Program-made: the position numbers and the translations under genes | Notes under the pieces: model-generated | What the model was told of the DNA's origin: nothing | What the model saw: only the letters and a program-made list of their open reading frames with translations | The model's database searches: none | Assembly: GCA_000467715.1 (NCBI GenBank) | Contig: AJFK01000377.1 | Location: forward strand, 1-64,000 | DNA length: 64,000 nucleotides | Direction: 5' to 3' | Source of the DNA: Hysterium pulicare CBS 123377 | Taxonomy: Eukaryota; Ascomycota; Dothideomycetes; Hysteriales; Hysteriaceae | Shown here: one piece after another, positions 1-64,000 of the stretch | How the letters are laid out: each line of letters opens with the position of its first letter | How positions within the stretch are numbered: the stretch's first letter is position 1

Positions 1-2453
1 AAGATCTATTCGTGCAGACGAGATTGGATTGGGAGCACGCAAGGTCTTGAGTCTGATCATCCAATGGACGTATGCCTTATCGACTCGAGTCTCGCGATAG
101 CTACCGTATGAAAGAGGTGAGCGATAACATGTCGTTGGAATGAGATAGAAGAAAATACTCATAAAGGCCTCGAGTCTTGGAGTGATATCTCTAGGCAACG
201 AAGACGGACTGAAGGCATACGGTGCGGCAATGTCCTCTGATCTTTTCGCATCATGATGGATGATCGTGTGGCGGTGCAACGGTCGCAAATCTCGGAGCAG
301 CCCGACCATCATTGTTGACCGCAAATACGAACTTTTTGACGTATGCCCATCGCTCCATCTGACTGTGGCGCTTCAGTCATAATGACAGGAGTGCGCTTTC
401 CAGCACCGACAGGAAGTGAGTTTCACTCTTCTCCTATACGTTCGTAAGTCCGGCCTTGCCTACTGCGATTGTGCTGAGCTGACATCTGAAAGAACGAGAC
501 CCCGAAGCTCCACTCCACGGTCGTATCCTGCCGTCCCCATCCTTCGCATGGAAACTGTGTCGCATAATGATGAGCTTGGTTGACAATGTCGACATGGTGA
601 AGAGTCTTTGGGAATTGTGAACCGCGCATGGCAATACGATGGGCTGGAAAAGACGTGTCGGACATGGAATCTCTTGGAGCTCAGCACAGCAACGGAGTCG
701 CCGTAGGCTGGAATGACGTTCAAGTAAGCCTTTGCTACAGCTTAGCAGCAGCTGCTATATACGAGGTTAAAGGCTAGTCTGACCGCTGGTGCAAAGAAGT
801 CGGAGCTAGCGGAGATCCGGATATTATGGTTGCACCTGGGCATTCCATATCTCTCGCCAGTTGGAACCAATCATCTCATCATCTCATACACCTCCAGGTC
901 CTTGCGTGCGGTTGGCAATTGCAGGCCATTGCAATGTCGATTATGGCCTTCACTACCCTCGCAGGAGTTCACGCCTCGTTCGCTACCTATTAGTCGACTT
1001 ACTCCCTTACTTCCTCACATCGGCGACCTTTCGTCATCCCCTCTTGCGCATCTTCTCCGTCCTATGCCACCTCTTTCACGGAAGGGGTTGCCGCTTCTAT
1101 TCCCATCAACATCGAGGAAACACACGACTAACAAGCTGCGGCCGAGTCCCCCGCCGTTCACGAGCTGGAGCATATATGCTCGCCGATCCGAACTGCACCT
1201 TTAAAGTCCGCGCCATTCAACCATCACAAACCAGTGTCCGGGGCTCTATGGCACCAGCAACTGCCGATTGCCCAAGGCGGTCTATCCCAAACACTCCGCA
1301 ACCCACAGGAACGATTCTTCGATGCTCTGAATGATACGAAGGTGGCAGGTACGCACATGAGATATGTCAGATAGCAATACCGAGAATGGTAGCCTCGAGG
1401 ACAGTAACATGGAGCATATTGAAAGTATGGCTGGACATATCGCAAAGAGACTTATTCTAATTGCATTAAGTAAAGGAGATTGAGTTGGACCTTTGAACGA
1501 CCACGGACACAAATTCGTCTACGACTTCCCTCCATTTCTGTGTAGATGGTCTTATCGTATGCTTTTTTATCCATACTATGTCCAAATAATATGAGCCATA
1601 CAATGAAGGGACCAGCACATGTGTACATTATCAAATCCTTTCTGAATGTCTATATCGGCAAGAGAGGACTAACTTCCTGATAAGACCTTAGCTTCAACGA
1701 AGTTTTAAGTTTGGCCAATCGATATTTGAAGCAGAAAACTCACATTAGAATTGTAACCAAAACCGGAACAAACTCAGACTACCTGCTAGGAGCAGGAATT
1801 AGTAATTACTCGCGTCACTTTATACTGATTGCGCTGTGATGCGGCGCTGTATTTCCGTCCCATTCTGACGGGGCAACTTGATTGGATGCGCACTGTCGAG
1901 CAGACAATTGGCTGTGGATGTGGTCGACTGCAAGTCAATTGGATGCCGATCCTATACGATTGGCTGCGGATAGGCATCCAATCGTATGCTTCGACTTCGA
2001 AGTGTTGTGTACCGCGAACCTCGTGTAGGTCAGTCCGTTCTTTCTCTCGGGATATTCCATGATTTAACATAGCCATCTATGGTCTAAGCTATCTTGCGTG
2101 TTCTTGCGATAACGCCTCAGCTTTTTGATACTGGAAGGCATCATGACGGACTCTCGCGATATCGATCCGATGGCTGGGGGTGAAACCGGCACCGGAAACT
2201 CGCAGCGCATGTTGCAAACATCAGTTACTTGGTCGCGTCTGCTCATATCTTTTCAAAACTCTCCCGCTCAATTTTCTTTTCGGTTTATACCTTCGTGTCG
2301 GGTTCAAATTCGCCCCCGGCCTCTCTAACCACTCAGACATTGTCGTAATTCACGATCTATGCTTGTTGTATCCTGTCTCCACTCTGCTACTCACCACGAT
2401 CTCTCACCTCCCATCCCTCCGGATCTCTAGGATTTCTCTCTCAATGCCTTATC
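1..2453. other. Intergenic, no gene recognised
   Basis: No reading frame here has a start codon, codon pattern and recognisable family together. Short open frames on both strands overlap one another and look like chance. The only structure I see is a cluster of short related segments at about 1879-1990, which includes an inverted repeat described separately. The last 100 bases before 2454 are pyrimidine-rich, as expected for the leader of the following gene. Confidence 0.5.
1939..1982. repeat. Short inverted repeat with related direct repeats
   Basis: ATTGGATGCC at 1939-1948 is the exact reverse complement of GGCATCCAAT at 1973-1982, giving a 10-bp stem with a 24-nt loop that can extend a few imperfect pairs. 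The motif ATTGGCTG(C/T)GGAT also occurs twice as a direct repeat at about 1908 and 1957. It may be a remnant of a small repeat. No gene or terminator role can be assigned. Confidence 0.5.
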
Positions 2454-4105
2454 ATGGCATCGAAACCTGACTATGATAAGATCGATGTCGAGTCAGGAAA
2501 ATTCGTTTGCCCTTGGTGTTGCCAGCTTTATACGTCAAATAACCGTTCCACACACTTATCAAGGGTCCACCAGGATTTCACTTTCTCTTACAACAAGAAC
2601 AAAGCTGAAGCATCCAAAAAGCCAGCTTCTGATGAGTTGTCTCCCGCCCCGAAGCGGGTACGCCGCGTCAGACACCTTCCAATTCTTCCCAGAGTCCAGA
2701 CCCCAATGTCTGCTCATTCATATTTGCACAATGTAACAACCAATCATGTTAATATCTTCAACGCACCCATTTTCAACAACCAGTTAACATCTCCAGCCAG
2801 CACGTCCTACACGCCTAGGCCCAATGTTTCGAAACTTCCCACCCCAACGGGACGCCCCCCGAACATCAAAGACGATTCCCCAATGGCACCGGACCTCTGT
2901 TATCAAGAGTCAAATATTGCAGAATCTGCCTCTCATGACTCTTCTATCGCGATTCCAGACCGGTGGCGCGTCCTGCTCGAGGAGCACTTCAACCAACAAC
3001 ATCCACATCGGGGAAACCAGTTTCGTCCTTTTAAGGATGCGATCCAGAACAACAGAGTCATACCAATCACGAATACTTCCGGTTCCTTAGGCTTCGACAC
3101 ACCAAGTATCTGGCCACAGTATCACATACCTTCGCTCTCGACTCAAGAGATTCAGATGTTGATATTTGGCAGCATGTTCGATGAACCGGTCGCAAAAGAC
3201 AAGAGCCGAGGGCATCGGTATTTGAGTGGCGTTGCTAACCGCACAATCGACATCACGAATGACGCATTGATTAACGTGAAGGTCATGAACTGTTATTATC
3301 ACCCGGATTCTAACGAGGAGACCTATTATGCAGAAGGAATCGGATTGCCGGATAGTGTTCAAATAATGCCACCCCAAGAAGTCATGGACAACCGGCAAGC
3401 TTACCCGTCCGGTGCGGGACAGTGCTCGGCGAATGTCACGCCTAGATATGCTTGTGTCGATCTGCATGTTGGTAAATCTCAATCACGTTGCTGGGCACTG
3501 AACTTAGACTAACTTTGCGTTTTCCAGACCGGGGCCTGGAAGTTTTCTCGGATACTCTCACCAGCGAAAAACTTTGGGTCTTCTACCCGCCAACTAAAGA
3601 CCACCTCGACCGTTTATACAAAGTGGACCAACAGGAGGGGAAGTTTCGGCGCTTGGAAAAGGACCTCAAGGGCGGACTCTATGTGGTAACCTTCCCAGGG
3701 GACGCCGTATATATTCCTCCCGGATGGCTTCATGCGACGTACGCTTTGACAAGCGGTACTGTCGTGGGATCGGTTTGGAGCAGTGTGGAAGGGCTCCAGG
3801 TTACGACGGAGATTCTATGCCATGAAGTCCACACTGGTGGAGCCGAGAATGCAGGAGATCTTCTGACTTTCATGCAAAGTCTCTTCATGTCCGTTACACA
3901 CGGCAGCGAGGAGCAGTGGCTGGAACCCCTCAAAGCAGTGTGTTGGAAAAGAACAACCAGAAGGTTATCTGATTTGACGAAGAAATCGGACAAAGAGGTT
4001 CATGGACTCTCGCGGCAGATCAAGCAGAAGCTCAAGACGAAAAGCATCCCGTTAGAATGTTCGGCGTGCAATGCGAAAGATGGCCTCCTCGATCACTTGC
4101 CATAG
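2454..4105 (+). CDS. C2H2 zinc finger + JmjC-type (cupin) domain protein
   Basis: Two-exon model: 2454-3471 and 3528-4105, with a 56-nt intron (GTAAAT...CTAAC...TTCCAG), giving 531 aa. Residues 17-40 hold a C2H2 finger (Cys19, Cys22, His34, His39; C-x2-C-x11-H-x4-H). Residues about 45-200 are disordered and rich in Pro and Ser. The C-terminal half resembles a JmjC/cupin fold: a His338-Val-Asp340 motif, then KLWVFYPPT, then a GDAVYIPPGWLHATY segment with His408. Together these give the HxD...H iron triad of Fe(II)/2-oxoglutarate oxygenases. The Asp340 codon is assembled across the intron (G|AC), so the metal site exists only in the spliced mRNA. A possible role is histone or nucleic-acid demethylation or hydroxylation in the nucleus, but the substrate is unknown. 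The family is seen from motifs only. Confidence 0.82.
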
Positions 4106-4579
4106 CTCGCTGGCCTTTCTATGTTCCACAATATCCGCTGGAATCTTCCTACCATCTCTATCTACCCTGGTATTGGCTTGCGAAGTCTTTGAGGCGGTAT
4201 TTGGTACTATCATCAGGTGAGATTTAGACCCAAAGCTTGCTCTGGAATGATAGTGCTGTCGTATTTCTTCGCTTTTATCATCATTTAAAGGCAATAAGGT
4301 ACCTTATATATTCTTTAGATATCCTGTTGATAGGCTAATCTCATCAATGCGCTCACTTCCGCGATCTTATGAGACGTGATATCGATTCGCGAATTGCGAG
4401 ATCGTTGCGTGAACAGGCAAAAGCGATTTCACCTGGATATGTGGAAAGGTATGCCGCCACACAGTGGAGACATAGGTAGGTGCGGGCTGAACAGTGTTTG
4501 ATTTCCCACCACACTGAAGCCAGCCCGACTCCATATCTCACTGAAGCTCACCCAATTCAAGACTCATCAGAACCAACCA
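4106..4579. other. Intergenic 3' region
   Basis: This stretch follows the JmjC gene. I see no supported gene. A short open frame at 4480-4695 (71 codons) has Pro/Glu/Ser-rich composition and runs into the decayed tandem repeat downstream, so it may be the least damaged part of an old repeat-containing gene. Confidence 0.4.
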
Positions 4580-4859
4580 TCTCATCTTTCGAAATGAAGC
4601 ACATACCCGAACCCACCGTTCCATTTGCGGAATCTAAACACGAACTCGAACTCGCCAGAGAGTGGAAGAGACTTTACACAGAAGACGAAGGGTAGTGCGA
4701 GATGAAGAGGAGAGAAAGATATCCTAGACACGGAGCATCCAGTAGGCTCTTGTTCACTTTGGTAATTAAGTGAGAGGGAGTAATTCCGAGGTTGAAAGCC
4801 TTTGGGAGGTTTTCTCTTGTTTCCGAAAGTTATGTAGAAGGAAACATGTCCTAGAGGCT

Positions 4860-5590
4860 GAGCGTCTAACACACATTTCGTACAGCTCGAGAATCAACTT
4901 AGAAGAACACGTCTTTGACGTAGAATGTTAAAAGCTTCTTCATTCCCCTCGATAATCTAGCAGGAAGGAGTGCACCCTAGGAGCAGACTGTTTGGCCGCG
5001 TTCCCATTCACTTCAATGATCAAGCATGAAGGAGTAAGTCTTAGCCGTGTAGCCTTTGAGAGCCATTCCTTTTATACTGAAATTCAAACTAGAGGACTAC
5101 GTCCTGGAGGCTAAGCCTCCAGCAGCATTTTCACTTATTCGAGGAATCGAGGAGGAAGAAATGCGTCCTAAGCGGGGAGGGTCTAAAGACTCTTTCGTCT
5201 ATTCCGATAATCGAAAAGGTCTGTCTGCATTTTAGGAGCAAAGCTTCTGAGAGAATTTCATTCACTCCAAGAATCAAGCGAAAGAGAAATCCGCTTAGAA
5301 GCATTGCTTTTAGAGGCCATTGTATTTACTTCGAAGACTCAGGAAGAAGAAAACCTTCTCAGAAGCAACGCTTCCGAGACAAAATCTAAGAAGTAGTGAA
5401 ACGACAAGAGAAGCTAAGCTTCCCGGAAGCTCTGCTTCTTTCACCCTTTCCAACCACAATCCAAAACCCGACGAAGAGCAGCTCCTTGGCAGTTCTACCT
5501 CCCTTATCCGTTCCATCCATATCCCAAACTCGTAAGGAAGGAAACCTCCTTCGATATTCCACTTTCTTTACCCGTTTCATTCAACCCTGA
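4860..5590 (+). repeat. Decayed tandem repeat of about 63 bp (21 codons)
   Basis: A degenerate unit recurs with the anchor CATTC/CATTT near 4874, 4941, 5005, 5064, 5126, 5192, 5259 and 5318, and further units follow to about 5570. Spacing is 59-67 bp. A typical unit reads roughly ATTCACTTC..GAATCAAG..AGAAG, then a block like TAGAAGCAACGCTTCTGAG. In the + frame near 5395-5535 successive units translate to LPGSSASFTLS and LLGSSTSLIRS, which shows a 21-residue peptide period. Stops now interrupt every frame over the array. The likely history is a coding minisatellite in a gene that has since been lost. Confidence 0.6.
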
Positions 5591-8500
5591 AAATCGAAAA
5601 GATAAAGACCCCCCGAAAGCGAAATCTCCGCTAAACCTCCAACCCACCCGGACGTTCGAGTGGAATGTAGAGCGGCTGGAACAGGTCGGGCGGATGCGAG
5701 TGGAGTATTACCTGGGGCGGTCTTGTGATCAGTAATGGGATTTGGGCGTCGGTATCCAAGCAATAGCGATATGGCGTTGACAGGGATAGGAAGAGAAGGG
5801 TATAGCGAAAGGCAGCGGGTTGATTGCAGAGGAGTCTTCTCGATCTGGGAATAGTCAGTCTGGCCCCGTAAAGAGAGGCCATCACATCCGAGTGCATCGA
5901 TGACCAAGCTGAGAGTCCATGAAGCGACATCAAAAACCTATATGGAGAGCGGCAGAATATCTGCGACGCATTCATGTCATCCGAGGATGCAGACGAGGGG
6001 TTTGAGAAAGCCGTGCAGGCGGATATTCAGCGGTGGACGGGGGTAGAGTTCGCGAAGGATATAAAGGACAGCACCAAGCAGCTCGAGGCGGCCAATGACC
6101 GTATTACGCCCATTTCACATTTGTGAAGGGCGGAGAGGGGCAAGCAAGGCGCGTAACAGATGGACGGACATGTCTTGTATCATGATTGGAAATCTGATAG
6201 GGTCTGTTATAAACTATTCTTCTACTTTGACGATATGATTAAGAACCAAAAGTAGCGTCTCTGCTCTGGTTTGGATTAAGGAGGAGGAGGGGGCAGGTAA
6301 CCTTACAGGGCCTATAAGCTCCGCTCTGCACAAAGACTGTCAAACCCGGCCAGCCTACCTTTCAAGTGCACCAGCCGCATTCCCAAAGATTGTTCCGCCA
6401 CTCCAACACAGAACCTTGGACTTCACCCAGTCATAGAACCAGTGTATGTGTACCTCAGCCAAGAACATCCTGACCCGTCGCAAAGATATCGCAGGGAACT
6501 CTTGCGACCACAATGCCATGATTGTAGGGTGTGATCCGTGGCATGCCTGTATTTGCTCACCGCGCGCCTGCAGCACGGTTAGAGACTCAAGACGAAGCTA
6601 GGGAAGGGTCCGCTGGAGGACGCCGTGTGTTGGACGATGGAGGTGAAGGCGGCGTGTGCGAGGGCAGGATCCGTGGGGTTTGGAGGGCGTTGAGGGCAGC
6701 GGATGAGAAGGCGGCCATTGCAAGCGGGGAGGGGTGAGTAGGAGGAGGCGGATGGCAGGTTCAGATTGGGCTCAAATGCAATTTCGAGGATGCTAATCGA
6801 CTTTCAAGTTGTTGGTGGTGATAGGATAAACGGCCATGAAGAACCCGAAACCGAAAGCCAAGCCGCTGCTCGTAGGCGTGCCACGTGACGAGCCTCGCAG
6901 CATGGCACCCTCTGGGAAGATTCCCATTATCAAACTCGTCTCAAAAATTCCGAGTATTGTTAGAAATTCTCCAGCCTTCAGAGACGCGATCAAGATCGAG
7001 AAGGCTTCGTTTCGAGAAGTAATTGAGAAATTGGATATCTTAGTATGACATTATATTACTTAAAAATTCTGCGCCGTAGAATAACTGACCGAGGCACTTT
7101 TCCAGGCCCCAGGAATCCACACACCAGCTTAAACCTATGCTATCGTTATAGTGGACGTGATCGACAGACCTCTATCAAACATCACCATTCCTTTAGGGTA
7201 AACCAATCGAGGGATTAGCATTGCCCAGCCTCGCCTCCCAAGCGGCATGATGCTCGCGGAGTTAGAGTCATTGCTGCCATTGCTATCATCTCTTCGGAGA
7301 ATTTCGCCGCCTGAAATGGATACGGCAACCTTTCCACTCACTCAATAATTACCATTTACGTTATATTCTGCTGGGCGAGGACGTCTTACAACCCTGTGAG
7401 CCCTAAAGCCTCCCAACCGCGACTCGTATCGATCCAATCAGCCCCCCTCAGCATGCTTTTCTTCGCGTCATCGGGATTAACACTCCTCCCTTATACTTGT
7501 ATTTCTAGTTCTTACTAATTCTTACTATGCACGCAAAGATAGAAGGACTGGGCAGGCGCCAAATATGCCGACGATAAGTGAACTCTACTTCCGGGCGTCC
7601 AACTTGAAGCCTCCCTCACGTTAGGGTGACCATGCTTTCGCGTCGAGCTCCACGCACCATCTAAACCGCATCTTCATTAAGCAAAGGTGAATTGGGATCT
7701 CGCTCTCATGTTGTAAACCTATCCAGCTAATAAAAAAAAAGGTCGCCGTGAGAGGAGATAGAAGTCTCCACACTCCAATCCTAGGAACGACTTCAATCCT
7801 CTTCACTCTCTATGAAACTCACGATCAACTCCGTTGAACAATGGCCCGTGAACATCGACGACTATAGTGCCATATCCCAGATGTCACGCTGTAGCACAAG
7901 AGGCAAGAGGGTGTCGACAATTCGGATCTCCGTGAACATTTGGAATCCCGCTTCTTTCGATCTCGGCAGCGAGATGAGTTCAGCCACGAAGACTACACAA
8001 TGACGATACTGAAAAGCGAAATATTGGGTTGGAGAACCATTTCGCGTGATGGGGTCTTAAAGCGGCGTGATACGCTGGTAAGCGCCACTAAACCAATGCG
8101 GAGTCTTTGTTAAATGTGTTTCCAGCGACGATTCATTGCATATCGCTTGAGAGTAGAGACGCGAAGTCGCATCCCCCCATAAATCGCACGGCTTTGCGTA
8201 GCAGAGTCAGAACGTCGACCCGTGCAGCCGAGGGAGGTCATGAGTCAAAGGCAGAACAACGAGAAAAACGCAGATGCATCCAGCGCCATTCGCCTGTTGA
8301 AGCTTGCCGTATTGTGAGCTTCGTCGCTCGTCTCTCTTTGACTTCCCAGTCGTGCTGTCTTGCAAGGCCACACTTGGGCCAGCAACATGGACTCCCATAT
8401 GGTCCAGCCAGAGCGGCTAGTTTAGCTCTAAGCGAACCTGGTCGAATCATAGCACCGACGAGACGAGCATCCCTTTCCATCCAAATGATTTCAATCGAAG

Positions 8501-9302
8501 CTCTAGGTCCCCATTATGTTTCTCAATTACATTGACTTGGGGATTTTACCACCATCAGTAGCGTTTCACCTGCATCATCTTGCGCGAGACTCGGACCATG
8601 TCATCTGCTTACAACATGCCTCAACCGTGCAGAAGTCAATCTGGGTACGTCCCATACAAAAATATTCTGCATATGTCTCTTAACTTATTCCCTCTGGAGG
8701 CCTCAGCTCATGACGGACAAAGATGCGTACCAGCACGCAATGGCCCCAGAGCCTTTATCCGCTGTTTCAATGTGTTGAAGTTGCTGCCTCGCGGCGCAAC
8801 TAGTGGTGCATACAATGACTCTATCACCAAAAATCTGCTGTAGACAGTTCCTCGTTGCTTTCTGAACTCACATCACAGCCACAGCATGAACCAGGGAAGT
8901 TTGAATTTGGAGGTTCTCACCTTAAGGTATTGGGTGTTCTCGAATGCGACTTAGACTTTGGTTTCGACATGTGGTGATACTGTCTGACTTTGATCAAACT
9001 CAGGGCGGCGACGACAACGCCGACAGCTACATCTCCCATGGTTCGAGAACCCAACGCAAGCATTTTAATACCCTCACTGGCCCAGACTAAACCCCAACTT
9101 CATAACAGCTTTTCCCTTGCCTGCCTCTTACAAGTTCGGTATTTTCTTTTCCGTTATCAGCTACCTGCTTATATCTTCTTTCAACCACCTACAGTCATAC
9201 GGCCTGCAGGCCAAGCTAAGAAGCTCCAATCCCAAATTCATATTCTGTCTATTCCTTTCCCGAAACTCGAAGTTCTCTTACCTATTAACCCTCGCAAGCA
9301 TA
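5591..9302. other. Long intergenic stretch with scattered coding-like scraps
   Basis: No intact gene is supported over 3.7 kb. A 50-codon frame at 5973-6126 (+) starts at ATG and encodes an acidic helical peptide containing IQRWTGVEFAKDIKD. It has no recognisable family and may be an exon remnant. The minus strand at 6540-6740 has Ala/Pro-rich open segments in two frames. Bases 7686-7930 are a copy of a dispersed repeat listed separately. Bases 8950-9300 are pyrimidine-rich and probably form the promoter and leader of the next gene. Confidence 0.4.
7686..7930 (+). repeat. Dispersed repeat, copy A
   Basis: This segment matches the reverse complement of 46916-47130 over about 240 bp. Shared blocks include GTCGCCGTGAGA, TAGAAGTCTCCAC and GATGTCACGCTGTAGCACAA, with many point differences between. 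The copies are in inverted orientation about 39 kb apart. No intact open frame is shared, so it looks like an old non-coding or decayed repeat of unknown class. Confidence 0.65.
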
Positions 9303-12300
9303 ATGTCTCGGTATGTAGAGCGCATTCCATATCTTCTGTTCTCCTCCTCGTATCCTGTTCATCGCACACAGATACAAAATCTTTTCTGGATTTAACAACA
9401 CACGCACCTTTTTTATTCTCACTTGCAGGGCGACCAATAGCTAACAACTTTTCCCAGTTCCGGTGCGCGTGGCGCGGAACAGCGTTCCACGCGTGGATTC
9501 GAGAATAGTGAACCAAAGCCCTTGTTTCAGCCTACAAGCAACTCAATTCGAACCAAACGATCAGATCGGAGAAGCCCTTCATATCATGAGCTGGATGGTG
9601 AGACCACTGAGTTTGCTGAGGTCACTGAGGCGGCTGCATCCGAACCCCTACTGCCATTTTATGACCCTCGTCGAACCAGACAACCTAATAGGAGAAGCCC
9701 CTCATATCATGAGCTGGATGGTGAGACCACTGAGTTTGCTGAGGTCACTGAGGCGGCTGCATCCGAACCCCTACTGCCATTTTATGACCCTCGTCGAACC
9801 AGACAACCTAATAGGAGGAGTCCCTTATATCCTAAGCCAGAGGGCAAGGTCGCTGAGGCGGTTGCATCCGAACCCCCACTGCCATTTTATGACCCTCGTC
9901 GAACCAGACACCCTAATAGGAGGAGTCCCTCATATCCCGAGCCAGAGGGCAAGGTCACTGAGTTCGCTAAGGTTGCTGAGGCGGTTGTATCCGAACCCTC
10001 GTTGCCATTTTATGACCCTCGTCGAACCAAACAACCAGACAGGAGGAGTCCCTCATATCCCGAGCCAGAAGGAAAGGTCACTGAGTTCGCTAAGGTTGCT
10101 GAGGCGGTTGTATCCGAACCCTCGTTGCCATTTTATGACCCTCGTCGAACCAAACAACCAGACAGGAGGAGTCCCTCATATCCCGAGCTAGTTGGCGGGG
10201 CCACTGAGGTTGTTGAAATGCAACCCCCATTGCTAGGTTCTGACCGATCAACTCGAACTAAACGACTAGACCGGAGACGACCCTCAGATGCTGAGCCGGC
10301 CAAACTGGAACCGTTATTACCAATTTTTGACAGCTCAATTCAAACTAGTCTACTAGACCAGGACGGACCTAGGGATACTAAGCCCGATAAAATGAAACCC
10401 TTACTGCAATTTTCTAGCGGCTCGTCCAACTTAGAAAAGCGGGCGCGCTCCCAATCAGAGTTACATGCTCTGCCTGAATTTGAGAAGGTTGAATCGGAGG
10501 ATACTAAGGAAAGCAGACCAGAGAGCCCTTTGGTACCTTCGCGCCACCCATCAGGATCGGGGTATATTTGTCTCCCAGCTGAGATACGTGCTTTATCTGA
10601 ACTTGAATCCGAGCAATTCCAAGCGCCCATGTCTCACCCAGCGAAGACTCCAGTCCAGCTGACACGTCGCTCACTTGAGCCTAGTCTAGGGTTGCCTTCC
10701 CCTCAAGCAGCAGTACTTTTCCTGCCTATATCACAACCTGAGGATACTGATCCGGCACCCAAGGGCAACGAACAATACAACATAGTTGGGCCGAAGCGTC
10801 AGTCGTCCGGACGCGATGGTATCGCAAGCTCAGTACGACAACTCTCACTACCCAAATCCGCACCTGAGAAATCTGGCCTGGATAGCAGTACAGACAATAG
10901 TACCTCCTCAGCCAATGAGTCCGTAGACTTGTTGCCTCCCTCACCACAACTTGGAGGAGCAGTTACTTCCAACAAGACTGCTCCTCGGAGCGAGACGAGG
11001 GCCAGACGCCTTTCTGATGACTCTTCTGACGATGAGATGCCTAGGTTAGCTCGCACATCGACCGCCGATTTGAATCAGGGAAATAGACCGCCAACTAGAC
11101 GCCATTCCCGTTCTTTTTCAGGCAATGAAAAGTCCGATGTTCCTCGCGAAGTGACGACTGATCCGACTGAGAAGGTTGCCCCATCACCTAGGCTCAATTC
11201 CCTACCTCGAACTACTGTTGATGTGAAGCTTGAAGCGAGCACCGATTCCACCAAAGAAATTCCACTACCAACTAGAAGCAATATCCTGCTGCTTACTCCG
11301 GTCCAGGTGAAGCATGAAGGTACCACGGATCTGACTGGGAGATTTGCATCATCGCCTACGCGCAGTTCCGAGCATTCTACTTCTAGCGTTGAGAGAGCTG
11401 AACCCACTCGACATGAACCTACCAATTCGACCCCAAGTGATATTACGGTGCCAAGCACTCCTGATTCGCCTATTGATGCTTTGAGCGACAATGAAGTCGA
11501 ATTTGCTTCCTTTAGGGAATGGGCGCTCAAAAATATCGACGTGCTCAGAGGAGAACTCAATGTAATAGCAGACGACATAAAACTAGCGGAACATACGCGT
11601 AAAGAAGTTGATAAAGAGCTCGAGAAGTTACAATACGCCACGTCACTCATAGAAGGGGCTTCTGAAGTCGTGGAGCGGGACGGACGGGTACAGGTCTTAA
11701 GAAAACTCGAGGGGAACTTCACACGAGAACACAGGAAAGCCCAGGAGGAGTGGGAACGAAAAGACCAAGTTACCCAAGAGTGTGAAGAGGAAGGAGGAAA
11801 AGCCCAAACACGCCTCCACAATGCAAACTTCAAGACTCGGGAAATTGAGTACCTATGGGAAACCGGGCAGGAGGATTACCGGCGTGTGAGGAGACGGCTT
11901 TTTGAAAGCCGAGCTCTCGAGAAAGAGGCCGAGGAGGAACTCAAGAGTGTGCTCAATCGCCTTGAACAAGTCATGATCGAAAAGGTGGCAGCGAAACGCT
12001 ACATGCTTGTGATGCAGAGGTGCATTAATGCAACAAAGCAAGACGACATCACCCAGAGAACGAAACTTAAGAAAGATCTGGAGCCCCGCCGAAAATGGGT
12101 AAAGCCAGTAGTCGTTGTTAGTTCGGTGGTGGTCACCGCCGGCTTGGCTTTTTGGGGATATACGTCTATTGCGACCGGTGCGGTGGGCATGGCGGCCGGC
12201 ACGGCTAGTGCTGGTACGGCTAGTGCTGCTGGCGCGGCTAGCGCTGCTGGCACGACTAGTGCAGCTGGAGCAACCAGTGGTGGTGGTTCCTTGTCCACAT

Positions 12301-13295
12301 ACCTAGCAGGTAGCGGAGCCGTAAGATTAGGATTGATCTTTGCTGGAGCCGTATGCCACCTGGGACCAGATGAGACATATTGGGTGCCCGATTGTCTACC
12401 TTTTCAGCAATATATGGAGACATACGGATCGCCAGGGAGAGCAATTGAATCCGCACATCATACCATGCGACATACCCCTATGAAAAATCTTAAGGGACCC
12501 CTGGCCAATACGGCTCTTGGAGGTGTGTTAGCGGAGCATGTCCCGTGGCTGAAAACGAATATCACAGTAGACCTGGTCGAGGAGAAGCATGCCTCGCTGG
12601 CAGCGTCCCGAAAGAGTTTCGAGCATCTACAGTGGATGCAAGAGAAAATTGCGCAGGAGGCACCAAGAATGGATTTCGATACCGACCAGCAGCGGTACGA
12701 ATGGCAAGGGAAAATCGCCAAAGCTCAAGGCAAAATTGACGACACGATTGCTCAACTCGGTGAGGTTGAAAATCACATCCACTCAATGACGAGAGTGCAA
12801 CAAGAGCTTGTAGACAAAATGACAGAAGCCAGCCGCGCCGGACAGACTTCCGAAGCGGAAGAACGAAAAGCTCTTCTTTTCATCATCCCAGACCTGCAAA
12901 AGAAGATGACGGCATCCATCAAAGGTTATAATCATTCCCGCAAGAACCTAGAAGAACTCGTACGCGAAACGGAAGATGAACTGCAATCCAGTCTCCACGA
13001 TATCCGAACCAATATTCCCAATTCCAGAAACCCTTTGCGCTACGTCTGGCAAACTAGTTCCAGTAAAGCGCACCTCGCAGCCTGGGCGGCTGAAATGGAT
13101 GCCTGGACCGGCGGCTTATGGCTCAAACTGCAATTAGATAAACTCGATGCCTATAAGAATGCGGTTGAGCGGGCGCAAGATGGTCTTAAGGGACAGACGG
13201 GCGGAGTGAGGTGGTGGTCACCGTGGGAACCGAAGTCGTGGCCTATTGTGCGGAGATTGGGTGTGGAGAGAGATCCGGGAATGGGTTCTCTTTGA
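9303..13295 (+). CDS. Large tandem-repeat / coiled-coil / membrane-segment protein
   Basis: The model has an 8-nt first exon (9303-9310, ATGTCTCG) spliced over a 147-nt intron (GTATGT...TTTTCCCAG) to 9458-13295, giving 1281 aa. No ATG near the start of the main frame serves as well, and the splice keeps the frame open. Residues about 40-240 carry five 35- or 41-residue repeats with the core LPFYDPRRT, then two degraded units. Residues about 250-660 are disordered and rich in Ser, Pro and Glu. Residues about 680-880 and 1040-1190 are predicted coiled coils by heptad pattern. Between them, about 885-970, lie hydrophobic stretches (VVVVSSVVVTAGLAFWG) joined by an Ala/Gly/Thr-rich low-complexity linker. 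A filamentous membrane-associated scaffold is plausible. I do not recognise a named family. Confidence 0.75.
9567..10163 (+). repeat. Coding tandem repeat, 41-codon units
   Basis: Five units occupy 9567-9689, 9690-9812, 9813-9917, 9918-10040 and 10041-10163. They measure 123 bp, except the third, which lacks 18 bp (6 codons). Units 1 and 2 differ at about two bases and so do units 4 and 5, while the two pairs differ much more from each other. This indicates recent doubling or homogenisation within pairs. Two strongly diverged units continue to about 10370. All length changes are multiples of three. Confidence 0.9.
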
Positions 13296-15121
13296 TGTTG
13301 ATTGGTGAGTGAGGCGGCTGTTGTTGGAAGCGACGGAGACGTGGTGGGTAGGGAGGTGGGTGATACTAAATTGGTACTGCTCGACAATTTCCTTTCATTT
13401 CTTTTGTTGTCATTTGCTCTCAAATTGTTTATCTAGAGGCGTTAACGGTTCTTTAACATAGATCTCCTTTGTTGCAGATAGAATGCCGTCTAGGTAAAAT
13501 AGAAATCTTGACTTTGTTACTGGTCTTTAAGAAATATGGAATCCTTGGTGGGTTATAAATATGACCAGTACGTTCAATTAATTAAGAAGGAGAAAGGTCC
13601 ATTACGATGTCACGCCACCCAGTATCACTAAGCTTTCGTTCAATCCCATCGCACGGAGGTTGGCAGCCTTTCAAGAACAGCTTTCGGCTTCACGTGCTTG
13701 TCGAGAAAGCAGCCGCGTACACAACTAACTGAACTGTGTAAAATCATTCGAAACTCGTCTGGTTGCTCTGCTGTGATGCTGGTTTAGTAGGAAAACTTTT
13801 GGTATATAAGCACGTGACGAGCATGTGAGAGCGCTCCGCTGGAAGTGGTAAGCCCACTGATGAGTTGCCGGTTTTTTCCCTGCAACGGCTCCACTTCCAC
13901 TTCAACATGCACAACTCCAGCACCGGCTTCATAAGGGTCGCCATCTTCAGCGTTATTAAATACAGGTTTCATGGTGACCTTGGCAAAGTGCGATGATTTT
14001 GTTCTATAACAATTAAGTCAGGCATGTTCTAATATCTCAAGAGGGATTGAATAGAAGAGATACCTCAAGGATCATTTAAATTCCGCAAACGCTAACCCTT
14101 TGAAAAGGTTATTCTAGCGTGGGGGCGCACGTTGTCCTTTGGTATGGTCGAACGGGTCAGCGGCAAACAACTCCCTGGAAGTTCTTCTTGAAAGATCCTG
14201 ACTCAGGATTTCGATCGTGCGCTTCCTGTAATCTGCGCCGAGAAAGTTTCTTCGCGTACCAGGACACTACTTGTTCCTTTTTTGTGTAATGTTTTCGCCA
14301 ATAACTTCTTTCGCTGTCGCAGCTCGCAGCTAAGGTGTCTGGCGACCGGGAGGCTACTGTTGTTTCACCACTGAGAACAAGCAACTCAATCTCCTCCTCC
14401 GCCACGCTCTCTGCTATGCTCCACTATGTTGCCATGCTCAATAGAGAGCCGCAGCATGCTCCCGCTATTGGATCCACTTGTCATTTCAACTTTCCAAGGT
14501 GCGGGAGCCGGATACTGCCGACGCATGTTTCTCCGACGTCCGGGACCCCTTGGCACTATATTGCAACCCTCTAAGTTCTCTATATGGAGAAGCACAATTC
14601 CGAAGTCGTGGCTGCGAATTCGAGGCTCTTTTATGAATTAGGTGGTGTTCAGCGAAGCTCTGCAGTCGTGGAGCTTCAAGCCTCTGATAGACCACCATCA
14701 ACTAGGCCCATCAATGGAGATCGCCGCGCCTTCACCGTTTGTCATGGGGCGTTCCTGTCTCGAACATGGCAACTCAGTGCCGTCCACATTCCATCATGGT
14801 AGTTTTTTCACATGCAGACATCCTTGCTCTGGTGCGGGTCCACAATATTCTATCCGGCGGATGAGGTCTCAAACTCCAACCCGGCCCGACAGCATAATCC
14901 ACTTCCTGTTTCGTTTTCCCAAATGCTTTCATATATACTCTACTTTCCCGTGCTCTTCATACCTCGCAATCCCGCTGGTGTTCTTGCACAAGCAGCAAGT
15001 CTCCCACAGCAACTGAAAGACTTCCCCTCCGATTTCTAATTATGATTTCGCTGCTGCGAATTTGACATAAAAGAATTTCGAAATTTCTATCTCTCTTGAA
15101 AACTCATTATTTCCTTTGAAG
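13296..15121. other. Intergenic between the repeat protein and Cys-finger genes
   Basis: No supported gene. A minus-strand ATG frame at 13784-13972 (62 codons) is acidic and could be a small gene or exon, but nothing else supports it. The last 300 bases before 15122 are rich in T and C, typical of a fungal promoter and leader. Confidence 0.4.
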
Positions 15122-16606
15122 ATGTCAAAACACCGACCACATTCTTCCTACCCAGAGTCTGAACTTGCAATTCTACCCCAGTGCCTCGGCACCAACAGCA
15201 ATGGTCTACAGTGTTTGAACAACCCCACAACCTACAAAGTTGGTGGGAGTGTCTTGAGAATAGACAGATGCCCGGCACATCGCAAGCAACCCGACGATTT
15301 TGTTGCTCGAGCTGAGGATGAGTTCAAGGTCATTGAAGAGCTCAACTCTGATGACGAGGTGCTTCCCAAACCACGAAAGTTGATCCACAAACGTTCCAAA
15401 AGCCTTGATACCCCTACTCTGCCAGAAGACCGTAAGCTCCGACGAAAGCCAAAGATGTTCTTCGACAAGGTTAGCTTACCAGCCTCCTCAGATGATTCCG
15501 GATCCCCAATGGAGATCGATACGGAATATCAAGCTTCCCCGGTTTATCGTTCTGCAAAGCACTGGCCATCCGAGCCAGAAGCCACACCTCCCGCCAACGC
15601 AAGGGCAAGGGGGTCTTCTAGCGTGTCCTTGGCAGGTCATAGAACCACCACCACTGACAAGAAGGCACAAGAGAAACTGGCGAACATGATCCGAGATATG
15701 TCCGTTGCCCTCCAAACTGAATACCGAGAAGAGATCATGCAGCTGCGTAATGAGCTTCGGCCAGAGATCAAGCAGCTCACAAGGACTGTGAAGGCAAGAG
15801 ATAACGAGATTCGGGCGATGAGGAGGCATATGGACTTGCAGGACGCTAAGATGTGTACGATTCGGGAAGGCACGGAAAACCTCCAAGGTCGCGTACATGA
15901 CTTGGAACAGCGACCCACATATCATCATCATCGCGAGAGGACTCTCCATGTTCCAGGGAGCTTTCCAGCACAAGCGGTCGGTACACCGATACGAACCGTC
16001 CCTCTCATCGACCTGCTTGAGGATTCTGAATCTGACAGCTCACACCACACCGCATCTACTGCCACTGAGTCGCCCAGTTACTATACGAGGCATCAAATCT
16101 CGTCACATCAAATCACCGACTCGGCTCCTGGGCCATCTTCAAAGGCTCGGATCTCCTCAAAGCCTTCTAGACACCCTCCTAGCAGCCGGCAAGGTAGCAG
16201 AGTCCAAATCGCCAAGGATTTCCGCTACTTTCCACAGTTTCCGTCAGAGAGACCAGAATTTGCCACTACGAATGTATTCAAAGAGTCTCGAAAGCACCCG
16301 CAGGCTCACCGGATCCCGTCTGAAGATGACTCTGATGAGGATCCTCGGTCGCCACGAAGACTTCCGTCCAAAGAGAAACACGGGGCCGAACAGCGTCAAA
16401 GTACCCGGCATATTCACGGTGTCCTGTTTGAGAATGAGAATGAGGGAGCTCCTGTATCGCCGCGGACACATCCCTCGAAAGGAAAGAAACCGGCTCAAAA
16501 GCACGCAAATACATCCTGGGCCGAGACTACTACTACCCAAAAGATGTCTCCCGAGTATATCCGTGAGTTGTTGGAAGAATACAACAAGTCAATGAGGAAA
16601 GGTTGA
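15122..16606 (+). CDS. Cys-finger/coiled-coil protein, family member 1 (SIM-bearing)
   Basis: Single exon of 494 aa from the ATG at 15122. The N-terminus has Cys21-Leu-Gly-Thr, Cys31, Cys50 and His53 (C-x9-C-x18-C-x2-H), a likely zinc-binding module shared with the genes at 27.3 and 35.1 kb and the broken copy at 44.8 kb. It resembles the C-x-[AG]-T...G..C...C-x2-H pattern I recall from Pfam DUF5763; I could not search this. Residues about 180-263 form a coiled coil (MQLRNELRPEIKQLTRTV). Residues 293-306 read VPLIDLLEDSESDS, a hydrophobic core followed by acidic/Ser residues as in canonical SUMO-interaction motifs. The remainder is disordered, Ser/Arg/Lys-rich and probably nuclear. Function is unknown. 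Confidence 0.75.
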   Translation: MSKHRPHSSYPESELAILPQCLGTNSNGLQCLNNPTTYKVGGSVLRIDRCPAHRKQPDDFVARAEDEFKVIEELNSDDEVLPKPRKLIHKRSKSLDTPTLPEDRKLRRKPKMFFDKVSLPASSDDSGSPMEIDTEYQASPVYRSAKHWPSEPEATPPANARARGSSSVSLAGHRTTTTDKKAQEKLANMIRDMSVALQTEYREEIMQLRNELRPEIKQLTRTVKARDNEIRAMRRHMDLQDAKMCTIREGTENLQGRVHDLEQRPTYHHHRERTLHVPGSFPAQAVGTPIRTVPLIDLLEDSESDSSHHTASTATESPSYYTRHQISSHQITDSAPGPSSKARISSKPSRHPPSSRQGSRVQIAKDFRYFPQFPSERPEFATTNVFKESRKHPQAHRIPSEDDSDEDPRSPRRLPSKEKHGAEQRQSTRHIHGVLFENENEGAPVSPRTHPSKGKKPAQKHANTSWAETTTTQKMSPEYIRELLEEYNKSMRKG

Positions 16607-17962
16607 GGGATCACGTGAGCGGGACTGTTTGTTTGTGTGTGTGAGTGAAAGGAGTCGGCGATGTAGGCATTTGGGTGAACCGCTTGCTATTGTTGTTGTC
16701 CTTAGTTAAAGGAGGGTTCATCGATGGTGGTGAGAATCTATCTTCACATTTCCATTTCAACATCCATGTTGTATGATCACCGCATATGGTGGTCGCGATA
16801 GTCTCAATATGGGTAACGAATTCAATTGCACGCTTACGCCAATCAAAATTGACGATGCGACTCCTACATGTCATGAAGTCCCCTTCCTTTGCCCATCCCT
16901 CCACATGAGGTTGCATTCTCGTAGATCGGAAATGGCGTTCTCGGTGTTCGCTCGAGCTCGCTACGAGGAACACGTCCGACATCCCTCCGACATTTCTTCC
17001 ACGCTTGCAGGGGCCACATAGCTCCATTCACCAAAGGCTCGATCTTTCATAAGCCGCCTTTTTGCGCCGTCTCTCTTGCTTCCACTGTTCGAGGGCGTTC
17101 TCAACTAGTCTGAACACCGCGTTCTTCAATCCAAACTCGTGCAACAGAAGTGACAAGGCTATCCAATACACTCATAAGCCATCATTACAGTTTCACTGGG
17201 TCTCTAATCATGGCGAAAAACATGGCGTTTTCACCCACGGGGAGGTGTCTCCTCGTAAGGCGGAATATAGAACGCGCTCTAATGCGAGACATCAAAGCGC
17301 CTCCCACACCAGCTTCGATTTGTCTTCCAATCAGCCGATATGTGTGCTCTACTCATGTACTTTCTAAAATGCCGACGGAGGCTTTTCCCTAACTGGGACT
17401 CTGTAGACCTCTTGGAAAGGCATCTGCCTCAATGTTGCATCATTTGATCTTGCGAGCTGATGCAAGACATCCGAGCGTCGTTCACACGAACAAAGAGCAA
17501 TTTTATTCACAGGACACGTGGGCTGTGATCCGATACAGAAACTCGGATAGTCTTGAAAAGAAACAAAGGGCTATCTTGACATATGCTGACAGCTGGTTTG
17601 ACATTGGAATTCGTATTGCCATTCCTGTCTTCCTCTTCGCTTTGACATATCTGACATCTGTTTGAATTGTTACAACTACCCCCGGTTACCTACTCTCGTT
17701 TTTGTAACTTCCAAAGTCCGTTCATCTCGTATTGTATACCAATGCATCGACTTATGATATGACTGCCTGCTGACTGCGTTCGTAGTATCATACCATTGAT
17801 TTCGGTGTTACCTTTCGAACACGACGAGCCTTTCCTTCATCCTTCCCATATCCATCATCACTATTTCGCGATTTCAACCATACTCCCTCACATTAACCCT
17901 TTCATCGCCGTCCGTATACTGCTCCCTTCCACGTACGTCTTCCTCAGATACCCTGTATCATA
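16607..17962. other. Intergenic, upstream of the first coiled-coil gene
   Basis: A minus-strand ATG frame at 16611-17027 (138 codons) overlaps the 3' flank of the previous gene. It lacks any family signature and is not called. From about 17290 onward, degenerate AGACATC..AGCG motifs occur. The block at 17459-17501 matches one upstream of the paralogous gene at 21.0 kb. The final 80 bases are pyrimidine-rich and include CCTTTCATCGCC, also shared with the paralogue's leader. Confidence 0.5.
17459..17501 (+). promoter_or_regulatory. Upstream block shared by the coiled-coil paralogues, copy 1
   Basis: The 43 bases here align to 20461-20502 with roughly 30 matches, including a shared GAACAAAGAGC. 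They lie 504 bp before the start at 17963; the partner lies 552 bp before the start at 21013. Conservation at matching distances points either to the extent of the gene duplication or to a retained control region. The factor is unknown. Confidence 0.45.
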
Positions 17963-19377
17963 ATGGCAATTCTACCTTTTCGGTTCTTTGGTCAATCTCA
18001 ATCCACAAAACCTTCCCCCAAGGCGCAAACTCCAACCGCGAAGGAGCACCCTCCATCTCCAGGTCTTTCAAAAGCCCGCCGCTTTCGAAATTCCTTGGGC
18101 GGCATTTCATTATCCCCCGGCAAGAGAGTCTCCTCCAGCAGTCCACTCTCTCTCAGCCGTCCACAGGAATCCTTCAACAATCCACTGGTCCCAAACCCAT
18201 TAGACTCCCTCAGCCATCCCCAGTCCTGGGATGATTACTTGAAACAAGTTCCTCTATCTCCAATGAGGAACCAGGAAAAAGAGGTTGGAGATGAAGCAGG
18301 AACAGGAGGGGGAAATGAAGAATTGATATCCTTACGCCAGAGAACTTGGAAGGATCAGAAAAAGATCAAGGAGCTGATGACAGAACTCCGCGAAAGCCAT
18401 CACGAGACCGAGAGCATCAAAATCGAATCTGTCAGGCGGGAGGCAGCCTTGAACTCGGAAACTCAAAACTTGTTGGCAAGAGAGAAGGCTGAAACAGACC
18501 GAGCACTTGAGTTAGAGAGGGCTCACATAAAACACAAGTCAGAGAAGGAGATTATGGACCTCCAGAAGCAGCTTCAGGATACTCAAGACGAGAATGAGGA
18601 ATTAAAGTCTGATAAAGAGAAGCAAGCTGAAGTGAAGAAGAGTCTACTAGAGCAGGCTCAAGTTGCAGAGCGAAAGTTGAAGGATCTGAATGAGCAGAAT
18701 ACAAGGTCTGGCTACAGGTATGAAGTCCTGATGGAGCTTCATTCTGGTCTGGAAGGCAAGCTAGACGAGAAGACGAGAATCATTGGTGGCCTCGAGCACA
18801 CTATCAAACTCTTGCATCAGGAACAGCATGAGCTCGGAAAGAAAGTAGACGACTGGACTGAAAAGATCGCGCAACTCAACCTCAAGAACATGGACCTAGA
18901 ACACCAAAACCGAGAGTTACAGGACACGCTTAAGGCGAAGGAGACGGAATTGAAGACGAACGAAAGAGCACTGAAGACACAAGCATCGAAAGCACAATCC
19001 GACAATGCACGTAAGGTCCAGAAGCTCATGGCCGAAGTCTCTAGGGAGAAGTCGCAGCGCGAGACATTGCAAGCGACAAAAGATATTTATCATAGAAAGT
19101 GGAATGAGATCAGCGCTAAGCTGCAGAATGTGGAGGCTAACATGGCTGAAACTATTGCGCAACGTGCCAATAAGATCAAGTCGGAGGAGCGGGCTGCATG
19201 CGAAGCAGAATATCGCAAAAAGCTAGTAAGTGTTTTCCCCATGTAATTCCATTGTAGCGATCTTACTAACAGAGTCAGGATGATCTTGACATCGGACAGA
19301 AAGAGGAGATCGCTTTCATAGCAAGAGAACGTAATGCCCTTGCTGCTGAACTTGACAAGCTGCGTGAGCGGCGATAG
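17963..19377 (+). CDS. Coiled-coil protein, tandem paralogue 1
   Basis: Two exons, 17963-19225 and 19279-19377, with a 53-nt intron (GTAAGT...TTACTAAC...AGTCAG), giving 453 aa. Residues 1-100 are disordered, Pro/Ser-rich and basic. Residues about 115 to the end form an almost unbroken coiled coil with no catalytic motif. The gene at 21013-22587 is a clear paralogue: both share a Y-E-x-L-M-E-L-x(5)-K-L-x-E-x(3)-I-x-G-L segment, a L-x-K-x(2)-E-L stretch further on, and an intron placed directly after a Y-x(2)-K-L motif near the C-terminus. A structural, filament or tethering role is likely from the coil alone. No named family is recognised. Confidence 0.8.
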
Positions 19378-21012
19378 AACAGCAGGTCTCTTTAGGTTTT
19401 AGGAGTTGGCGGGTTTTACTTCAAGGATAGACTGGTGACTTTCGGCATATGTACACATAAACCTCTTATGCACTAGTTTTGCCTTCACTTAAGTGTAGTT
19501 ATATCGCCCCTAACAAAGTCCTTGTTACTCTGGGAGTTATCACGCGTCGACCCAGTCATCCCAATCAATTCACACGTCCCAAATTTTTTCCCGGGATGCT
19601 CCATGCAGCTATCATGACGTCAGGGTCCCAAATATGAGCGATATTCATTACATTTCCTTCGATCCTCACAAGAGCCACATCCTTTGGCTGTTAACGACCT
19701 CGCCAAGCCGTCTAGAAACCGGCACGTCCATGGAAATTGAGGACGACCATGATAGCACTATTCTATTGCCGCCGACGTATACTGCCGACCGAAGACACTG
19801 AGCTGGAAGAGAGAAAAACGCGGTGTTTGGTAAAACTCCTAATATACTGGCGACTCCACTTGGGTTCATCCGTAAGTTCCTAGTAGACTGGAGGGTCACC
19901 GATATGTTTTAAAAGACTTGTGAGTAAAGTGGGAAGGACATTGGGATGGATCAAGATATAGTTGTTACTTTTCATACGAAAGATCACGTTTACGGTTCAT
20001 GGCTTTCGGTAACCGTCTACGATGGTCACGATAGTTACAACAGTCACACTTGACTAAGGCACACTTGTAGCAGACTTACAACAATCACGAGTTACGAACC
20101 AACTCCTACCTCTCGTGACGCCCAAGTTTCCCTTCATTTCGTGAGAAACCTTCTTCGAGATCCCTTCTTTCCTTTCTCTCCTACTGTTTCGTACCACTCT
20201 TGCATTCTCACACAACCTACGTTCTACTTGTCTTCCATACTACCATAGCGGCACAGCTGTACTGAATCAGTTTTTAGGCTAAATATAGAAGCGATAAGGC
20301 TGAAACATCCATTCGTTCATGAGACAATATGGTATGGCATCTTGACGCTGGCTGTCGCCTCCGTACGCGAGATTCTGCAGAGCTCTGGGGCGAGGTTTCC
20401 GAGCGTCTTCGTGATCATGAAGCTTTTTCTTTCAGCTAGGCCAAATATGTGCAGTATTCCGATACAAGCTTCAGAGCATCCTCCATATGAACAAAGAGCT
20501 ATCGTTGGGCCAGGCGAAACATGCGCCATACGCAAATATAAGACATCAGAGCGTCCGCCACATCAACACACACCTAAGTTCTGGTCGAGCAGAATCTGAT
20601 TCATCTGAATCAAGGCGTCAGAGCAGGTGCACACAAACAAGACTGTCTTGAGACGTCTAGACATCTGCCTAAGATTTTACCACCAATGCCTCCCTCTCTG
20701 CCGGTTGTTATAAGCCATCTGACTTCCACTCTAGCATCGCTACCTTTCATCACCTCGGCAGTCATTGAACACAGAACTCATTGGTAGTATGCTTACACCT
20801 CATTGGTTCCTACTTTGATCACCTACTTACCGTTCTCATAGTCGTAACCCTCATAATTGTCGAACGCAAGGACTCATCCCCTTCGTCCCTTCCATCCACC
20901 TTAACTACTACGAATATCAACGATTCCCTTTGAACTCACTGCTTCTCGAGCCTTTCATCGCCATACACATTTCACTCCATTCTTTCCCCCATTTCTTTGG
21001 ATCTCTGATACT
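19378..21012. other. Intergenic between the tandem coiled-coil paralogues
   Basis: No gene is supported. From about 20460 to 20660 there are three spaced motifs (TCAGAGCATCC, CATCAGAGCGTCC, CGTCAGAGCAGG) about 70 bp apart, looking like a worn tandem repeat. One of them is the block shared with the region before 17963. The last 110 bases are C/T-rich and contain CCTTTCATCGCC, the same leader element as in the upstream paralogue. Confidence 0.5.
20461..20502 (+). promoter_or_regulatory. Upstream block shared by the coiled-coil paralogues, copy 2
   Basis: This is the partner of the block at 17459-17501, placed 552 bp before the start codon at 21013. It carries the same GAACAAAGAGC core and sits at the head of a worn repeat with a period of about 70 bp. 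It is either a relic of the duplicated promoter or a conserved control site. Confidence 0.45.
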
Positions 21013-22587
21013 ATGTGGAAAGTCTTTGGATGGCCCCTAGGTCAATGCGCTGCTCAGAACACGCTTCATACGAACGAGGACGGCCAACCGCTCTCGCCTA
21101 GCTGTCCAAAATACATCCGCTGTGGATACCCCTCCGACCTACCAAAGCCCCCCGACCAAACGGAATCTCACGCTCTTTCGGAATCCTCCAGTTCCTCGAA
21201 TTCCCCCGGCTCTGCGAGCTCTCCCAGCTTTTCAGAATACGATACCTCTCCAGAATCTCCCGACCTATCAAAGCGGCCGTCTCGCTACTCGGGACACATC
21301 AAGTTTGCTACAAAGCCCACTCGGAGTCAGCAAGAGGTAGCGGGAAAAGAATTCACGGAAGCAATGTTGCAGCATGACTTAGATTACCTGCGCCAGCAAA
21401 TTTGCGATGACCGGGTGACGATTGAGAATCTCAAGGCAAAGATTGAAGAGGTTGAGCACGAAAAGGAGAAGGTCAAATCGGATTATAACATCCGGGAGGC
21501 GGTGATGGACAACGACATCAAGAATCGGGAGGCAATCATGGACAATGAATTCCAGAATCACTTACGAAGAAAAGAGGCCGAAATGGAACATATGCTTGAG
21601 CTGAAGAGGGTTGAGTGGAAGCACGAGTCTGAGAAGCAGGTTGATGACCTTGAGAAGCAGATTCAAAAGATCCGGGAGAAGAATGAGGAGATGAAGACAG
21701 TATATGAAGGGGTCGGGGTGCAGTACCTCCGTCAGGTGAAGACTGCGGAGCTCAAGTATGAGCACCTAATGGAACTGTACGTCCGCATGCAACGCAAGTT
21801 GGAGGAGCGATACGAGACAATCGTTGGGCTCAGCAAGGCCATTGAAGACACTAATCGCAAACATAACGAACTCGACCCAATCGATAAGGAATGCAACGAC
21901 AAAATACAGAGAAAACGTCAGAAGATCCACGAACTCAAGCGGAGGCTTGAGGGACTCAATCGCCAGTGTTGGGATTTGGAAACCACGAAATTTGGACTTG
22001 AACATGACGTTCGTGAACTCGAGAAAAAGATCCGGAGAGCGGACCAGGCCAATGCAAAGCTCGAAAAAAAGGTTCAGGAAATTGAACATGACAACCTCAA
22101 ACTTACAGATAAGAACCGAAGTCTGCAGAGCTTGTTGAGGTCGAAGGGGATAGAGTTGATGGAGATTGAAGACAGGCTGAAAGCATCCGCACGGACGGAA
22201 ACTTCTGACGATGAGCCCGAAGCAGCCCAGATAGATCAGCTTATGGCGAAGCTGGCATGGTCAGAAAGCAAGCTAGAAGAGGTAGAGCATGCATTGGTCT
22301 CAGAGAAGGAGGCAAATGGTCATCTGGAGGAGAGTTTGAAGGAGCTCAAGAAAGCATATGATATGCAAGAAACTGAGAAGAGGGCCTTGGAGGACGGTAT
22401 GGACTCGGCTATTGCAGAATGTCTTGAGGAGGCGAACCTCCAGGATCGCAACCTTGTCTGGGAAGAATGCAAACGGGAATACGAGGCAAAATTGGTAAGT
22501 GTTCATCTCACCTCCTTCTCAAGTAATGCTCTGGCTAATTCAAGAACGCACATTCAGCACTCCTGGCTTCAGCAGCGCAATGACTGA
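21013..22587 (+). CDS. Coiled-coil protein, tandem paralogue 2
   Basis: Exon 1 is 21013-22494. A 63-nt intron (GTAAGT...CATTCAG) leads to exon 2 at 22558-22587, giving 503 aa. The intron is a multiple of three with no stop, so an unspliced mRNA would also read through to the same stop as 524 aa. Residues 1-110 are Ser/Pro-rich with a few cysteines, and residues about 115-495 are a continuous coiled coil. Its paralogy with the gene at 17963 is shown by the shared Y-E-x-L-M-E-L motif and the identical intron position after a Y-x(2)-K-L motif. It has an acidic insert (TSDDEPEAA) absent from the partner. Function is unknown. Confidence 0.8.
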   Translation: MWKVFGWPLGQCAAQNTLHTNEDGQPLSPSCPKYIRCGYPSDLPKPPDQTESHALSESSSSSNSPGSASSPSFSEYDTSPESPDLSKRPSRYSGHIKFATKPTRSQQEVAGKEFTEAMLQHDLDYLRQQICDDRVTIENLKAKIEEVEHEKEKVKSDYNIREAVMDNDIKNREAIMDNEFQNHLRRKEAEMEHMLELKRVEWKHESEKQVDDLEKQIQKIREKNEEMKTVYEGVGVQYLRQVKTAELKYEHLMELYVRMQRKLEERYETIVGLSKAIEDTNRKHNELDPIDKECNDKIQRKRQKIHELKRRLEGLNRQCWDLETTKFGLEHDVRELEKKIRRADQANAKLEKKVQEIEHDNLKLTDKNRSLQSLLRSKGIELMEIEDRLKASARTETSDDEPEAAQIDQLMAKLAWSESKLEEVEHALVSEKEANGHLEESLKELKKAYDMQETEKRALEDGMDSAIAECLEEANLQDRNLVWEECKREYEAKLVSVHLTSFSSNALANSRTHIQHSWLQQRND

Positions 22588-22953
22588 ATCCCATTGATTG
22601 CGAAACTGGGGCGACGCGCTCGGAAAGAGGGCCACGCTAAATTTGGGTTTGTGGCTTTCGTATTTTCTGGGCTGGAGTTGGGTTGCATGGGTTTTTTTGT
22701 TTAAGGATAGACTGGACTCATAGATCTCTTTTGTTATAGACTTCATTTGCTGTAATCTCATTTCCATCAATGTGAATTCCTCGTGACGCGAAGTTGGAAG
22801 TTGGTGCGGGAACAACGAAGCATGTCAGATTTTCTAAATTGTACTAGCTGTGCCTGCCAGACCCAAGCTGGTCTAGTGCTAACCACCAACACTGATGCGG
22901 TCAAGCCTCGCGCCCACCCAACCCCACATCGCCATCACGACCTCACGCCTCCA

Positions 22954-23889
22954 TCAGAACTCCGCAAACCACCCGCGACACGTAAGAAACACCAGGCATA
23001 CGAAAGCACCAACAATGACACTACCGACAATTCTTGTGGCTTCGTGGTTCCCAAAGAACAATAGGATTTCGACCACGTTGAGGACTGCACCACAGGCATG
23101 CCAGAAGAGATCCTGAATAGGCACCCAGAGCCCTCGTTTCTGTCTGGGAGCTCCTCCACCCGTTTCTGTCTCTCCCCCCTTGTGGCCAGATGATTGACTA
23201 CTTCCCTGTTTAGGAGCTACTGCAAGTGGGATATCCCAAATCATTGTATTGCCCGGCGCTTGCATGATTTGCCCTGCGCGAGGATGGTTTATCACTAGTC
23301 CAACTGGCGAGAGTCCATCGCCTTCCTGGCCACCTTGCTTGTCTGTGAGGAGCCACGCGTCGCACTTTCCGAGGTGTGTCGACGAGTAAGTGACCTGGCC
23401 CTGCTGCTGCTGCTCTTGCTGCTGCGGTTGTTGTCGTTGAGCATGCTGCTGTTGGCGTCCTTGTCCTGGGCGATGTACCATTTCCATATCATTTCCCTCC
23501 GCACGTTCATCTTCTGTGTTCTGCCAGGCTCTCGTTTGGTGCCGTCCGCCATGCTCCTCGACCACATCTTCTTGTTGGACAAACTGCTGACTTGCTCGCT
23601 CAGCTTCCGCATATTCAGCTTCCGCATATTCAGCTTCCGCATATTCAGCTTCCGTGGGCTGGTGGACACGTCGTGTACGCTGCGGCCTTGTCATATCATC
23701 TGGGACATGCTGGAAAGGCGGAGCCTGTTGTTCTTGAGCTGCTCTGGCCCTTTGAGATCTGGTGACCCTTCGCGGTGGGCTTGGGCTTTCTGGTGGTAGG
23801 GTCCGAATGCGTCGAGGCGATCGTCTTGCGCGTCTTGAACGACTTGGTTGCGGCGTCCACTCTGGACTCTCCGTTCTGTTCTTTCCCAT
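22954..23889 (-). CDS. Gln-rich, Arg-rich protein with C-terminal membrane anchor
   Basis: Minus-strand frame of 311 aa from the ATG at 23889 (MGKNRTESPEW). An in-frame upstream ATG at 24123 would give 389 aa, but the downstream start better fits the Arg/Pro/Ser-rich opening. Features in order: a basic disordered N-terminus; an acidic micro-repeat of the five-residue unit AEAEY; a Gln-rich tract; then a C-terminal region with hydrophobic stretches (VLNVVEILLFF and IVGSVIVGAFVCLVFLTC) that look like one re-entrant or two membrane helices ending the protein. It may be a tail-anchored membrane protein. It is convergent with the coiled-coil gene ending at 22587. No family recognised. Confidence 0.6.
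   Translation of the reverse strand: MGKNRTESPEWTPQPSRSRRARRSPRRIRTLPPESPSPPRRVTRSQRARAAQEQQAPPFQHVPDDMTRPQRTRRVHQPTEAEYAEAEYAEAEYAEAERASQQFVQQEDVVEEHGGRHQTRAWQNTEDERAEGNDMEMVHRPGQGRQQQHAQRQQPQQQEQQQQGQVTYSSTHLGKCDAWLLTDKQGGQEGDGLSPVGLVINHPRAGQIMQAPGNTMIWDIPLAVAPKQGSSQSSGHKGGETETGGGAPRQKRGLWVPIQDLFWHACGAVLNVVEILLFFGNHEATRIVGSVIVGAFVCLVFLTCRGWFAEF
23395..23465 (-). repeat. CAG/CTG-rich tract encoding glutamines
   Basis: The plus strand is rich in CTGCTG and TTGCTG, encoding a Gln-dominated tract on the minus strand within the gene at 22954-23889. Such tracts are length-variable in fungi. Confidence 0.7.
23601..23655 (-). repeat. 15-bp tandem repeat encoding AEAEY
   Basis: CAGCTTCCGCATATT recurs in tandem at 23601, 23616 and 23631, with a partial unit at 23646. 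It encodes AEAEY repeats on the minus strand. All units are in frame with the host gene. Confidence 0.85.
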
Positions 23890-24964
23890 GTTGTTCCGTG
23901 CTGGGCTTGGGTGACGTGATTGATAGGTAACGGCCGATGATTGGTATGATACCTCCGGGAAGAGATGAAGCTGGACCAGTAGTTGCGTTGACAACTGGGT
24001 CTGCCGCGTTCGTAGCCAGCAGTTGAAGATTGCGTGCTCCGTCTCTGTATAGGAAGAGTGAGGGGAAGAAGAACGGCAGGAAGCAGCTTTTATTGCTAGC
24101 TCTCTATTCGTGTCAAACAGCAACCAGTGCTCAGATCCGTTATTTGTGGTGTGAATGTCTTGGAAATTGATTGCTATTCCATTGTGCTATGGACTCCAAT
24201 TTGCGATACAACTTTGTGGTGTGAGTTTTCTAAACAAAGAGGAAAGATCGGGAAACAACCTATTTCTCAGAATCCAAATCTCGTAGTCCCTAAGTCATTC
24301 CAGCACCTTCTTCGGGGCCGCGGGCTATTGTGTACCATTTCTATTGTCCTGTAACGAAAGAACCGCGACGGGTTTGTGTAGTTACCACGATCTGGAATGG
24401 AGGCATGCCTATGTCTGCGCTGTGAGTTATAGTATACAAGGGACGGCGTTCGGAGATGAATGATATGCATGCGATTGTGGAGGGAGCGATGTTCTCCATG
24501 TCGAACGAATCCATAGTTGGCCGAGATTCATAAGTTGCTTGCAGAGATGAAGTGTCGCATGTTAGCATTGATTAACTTAGCGGCGTATCAAGCGTCAATC
24601 ATATCCAACTAATGATGCCAATTCGTAAGAACAGCTTAATGACAGAAAGAAAGTAAAGCGAAACGTAATACAAGAGCCCAGCATCCCTGCCGGCCAAAAT
24701 CTGTCGTGGGAATGTGAAATCCCCAACTCGAAACTCCGACAATACCAAAATGACCCCTCGCATCCTCCGGTCATACCGTCCCGAACCCAGCACAACCATA
24801 CTTGTAGGACAGTCAGAAATCATGGGACATAGTTGTGGAGATATGCGGATAAGTGAAGATCGGTTTCCTGTACTATGCGGTTACTATTGAGGATAGAAGC
24901 ATTACACCAAAGCTTGAGAAATCTTACTTGTGGAAGCGATCATCCAAGTGGCGAATCAAGAATC
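23890..24964. other. Intergenic
   Basis: The first 230 bases are open in the upstream gene's frame and may hold its leader. The rest to 24964 contains only short overlapping frames on both strands with no recognisable signal. Confidence 0.45.
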
Positions 24965-25723
24965 TTATACACCTTTTGGACTTGATCCCAGTTGGTGAGA
25001 AGGTAGCTGATTATACTGCTCAGCCAGTATTACGCGTCGGAGATTTTTTCTCTCAGACGCAACATCAAACACCTCATTTTCCTCGAAATTGACCCGGACC
25101 GGTCCGACTGGATTTTCTCTCACTCGATGAAACAGTTCGCGCATAACCCAACACACAAAAGGACCGCAGTCACTTCCTCCATCTTCCTCAGCTCGGGCTG
25201 CATTGGGTATGCAGACAACATCGAGATCAACGTGGGCTTGAAGTGAGATCATCTTGCAATATTTGCGAGCTGTTTCGCTTTCATCCCCGTCAATGGAGCC
25301 GTAGTAATACGCGGTTTTCCGACGCATGTCTACGAATAGACAACTCCAGTGAATACCGCTGTCTGGGCTCATCTGGGTCAATGAAGTGTTGAGGTGGGGA
25401 TCCCAGCTATTCAGAACGGCGAATACCCAGTCGTGTTTGTAAAAGTGCGGCCCCTGCTCCAAACACTCCTGGGCATGTTCCATATCGAAGATGTCCAACG
25501 CCTTGGAGGCTCGCCTTACCATCTCCGACATTGATGGCAGGACAAAGAGTACATTCGCTTGCCCAGCATCTGTACCGATGTCCATGTGGAATCGAGACTC
25601 AAGGATCATCACGAAGAGGGTGATGGCGGTATCATTGTACCAGGACTTCACAGAATCGAAATCTCCTCGATAAAATGCCAGTCTTCTGGAGTAATTGAAT
25701 ATCCACGCGGTGGAATCAGCCAT
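24965..25723 (-). CDS. Ulp1-like (C48) cysteine-protease homologue, probably divergent or inactive
   Basis: Single-exon minus-strand gene of 252 aa from the ATG at 25723. The fold signature of the Ulp1/SENP family is clear: SWYNDTAI near 27-34 (the family's W-x-N/D-D-x-x-I), GIHWSCLFVD with His125-Trp126, and DGGSDCGPFVC with Cys186. Aligned by eye to yeast Ulp1, where the catalytic Asp is 17 residues after His and the oxyanion Gln six before Cys, those positions are here Gly142 and Glu180. Asp145 is nearby and might substitute. If real, the protein may bind rather than cleave SUMO- or NEDD8-like modifiers, or be a rapidly evolving protease. Length fits a bare protease domain. Confidence 0.8.
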   Translation of the reverse strand: MADSTAWIFNYSRRLAFYRGDFDSVKSWYNDTAITLFVMILESRFHMDIGTDAGQANVLFVLPSMSEMVRRASKALDIFDMEHAQECLEQGPHFYKHDWVFAVLNSWDPHLNTSLTQMSPDSGIHWSCLFVDMRRKTAYYYGSIDGDESETARKYCKMISLQAHVDLDVVCIPNAARAEEDGGSDCGPFVCWVMRELFHRVRENPVGPVRVNFEENEVFDVASERKNLRRVILAEQYNQLPSHQLGSSPKGV

Positions 25724-27267
25724 AGTTTCCTTGATGATGTTAGCCCTCTTCCCACTTCAGTTTCATTACTTCCACTTACTCCTTGAGATGGAGGAGATGA
25801 CGATAAATGCGATTCGATGTCTTCACGTTGATTGGAAGGGATGATACGATTGCCCGGTGGTTATATGGAGCTTTGAAAGAGAATGGGATTTTGAGGGGTA
25901 TGAAACTCTAAGGAGATGGAGTTTCGGAGGGAATAGAGATTTGGTGGTGGAATATCGACGGAGGAGAAAGAGATTTGGTGGTGGAATATCTTCGGGTAGG
26001 GACGATGTACTCATAAAAAGCCATTTAAGTGGCATCTGAGACAAATGTGGTTCCTGAGTCAGATCAAGAAGGGCACGGCGAGACCATATATGTTGGTTTG
26101 CAGAAGGACTGAGATGGTAAGCGAGAACCCAGGGACTGGGCCTTCGTACTCAGGGGTATCATGTCACAGGGCCGTGCATGTATCCTTACCGCATCAGCAC
26201 ATTGGCAGGACATGGGTTCTACGAAGCTAGTGGCTAATGACTGCCTGGAAAGATCCCGCGAAGGAACAGCAGAGTTCGAAAGTAGATACGTGTATGTGCT
26301 TTTACCCCAACCAGGAAGCTTGATGCCGATATTGTTGATCCGACGAAATTCGGCGGCGGCAAGATCCGGGACTACTGTGTGCGAAGCCGAGTTCACGTTG
26401 CGGAAGCAGCGCCGTGAGTCTGTGGCGTCGAACAAGGAGGACAGTCGCAAGTTAGGAGAGACATATACACATTTGTTAGGCTTCGAAAGCCCATCTCGTA
26501 CTTAGATCCGCCCACACGAGGCTGAGCAATTGTAAGTTCCAGCTCAAGCAAGCTTGGGGCGCGGTACAAAGTAAGATTAACATGGACTCGCTCTGGTCAT
26601 CTGAAGGTAGAGTTCAAGAAATAGTGCGGAAGCTGTGTCTGCTAGTTTGCTTTCGCGTTTAATGCCGTATACCTGGCAGGTTTGTTGGGACACTTCCGAA
26701 AGGCGGACTCAACACCACGCCAAGCATCACGATTTCTGGAAACTATCGGCCCCACCACCACCACCATACAGTCCAAATGTACCGGAGTCTGCATAGTACA
26801 GATTCAATGAATCTGCGATAGGCTTGAAACTATTTACCCATTCCGATCACTACTGTAGTTCCGATCAACAGCACAAGCATAAGCAGTCTTGATCGCCCTC
26901 AGAGAAATCGTCATGATAAACTAATTACAATCGGACAATCATAACATATCAGGTTGAAAGTTAGAGTGGAGTTGCCCCATGTAAATGCAAGAACTGCAAG
27001 GAAACAATGTTGTTTCATATGAACAACCCCGTTGACATTACGGGAAAGAAAAGAAAATGCACAAGGAGGTCAAGAAAAGTATATGCAGCCCGGAATGCAT
27101 CACCCCAAACGCCCACCGACCCCGAGATATCACCAAAGCGGACGCCCCGTTTGCCATCAACAATGATTCAACATCGTCGTCGCCTTCGAGTAGCACATGC
27201 TGAACCTGGGTCTCCACAAGAGGTAAGCATGAGAAGAAAAGAAGTCATTGGACTGACGAACTTACAT
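25724..27267. other. Intergenic
   Basis: No supported gene. A plus-strand frame at 27007-27309 (100 codons, basic) overlaps the 3' end of the following minus-strand gene and is not called. Bases 25860-26000 contain short GGTGGAATAT repeats, with GAGATTTGGTGGTGGAATAT occurring twice about 55 bp apart. Confidence 0.45.
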
Positions 27268-28131
27268 CTAGGACTGTCCACTACTCTTGGGAAGAAACCT
27301 TTTGCGTAATGCTTTCGAAATACTGGACTCTGTAAATGTGGTGTTCTTGATAGCTACCATCTTTTTCGTGAATGTTGATGATTGTTTTCTGTCGAGCAAG
27401 CCTTCCATCTGCTTTGTCAGCTCATTAATCTGCTGTTCTTGAATGAACTTCATGCGCTCGAGCTCCTCGACACGCGCCAGTGCCACGCAATGGCTTTCTG
27501 CGAATTGAACGGATATGGCGTCCGCGATGGTTTGGCCTTCCACCAAATTCGCCAATGTCGTATCGTAGTCGCCTGTGGTATGGAGCCAGTTTTTAAGAGG
27601 CTGCACCTCGGTGAGCCTGTGCAGCTGTCTGTCGACTAGGTCGCTGCCTAGCACAAGGTCTCGCGCCGTCCGGTCATGGACCGTAAGTGTGGCCTCGGTC
27701 TCCGTCAAACTCGGCGAACGCGTCCTAGGGGAACGCGAGGGCTGACTAGACGAGCGTGGAGACTTGTGGCGAGCGAAATCAATAGCTGGAGATGACCCAA
27801 GCCGAATCCTAGAGTCGTATGGGGAAGTACTCTTTCCACGACGATCATTGCGGCCGTACTCCTTGATTGAGTCATCGGAATCATCATCGGTGGTGGGCTC
27901 GACCGGAACGAAGGAGACGCGCGACACACGTCGGGTTACGTGAGGTTGATTCTCGGTTGTCTCTCTTACATCCTCGAGACTGTCATCCCCAAAGTCACTC
28001 TGCTGCGTTTTATGTAAATGGCACCGCTTCAATTCCGTTGAATCTGATCCCCAAACAGGATGTTTGGCGCCCAAAGAGCACTGAGTCTTCCCGTCCAACT
28101 TGGTTCCCAGACAGCGCGGCGCGTATGACAT
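27268..28131 (-). CDS. Cys-finger protein, family member 2
   Basis: Single exon, 287 aa from the ATG at 28131. Cys7-Leu-Gly-Thr, Cys18, Cys37 and His40 give C-x10-C-x18-C-x2-H, the same module as in the genes at 15.1 and 35.1 kb. Residues 73-88 include a hydrophobic core followed by TTDDDSDDS, weakly like a SUMO-interaction motif. Residues 100-150 are Ser/Arg/Pro-rich. Residues about 205-250 form a short coiled coil (RVEELERMKFIQEQQINEL). The C-terminus is basic (LRKRFLPK). A strong GTAAGT donor lies just after the stop codon, so a 3'UTR intron is possible. Likely nuclear; function unknown. Confidence 0.72.
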   Translation of the reverse strand: MSYAPRCLGTKLDGKTQCSLGAKHPVWGSDSTELKRCHLHKTQQSDFGDDSLEDVRETTENQPHVTRRVSRVSFVPVEPTTDDDSDDSIKEYGRNDRRGKSTSPYDSRIRLGSSPAIDFARHKSPRSSSQPSRSPRTRSPSLTETEATLTVHDRTARDLVLGSDLVDRQLHRLTEVQPLKNWLHTTGDYDTTLANLVEGQTIADAISVQFAESHCVALARVEELERMKFIQEQQINELTKQMEGLLDRKQSSTFTKKMVAIKNTTFTESSISKALRKRFLPKSSGQS

Positions 28132-30188
28132 AACGATGAGTTTTGGGCTATGGAGAATGTCAGCTAAATCCTCATCGAAGCCTCAGGCGAAAGGAGTGAC
28201 TCTTACAGATAGTGCTGGTCAAGTTTTGGAAGTAGGACCGCGGTCGAATGATCGGGGCTGGAAAATCGAAAGTGGCGGAAGGATCGTAAACGATGAAGGA
28301 GTTGGAAGAATCGCCAAGTATGGGAAGTCTGTAGGAGTTGGATAAGTAGATGATGGGCGAGGCTCTTGGTGGGAAAGAGGAGTATAAAGATCAACTTAGG
28401 GGTCGAATTTGACGTGAGGCATTACGAAAACTACGAATATGTTTCGCGACATCACGACCATGAAGTTGGGGGGACCAGCTTGCGTAAACGACTCGCCCGC
28501 AAACTGGCGGTCAAACAAGTCCGTGAAAGTAGAGCGCTTCTGAGAGCACGTTGCCGCATTAGATGGATTGAGGCGCATGCATGATTGTCGTATCCTAAGT
28601 GCCACTGCCACTGACTCGCATGCTCATGTGAGACTACGGATCTCTGCGGCGCCCTTGCGCAATAGTGGAGAAACAAGACAGAGCTTCCGGAAGATTGAAG
28701 CTTCACCGGCGAGCTGCTTCTAAGTCTGGGCCTTGACTGATTGAAAAGAATTCTGCAAACGGCATCTTTACGCGAAGGTTATGCGTGTATCAGTCAGCTG
28801 CCATGAAGCGAATTAAATTCGGGTGACACCAAACATCATGGCGCAGGCCAGAAGTACCAAAGATCAGACCGGAGGGCTTTGGGCCACCCGGTTGGGTTTT
28901 GGTATGCAACAGCAGGTTTGCGAGACGCTGCAGTTGGACTCATGCTGCTGGGCCCGTCAGACAAGCAAAACACGAATGGCAAATGCCGTCGTCAGTGCAC
29001 CTACCTCCAAGACCATTCCAGTTGCAGGCACTGGCCGCTCTGGCTCAGATCCCAAACCAGCGTCTTCATCGGCCTGCAGCTAAGTCGAAACCTGGCTTTG
29101 GTGGGATGCATGCTCCGTATACTTGCCTCCCGTCGTTCCCGATGATTCTACAATCATGTGTATGCATGTCACATGATTTACCAATAACGTCCAGATACGC
29201 TTTGCACGAAATATACCGTCAGAATGTTGGCGCTGGCAGCCTTGGAACTCTCAGATCTGCCATGGAACTGTTTGACGTGGAGTTTCAGCGAACAAGTCGG
29301 AAAGCCTTCTGCTTTCATTCACAGCTACTATTGAGCGCGTGCTGAACCTTCCTCGCCAAGAGTATTCTCCGACGCACCTTGTTGGTGCAAGCTGACAGTC
29401 GTAGATGAATATGGATGCCTAAGGCTGAGATTCTGGATCTGGGATGCCGGTTCAGACCGTCGCTGCGCCAGACTCCCCCAACGTCAATTCGTCACCTCAA
29501 CCCCCACGGTATTGCCAAAGACACTCTAGAATTCGAGCTCTCTATGCTTTAGAATAGCACCTGCAGTAGACATAGCGTCCGTCTCTCTCTGAGGAAAACC
29601 TCCAATAGTGCCCATGCATCGCCCGCCTCAACAACCCTCGTTACGCGTGATGGCCGATGCTGATACAGCAGTCATTGCACCTATGATAATAAAACATGAT
29701 AGGGCTGAGTTTTCTTTCATCGCTGGTTTAGACAGCGACCTGCACGGGCGCAGCCTCGCTCCTCGCTTTGAACTGGAAGTGGAACCGCCCTACAAGCATG
29801 AGCTCCAACGCCATTGTCATTACCTACGCAAGAGAGTGCGAAAAGCCGGTGTAAACCACCTTGTTTGCCATTTGAATCATTATTCGTACTGTCTTGAGGC
29901 ACTGTCGCCAATGCACTCATTGTCTTCTGTCATGGCGGAATGATCCAGCTACTCATATTGTCTTTGGGTTGATTGAGGCCTTAGAGCAAGCCTCTGTAAG
30001 CTTAGTACAAAAGGCCTTGTTTTCCTTCCGGTATTTCTTCAACCAATCTTCCAATTATCCTGCTATCCACCTGTCGCCCAATTCTGCACCTATTCCAAAC
30101 TACCACCCTACCATACCAACTTACCATACCAACTTACCACACCAACTCCTCACATCAACCCCTCACATTAACCCTTCATACCATCGAC
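28132..30188. other. Intergenic
   Basis: No gene is supported in these 2 kb. Open frames at 28366-29345 overlap in several frames and show no family. A frame at 29614-29943 (ATG, 109 codons) is possible but unsupported. The last 130 bases are C/A/T-rich with repeated ACCAACTTACCA-type motifs, the probable leader of the next small gene. Confidence 0.4.
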
Positions 30189-30482
30189 ATGCCACGCAAC
30201 TGGCACTGGATATTTCAAGAGCGGAACGAACTCGGACAGTGGATCCGGGGTCCGCAACCAAACGACATAGCCCAAGGCCTGCCGGTCATAGCCCAAGGCC
30301 TGCCAGTCATAGCCCAAGGCCTGCCGGTCATAGCCCAAGGCCCGCCGGTCATAGCCCAAGGCCCGCCGGTCACAATGACCCAGTGTATTCTCATCATTCA
30401 TGTCGCAGCCTATCTTGTGATTCGCGCTTTAGGCTGGATCAAGATTGGCCTTGGAATTCTTGCTCGTCTTTTGGGGGTTTGA
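30189..30482 (+). CDS. Small protein: heptapeptide repeats plus hydrophobic C-terminus
   Basis: Single exon of 97 aa from the ATG at 30189. Residues 1-26 are polar with several Trp. Residues 27-61 are five exact or near-exact heptapeptides, IAQGLPV three times and IAQGPPV twice. Residues about 62-97 are hydrophobic (TQCILIIHVAAYLVIRALGW, then a second amphipathic stretch), consistent with a membrane anchor. A C/T/A-rich leader precedes the start, and a possible GTATGT donor lies just after the stop, so the 3' end is not certain. All frames stay open through the 21-bp repeat, so the frame choice rests on the ATG and the hydrophobic C-terminus. Function unknown. Confidence 0.5.
   Translation: MPRNWHWIFQERNELGQWIRGPQPNDIAQGLPVIAQGLPVIAQGLPVIAQGPPVIAQGPPVTMTQCILIIHVAAYLVIRALGWIKIGLGILARLLGV
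30267..30371 (+). repeat. 21-bp minisatellite, five units
   Basis: Five units of the form ATAGCCCAAGGCC(T/C)GCC(G/A)GTC run head to tail with only two variable sites. Each encodes one heptapeptide of the small gene. The near-identity points to recent expansion. Confidence 0.92.
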
Positions 30483-32344
30483 ATACAGGTATGTGTTAGG
30501 ATTCATACGTCGGTGTTGAGAAGACACGTTTCTTCAGGATTTTCGGATTGTATTGACGTCTCTCTAAGCCTACATACAGCATCATTGCTGCCCGATTTTC
30601 TTCGACATAGGTGGAAGTGACGGTACACACTCTCTTTGACGTCGTTCGGTTTGACACATCTTGATTCATCGTTCTCAGAACTTGGGTTCACGCGCTCTTT
30701 TGGCATTGTTTAGATTGGTACTTTTCACACGTCGGTATCCGGACGCACACACTCCCCCATCATCGTTTCGTTCGCCTGCTCTTCACGTTCTTGAACTAGA
30801 AGACTCACATTCCTTTGGCATCGTTGATCTTCGCATATTGTCACGAATTAGCACTGGGCGCGGCTATCATTCACTATGCACTTCCAATCATTTTAAGTTG
30901 ACTCGTTTTCACTGGAATTAGTTCTATCTTCCACTCTTCTACATGTGCAAACCGATTATCATGACGCGAAGTCTCATCTAACTCCTCACGAATTCACGAA
31001 TCAGGAACTTACATTAAATCTCACCTCACAATCAGATCAGATCTAGAGATATTCGTATAAAAACCCGAACTGAAACGTCAATATGCCGCCACATTAGATC
31101 CTTGAGGCTTGTGCAATAGACCTAGGCCTCCTCCAGTTCGGTCTGTCTCCATGTGTCTTTTCACTTGGTTCGTAGCATATAAGGCAATACCGCGTATCAA
31201 ATCTTTCAAGTAGGTGGGCGTATGCTAAGGGGATGAAGAAGATTTTTTGGGTGCGGGACTGGACAGTATTCATCAGATGCTGGGTGTCGTTTTGAGGGAG
31301 GTGGGATCAAAAACTTTATCTGGCAGGGTTAAGGGTCAAATTAGTTCGTTCTTTTCAACGCATTTTTTGTTAGTTGGATTATCTGTGGCAGTATGGGAGT
31401 GCTGCGAGACTTACGGAGAAGAAATGCGAGGAGGAAGAGAGCATAGGTGAGGGCTAGGCGAAGGGAAATGATATAATGCATTCGGTCTTGACACGAGAAG
31501 AAGATTCATTGAATATGCTGCCTGACGGAAAGGGAAAGGGAGGCCGAACCCCTAGAGTGGAGGGTCACTTAGATTTTAGCACTCATATCAGGTGGCATCG
31601 TCAGCATTCCTTGGAAGCTACGATGTGAGACTCTTCCTGCTCATTATACGTGATGTAGGAATTGTCTGGTCTGGAATTTTCTTTAATAAAGCATCAGAGA
31701 CGGATTGAGACGTTTGAGGCTGGGAATGCTTAGTAACACAAAGGAGAAGCGGCCCAAGGCTGAGCGATGGCTCGAGCACCCACCTACGCCCAGACGCCTG
31801 AAGTATGCTTCGATGTATCGAAGTGTACCAATTTTGAACAAACCTCGTCGAACTCACGTCATGCCAACATGGTCTCTAGATTACCATATAGAATGGACGA
31901 AAGACACGTACCCGTGGAAGCATATGATGATGCGGAAGAGGGGCTCGCGAACATCCCAGGCTGACCCTGAGGCCGAGGTGATCAAGCAAATTCACAATCC
32001 GGCAGAAGAGTGACTTATTCATATCACTAATGCCAAAGTGTTTCCATTGCATCGGAGCCAGGCATCTCTCACTATGTAGACAGCTTGATGTGGGGATAAT
32101 CCAGTTTTCTAGCCCAGAGTTGCACGTCTGAAACCTTGCGAACAACATCTATCTACAATGAACATCATATGCCAACACCCAAGCGACGAGGTTTCGCCGC
32201 TAACCTTAAGCCGCCATCTAGCTGCCATGCAGTTGAAAAGAGACCTCGCTCCGCCAGATCCAGCGTCTTTATTTCCTAGACTCCAACTCGTACGCTCACG
32301 AGAACTCTTCAACCCCGGGTAGACCTTTGTTGCTTTCCAGAACT
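30483..32344. other. Intergenic
   Basis: No supported gene. Short frames at 31247-31450 and 31705-32013 lack starts, context or family signals. I see no repeat in it. Confidence 0.4.
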
Positions 32345-32974
32345 ATGTCTACTGCTCCATTTTACGCAAGATTCCAGCTCACATGGCCAGACAATCCCTT
32401 TTTCACTTCCCCAGAATTCGCCCGCCTTTCCGAGCTCGAGGCAAAAATCACTGTCGACGAGTGGATGGTGTCTCTCAGGCCACAATTCGCAGAAAAAGAG
32501 CGCGAAATGGAGGTTGGAGAGTTCTGGGAGAGCGACGGCTGGTATAAGGGGTATCATGGTCGGGTCTGGAAGGAGTACGACGATTCGATTACCCTCACCT
32601 CGGCAGAATTTGAAGAGAGGGCATGGCTGAGAGCAATGTGCATCATCGAGGAGATCTTAGCTGAGTTTGATGACCAGCATAGCAGTGTTGGGGCTAAAGT
32701 TGGTTATGCACCACCTGAAACACCAAAACGTAGTCATGGCGAATCCTTCGATGCTGCTGTTGACTCTGGCATCGAAATGATCAGTATTACGCATCGAGCA
32801 GGCCGAAAACGAGGTCGATTTGTGATGGAGCAGCACGGTATGTTTACAGGTCAGATACTATGCATCTGTCTTTGCAACACTAACGATGGATGCGAAGGAT
32901 CCCCTGACCAGAGCCCGAGCCTAGGTCATCGTCACAAGCGTCCACGATTGGCGGAGAAGGTCGGTAAGGAGTGA
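32345..32974 (+). CDS. Unidentified small acidic protein with basic C-terminal clusters
   Basis: Model of two exons, 32345-32837 and 32898-32974, with a 60-nt intron (GTATGT...CACTAAC...GCGAAG), giving 189 aa. The intron is a multiple of three and has no stop, so retention would add 20 residues (209 aa). The N-terminal two thirds are acidic and helical with several Trp (WPDNPF, ESDGWYKGYHGRVWKEYDD). The C-terminus has basic clusters AGRKRGRF and RHKRPRL that resemble nuclear localisation signals. The start at 32345 (MSTAPF) is preferred over the upstream non-ATG extension. I do not recognise the family. Confidence 0.6.
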   Translation: MSTAPFYARFQLTWPDNPFFTSPEFARLSELEAKITVDEWMVSLRPQFAEKEREMEVGEFWESDGWYKGYHGRVWKEYDDSITLTSAEFEERAWLRAMCIIEEILAEFDDQHSSVGAKVGYAPPETPKRSHGESFDAAVDSGIEMISITHRAGRKRGRFVMEQHGMFTGQILCICLCNTNDGCEGSPDQSPSLGHRHKRPRLAEKVGKE

Positions 32975-35075
32975 GTAAGCGAGCTATATTCGACAAGGGC
33001 TGATGTATAGTGTTAGAAATAGCTACTGAACTCTCATCTTCATGGTCTTGCAATATCGAGATGGGCCCATTGGGGTTTCAGGGGTAAGCTGGAGGGGTTC
33101 GTGATCGGTGATCGACGAGTTACGAGAGTACGAGAGCGGGCTTTTTAGATACCTTACTTGGGATTAAAGGTTTATCTACTTTTCATAATGCACTATCAAT
33201 GCCCGTGTCTTTTCGCATTCTCTGGACTTTGGGATGCCCGTTGCTATACACGTGACAGTGTAGTTGCTCCGTAATATCCATCCTCATCTGATACGGAACC
33301 AGCATACAGTCGGTCGGGTATTTCCCCCGATTGGCCGATTGGGACCGCTATTGTGCATGAGTCTCTGCCTCCCCCTTTCACCATCTGCTTTCCACTGTCC
33401 TCATTGCTTCCTGGCACGATGCTAACCAACATGCCCTTCTGGGTCCAGATGTGCGGATTCCGCAGGCCCTTACACAAACACTGATTCTGCTCACGGACAT
33501 GCCGCTCCAAACGCTCGGGCCCAGATGTGCGGCTTTCCGAAATCTTAACTTCATATAACTCAAACACTCTAGAGTCAGTTCCCCGCCTCTAAACAATTTA
33601 GTCTGAACGCTCTCAGCCGCCCGGGTCTATACGTGTGACTGTCAGCTTCCCAACGATTCACACCGTGAGTCACACTTGTACAGATGCGTTTCTGTAGCAT
33701 GCCAACGTATATCTAGCAGATCGGCCCTGTTTCGGGTTCTTGCGGTGGCAAATAGAACTAACAGGCCGCAGATGGGAGCGTACTTTAGTAGGAGCGGTGT
33801 ATCTGGATGGTTGTCTTGTTTCACAAGCTAAGGAGAAGCAAGCATCCTCCCATCCTACTCCCATTCCCGTTACCATCTGCCATAGAGGCTGGATTTGAGT
33901 CCCAAACTTTAACCCCGTCCTACGTACTTTGATCCAATCAGAGAAGAAATGGTTTCAGTATCCCGTTGGGCGGTATAGAGATGCTTTTACGACAAACGGC
34001 CTCGCATCTTTCATGTAAACACAGTGTCTTGCATAGGGCCGGCTAGTTACCAGGCCGGGCTTCCTCGGCAACGAATCATTAGCTTCGTTGATCTGCGGGC
34101 GTTGGCGTGTGGAAGGGGTCACCGGCTGCCTCCTGGGTGATCAAGGTATTGATGTGTCCGCTTTCTGTATGTGGCCAGAATCAATATTCTAGTGGTTTAC
34201 TTGCAGGAGTTATCCTCTGGGGGGTCTTCAGCAAGACCCCGCAAGCCTGGCAGCAGTGCTTTCGTGCCATGTCATCGAGCCCAAGTGAGCCTGGAGCCTG
34301 CTCATCGAAAATCGGACAGATTGACGGTACCTGCAGCCGCATCTGATTGGCCCACGTGCTTCAGTGGTGGGATAAGTCACCACCGCACTTACACCGCCTC
34401 AATCGAACATACCAGTACTGAGGCTCATTTGCTGTGATCAAACGACATACATCGCACTAGTACTTTGCCACGTTTGCCTTCAAGGCAAAACACTAGTGAC
34501 AGAGGCTCTGCCTAAAGCACTTGGTTGAAAGGTTTGATCTATGCTTGTGAGAGTAGAGTCTCGTTAAACAATAAAGCGCGGGTTTTTTCCTCAATTTTAT
34601 TGCAAAATCCAATCCTCCAGAGACCTTGACTTTTCCCTCTCTCGAATTGCAGACCTAAGTCCTTCAGTCCTCTACCATTCTCCCTCCGCCGCTTCTATTC
34701 ACAGGCGCATGCCCACTAACATTTAGATTACCATCCTCAATTGTGCCATCAGCCGAAGTAGGTGATTATTCTCTTTCGTCATAACCGCTCTCTCGTCTTC
34801 CCCGATCTAACATCAGATATCAACTCGTTAGCACGTCATTCGCCTTCTGGATATTCCCCGTCTTGACTCTTGACGAGTTGGATACCTCTCACTGGCACTC
34901 AATTTCAACTTCGACCATCTTCCACTCAATCGTCAAATCAAGTACGTGCATACTCTCTTTTAACACAGTCTCTCCTATGACCAATTTTCTCCTCTGACCA
35001 ACTCTCCCCTGTAATAACCGCTCTTGCGTTTTTGTCTATGTCTCCATTCTTGGATTGACTTGGTACTAGGCCAAA
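32975..35075. other. Intergenic
   Basis: No gene is supported. A minus-strand frame at 33244-33567 contains two related segments (CGCACATCTGG(G/A)CCC) about 60 bp apart, but begins without an ATG. Bases 34600-35075 are C/T-rich and probably include the promoter and leader of the following gene, where a leader intron cannot be excluded. Confidence 0.4.
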
Positions 35076-36566
35076 ATGAGCGCCTCGCAGAGAGCTCAAT
35101 GCGGAGGCACCACAAAGGAGCGGAGACGGTGTTTGAAGCAGGCCAATCATCCCACCAAAGGAGGAGACCCAGATAAAATCAATAGATGTTATCAGCATCG
35201 CTACCAGGAGAACCAATTCCCGTGGTTCGACGAAGAGGACTTGATGTCATTCACGGAGCCGGACAATGCTAGTACACCACGCACTAAGCAGCCGAGGGTC
35301 GAGTCCGCGTTCGAAGACTCCGACATCGAGGTACCGCGTACGCGAAATGTGTCAACAGCGACCTCAATTCCGCAGTCCCAACATACCCGCACGCCAGCAA
35401 GGGAGCAGCAGCCGGTGCAACGACGAAATGAGACATCGGCTCGTTCCCTTTTTGGACCCGAAGAGCCTGCGCCCAGTGTCCTAACGGATGGAGAGGAAAC
35501 AGACGACGAGCCAGTGCAGCCGACGCGGAAGGAATCAGCCAGACCTTCCATTCCAAACCGAAAGCAAACCCGGCAGTTTGAATCGCAGCGACCGCAGTCA
35601 AGTCGGACTGTAGAAGCCAAGCGACCGACTTTCATGTCCAGTCAAGCGGGTGAACACCGTCGAAAATCTCCAGCAGATCTGCTTCCGGGTCAACCCGTCA
35701 CAATTGAGCCGTTTCGTTTGCAAAGCCCTCCTATTCTTCGAGGCCACTTGCCTCGAAAGGCAGAGAATGAGCGCAGACGTGGCCGCGGCCGGTCAAGCAC
35801 ACCAGGACCATCCCCAAAGCCAAGGCAGAGCAGGGCTGAGAGCGTGCCAGGAATGGAACCTGTTGCACAGAAGGAGTTTGCTCTGCTCGACAAGAGCCGA
35901 CAGTCCCGCGAACTCGCCTATGGGCCTGAGCTTGCGCATCTGCAGGACTGCAAGCTCTTGGAAGGGCTGAAATTGAAGCAGTACATGGCCAAGTACCACC
36001 AGGGACAGGAGTCGATTGGGATGAACATCGACGATCTTGAAGATGAAAACGTCCTCACTAGGAATTCAATCTTGGCGATCCTAGACCGTCTGACGGTGAA
36101 CGAAGGCATAGATAGCCAAGTTGCAGATGTACTTTGCAGTACCCTGGCGAGGTTAAACCGCACGGAGGAAAATGTGGAGCACCAAAAAACACAAATGCAC
36201 CGTCAAGAAACAACAATGCAGCAGGTGCTGAACAGGTTGAACAATATGGATCTTGAAAGTGGCAAGCGCTCCAGAGACGATAACGGTTCTACGAATGATG
36301 GTATTGGAGAGATGAGCGTTCCTCGCTTGAAGGAGTTTCTGAGGAATGAGTATCTGCCAGCTTCAGAGGAGGACGACAGTGACGATGAGGATGAGAGTGG
36401 GGATGAGAGTGAGGATGAGAGCGAGGATGAGGATAAGGAAGAGGAAGAGGACGAGTGGGGTGGAAGGGGAAGGCGGAAGGGGAAGGCGAAGGTCAGGGGA
36501 AAGGGGAAGGAGAAAGGGAAGAAGAATGGGAAGGAGAAAGCGAAGGGGAAGAAGGGTCGTCGTTGA
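35076..36566 (+). CDS. Cys-finger protein, family member 3, with acidic/basic tail
   Basis: Single exon, 496 aa from the ATG at 35076. Cys9-Gly-Gly-Thr, Cys19, Cys38 and His41 give C-x9-C-x18-C-x2-H, as in the 15.1 and 27.3 kb genes. Residues 60-290 are disordered and rich in Arg, Ser and Pro. Residues about 295-400 form a conserved helical region (SILAILDRLTVNEGI) ending in a coiled coil, which is also readable in the broken copy at 44.8 kb. Residues about 429-458 are almost all Asp/Glu, and 459-496 almost all Lys/Arg/Gly, a tail like those of histone- or nucleic-acid-binding nuclear proteins. Function unknown. Confidence 0.75.
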   Translation: MSASQRAQCGGTTKERRRCLKQANHPTKGGDPDKINRCYQHRYQENQFPWFDEEDLMSFTEPDNASTPRTKQPRVESAFEDSDIEVPRTRNVSTATSIPQSQHTRTPAREQQPVQRRNETSARSLFGPEEPAPSVLTDGEETDDEPVQPTRKESARPSIPNRKQTRQFESQRPQSSRTVEAKRPTFMSSQAGEHRRKSPADLLPGQPVTIEPFRLQSPPILRGHLPRKAENERRRGRGRSSTPGPSPKPRQSRAESVPGMEPVAQKEFALLDKSRQSRELAYGPELAHLQDCKLLEGLKLKQYMAKYHQGQESIGMNIDDLEDENVLTRNSILAILDRLTVNEGIDSQVADVLCSTLARLNRTEENVEHQKTQMHRQETTMQQVLNRLNNMDLESGKRSRDDNGSTNDGIGEMSVPRLKEFLRNEYLPASEEDDSDDEDESGDESEDESEDEDKEEEEDEWGGRGRRKGKAKVRGKGKEKGKKNGKEKAKGKKGRR

Positions 36567-36917
36567 AGGATCGAGCAGTGGTCTGGCGTAGGTGTTGGGT
36601 GAACATCACATCGGACGTCAGGGTGGTAAGACTGGTTGCTTCGACGGGTGGGACAGTACCATGATTGTGCTTTATGCTTATGGGACTCATGTATTCAAAT
36701 GTTCTTGTTTCTTTCCTTTCGTTATATTGCGATGGGTAGTCCCTTACTTGCAATACAAATGCCATGTCTTACTTTTGCTCCCTCGAACCTTTCGCAAAAC
36801 TAGCTGAGAACCAGACAATCCAGCTTCTTACCATCTCATAATCACATACCACCAATGGTTGTAACACCGTTGACACCCCTCCCCTCAGCAAGACTCCGAA
36901 ACCCACATTGAACTTGA
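36567..36917. other. Intergenic, 3' flank
   Basis: This 351-base stretch between the Cys-finger gene and the minus-strand frame below holds no gene that I can support. Confidence 0.4.
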
Positions 36918-37358
36918 CTACTCCTTCACAAAAGAGTCAATGAGTCGAACATGATCTCTGTCATAGGGATGAACAGGTGTCTTGCTAATGGTCATATTCT
37001 CATCGTCAGCTTCGATAACTATGACGTCTGCTATGGACAGTTGCACAATAGTTCTCACGATATGGCAGACTGTAGTGATGGCTATGCTGCGGTGAGAGAG
37101 AAGCACAAGGTTTTGCGAATCCATGGCCTCGCGAATCCATGGGCTAGCCAGGGTTGAGTCGGCTCCAAACATTATGCTGTATTCTTCTATTTGTCTATCG
37201 AGAAGATCAACTTCCGATGTAATCAACCACCAATGGCCCCAGAAATGGGTGGGGTTTCCAAGATCGTCGGATACGGTCCATCTGGAGTTGTTTGGAAAAT
37301 GATGAGAACTGTCCCTTTGAAAGGGAGTACAGAGCTGGATGTTCCCAGTAAGGAGAAG
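36918..37358 (-). CDS. Unidentified open frame, possible last exon
   Basis: A 146-codon open frame on the minus strand without an initiating ATG at its 5' end. It is preceded directly by a possible splice acceptor (TTTCGCACATAG). The translation looks protein-like, with aromatic and acidic stretches such as THFWGHWWLITSEVDLLDRQ and a C-terminal DRDHVRLIDSF. It could be the 3' exon of a gene whose upstream exon is not visible, or a remnant. I do not recognise the family. Confidence 0.35.
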   Translation of the reverse strand, partial: LLLTGNIQLCTPFQRDSSHHFPNNSRWTVSDDLGNPTHFWGHWWLITSEVDLLDRQIEEYSIMFGADSTLASPWIREAMDSQNLVLLSHRSIAITTVCHIVRTIVQLSIADVIVIEADDENMTISKTPVHPYDRDHVRLIDSFVKE

Positions 37359-38722
37359 CTATGTGCGAAAGACTCAAACCTGGATATGCTAAAACATTGG
37401 TGAATATATATATTTGTTGATGGAGCAGCTGAGCAAAGTGGCTGAAAACTAATACGTGATCGAATACTGCGACGCTAGGATATAAGCCTCAGGAATCATT
37501 TTGCAGGTAAGTTCCAGAGCTCACACCTGGCACGATGGATGATATAGATGCCGGATTGAGTAGTGACGATATAATGATATATGCTCGAAGTCAATCTTAT
37601 ATTTTTCGTTCGCTCAGTATCGGAGACTGCAGATGAGAGGCGTTGTTCGGCAGCGAAAATGGACATACTTGAGGTCGAAACATGGCAAGGGCTGCGATGG
37701 ACTTGCAGGTGGTATTCAGAGATCGATTAAGTGGCGGAGTGTCAGGTGTGTCTCCCTAGTACCGCCTTTCGCAACAAGAGATCGAAAGCATTAACAAATC
37801 CACCGTCCCATTACGGCATAGGGTCTTTATGGCGTTCAAGAGCGTTGGTTATGAATGCGACGGTGCCTCAACGGGGACCAGTGATGGAGAAAGTGAAGCT
37901 TAGTAGTAGAAGATCATCATACCCATATCGACCTTTCTAAAAAAGTCGTAGTACCGGTAACCATCAAGTTACTCGGAGGCAAAACACTTGTCGAGTCATT
38001 ACCGGAACCCGGATAGTCGTTCTTCATTGTTTCGCTATCCTGAAGTTTCTTGACATGCTCTTCTCGAACGGGTACGCTACCTCCTCAAATAAGAGACATA
38101 ACCGACCATGGTGTTGAGGTCGAAGCCGAAGCCAATGTCCATTTTCACCAAATTGGGTGCATCCCATATCGTAAGACTTTTAGATACGGACATCCAGTTG
38201 TTATCGAATCTGTGCTTCGTTGAGTTCCTGAAAATGTAGGTCCGCAACCGAGCCAGCGTCTTATCCCCCTTTTAATAAGCACATACTTATCATGACTGTT
38301 GGCAGCGGTAGTGAAGCTGAAGAAGAGTTTGGTAAAGCTCAACCACGCGTAAGCGGTGATTACATCAAAAATTCCCGCAGTAAAGCTGAATTGGCAGGTA
38401 AAAATCTTCGATGGAAGAGGAAATACCACGTATCCAATGAAAAAAGAGCTTGAGAACATGGTCCGAAAGTACACCTGGATACGAATTGACTCTCAACATC
38501 ATTTTTTTAGTAGTTAGGGGGCTGACGTAGCCCAGGCGGAGAGTATAAAAAGTCTAGATGAGGACGTCCAAAAATTGTGAGTTTATGAAGGGATTCAGGT
38601 GCGCTTAGGTCGCGATATAGTACACATACAAACATATCCGATGGGTGTATAAGAAGACGGAGTCGCGTGATGATGCAGGCTGCATGCATGAGACAACCTC
38701 ATCATCTTAGTCGATCAGATGT
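37359..38722. other. Intergenic
   Basis: No gene is supported. Bases 38315-38375 share about 45 bp with 43805-43865, with the common core CTCAACCACGCGTAAG. In 38315-38375 one + frame reads like protein (EEEFGKAQPRVSGDYIKN), so both may be scraps of one old gene. Confidence 0.4.
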
Positions 38723-39198
38723 GGGAGCACCAGTGCTGCAATGCAGTGGAGCTACTGGAGCGATCCATATGGAGGCAAGGTTTTGGTGGATTGGATTACA
38801 GGGTTTAGATTTATGGATTGGATTAGATTAGACCTTGCTGGCGCTCTTAGAGCTTTAGGATCCTTATCTTGTTCTTAATATATAGCAAAAAAAAAAGGCT
38901 TAAAATAGAAGAAAAAGCTCTATTTCAAAAAAAAATGCATGAAAGATAAAAACTAAGGTGTAAAAAGAGGTTTAAAAGAATAAATATAAAATGTCTTTAG
39001 TACGTAATTAAAATATATGCTAAGACTTACTATTTTTAAATATATTACTACTCTGTTGGATACCGCAGATAACGTGGATTTAGTCTCAAAATTTTAGATT
39101 TAAATTGTGAATTAGGTGGATAGGGTGGATAGGGTGGATAGGGTGGATTTCACGGTAAATCTACTTTAATCCACTCCATTGCGACCACTGGGGAGCAC
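38723..39198. mobile_element. Non-autonomous hAT-type element (MITE)
   Basis: The element spans 38731-39190 (460 bp). Its ends are imperfect inverted repeats: CAGTGCTGCAATGCAGTGGA at the left, and the reverse complement of the right end reads CAGTGGTCGCAATGGAGTGG. It is flanked by a perfect 8-bp target duplication, GGGAGCAC, at 38723-38730 and 39191-39198. The CAGTG start, short terminal repeats and 8-bp duplication are the hallmarks of the hAT superfamily. The interior is AT-rich with no transposase frame, so it would need a transposase supplied elsewhere. It contains a short 9-bp tandem repeat near its right end. Confidence 0.88.
39115..39150 (+). repeat. 9-bp tandem repeat inside the hAT element
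   Basis: GGTGGATAG is repeated three times with a fourth variant unit (GGTGGATTT), close to the right terminal repeat. Subterminal repeats of this kind are often transposase-binding sites in hAT elements. Here that is inference. Confidence 0.75.
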
Positions 39199-42100
39199 AA
39201 AGGATAGATCGTCAACCGCATCTATTTGTATCCACCTTGCAGAACTCAAAATTCTTCTTCTTCGATATCAACATGTGTGACTCTTTACCGTTTTCCTAGC
39301 CATTCTATCCCTCCTCTAAGTATATTTATATACCACACCAATTCCAAGCGCTATCGTTTCGATCCTTGATTGGCAGCCTTTTCCAAAATCGGCGATTCCA
39401 CGACCGCACTGGAATCTAGGAAGACGTTATTTGAGTTGCATAAATCCGCATTGCGGTGCTCGGCGATGGGTGGGATGGCGTTGAATGCTGGCTTCCATCT
39501 TTTCGCTGGCCCAGACCATTGATGTCCTTTGTTGAGATATCCGGTTCCTTGTGTATCGCTGTTTGTGAGACAGCCGTTGTTTGTCCAGAGCGACCCCGAT
39601 AGCTGGATTATTTGCCCTCCAATAGCCTCATCCCTCTTGTGCTCTAGTTCGTCATCCTGAATGGGCTACCTAAATGTTCTTGCCACAAGTGCCAGCATCT
39701 CTTGTTCTGAGGAGTCGCCAAATTACGCCATGAAATGTTCGAAGTCGCTTGTATTTGGTCGTATGAGATGGACGCTGTATTCGTTTTGGGCAACGTGGCT
39801 GGTTTTGGATGAAATTCACTTGGTTCCGCTGTAAGCTCCTATCCGTGTAATTCAAGTCAGTGAATATCTCTTTCCCAGAATGCCCCACTATAACGAGCCT
39901 ACTCTAAAGCGGCAGAGAGCGATTCATCCGGGCCTTCAGAGGCTACGAAGTATAGGGTGCCGTGGATTGATCAACTTGCACCAAGGGAGTACTCGCTTAC
40001 TGAGTTCATCTTCGATGACCAGGCTGTTCTGGGCGCGCTATCAGGGAGGTCCTAAGAACCACATGTACCCGCCCATCAATTGAGGCAGGTGATTAAGGAA
40101 TTTCACCTGAGCAGCTTTTCGCATCGACGGCGCATGAAATTATGCATCACCCTTCCCAATATATGTGTTCCCGTTGCCCAATTTCGCTTCAACCTCAACA
40201 AATCGGTCGAGGGGTTCTCGAAAGCCTCCGGAGAAAGCGAGGATGGAGGTTTCCCCAGCATCTACATCATATCCTCAGTCGCTTAGCCTAACACATGCTT
40301 GAGTATGTCCATGATAATGTGCGCATGAGGTCATGGTAGGATGGGATGGGGAGGTTCGACGTACTAGAGATAGCATTATGGTTAGCCGTCACTTGGAATT
40401 AGCGTTGGAGCATTGGCCTTACATACGGAGCTGTCCCAGAAGGCTGGTGTTCGAGGGGGCTCCGACGCGTAGTCTATTCGATGGGGCTGGTTTCGTGGGG
40501 TAAGGCGCGCGTGCAGCGATTCACTTCCTCAGGAGCGGGAGAAGAGGGCTTGAAATGGAGGTGGGGATGGAAACGAATGTCAAGATCGCTCGAGTGGCAA
40601 CCGGGGTTTAGAATCGTCGAGACTGCTGCTTCAGCAATTGGAAGTCGTGATGTTTTTGATGAAATATTCCAACCCACGCGCCATGATATCTCAACCGCAT
40701 ATATATTTCAACTTCGGAAGCTATGACAAGACCATGCGCGACCGAGCGGAATGTTCTGGATTTGCGACACTCATGTAATCCTATACCCGGATTAACATCA
40801 TGATCATTAAATGTTATAGGAAGGTGTCTGAATCCTGCTGTCGGATCTCCATTACGAATTCGCGTATACTATGCGATAGTATGCGAGCTTTTCACCGACA
40901 ACCATGATGAACCAAAACCAAGGTTGCTGAAGATACCCAATACCACCTTTCAGTCGACCGTCGATCATCCTGGGTCTTTAGCCGCGAATCTCAAACAATG
41001 TTGCGAAAGCAAGGAGAACCAAGGATAAGTCGGCTGGCATTTTGAGATGCTTATTTCATATCTGCAGAGAAATCCTAGCATTGATGCTAGCCTAGTCTTT
41101 TGAGAACGTTTGTACCCAGCTTCTAAGATTATCTGTTGGTATTTACAAATAATCTGCATTTCGGGCGCGTTCCTCCACGTAGAATCTCGTAGGCATCAAC
41201 TGCACTGCCCTTGAAGCTGTCCCACTCGAAGTACTCGAGAATAAGTCTGGCGATCGTTTGTAGTCGAGTATGTTCGTTCTCATAGTGGGGTAAATAAGGC
41301 GATAATAGACGACAAATAGTGGTAGTGAGAGGTCGTTGAATGAGTTGAAAACTTAAAGGCTGAGGCTCCATTTTGGGGCTCAAGAAATTGATGGAGAGAA
41401 TATGGAGAAAGGACCTTTGCTCGGACGACGGCGGCGAGTCTGCGTGTGTAACATTACTAAGCTTGAACAAGAGTGCTGCAAAGCCGCTTGTGGTACATAC
41501 CTAGGTAGATCTCCAACCAGCAACATCTCTTCCAAGAATGATACGGTCGGACGTACAACGACGTGGAAAGACGGTTGGTTCAAAATTGAAATGAAGCTTG
41601 AAAAGATTGATATGTATATCTACTAATATTTCTCCTTCCAGCATTGGCGTCCAATCCCTCCTCTTCGTTCCTTGTAGCCTCCGAACCGATAATTTCAACC
41701 ACTTCACTTCCGACACGAAAGACACTATATACCACCATAGCAGTTCTCTTCTCCATTTCGAAAAGCCTCATCACAGTCTCTCTACTAGCAATCTTTCGTG
41801 GCAACTCGAGTCGTCCGAATCATACCCACTACCAATGACCTGTATTCTTGGCGAAACTTGCAGTCCTGGTCTGGCATTGTCTGCTGGTCGTCGCGGCCCG
41901 GACCGCGCGTGCTGGTGGACAAGGAGATATTTCGGGCCTCGTGAAAGTCCTGGTGGAATGTGAGCAAGGATGGAATACAAGTCGGCTAGAACAAGATAGG
42001 ACGAAAGAGGAGCAAAGATTTCGGAGATTGGGAAACGCAATGCCGATTGGGGGTTTCTTCGCGCATCTTATTGCCACGCGTTGTTATGCTCCAGCGGAAG

Positions 42101-44794
42101 TCCGGAACGTTGTCGATCTACAAAGGCTCAGCGAAGGGTGGCATGGGCGATGGTCAACATGACTTCCTGGAAGGTTAGAAAGTAGCAGGGGCGAGCTGAT
42201 CGACTTCCACGTCCAGGCAGCCCTGGAACAGAGTCATGAGATGCATGGAGGTTTACATGTTTCTGGAACGCATTTCATTGCCCATTCCGAAACTCTGCAC
42301 CTTGACAACACACTTTCTTTTCCCACACTAGCTAAGGTCGCCAGTTTGAGCAGCCGCAACTTTTCCCTGAGCTGAGGGCGAGTATCTCCATGGAGCGAGT
42401 GAGCATGCCCTTGAGTATAGTTGTCAGCGGAGTTTCTACGTATCAATCCAGCGTACACTATAGATACCCACCAAACTCGCCAGCCGACCAGTCTTTTGCG
42501 CCAAATTCCGCCATACTAAAGTCATAACGCAAGTTCTCATCCCTCGGTGGAGATTTGACACCGCTATTCCCACTCAATTTTGACAATATGCTATTCCTCA
42601 AAACCTTTGTGGAATTCAATGGAATGGAGATCTCGGGGAGAGAGGAACGATGCTCAAGATGGTCGAATAATATCGTCTACTGGAGATGGAGTTTCTAAGG
42701 GAAAGGCTCATGTGTATATAAAGAGAAGAGGAACTTGTATGGTATTTGGGATCACATTATCCACCGTCGAAGCTGACATCCGGAAAATCTGTCGGACTTA
42801 CCTCCCAACATTGCCGCCCTAGATGTCTTCCTCATCAATTATACGCCACCCACTCTACTCTTTTTTCCACCACCTATCCTGTCTCGCATTTCTACTTTAC
42901 AATGATAGTTCTTTGGCAAGATTCTTTACGATTATTTCGCTTCAACATTGAGGGAGGGTTTGCAAGAGTTTGAAGCTACACGATCAAGGAAAGTTGGACA
43001 TGATGTTGATGGAAAGTTTTTTCCTATCCATTGACAGTGTCGAAGGATAGGTTCATCCTTATCCGTCGACAGAGTTAAACATACTACCTCATCCCGGAAC
43101 GATCGAATCGGGACAGGCTTCCTATAGTGAAAAGCTAGATACAAGCACTCCAATACGATACTGTTGCCAGTCTTGCGGTATCCCTCACACTTCTCTAACA
43201 TAACCTCCCTCGTGCACTCCACCTGTACCCTTCGTTTATCTTCATTATGGTTCCTATTTTTCAGATGACGGTCTTCTAATCAACCGAGCTCTGGAGATTC
43301 AAGTTTCCAAGAAAAAGCGGACAAAGCATAGAGTGAAATTAGTTAAATCAAAGCCCAAAACCAACAAAGTTACGTAACCATACACTCGGCCCTCAAAACA
43401 GGATAGCAATAGATACAGTCTAGAAGCGTTAGGCCAATGGCGAGAGTTCAACTCCTGCTGATTGCTCCGCATCCATTCCATCGGCGTTAAAGCCCCCCGA
43501 CCATCGTGAGGTCCATCTTTGCTTTCTTCACCAAGTTATTCATCAAGTACTCCACCCACGCTACTGCCTTCGCTTGATTCAAGTATTCGTGTCAGATGCC
43601 GTCCAATATCCCCAGCAGGTTTCAAAGGCGACGTGCATCAGCGTGCGACAAGCTGCGGAGTTGGTGGTTTCCGTGCTATAGATTGGAAGTTATGGCTCCA
43701 CCATGGCGGAGGAGTCATGATTTTGGTGGTATCCGCGATCGTGAGATGGCTTTGATACGGAGTTGCGGTTGTGCACTGACTGGCATTGACGACGCCTACT
43801 AGTGTCGCGGAAGAATGAAGAAGAGTTTGATTAAACTCAACCACGCGTAAGAGGTGATTATATTTAAAGCTCTCATTCATGGTTGATTTCATTGAATTCG
43901 CGGAAGAATGCTCTTGGTGACGTATGGGTATAGCTTGATTTCAGGGAGGAAATTAAGCTCTTCCTAAGAGGTACTTTTCTTCATATTATACGATGGCTCA
44001 GGTCATTCCAAAGAAGCTGAGCTTTTGAGAAGATTGGAACTGTGGCGGAAAAGGAAGCCGCGGCTCAGGGGAGCCGATTATTGAGAGCATTTCAACTACC
44101 TCTGCGGATGTGACACACATAATACTGACAAGATATTATCCCTTATTTACCAGGTCAGCTTCATATAGGTTCAAATTAGCCCACTCTTCACTACAACAAA
44201 CATCCGTTCACAAACAAGAATAGCCAGTTCGAAAGCTTCACAGTAGATGTTAACCTCGAAGTCAACAAAAGTAGAATAACTCTTCGCCTCAATGCTACAC
44301 GCAAGTATAACTCTTGATCTGCAAACAGCATCCTGGGGTCTCTCCCGTATTTCACAGATATCATCAACAGTGATGGCTGGTGTGGGGGACCTCAGCTGTA
44401 TAGATGTCTCATTCGTAGAAAGGGGTGCCATTTTTAGACCAGAGTGTAGGACTGAAACAAACTTGCGCTGAGCGTGGAGATATGAGATGCGCATTCTTTT
44501 GAGGTGCTCTCCTTAGGTGGGATCTCGTCATTATGTTTCCGGACGTCTTGGGGCTGCCTCTCTCAGGTACAGATGGCATCGAGCTTGCGCTTCGGAGACC
44601 ATACTGGAGCATCGGGAGGTGAGGAGGGAGAGTAGGTTTCTGGTAAGGCGGAACTCAGCCAAGAGCGAACGTAATCATGGAAAGGGAAAGTTATGGGAAG
44701 GGCGCTAGGGTTTTGTTGTTGTTGATGGTGATTTGTCGGATATGTGAGTAAAGCTGAAACCTATCGATAAGAGACCGTGCCAAGCCGACGGAGA
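39199..44794. other. Long gene-poor stretch with decayed coding scraps
   Basis: No intact gene is supported over 5.6 kb. Protein-like but broken segments occur on the minus strand at about 39350-39650 (containing GGQIIQLSGSLWTNNG), on the plus strand at 39905-40050 (containing KYRVPWIDQLAPREYSLTEF), and on the minus strand at 41129-41371 (ATG at 41371, 80 codons, with LILEYFEWDSFKG) and 41640-41815. They belong to no family I know. I suspect several collapsed genes. Confidence 0.4.
43805..43865 (+). repeat. Short dispersed repeat shared with 38315-38375
   Basis: GAAGAAGAGTTTG, then CTCAACCACGCGTAAG, then GGTGATTA occur in the same order and spacing in both places, with scattered differences. 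The pair are direct copies about 5.5 kb apart on either side of the hAT element. Confidence 0.6.
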
Positions 44795-45964
44795 ATGCTT
44801 GGTGTAACATCCCGTATTCCTCTAGGGACTTTTTGCAGCGTTTCAATGTTCAAACAAGGCCTCGTATCCCACGGCGGGGAAAGACGAAAATATCATCAAC
44901 CGATGTCAAGTTCATCGGGGCCAGGTGGATGATCATCAACAAGATCGACGCAGTTCAGATGCTGAGCCGCAAGCAGCCAGCACACGCGCCAAAACGCCCA
45001 CATCGAAGACCAACAAGGTCGAGAGTCCGGAGCCGGAGTATGAGAAAGTTCATACTGTTCGAAAACACCACTTGAAGACCCACGCTTCAATGCCAAAGCG
45101 GTCCGTGGAACCTGAGTACGAGGAGCCTCGGCAGAGTCGAAATCCCCGAGAAGTCGGAAGAGGAAACCCGTTAGCGGCGAAGACGTTCAACGCCGCATCC
45201 GAGATCTAGAGGTCGGCTATCTGAGGAAGAGTTGGATACGGAGGACGAGGTCATCCGCTTAGGCTCGGTTATGGTCCAAGTTCAACCTTGCAATCTGAAG
45301 CATCCTCCGATCCTCCAAGGATTCCTTCCGCGCCAGCAACAAAAGGAGCGGCATCGTTCACAAGGTCACTCCAAGACTCCTGGATCTACTACGTCAACGC
45401 AGTCGGCGCACCGAAGCATATTCCGAGAACGAGACGGCTCTCCTTGAGAGGAACCGGCGGTCGCGCAATCTCACCATTAGGCCCGATCTATCAAAGCTCC
45501 AGAGGCGCAAGATCGAAGAAACGATTCCGCTCAAACAGGCCGTGGCATACTACCAATCCAGGTCCGACCCCGAAGCTTCCCCCCAGGAGAAAGTGGCCAT
45601 GAATGCAATCCTATCCACCATGGACCGAGTGACAGTGAACGACGGTGTCACTATGCAACATGGAGAAATTCTTTGCAGCATCCAAGCGAGACTAAGCGAA
45701 CTGGATGGCCAGTCGGGAAGATGAAGACGTTGGCGATACCGGTTCGCAAGATGATGACGTCACAGGCGTGAGCCCGAAAGATTTGAAACAAATGCTGCGT
45801 AATTACTATTTGCCGGCGAACAAAGAGGATGATGATGATGAGGATGAGGAGGACAACGACGAGGGTGCGGGGAGAAGGAATCGGAAGGGCAATGGTAAGG
45901 ACAAGAAGATGGACAAGAAGATGGACAAGAAGATGGACAAGAAGATGAATAAAAGGCGTTACTG
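44795..45964 (+). pseudogene. Broken Cys-finger gene, family member 4 (paralogue of 35076-36566)
   Basis: Collinear pieces of the 35.1 kb gene are spread over several + frames. Near 44815 a PLGT segment stands where the intact genes have CLGT or CGGT, so the first Cys is lost. Then a piece with Cys-x18-Cys-x2-His appears in another frame (ending INRCQVHR, compared with INRCYQHR). Further on are PPILQGFLPR (PPILRGHLPR in the intact gene), ILSTMDRVTVNDG (ILAILDRLTVNEG) and YYLPANKED (EYLPASEED), followed by an acidic run and a Lys-rich tail. At least four frame changes or stops separate them, so the gene is dead. The tail has expanded into four DKKM repeats. Confidence 0.85.
45900..45947 (+). 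repeat. 12-bp tandem repeat, four perfect units
   Basis: GACAAGAAGATG is repeated four times without change, encoding DKKM in the frame of the broken Cys-finger gene's basic tail. The lack of divergence suggests expansion after or near the time of inactivation. Confidence 0.92.
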
Positions 45965-47237
45965 AAGAGTTAAGCTGTTGTTGGTCTAAGGTGTTTCCGG
46001 TGGTGAGATCGGTTGTAATGGATGAGACAATAGTATATTCGTGCTTTACGACCGTGGGTCTCCTTTGTATCTCCTTCGTCATCATGAGCAGAGTAGTCTA
46101 ATTGAATGCAATATATTCCACTTCTGCTTTCTCTGTCTTTCCAGCCCCTACGCCTTCAATGCCCCTCTGTTCCCAACATGGTTACTAATCCTACATTCCG
46201 CTCGATCGTACATCGAAAGCCCCCATGCTCCGTCTTTCTTTCGCTCCTCCATATGCATTCATCGATGCTCACCCATTATCATTTATCCAGCTCATACAAA
46301 TCCTCCGCACCAGTGAACTAATATCTATCTTGGTCAGGCGTTTGTTTTAATCCCTGGTTCGTTGCGATACGCATGCCCACATCCGAGAATACGATCTGAA
46401 GAGCTCAACCAATGGCATGAACGGCGTCGACAGTAGATACATGAAATGGTGATGGGGATGGAGATTCGGAGGAGAGTGCGAAGACTTCCACCACCAACAC
46501 CACAGTACCGTGCCGTGCATCAGAATCTTTGATCAATTAGCATCACTGGGAAAGCACCAACTGATATCTGAAGTAGCACCTGGCCCATCAAGGCTACGGA
46601 TTCCACATCAATCTTCACTTTCACCTCTATGAGCTATCTCCATCTTTCGGTAGTCTCTTCTCGTTACTGGCGAAGAGCTCGCTGTATATGCACCATGAGA
46701 GTCGCAGTTTTTGATCTTATGGTTTGATGGCGGTCGCTGCGGTTGCTTTACAATGCGATGTCCAGCGACATGAAGCTGGCATAATCTTTCAATGGTCAGG
46801 GCCGATAGAGGCTAGTGGAAGGATAGAATAGAGAAGAGCAAAAGAAGTTGCTGGTAAAGATGGCTTGGATGAGGGAAGACGATATTATGGAAGGCTCATA
46901 ATAAAACGAATGGTCAACACGCACTCGCTTCTTGTGCTACAGCGTGACATCTCAAATCCAGCACTTTAGTCGTGGACGTCCGCGGGCTATTTAGCGACGG
47001 AGTCGATCGTGAGAGTTATAGAATGTGATGGGGGTTGAAACCGTTCTCATGGTAGGGGCGTGGAGACTTCTACGTCTTCTCACGGCGACTTTTCTTTTCA
47101 GCTGGATCGATAATGAGCTTACGATTCCTAACACAGTATTCCCAGGACTTCTCACTACTAAAAAGGTCACGCCAAGAATCAATTTCCCATGACCATCTTT
47201 CCCTCCTCAATTCGCCATTCCACTGACATTAAACTTT
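45965..47237. other. Intergenic with a dispersed repeat
   Basis: No gene is supported. Bases 46745-47130 belong to a repeat that matches copy A (7686-7930) over its right half and copy C (51850-51990) over its left half. Confidence 0.45.
46745..47130 (-). repeat. Dispersed repeat, copy B
   Basis: The right half, 46916-47130, is the reverse complement of 7686-7930. The left half, 46745-46930, matches 51850-51990 in the same orientation, with the common blocks GACATGAAGCTGGC, GAGGGAAGA and GATATT. Copy B therefore bridges two partial copies and is the longest version in the window. Confidence 0.65.
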
Positions 47238-50200
47238 TCATTTCGAGTTACTTTCGTAGTCTTCAATTTCCGAGCCACTTCCATATTCCTCAGGCGGACG
47301 TTGCGGCCCATAAGGCTCCCATAACACAACTCCAATTTCTTTAATCTTCTCAATCTCCTCCTCTTCTGTTAACAACGACTTATCGGCCAAGACGTCCTCA
47401 ACTCGTGGATCCCAGACAATATCAAGAAACCACTGAAAGCTTCCTTCATAATCGAACCACGTGAATTCAAATCTTGGAAGCAGGGAAGCTGATATTTTGA
47501 TGTCTTTGCTTTCCGCGTAATGGATTTCCTGGATTTCATCCTCGGAAGGCCTCCCGTACTTTCCTATGAATTCATCTTCGACTCGGTGACAACAAGTATA
47601 CGTGAGATCCAGTCGCTCGAAGGTCAAAAGCCGGATGATTGAGGGAGCCATCCAATGACATGAAGTACGCTTGGCATCAACGAACTCGTAGACGTATTTT
47701 AGGATATTGCGCCTGCGTTTCTTCTGCTCTGTTGTACTCGGAGGATTTCGATCCATGTATGACAATACGTCTAAGCTTCCTCTCATACGTAGCCGTCTAA
47801 CGGCTGAAGTAACGAAGGGGCAGCCATCTCTCGAGCAGAGACATACACATCGATCAACTGCATACCGACAAAGCATTGCAAGAAAGAAGTTGTTGCGAAA
47901 TAAAGCCGCGATCTAATTTTCCTCCATGAATAGCAGTTTACAGATGGCCTGTTGGCTGGCCATATGCGCAGGTGTGGTGCGGAACTTGGAATGAACCCAG
48001 TCTAGTCTTGCGCCTTTGGCCACGAAAATCTTCACAAATGCTAATCGCTCGTCAAGCGGTTTTTCACCAAGGTGGGAGAATTTGGAGTGGATCCATAATG
48101 GGGTTTCATCAGCACCAGAACGTCCGTTATGGAGGGCATTATCAAGGTCATGGAAACCGACATCCCACAGATATTCTGCCGATTCCACGCATAGACTACC
48201 AGCGTGATACAGCGCTCGAAGTTCCAGAACTGGGAATTACCGTGTTGGTCCCTGGCGGTCAATTCATCTATCGGTAAGGTAAGGTATTGTGACGAAAGCC
48301 TACTTGATCCCCGCTCATGTAACTCTTGGCCAAAGTACCAGCAAGGTATCTGAATATGTCTCTTCGTTTCCTGTTATCAAAGCCATTGTTATCCGTACAG
48401 CCTCTGCAGACATCAAACCAGCTCCCGGATGCTTGTGGATCTGGCCCTTTTAGTAAGGCTTGTACCGACGCATGTATTTCGCATTCCATCGCAAAATCCA
48501 ATGCAGTCTTCCTATGAGTTACTACATCAACTTCTGTGCCGCTTGATAGAACCATTCGTAGTCTGTTCGGCCAAGTAGCGAGCGAGCACACAAATTTAAC
48601 ACGCGTAGCGTAATGTTTCAGCTATGACATTTCCGGTCGGATCTAGCGACTCCATGAGATCTGGCTTCGACTTTTGAAGAATGGCGATTTCGAGCTCGGA
48701 CTCTTCTTCAAATGCTGGGAACGACTTAGTACTGCTATCAAGCCTTGGCAAGTAAGAAAGCAAAATATTACACACCTATCCGGCCTTGTTCGGTAGATAA
48801 GAGTTTCGCTATCCAGTCAAAAAATCCATGATCATAATACAAGGTTTGCCAGTAAATGTGCTAGGATCATGTCGCCTCCTCACGCATGAGTCGCGACCAG
48901 ATTGAATATGCAAAGGAAGGTCGTTGATACGCCAAACCTCCCAAAAACATGCTCAAAGGGCTCCTGCTCATGGTCTTAGCCACTCCCAGTCTTTCGAAGG
49001 ACAAGATCACTGGTACCTTCCCCTTTCATCTAGCTGATCACAGTGAACACCGGCTGTGATCAATGCGTCCAGAAAGGCATATGCCTCCATTGCATCAAAG
49101 TTGTTTGTCGTTACAAGCTTATTCAAGGTAGAGAAAGCACTCTGATCTGGAGATGAGAAGTATGTATGGGGGGTTCGGATAAGCAAAACCTACGTGAAGT
49201 ATAGTACTACCATCCGACAGCAGGTTTGCCTCAAAACCTCAAGTACTTCATGCGTAAGAGTCTGATACTGAAGACTCAAATCCTCCCTCTTCAAAGTTTC
49301 AACTTTCCATAAGCTTGGTAATCTTTTAAACGGCCTAAAATCTGGTGAATTCTTAGAAAGTATAGCACGGTACCTCAATATCGGATATATTGACCTCCAA
49401 CCTACTTTCCTAGCGTAGATATAGCCAAGTCTCATACTAAAACCTAGTAATCGCGTACAAAAAGTAAATTGCACTTCGAGAGTATGAGAAAAGTTAGCGT
49501 GAGGGAACTTTGGGCAGTTCTGGAGGTGATCACAGGTCCAGCGCAACGAAGCAGACACACTACGCCCAAAATAACAGCTTTTGTCCGTTCGTGCGGAGGA
49601 GTCGCAGGTGCAGTCTGTTCTGTGATCGATTGACAGCTGATTGAATTTTCGAGTATTTTTTCTGTATCTTCGAAGGCCGTTTTTGAAAGTGTGGTTCGCT
49701 GCTTTGCAAGTTTCGCTTGCGCCATGGAGATCCGTGAAAGGGTTGTCAAATGAGAGTTGCGCACGCCCTGCGTTAGTCATGTCCTGTAAGTCAGCTACAT
49801 CGCTAGATAACCCAGGAATGGAAATTCGAAGTAATTCCAGCTTTTGTGCCATTTTAGTCAACTGCAAATACAACCCCTCTGATTGGCTTGATAATTGTGA
49901 CGTAATGATAGAAGTTGGACGTGATTGGGAAATGGACAGATTCTGAATGTTGCCTTGAATGGAATGAAGCGTTGTAGTATGGTCGTGCGATTGGCTTTCC
50001 ATGCGTTCGGAATGATGGATCAAGGTTGTCGTGTCGGACTTCAGATCCTCAAAATTCCGGATTTCGACGTCACTACACAACAAATATGATTCATCGTGGG
50101 CGAAAGACATCAAAAAGTTTAGGATGGGATCGCTTACACTTTCAGAATCTGCATTGAAAACTGCACACTCTGCTGCAGTCCAATCAACGTTCTCTGTAGA

Positions 50201-50577
50201 TGCACTAATATACCTTTCCGAAACGGCCACAGCAATCTCTTCTTGGCCACCTTCACTTTATCCACCGCATCTTCGGGCAGCTTCACACCGCCACATTTCC
50301 TGGTCATCATCTGCAAGTTCTTCGGTCCCTCCATACACGCGTCCGTCGCTCTCTGCAATTGCCTCGAGACATCATCATTGACGTGCTCCACATTCTCTTT
50401 CACCGAAGCCAATACCCTTAGATTGCCCTCGAGCACTTCGGCTTGACGAAGGATCGCAGAAATGTGATTGTCAATGTTCCGGAATTAAAAGTAGTAATGA
50501 ACGAGAGCCTGGCATATTTGGATGCCGAGAGAGGTAATTCCAACAGCGGTACCAGCTGCGGAGAAGAGATTAGACAT
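47238..50577 (-). pseudogene. STAND-type N-terminal domain / ankyrin protein, broken
   Basis: The pieces run in order down the minus strand. From the ATG at 50577, MSNLFSAAGTAVGITSLG starts a PigL_N-like fungal STAND N-terminal domain. It is joined by a 65-nt intron (50137-50073) to a region with a CTCD...CDHLQNCP cysteine pattern typical of these fungal proteins. Then come ankyrin-like pieces: LLSDGSTILH, AFLDALITAGVHCDQ, LRMVLSSGTEV and SAEYLWDVGFHDLD. The tail has a Cys-rich CVCLCSRDGCP segment and FERLDLTYTCC. In-frame stops occur at codon 31 (50485-50487) and at 47913-47915, and frame changes near 49225 and 48230. In the intact state it would be a signalling or non-self-recognition type protein. 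Confidence 0.75.
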
Positions 50578-53091
50578 ATTAAGCTTGACGTTGATGTTGG
50601 AACACGATGGAAGGAAGTCAAAAGAGCTTGAAACTGATGGAGGAAGAATATCCAGATATGGAGACGGGAAAGAGCAGAAGTTCAGACAAGGCTGAAAAAG
50701 CAGGCGAGGCTAGATTTTGAAATTTGTTTTTCCAGTTTTCTTCTTTGTTCAGCGAATGAGAATCAAGCCGATGCAGCCGCACGAGACCTAGCGCTCTTCG
50801 GATTTTGGGTACTGGCATGGCAGTTCTCGAAATTTATATCATCGGTGTTTGGTTGAGAAATGGACGATACGAATGACTCTTTCGACACTTGAAAAAGTTC
50901 CGTCTCAACCATCTCCTCTCTCGTGAGTGAATCCTGTTCCTTTGGAGCAAAGATAGAGTCCTCGTTATGTCAATAGCAAGTCTTGCGATGATGACGTTTT
51001 CGCTTTGAAGCTGTGGATGTCTTGAAACGCGAGAGGAGAAGAGATGGTCTCTCACTAGTACGGGTGAATAAGGACTCTCATCGTTCAGAGCCGCGCCAGA
51101 CGTAATTCCTCAGCATCGGCGACGAAAGAGATGTGGGAATAAATGCACTGACTAGGTCTTCTTGTGTGGTCTATGAAGACCTGTAAATGAGGTCTTTTTT
51201 TCGCGTTCTGATATAACTGCAAGTGCGAGATAGAGAAAAGAAATATCGCATCCTCGCCGCCTTTGCAACCTCAAGGGGGATCTTTTTAGCAACATTTGGG
51301 ACAAGACTTCCTATAAAAGAAGCGGTTCAGTCGTGGACTGTCCCGCAAACGCCAACAATTCTCAATTCTCGTGACAAACTCTGTCGCTGACCGCGGCTTA
51401 GCTCCGGTCATGTTACCTCGAGTCAGCGGCATGAAATCTTTACGAAAGCCTCCTGTCGAGACTCGATTGGGGGTTATCGAATATTGAGCAATGAGACCTA
51501 CCGTGTGTTCTAACGGAGTAAAGGATGGGAGTTCGTCAGCGCCAACATTTGAATGTTTGCATGTCTCGAGTATGTCCGTCTTCAACCTCGGCGACGTTGA
51601 GGATACCACCTGCTGCTCGGACAAAAAAATTTCTTCTATCACCCGCTTTCAAGGAGCTTCTGCAGAAAAGAACCCCCAGACTAAGTCAAATGGTGTGATG
51701 TTTAGCTCAAAATCTTTTATCGCATCACGCTGCATGATGCTAGCTCGTGGTGGCTTGCGCAAATCATCGTGAGATTGGCCTGACGTCTGCGAGTCTCGAC
51801 ATGAACATATTACTGGAATGACGCTGTGGAAAGCTGACGGAATACTCAACAATGCAATGCCAAGTGACATGAAGCTGGCTTATGCTTTCGGTGGCAACGG
51901 TGGATGGAAGGCGGTTGAAAGATACGATCGAGTAGAGTAGACTTGGCTGAGGGAAGATGATATTTTGGAAGACTCATAGTATAACCCGTCACAGAAAGGT
52001 TGAACTCAGAGATTGTGTGTAGGCTCTCCAGCCACAGCCACAGCCACATTTGTTACTAAGATCCACTTCCGTTTCAACATTTCGCGAAAACAATAATAAA
52101 AGGCTTCCTGGGTGCTTGATAGATACCAGCCTTTCTACATTCTAGAAGATTTTCTGGAGATCAGAACGAAACATCGACCTCCGCGTCACCCCCGCCACGT
52201 CAAGCAACGTGCCGTACCATCCGCAGTACTCCCTTCTTGTCGGCCGCATTCTCATATCCCTTATCATCTTCCCTCGGCGCAGTACACCGGCCAAATCAAA
52301 CAGTCCTGCAAAGGGTCCGACTTCGCCGAGTTCTTGATACCAAAACCTCCTCTAGCTGCCACAGCATTTCGTTCAAACAGTTGCGAAGTAGACAGGAAGT
52401 CTTAGTCATTGAATGCGAACAAGGACTGACACACAATGCGACTCAGTTCGCGAGGCAAGGTAGTCAAAGTACATACGACTAATGCGAATGTCACGCGCGA
52501 TGTGATGCAGAGGCTTGGAAACACGTTGATGGAAAAGCTTGATCTCTGGAGAAGCAGATCGAATTCTACTGGGAAGTCTTCGTTGCTGCCGCCCTCCCGA
52601 CTCCCGAGTAATCAGCGACTTACGCCTCATCACCATAAACAGTCGCCTTGCGAGGGAAGAGCTCTCAGCCGTAATCCAGTCAGCAAACTACCGTTTACTG
52701 AGCCAAGTCTGCGAGTTCCACCACTTCTCATCAGACCTCTCCTTTCCACCACTCTCTCTCCTTCCCACCGCATCGAGTTCCTTCGACCTAACTTCTCACG
52801 GCATTGAGCAAGTGTAGCGAAGCGTCACAGCAGTTCGATGAAGCGTTAGCCGGCTTGATACTACTTGACACGTGTCAACGGTGTTTGGAACTGATTCAAC
52901 GTATCCTGTAACGCATGAGTTTTGTTCATGTACTTGTTGCAATTATGCATAGCTGGCTATTGTTTCAACGGCCATTAGGCGTTTTGACTCCTTAAGCAAC
53001 ACCATGCTTCTTTCAAACAGTCTTGGAAACATGACTTCCGCGAATAGTTTCATCCTATATGTTTTTCCCAACATCCTCTTCCTTCCCAGAA
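50578..53091. other. Intergenic
   Basis: No gene is supported. Bases 51850-51990 are copy C of the dispersed repeat. Open frames at 52112-52817 overlap in three frames and show no family. Confidence 0.4.
51850..51990 (-). repeat. Dispersed repeat, copy C
   Basis: This matches the left half of copy B (46745-46930) in the same orientation, with the shared blocks GACATGAAGCTGGCTTA and GCTGAGGGAAGATGATATT and many substitutions. It lacks the half that copy B shares with copy A. Confidence 0.6.
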
Positions 53092-53647
53092 GCCTACCCC
53101 CGTCGACTTGATCATCGAGGAACTACACGAGAGCTACGTGTATCTCTGGAAGCAATCCTTGAAGAAGACCCTTCACAAACGATGGAGGAACAAAAGGCTA
53201 CCAGAAATAGCAAATGAGGAAATCACTGCCACTTCTACAGCAGCCAGATCACGCCGACATCGCCATTCAAGATCCCGCCGAAAAATTCTGCCCCTCGACG
53301 TCGCAACACCCATTCTCCGCCGAGAAACCAAGTACATTGACACCTCGTCGACGCGCATCTGCAAAGCCCCCACGATCTATTACCACAATGAGTATAATCC
53401 TGGAGCCGCAAGCTTCTCTATGCCACCAGGCCTGATTTGGGGTCCTCCGACACTGGCACCGCTTCCTAGGTTGTGCAGGAGTTCTAGAGGAAAGTTCGTC
53501 GCGATCTAGACTCCTTTCAATACCGCCTCAAAGTTGGCAATGGAACCATCACAGAACTGCATAGATATCCAGCTATTCATCGCAAGAAGATCGCGCAAGA
53601 GGAGTTCTCCCTGTATGATGGGCTTAGCTGGCTGAATTGGTGCAAGT
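53092..53647 (+). pseudogene. Unidentified broken gene or exon remnant
   Basis: After a possible acceptor (CCTTCCCAG) the + frame 53092-53509 encodes a basic, helical, protein-like segment (LIIEELHESYVYLWKQSLKK) followed by an Arg-rich part. A stop comes at 53509. A second protein-like segment continues in another frame to about 53647 (DLDSFQYRLKVGNGTITELH). Either an intron was missed or the gene is broken by a frame change. No family recognised. Confidence 0.4.
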
Positions 53648-54399
53648 AAAAGATGAAGAGAGGGAAGGAAAATTTTGTGGAAACAGGAACGCGAGGGAAC
53701 TTATTTTGGATTATACCCGGGTAGCTTTGTATGTCGCACCGGATGATTTCATGGGACCACTTTCATGGGAATAGAAAGTTTCGTCCTTATATCCAATGCG
53801 GCCGAGTATTTCAAGTCTCTTTGAAGTTTGTATCAGCAAATTTTAAACCCGGAAATACCTTGCGGGCCCAAAGTGAGGATTCCTGGACTGACGTCTGCCT
53901 TGGTTTGATAAGTCAGCTATCAGCCTCTTGAACCTCCCAGCACCAGTTGCTTTTGACGCGAAAAACGGCAGAGCTGCCTCATTTGAGTTGTATAGCTTCC
54001 AGACGGCGGACTTCCGGGAACGATAGGAGCGTACTAGACCTGGCAAACCTCGGAACTTGCAATCTCGGATATGAATCTTGTGGTAGATGGTGGCAGGCTC
54101 CTGTTTAGCGCTTATGGCTCACCTAACACCAAGCTGCGTGAACGAGAGGTTTGGTGCTTTTCATTATAAAGTCATTACTGTTTTCTATCGTCTATAACAC
54201 CTCCCTGACGACGTTAGCGTATGCGTCTCGGACATCTATCAAGCCAGTCCTACGGACCGCTCGCGCCCTTTTGGATCACGGTTTTCTTTGTATATATTCT
54301 CCCGCTCTTTTCCTCTATGCCGTTGGTTTTTTCGTTATGGTCCCACTTTGTCGTGAGCAGGGTTCTTTCCGCAGCGTATCAGGTTCAACCATCCTCAAG
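53648..54399. other. Intergenic
   Basis: No gene is supported. A plus-strand frame at 54151-54432 has a hydrophobic stretch but overlaps other frames and lacks context. Confidence 0.4.
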
Positions 54400-54419
54400 G
54401 ACATGGTATGTATCGCCCG

Positions 54420-54670
54420 GCCGGCACAGTAAATTTCTCGTTCATTATGTCGTATATGTAGATAATGCCACTGATAGGGGTTTATTCGAGGTACGTCCCA
54501 GCGAGCTTGCTCGTGATGTTTTCCAGGATCTCTCCTTCGTTCCTGCGCGAGTCGTCGAAGCCTGGAGTGTCGACTAGCAGCATATCTTTGCCGTTCATCA
54601 TCCACGGTAGTCCGGTAGGACTCCACCTGAATCGTAGTTGGTCCCCCACAACCCATCGCTTTGGAATCAA
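54420..54670 (-). pseudogene. AIG1/TRAFAC-like GTPase fragment
   Basis: The minus strand encodes MNGKDMLLVDTPGFDDSRR followed by EGEILENITSKLAGTY. This is the G3 (DxxG) region and following helix of the AIG1-like GTPases common in fungi. After a stop, another frame gives ISGIIYIYDIMNEKFT, which matches the next strand of that fold. There is no P-loop upstream and no G4 motif downstream, so only a scrap of about 80 residues remains. A missed short intron may explain the frame change but not the missing ends. Confidence 0.65.
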
Positions 54671-54967
54671 CTTCCCACAGCGCGTAGACGAGATAATGGG
54701 GCCTCAGGGTTCTGAAGAGATAACTCAAGTTAGAAATCAAATCGAAGGAGGAATAACAGCGGTGGTGGAACGAGTGAAACTCAAAGGAGCGGGTACTGCA
54801 GAGCGGCAACATCGTGGAGATGTAGAGAAATAGGATCATCTTTTCTCCACTTACCGCTACTTTGCATGAGCAAAATAATACAAGAAAAACGGAAGGTCAA
54901 AGCTTCGACCTCGTTGCTATCATTTGAGCTATCATGGACTATACTACAATGACCTATCCATATCCGC

Positions 54968-56576
54968 CTATATAGATAGATCCGCACAGCTAAATGCCGG
55001 TCTCGTGCTACCCGAGTAATCGACTTTGATGGCTTCAACGGCAGCATAGAGACCCGGACCGAGCAAAAACAATCCCGTAGCCATGACGAAGATATGCAAA
55101 AGGGTCATGACTGTCCTATTGACACCACCAAACAGATTCCTCCTGTTCATCTGCCAATACGCAATAGCGAAGTAAATAAAGCCGAAGAAGGAATCAAACG
55201 CAGCACCGAGCAAGGACAAAAAGTCGCCCATGCTAGGTATCACCTCGGCGAAGATAAAGCCGATGAACCAGATGCCGGCCATGACGGCGACCCAGACACC
55301 CCAGCCGAGGGCGGTATTGGAGTGTGCGTGGCGGGAATTGCCCATGATGCGGAAGTAGACGAATTTTGCGGAGACGTTGGCGTAGATGACACCGATGATG
55401 ATGGTGGGAACGATGACGAAAGCGAACGAGGCTTTCTTGTATGCGACCACGCCAAGACTGCCGAAAGCAGGTGCGGTGGAATATTGACCGAGGTATCGGA
55501 ATCCAATGGCTGGAGGAACGATGAACAGGAAGACGGAAATTCCGGTCAAGACGGCGAGAGATTTGGGGAAGTCTTGTGGTTTCTCCATCTCGGCGATGAA
55601 CGTTGGAAAGAGGATCTGTGGGACCCAGAGGAAGGTGATGTTCAGAACGGCGTTCATGCAGTTGACAAATGTAGTTCCGGGTAGGGGGAACGCGTAGGTT
55701 CGGACGGGACCGAGGGTGGGGTAGTCGCCATTGTAACCGTAGAGAGGAGCTTTCTCGATGCCAGAGAAGATGAGGAAGAGGAGGATGGCGAGACCCATGC
55801 AGGCAGCTGTAAAGAACAGTTAGTCTGGGATCTTGGTCGGCAGATGAAGTGAGGTATGGAATACATACACGAGAACATGGCCATGAAGGAGACATGTTTG
55901 AGGGTCCGCGGAATGGACATGACAATGCCCATCAACGTCGCAATAACGGAGAAGACAACGGTGCATTGTGAGTGATCAGAAAGGGTATTGATGACTTTGG
56001 CGCCGGTGAGGATGTGGAAGCCGATGAGCAGAATATTGTTGGCCAGTAACATGAACCCGCTAAACTCATAAGCCCAGCGACCCTTGCCGAAGACGTAATA
56101 TCCAAAATCGCAAATGTCTCTGATCTGGGGGTTCTTCATGATGTATTTGTGCATGGTCATCGAGGTGAACCAGAAGAGAATGCCGGCCAGAACCATTGTG
56201 ATTATCCCCGGAACCCATCCTAACACGCTACATAGAGGTCAGCATCGAAGCTGGGGGTTGTGCAGTAGGTGCACTCACGATAAGGACCATGTCTGAGCCA
56301 TGATGGCCAGACAGACTTGGTCTCCGGCGAGCAGCCAAGCAGCCTTCTGCCATGACATAGTCCGGAGTTTGATCTCATGGTTACGATCTAGCAACGACTT
56401 GTTGTCAGCAAAGCAGTCGAGGATTCTGGAATTTCGCCGTGCTATCTCCTGCACATTGTCGTCTTACCTTCAGCGATCAAAGCCGTGAAGCTGGTTTCGT
56501 CGAAGTCAGACTCAAGCCCGTTCTCGTACGAGCCGGGCTCCTTCTTGTCGTTGGCAAAGGTCTCCGGCGCAGCCAT
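54968..56576 (-). CDS. MTR-like neutral/aromatic amino-acid permease (AAAP family)
   Basis: Four exons on the minus strand: 56576-56468, 56387-56279, 56227-55869 and 55806-54968. The introns are 80, 51 and 62 nt, all GT...AG and all in phase, giving 471 aa, about the length I recall for Neurospora MTR. A hydrophilic N-terminus (MAAPETFANDKK) precedes about 11 hydrophobic segments with the family's landmarks: GDQVCLAIMAQTWSLS, VLGWVPGIIT, a conserved FSGIE loop and VPQILFPTFIAEM. It should import neutral and aromatic amino acids across the plasma membrane by proton symport. No internal stops; it looks intact and is the best conserved gene in the window. Confidence 0.92.
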
Positions 56577-58297
56577 GGCTCCAATGTGTTGGGCTGGGCG
56601 AGTGCGGGTGAAAGTGAGGAGGGGAAGTAGGATGTACAGATCCTAGCGAAATGCAGGGGACGTAGGTAGGTGCAACGCATCTAGTTATATTGCGAAGTCA
56701 TCCGATGCATTTTTTCCCCTTGACTCTTTCTAACGCGATAGCAATGGCGAGTTCAGCACGAAAATGGCGTTATCAGTTGTCAGTACGTATCGCGATTTGG
56801 TGTTGGGCCCGCTTGTCGCTAGGCGGTGTTAAGGGACGTCTGGACCCTTGGTGGCGGAACCAGTCGCCCGTAGCTGCATGGCGGCTTCTCGGCGTTGGCC
56901 GATCGTTCACACACCACAATATATTGGCTGCCGAGAGCTTGCGGATACGCCGACATCTTTGTCAATATTCTTCCGCTATTTTTTATTGTTCTTATGTTCA
57001 ATCCCACCAGGTGAGTGAGTGTGCATAAGAGGTCACGTGCTAATTACTCAGCCTTCTAGTGCACAGCTTCCAACGCCGTCATCTTTTACGTCTGTCTGGC
57101 ATTATACATTTAGTGCGACGTATCTGGGAGTAAAGCGGCTATTTCAATGACCTGGGCCATCACAAACCCCTCCTCCTCCGCCGTCGGCTCTAGGCTTGGA
57201 TGGAATCGAAAGTCCCACGTCAATCGATAATACATGGAATCACAGAGCGCATACACAGGTAGTTTGAGGCCCAGTGACGGATGGCTTGAATCCAGTTGGG
57301 CGACTTATCCATTTCTTCTAGAGGTGTTTTGACTTCGTTATAAGGGAATGAATAAAGATTCTTGGTTGAGGACCCAAGCAGATGAGGGGGCTACGCATCG
57401 TGATATCAGCTTAGGTCCGCATTTGATCGAATGTGCCATGAGACGCAAGTACTGATGCTCTGCTTTAGCTATCTATATAGGCTGTAGCGGAGTACTCAGC
57501 ATCACCAATGTTGGAATCGTCGGGATACAACACAGATGATAGCTCACACTATCCAACGCGGAATAAACTATCTTCATACAGACTCCTGTTGAACTCATAA
57601 CGAAGAGATGCGATGCAGCGGACTGACGTGAATACTCTGGGTTCGCTGTGTCTGAGAGTATCCTATGACAACGGCGGAGAGCTACCTTTGCATTACGACC
57701 GCCCTGTAGTGATCACATTGGCTTGGGGTGTAGTGGGCAGTGCGGCGGAGCAAAGTCCCACGAAAGAGGATGATCAAATGCGGATACCGAATATTATTGA
57801 CTAATACCAAAGACCAAAAGTGTTACGGAGATCCAAACCCCTCTATATTTCAATCCACTCCATCCCATTGCTCCACCCTTACCATCGTATGCACCCATTC
57901 TGACATCCAATCTACCCATGCACCCGTCCCCTCTATCAAAGTCAGAGCTCGCCCGTAGAAATCCTTTCCCGCTCTGGATCGCGTCGTCGAAACAGACTTT
58001 GCTCTCCTTCCGTCCACAGAAATAGTGACATTGTCATTGCACTGAGAAGCTCCGACCTCCACGTCAGCTTGGCCGGTATTGATACCATTTCCACCTTGTG
58101 TCAAGCTGTCCTCGTCTTCGCCCCAAGTAGTGATGCTCCCGCCCTCTCCTTCAGGTTCGTTGACACTCTCGTCAGTCTGTGAAGCCGCCCGTCGCCTTGA
58201 CCAGCAGTGGTCTCAATTGAGTCGTCGTACTCTGCGTCTCGGGGGGCAATAAGTTCATCCTCTTCTGCAGAGGTACTCAGCTGAGCCGGACAGACAT
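56577..58297. other. Intergenic between the permease and the DUF3716 gene
   Basis: Bases 56577-57849 hold no supported gene. Bases 57850-58297 contain two protein-like minus-strand frames (with LSTSAEEDELIAPRD and NEPEGEGGSITTWGEDED) that continue the acidic style of the upstream DUF3716 gene. They may be its 3' exons through introns I could not place with confidence; one candidate intron ends at an acceptor AATATCAG near 58335. Confidence 0.45.
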
Positions 58298-59667
58298 TCA
58301 TGACTTCTTGATCCCAGGCGGGGTTGAGACCTGCTCCGAACTGATATTGGGCCGGAGGTTAGCTTGATTGTCGTCTTGGTCGGCGGTTTGGGAGACCCTA
58401 TTTTCGCCCACAGTGCTTGTGTCATTATCCTCGTCTAGACTAGTAGAGCTCTCAGCAGTGTAGTCATTGTAACCCAAAATAGTGGCGTCTTCACTCTCCG
58501 TCTCGGTATTCTGGGATTCATAATTACTGTCCTGACTGATCTGCGTTATGATTCTTCCGGTTTCTGCCGCATTCTCAGCCAGCTCACCCTGGTACAGTCG
58601 ATGAAGCGCTTGCAAGTCACTGTTGTAGCGCTTCTCTAGGGACAAGCGCTCGATATGTAATTTGGTGAGCGTATGGGATGGACTGGGGACTTGCTGAAGA
58701 GCGATATGAGACGGAGGAATTGTAGTGTGCTGTGAGAGTGTTCGATTATCCTGGAAAGAAGTGGAGGAGCGAAGAGGCGGGATTCGTGTTGGCCGAGTAC
58801 GAGAGTCAATATTGGATACATATTTGGTGTCCTTCATACGTTGGGATCCGATCTCTTCTCGTCGCCTCGACTTTCGGCAAGGTGTATAGATCTCTTCATC
58901 TGACGTTAGTTCAGAATCAATGATCCTGTCTCTCTTTCGGTTCGTTTGCGGTGGAGGTGTCGCGGGAGCGTCCGACTCTGTCAGATGTCAGTGAGTGTAG
59001 TGGGAGAAGGTACGGTAGTCAGATTTGTTCACCCTGTCGAAAGCTACATCGATAGCCATGGTTGTCGTAATGACAGTTCGCGCATGAGGACTTGAGGTGG
59101 CCTTTCACTGTGACGCATTCCTTGAATGGGCCACTACGTCTCCTGCAATCCTCGCATGGGGGACGCCGGACCTTTCCACAGGACTGAGCTAAGAGCGCAA
59201 CAAGATTTTGTATATTCATGCGGTCAAGTGTTAGTGCCTTATGACCATTCAGGGTGTCGTCACGAAACTCGGGCTTTCGTAGGCTCGGCATTTTCCTTAT
59301 CTCGTAGAAGTCATGGACTTTGATTCCTTCTTTGGTGTTCATCTTTTTGACCTCATCTGTATGCATCAGTCAGTACGGTTCACCCCTTTCTAGGCCGACA
59401 CCAAGTACCCAGATCAATTTGAGACGAGGGTTGAGTGTTCAAAGTAGGAAGGTCGCTATCTTGATCGATGTGACGGTGATCATCTTCATCGTCTTGCTGC
59501 TGAACATTTATAGCATCGTACTGCTCAAGATTTATAACGTCTCTTTGCTGGTCGTCTTGATCGTTCTGAGAGATATCCTCATCGTTTTGATGGACAGGGA
59601 AGACCATATTGTAGCTCCGCCTCAAATTGAATACAAAGGTGTTGAACGAATGACCGACAAGGTTCAT
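58298..59667 (-). CDS. DUF3716-type Cys-rich fungal protein
   Basis: Exons 59667-59409, 59356-59033 and 58977-58298 (introns 52 and 55 nt) give 420 aa from the ATG at 59667. The upstream ATG frame 60127-59924 could be an extra first exon (donor AA|GTGAGG, acceptor ACACCAG), giving about 508 aa. Residues about 146-190 carry the DUF3716 signature: SCGKV, PPCEDC, GPFKECV, SCANCHY and RCSFR, with Cys146, 154, 157, 167, 178, 181 and 190 as likely metal ligands. The N-terminal part is Gln/Asp-rich and the C-terminal part is disordered and acidic with a short coiled coil. The family is fungal and of unknown role; a nuclear DNA-related role is often supposed. The 3' end is uncertain. Confidence 0.72.
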
Positions 59668-60127
59668 CCGCTGAGAGGAGTAGGAGGAAGGAGGAAGACG
59701 CGCCGGTGTGCAGGCGAAGATGTCTGCCACTCTGGTGTCACCATAGAGGTACTTTCAGAGTCTAGCGTGACCGAGTTAAGGAAAGCTCAATTTCCAGGGC
59801 AACGTGACTGCCGAGATTCGCTTGGAAAACGGCTAACCCAAAGAAACGCATGAGAGATCATGGAGATGCGAGGCCACGAGACGAATGTCAGTGTCTTTGC
59901 ACTCTTCTGTTTCTTTCTCTGCCTCACTTACGAACTCGTTTGCGCATTATGGCGTCACTAGCAATGGTATCGTATGGAGTGATGATACCATGAACGACAA
60001 TGCCAATCGCTTTCCCGAAGGATACGAGTAGACGCATGGCAAATTCAAACATGCTTCGCATAGTGTGAATGAACTCCCCAAGTCTCTGTATGCCGCCATA
60101 AACTCTGCTCTCCTCAGAGTAAATCAT
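59668..60127 (-). other. Possible first exon of the DUF3716 gene
   Basis: An ATG frame at 60127-59924 encodes 67 residues with a hydrophobic stretch (MRLLVSFGKAIGIVVHGII), followed by a good donor. Splicing AA|GTGAGG to the acceptor before 59731 keeps the frame of the next exon. The 196-nt intron is long for this window, so the join is only a candidate. Confidence 0.35.
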
Positions 60128-63100
60128 TCTTGAAGCTGAAAAGCGGTTTAGGGAAGAGAGTCAACACTTTTTAGTCGTATCGGATCCCCGCTGCATTCCC
60201 TCATTCTACCCTTCTACGAGACCCTGAGCCTCGAGTCTAATCTCACGCCACTGCACCAACACCGGCCGGCTCCTCAATAACGTCGCGATCACCTCTGCTC
60301 CCCTCAAACTGCGGCATTGAAGCCGTCGCACAGCACGCTTCACTCCACTCTCCGGTTCACGAGCCTCACGTACCCGGCAAGATCAGCTATGACCATATGC
60401 GCTATACACAGGGTCTGTTTGCCTGTGAAGGTGTCTGAAGAGCGGCGCAGGAGGAGTAGAGGGGTCGAAAACCTGGACATGTGTGCATTGGCATGTTCCA
60501 GATGTGGATTGGTGAGGATGTGGAGATTTCATATCGGCCAATGGCAAATTTGAGGCCAGGGAACTGTCGCAAAGAGATGAGGGGTCGAATAAACTTGATG
60601 GATTCAGGTGGAGCCCTTCCTTATATGCATGCCGTGGCTGAATGGGAGATTTGGCTACATGATTCGTGCCTTCGTCTCGGGCTTTCAAATTTTACCATGC
60701 TACAGCAAGCGACTTGTTGTCGAGTTATCGGAGGCTGGATGAGTGGAGTTGGATGCAAGATGGCACAAGGGAGGTACGAGCAGAGCACATGGCGCCTGGT
60801 GGATCGCATCATGCTCTGCCACCTGGCAACATCGACGATAGGAGGTCCTTGCGCACGAAATGCCGTGCTGATGAAAAGGATTGGGAGCGGAGAGCATTTC
60901 CTCAGGTATCTAAAGGAGTCGAGGTTTGGGGCAGTCATGAGGTAAATATCACATCGAGTCCCTTGCATCAGAAGGCTGACCAATTGGGAGAATTGCGCTC
61001 GGGCCGACCTCACCACCTCATTACGTACCACATATTACAAATCCCTTGCGGATTATAGTTTCTTGCTCGAATTCCAATCTGGATCTGTCGGTCCAAATGT
61101 CCTCTCGCCTCTCACCCCACGCGGGACGGGCCGTTATGACTAGCTGGCTGCACCAGCCTGGAAAGGAATATTCGCCAAGAGCATCTGTCATTGGTAATGG
61201 TATGAGTCGAGTTGAGGTAAGAGTCGAGAAACTCGGGGTCCCGATAAGCTGCTGATCCAAGTCCAGTGCACTCCCTGCGAACATGAGTTTACGGCAATTG
61301 CACCGAGCAATGGACCATACGCAGTACCTATATAGCGAAGTTTGAAGAGGAATAATGAGCCGACTCTATTGCCACTCTCACCAGATGACATCGAAATGCT
61401 ATTGGGAATACAGCGGGAAAGCGAAGAAGAGACTTTGATCACGTCGTTCCTGCAATGGAAGTTGGCCAGATGTAGTGCATCCTCGAGACAACATAGAGGT
61501 CGCAGCGGTGGAGGGTTTGGAGAGAGGGTAAGTCGCATTACACTGGATGTGTAACGAGCTTGTAATAAGCATTTCTAATTCTTCTAGCACCGAACTATCC
61601 TGCAACGAGAGGCATTCTGGGTTGGTCCCAGATCCAAAGCACTCACAGAACGGAGGCGCGCAATAATATTACTCACACGATACTATGGACTTCGGTCTTA
61701 GACATCACAGCAATGTCTATACCTGTTGATCTCGGTGCCATCGCATACTTGGCTTTTTCTTCTTAGGTATACTACTATGCTCAAATTCTCCCACCCACCT
61801 TTCTACACCATTGGCTTTGCCCTTTCTGCAGCAATCTCCACCTTAACTCACCGACGGGCTCCACTGACACCATTCACCCGCAGAACCTTCGTAGATTCTC
61901 ATGACTACTCTACCCGCCTTTAATCTATATCAGTGCGCCTCGATGATATTCTTCCTTCCCTTTCCGCCGTCTAACAAATCTCGCATACTCGTCACATGTC
62001 GCGATATCCTCCGAACCGGTTCTATGACCCATCGCAAGAATGGCAATATTGACGAGGAAGGACATGCAAAGACTACTGGTACTGATGGTGGGAGAGGACC
62101 AATTGTATATGGCGAGACAGGTTGAAGTCCATCTCACATGAGCTAGTGGGTGCAACCCCTAGTGGATGGCCGTGATGGCCTGGTCTTAAAGTTGGAGAGA
62201 TACCGAACACTGGTGATCCGATCCAGAAAAGTCAAGGAGGACTGTTGGGATTTAAAGGGAGATAAAGCAAGCGGTTGAAGGGGATGAAGCTATTTCGATT
62301 GCGCGTACTTGATTCCTACAGTAATAGCATTTATCTCCATGAATTCGAACGCCGGCCCAGTCCCCATCAACGACTCGACGTTGTTAACCATTACAGTTTT
62401 TGAGACTGGAATACACCAGAGGTCTACATCGGAGCTTCCTCTGCACGTACCTCCTCCATCCCCATAACACTACCGCCAATGAACCGCCAATTCCAGCCTC
62501 ACAACCGGCATGCAAAAATGAAATGCCGACTGCTTCTCTCACAAGCACTCGTCATACGCCCCATGCCACACCCAACCACAAGTGCAGTTTTCCATCCAGA
62601 TATTCCACCCTAAGTATGAATCCAACGTCGTCGCATCACCATCTCATTCCACTCGTTATAAAAAAAAGCCCATTCTCCGGCGACGATATGGCATCTACCA
62701 CCATGCCTACTTCGACATACTCGTTGGGTGGGGATCAGCTCAATACTTGGACTGTGAATATTACGCTGTGAATGGGAATCCCGATATTGGTGGCAAAAGA
62801 GTATATAAATCATCGTGAATTTTCTGGCCTGTCGCATTTCTGCTCCTAAAGCGTCTTCTTCGGAGGCCTTGGTGTCATACTCTGCTTCCGAGACAGATTT
62901 CAGGAAAAACAAAAAGCTTCCTAGAAGGAATCCCCTGCAGGGAATTCGCCACTGATGCATATTTCAAGAATCACCCGAAGCTTTGGAGAGATTGTTCGAT
63001 TTGACCCCACTGACTTCCCTTGCTCTTCTTCTATTACCGTTTCGAATCTCGAGAGTAATGCCTGGCGCTTGTGTAAGCGAAGGTCGATTCGCCGACTCTA

Positions 63101-63780
63101 TCGAAGAACGGCATTTCTCATCGTCGCATTTCTCGCAATGCCTATCAATGACACTCCCCCGGACTAGATCTCTCAACGCTGACCTAAGCTGCCTTGATGT
63201 TTGAGGCGTTAGACCTCTTCCAAGGTCTAAATAGAGTAACTGCACCGAGCTGGTTTCTTCATCCAGGGCCAGTAGCTCCACCTCTTTGCGCGTCCGCTTT
63301 CGCATAGGGAATCGGAGGCGGATCTATCTCAAAGGTCAAGGCCAAAACTTCGCGAGGGTATTCACATGGGGAATGGGTAGCTTGTCCGAGTCCACGATGA
63401 CATTCGCTACATCCTCCTATGTATTGAGAAAGGGAACAGAACGATGGGACACATCCTCCGTGAGCCCTTCAAACGATTGAACCGGCGTATACTGATGTTA
63501 GGGAGAGACAAGCACTAAGAAATGAGTTCGAGTAGAGGTATATGAGCAGTTTTCTATTTTGTTCTATTCTGAATTGGAGAATACCATCCCACCGGTATAC
63601 ATGGATGTTTGAAGTGTTGTAGTATTGATCATTTGGTTGACTGCCTCGGCAGACCACATAAGTCGTCGGGAAGAGTGAAATATTTGTGGTTAACCACACG
63701 CCAGGCTAGCTGTAGCAGATGACTCCGGCTTGACAAGTCCACTTCTTCCATGGCAAGCAACTGATGGCGGTTGCAGGGTC
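60128..63780. other. Long intergenic stretch
   Basis: No gene is supported over 3.7 kb. Overlapping frames at 60481-61058 (+) and an ATG frame at 62964-63305 (minus, 113 codons, basic, with KSNNLSKASGDS at the end) are possible remnants or exons without recognisable families. I see no strong repeat. Confidence 0.4.
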
Positions 63781-64000
63781 TTAGGTCAAATCGATCATTT
63801 CGATTTCCTTCACCTTCTCACTTGTGATGGTTCGATTGCGGCGAGATGTGATACTGACCGAAGAAGTTTTATTTGAATCGTGCTGATGCATGTCACCCCT
63901 CCTGGTATTCTTGGAACGAGAGGCTGAGGAAATAGTGGCCGTAGCTGTGGGTGAGATGTTGAATCGGCGAGGTGGTACTGAACTCCTTGATGCGGAGGTT
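63781..64000 (-). CDS. C-terminal end of a gene cut by the window edge
   Basis: An open minus-strand frame runs from the right edge to a TAA at 63783-63781, about 72 codons. It is rich in Ser, Thr and Arg (SSVPPRRFNISPTATATISS, TSRRNRTITSEKVK) and ends EIEMIDLT, a hydrophobic IDLT core resembling a SUMO-interaction motif at the extreme C-terminus. The start and most of the gene lie outside the window, so the family cannot be told. Confidence 0.45.
   Translation of the reverse strand, partial: TSASRSSVPPRRFNISPTATATISSASRSKNTRRGDMHQHDSNKTSSVSITSRRNRTITSEKVKEIEMIDLT

Follow-up and report, generated by a model that had tools for sequence, protein, structure and literature searches.

Many gene families in fungal genomes are unannotated and diverge fast, and a stretch of 64,000 nt from Hysterium pulicare CBS 123377 (contig AJFK01000377.1, positions 1 to 64,000; hereafter the window) raises the question of whether a short Cys/His pattern that recurs in it marks one such family, and what its proteins might do. 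Here we report that four copies, c1 to c4, are paralogs of one common ancestor and that their N-terminal module is homologous. Three are intact single open reading frames, namely c1 (15122–16606, plus strand, 494 aa), c2 (27268–28131, minus strand, 287 aa) and c3 (35076–36566, plus strand, 496 aa); the fourth, c4 (44841–45962, plus strand), has decayed.

The pattern C-x-G-T-x(6,7)-C-x18-C-x2-H lies near the N-terminus of the three intact copies. A six-frame pattern search that allowed 5–9 residues after the Gly-Thr pair and 14–24 residues in the second gap returned all three modules, at 15182–15280 (c1, plus strand), 28012–28113 (c2, minus strand) and 35100–35198 (c3, plus strand), with 6, 7 and 6 residues after Gly-Thr, respectively, and a second gap of 18 in each. 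A chance motif was ruled out by residue shuffles and leave-one-out profiles. When 1688 six-frame fragments of at least 25 aa were shuffled 500 times, the full pattern with its second gap fixed at 18 (three observed) occurred 0.0 times per round, and the looser C-x9-11-C-x18-C-x2-H (also three observed) 0.122 times. Profiles built without one of the modules recovered the omitted one with E-values of 5.3e-6 (c1), 1.8e-7 (c2) and 9.2e-8 (c3), the next-best fragment having an E-value of at least 0.38, which argues for homology rather than a coincidental motif. The claim of an earlier note, made from the sequence alone, that a diverged local gene family occupies both strands is thus borne out. The conserved unit extends past the CxxH, reading R-C-x2-H-[RK]-x-Q-x3-F, and the residues C, G, T, C, G, R, C, H, Q and F are invariant across the three intact modules. 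The module supplies three of the four Cys in c1, three of the four in c2 and three of the five in c3; so few Cys elsewhere are as expected if those of the module are kept as ligands.

A profile built solely from the three intact modules also found the remnant of a fourth (44841–44915, plus strand; E = 1.3e-8). The constant second gap of 18 residues noticed earlier therefore holds in all four copies, whereas the complete Cys/Gly-Thr/Cys/Cys/His module ascribed to all of them is present in c1, c2 and c3, and only C-x18-C-x2-H is left in c4. That one copy is broken was correctly recognized: c4 matches c3 in four pieces that lie in different frames, and the first half of its module is gone. Neither C-x-G-T nor a stop-free C-x9-10-C was found upstream of the remnant in the three plus frames of 43801–44850, and two stops separate the remnant from a Cys near 44795. 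A hidden 5' exon was rejected on the grounds that the plus strand has no C-x-G-T in the 1 kb preceding the remnant, but the splice-acceptor-like TTTTGCAG directly before it leaves some room for such an exon. The dS of the c3/c4 pair is 1.1 to 2.4, and the duplication therefore appears to be old rather than recent; dN was lower than dS in all four aligned pieces, a ratio that is indicative only because dS is saturated or nearly so. Repeat-induced mutation was considered as the cause of the decay of c4 and rejected, as the usual dinucleotide indices gave no sign of it in any of 32 windows of 2 kb.

Beyond the module, the remainder of the proteins had been described as barely alignable. This is true of c1, which has only the module in common with the other copies and in which no second domain was detected against them (shuffle test, z -0.5 to 0.5), but not of c2, c3 and c4, whose alignment reveals a common second domain within 27337–27711 (minus strand) in c2, 35826–36275 (plus strand) in c3 and 45380–45721 (plus strand) in c4. 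Its scores (z = 9.8 for c2 against c4, 5.9 for c2 against c3, and 24.2 for c4, positions 45299–45721, against c3) were each reached in none of 2000 shuffles. Copies c3 and c4 can be aligned all the way from the module through the tail, including a C-terminal motif (36297–36368 of c3, plus strand; z = 13.1 against c4) that is followed by an acidic and then Lys/Arg-rich tail. The presence of this motif in all four copies was considered and rejected, the signal being strong for c3/c4 only (fraction of shuffles 0.042 for c2 against c3, 0.053 for c2 against c4, and 0.028, 0.71 and 0.276 for c1 against c4, c3 and c2, respectively). The motif is not claimed for c1 and c2, neither of which scored meaningfully against a profile built from the tails of c3 and c4.

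The explanation that we tentatively prefer, with somewhat less than even confidence, is that the four copies encode, or once encoded, nuclear, coiled-coil proteins that bind nucleic acids or chromatin and carry a C3H-like zinc module. The zinc binding, oligomerization, nuclear location and nucleic-acid binding that we infer for them would come about as follows. One zinc ion would be bound by the three Cys and the one His (C-x9/10-C-x18-C-x2-H) of the N-terminal module, which spans some 45 residues; the module would be followed by a Ser/Arg-rich linker, probably disordered, and then by a helical or coiled-coil segment through which the proteins may dimerize or form higher oligomers. Contact with DNA, RNA or a partner in chromatin would be made by the zinc module, and non-specific contact would be added by the charged end of c3 and c4, acidic and then rich in Lys/Arg.

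The helical segment is seen in a structure model of c2, of low confidence as a whole, with helices predicted at residues 142–160, 163–185 and 191–263 and confident positions at residues 211–250 (block means 83–96); the second domain of c2 is accordingly predicted to be helical. In c1, coiled-coil-type matches fall at about residues 180–265, and two more local paralogs of coiled-coil type adjoin this copy. The long confident helix of c2, these neighbors, and the sub-threshold matches in c1 (e.g., Pfam ATG16, E = 0.026) would also suit cytoplasmic coiled-coil scaffolds, such as adaptors of the hyphal cytoskeleton, the septum or vesicles, in which the zinc module is a protein–protein docking unit. 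We consider such scaffolds rather unlikely, since the matches in c1 are below the cut-offs and probably compositional, and since the tail of c3 and c4, rich in Lys/Arg, would be better suited to nucleic acids or nuclear import. The model of the module itself is poor (mean pLDDT 53.9, pTM 0.35) and too weak to judge whether the ligands converge, which would be compatible with a module that binds no metal and is kept for another reason (such as disulfide or redox chemistry, or a role as a short linear motif for interactions). We consider this quite improbable, given the set of three Cys and one His, the constancy of the second gap, the scarcity of other Cys in the proteins, and the resemblance to known C3H-type modules.

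The earlier note had proposed a comparison of the three N-termini with Pfam; there was no convincing match in Pfam, and none in NCBIfam or PDB. The Pfam match of c1 to ATG16 and others below the cut-off, weak NCBIfam matches to a collagen-binding adhesin and others, PDB matches to coronavirus spike helices (E at least 0.081), and Pfam matches of the second domain (E at least 0.017) were all rejected and judged to reflect helix or heptad composition. The strongest database match was to phrog_21263 (PHROG, function unknown; E = 3.1e-4 for c3 and 3.5e-5 for its second domain), which is not taken as kinship because only one of the three copies matches; the coiled-coil stretch of c1 matched phrog_12423 with an E-value of 0.0066. 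No relatives were confirmed in viral contigs or in prokaryote genomes, or among phages with the whole of c1, by scans whose starting points are short peptide patterns and which may overlook distant relatives. The c3 module also gave four plasmid matches (E 0.5 to 10), regarded as noise, and a DUF5763 search of phage T4 and 14 control genomes gave no match and is uninformative.

Similar short Cys/His modules do occur in phage genes, and one phage gene matched by the consensus carries an HNH endonuclease annotation, though the matched stretch itself gave no match to any Pfam family. Together with the dispersed repeats present in the window and a resemblance of the first half of the module to DUF5763-like sequences that exceeds shuffles (see below), this would fit a zinc module that derives from a mobile element, was orphaned and kept when an enzyme was lost, and spread by local duplication. 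Such an origin is nevertheless improbable, because no nuclease, recombinase or transposase domain was found in the c1–c3 proteins or in 20 further open reading frames scanned at E ≤ 0.01, no repeat was seen flanking a single copy, and the second domain of c2, c3 and c4 is their own. The window contained no match to tRNA or Rfam models. The fuller form of the preferred explanation, in which the copies belong to an undescribed, lineage-restricted fungal nuclear family that combines a new long-gap C3H module (C-x9/10-C-x18-C-x2-H-[RK]-x-Q-x3-F) with fast-diverging helical bodies and has diversified as nucleic-acid-binding regulators, is possible, if doubtful. A compact profile of the module and the second domain can be used on fungal proteomes to count and date the family.

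The DUF5763-type resemblance pointed out in the earlier note stands for the first half of the module and falls short of the Pfam family: DUF5763 (PF19067) scored the c3 module with E = 0.089 and 12.7 bits, below the cut-off of 26.3 bits, and the Pfam profile search gave no match to the c1 and c2 modules. In hhalign, the modules scored 18.8 against a DUF5763-like phage set (n = 8, only one of which is itself above the DUF5763 cut-off), compared with no more than 15.1 in any of 200 column shuffles, with a probability of 30.8% and the first half of the module alone aligned. Judged by these alignments, the first half appears to resemble DUF5763-like sequences beyond chance, yet below the Pfam cut-off. 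The phage modules share the closing C-x2-H and the C-x9-C spacing of c1 and c3 (C-x10-C in c2), whereas their second gap is 9–10 in the eight examples and 18 in c1–c4. All eight start with C-x9-C and have an invariant Gly three before the second Cys; this Gly is present in c1 and one place further off in c2, and c3 has an Arg. The short Cys/His modules zf-TRM13_CCCH (PF11722) and zf-C3Hc3H (PF13891) have a related look, and one of nine phage stretches is above the TRM13_CCCH cut-off and three of the nine weakly match C3Hc3H. Unlike the phage stretches, the c1–c3 modules matched neither of these models nor that of WRC up to E = 10, in a search whose filters remove the majority of matches with E greater than about 0.1, and the c1–c3 proteins are without an enzyme domain. 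A literature search with DUF5763, DUF3716 and CXGT spellings found nothing; CX9CX10CX2H was found, three spellings with an 18-residue gap were not, and CX18C was not among the matches listed. The nearest spacing encountered is that of the WRC module of plant GRF/HRT proteins (PF08879), which PMC7380329 describes as an atypical C3H finger, C-x9-C-x10-C-x2-H, and reports as DNA-binding. Should the module prove to be a C3H zinc unit with a long gap, the class of small Cys/His modules, with named relatives in phages, plants and tRNA-modifying proteins, would become wider. The module has the first gap (in c1 and c3) and the closing C-x2-H of WRC but departs from the WRC spacing in its second gap (18 in c1–c4 vs. 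10), and by its spacing would be an atypical C3H finger whose second gap is extended to 18 residues.

Three intact single-frame genes (c1, 15122-16606 +; c2, 27268-28131 -; c3, 35076-36566 +) carry the N-terminal C-x-G-T-x(6,7)-C-x18-C-x2-H module described in an earlier note, which a six-frame pattern search located at 15182-15280 +, 28012-28113 - and 35100-35198 +, respectively. The second gap was exactly 18 residues in all three matches, as claimed, even though the pattern left it free from 14 to 24; strictly constant spacing is limited to this second half because the first gap differs by one residue between copies. When the residues of 1688 six-frame fragments were shuffled (500 rounds), the motif with a second gap fixed at 18 gave a mean of 0.0 matches, and the looser C-x9-11-C-x18-C-x2-H was observed 3 times vs 0.122 in the shuffles. 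Ten residues (C, G, T, C, G, R, C, H, Q, F) are invariant across the intact modules, and the full conserved unit extends beyond the motif as first written: C-x-G-T-x(6,7)-C-x9-G-x7-R-C-x2-H-[RK]-x-Q-x3-F.

When a profile was built from all three intact copies of the module, it recovered the module remnant (44841-44915) of a fourth, decayed copy (c4, 44841-45962 +) with E = 1.3e-8 (runner-up 0.76). Each profile built from two modules recovered the omitted third (c1, 5.3e-6; c2, 1.8e-7; c3, 9.2e-8) as well as the c4 remnant (2e-6 to 1.5e-7), with the following fragments at E = 0.38, 1.3 and 1.1. Judged from these sequence profiles, the likeness of the modules is homology and not coincidence. At this sensitivity, the window contains four recognisable copies, which are paralogues.

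The bodies are more conserved than "barely alignable", a description that holds for c1 and fails for the other copies. c4 and c3 align in four pieces in matching order, from module to charged tail (z = 9.6, 10.7, 21.5 and 10.7; 300 shuffles each), with part of the third alignment probably forced, since pieces two and three overlap on c3 residues 219-257. A second domain after the linker (c2, 27337-27711 -; c3, 35826-36275 +; c4, 45380-45721 +) is common to c2 and c4 (z = 9.8) and to c2 and c3 (z = 5.9), with none of 2000 shuffles reaching either score, and was not found in c1 (z = -0.5 to 0.5 vs the other copies). Such z-scores are somewhat too favourable for helical pairs because shuffling destroys helix periodicity; c1, likewise of coiled-coil type, scores about zero and is therefore a useful control. 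The scores thus define a core subfamily (c2, c3, c4) and an outlier (c1) linked through the module alone, a useful correction to the earlier picture. The second-domain alignment has 16 invariant columns, one of them a Cys distant from the N-terminal module. A C-terminal motif is strong in c3 and c4 (z = 13.1) and at best suggestive in the other copies.

That c4 is broken was borne out: the module's first half is missing, the second half retains C, G, R, C, H and Q, and the pieces of c4 homologous to c3 sit in differing frames. The coordinates of the two later frame changes appear too tight for an intron, and C-x-G-T was not found in the 1 kb upstream of the remnant (plus strand). A distant 5' exon is possible, since a splice-acceptor-like TTTTGCAG directly precedes the remnant, but unlikely. 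The c3-c4 comparison gave dS values of 1.12 to 2.40, at or close to saturation, and dN values of 0.41 to 0.74, so that their ratios are only indicative; these values point to an old duplication, proteins probably under constraint, and a later decay of c4.

Next to c1, two adjacent coiled-coil-type genes (17963-19246 + and 21013-22587 +; 26.5% over 422 aa, E = 1e-17) form a second local duplicate pair, though their match may in part reflect coiled-coil composition. A Ulp1-type C48 peptidase (24968-25756 -, E = 2.7e-6) lies on the strand of c2, about 1.5 kb downstream of it. At 59022-59369 - there is a DUF3716 domain (PF12511, E = 3.1e-18; function unknown), a fungal family whose name was not found in the literature search. 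Its presence fits the fungal origin inferred in the earlier note, against which the analysis turned up nothing. Overlapping ORFs at 2349-4105 +, with SUZ12-like zinc and JmjC-like stretches all under Pfam cut-offs, are perhaps a single spliced or decayed gene, and a 1284-codon open frame at 9441-13292 +, carrying a 123-base tandem repeat array close to its beginning, had no Pfam match (E <= 0.01). An inverted dispersed repeat (7721-7924 and 46907-47107; 76% over 204 bases) lies beyond the outermost family copies; other short repeats are at 38318/43816 and 46750/51849.

The share of cysteines within the module (c1, 3 of 4; c2, 3 of 4; c3, 3 of 5), the fixed second gap and the likeness to known families speak for a putative metal site. 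The rival reading, a conserved motif without metal binding, meets these features on one side and a low-confidence structure prediction on the other (four module sequences; mean pLDDT 53.9, pTM 0.35). The full-length c2 model (mean pLDDT 54.8) has predicted helices at residues 142-160, 163-185 and 191-263, is confident around residues 211-250 only (block means 83-96), and falls below 50 in the module part (residues 1-36). NCBIfam and PDB gave weak coiled-coil-type matches to the bodies and nothing else. We infer zinc binding, nuclear location, nucleic-acid or chromatin binding and oligomerisation; in our best reading, the proteins would oligomerise in the nucleus and touch nucleic acid or chromatin through their C3H-like zinc module at the N-terminus and their charged tail. 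In a rival to this nuclear reading, the proteins would be cytoplasmic scaffolds.

The module profile had no match in PDB, and in Pfam the modules matched DUF5763 alone, in one of three (E = 0.089; 12.7 bits, cut-off 26.3). The DUF5763 likeness noted earlier thus falls under the Pfam cut-off; its first-half profile score exceeds shuffles. This score came from comparing the window's modules with a set of phage modules (97 records for a typed consensus; 9 were retrieved, one of which was set aside because it was out of frame). It was 18.8 over 19 first-half columns (probability 30.8%; E = 5.3e-4, valid for a single comparison); 200 column shuffles averaged 8.6 and peaked at 15.1. This is likeness and no proof of descent, since the set was self-chosen by consensus and is mostly not certified DUF5763. 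Among the 9 phage stretches, one exceeded the DUF5763 and one the zf-TRM13_CCCH cut-off, three (the dropped one included) had no Pfam family, and the remainder had sub-threshold matches only, to DUF5763, TRM13_CCCH, WRC, C3Hc3H or WRKY19 and a few others; by these scores, such short Cys/His models grade into one another. A further rival reading, for which the phage likeness speaks, takes the module as an orphan of mobile-element origin. phrog_21263 (unknown function, 940 positions) matched the c3 second domain at 35826-36275 + (E = 3.5e-5) but not that of c2 or c4. Viral and prokaryote scans confirmed no relative.

Literature searches found no description of such a family; absence from Pfam would not keep a family from being widespread among unnamed proteins of fungi. 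Local diverged families of this kind are probably frequent in fungal genomes. Membership of WRC or DUF5763 is not claimed for the modules because their second gap is 18. Among described spacings, WRC comes closest with C-x9-C-x10-C-x2-H, in which the second gap is 10 rather than 18; DNA binding is reported for WRC (PMC7380329).
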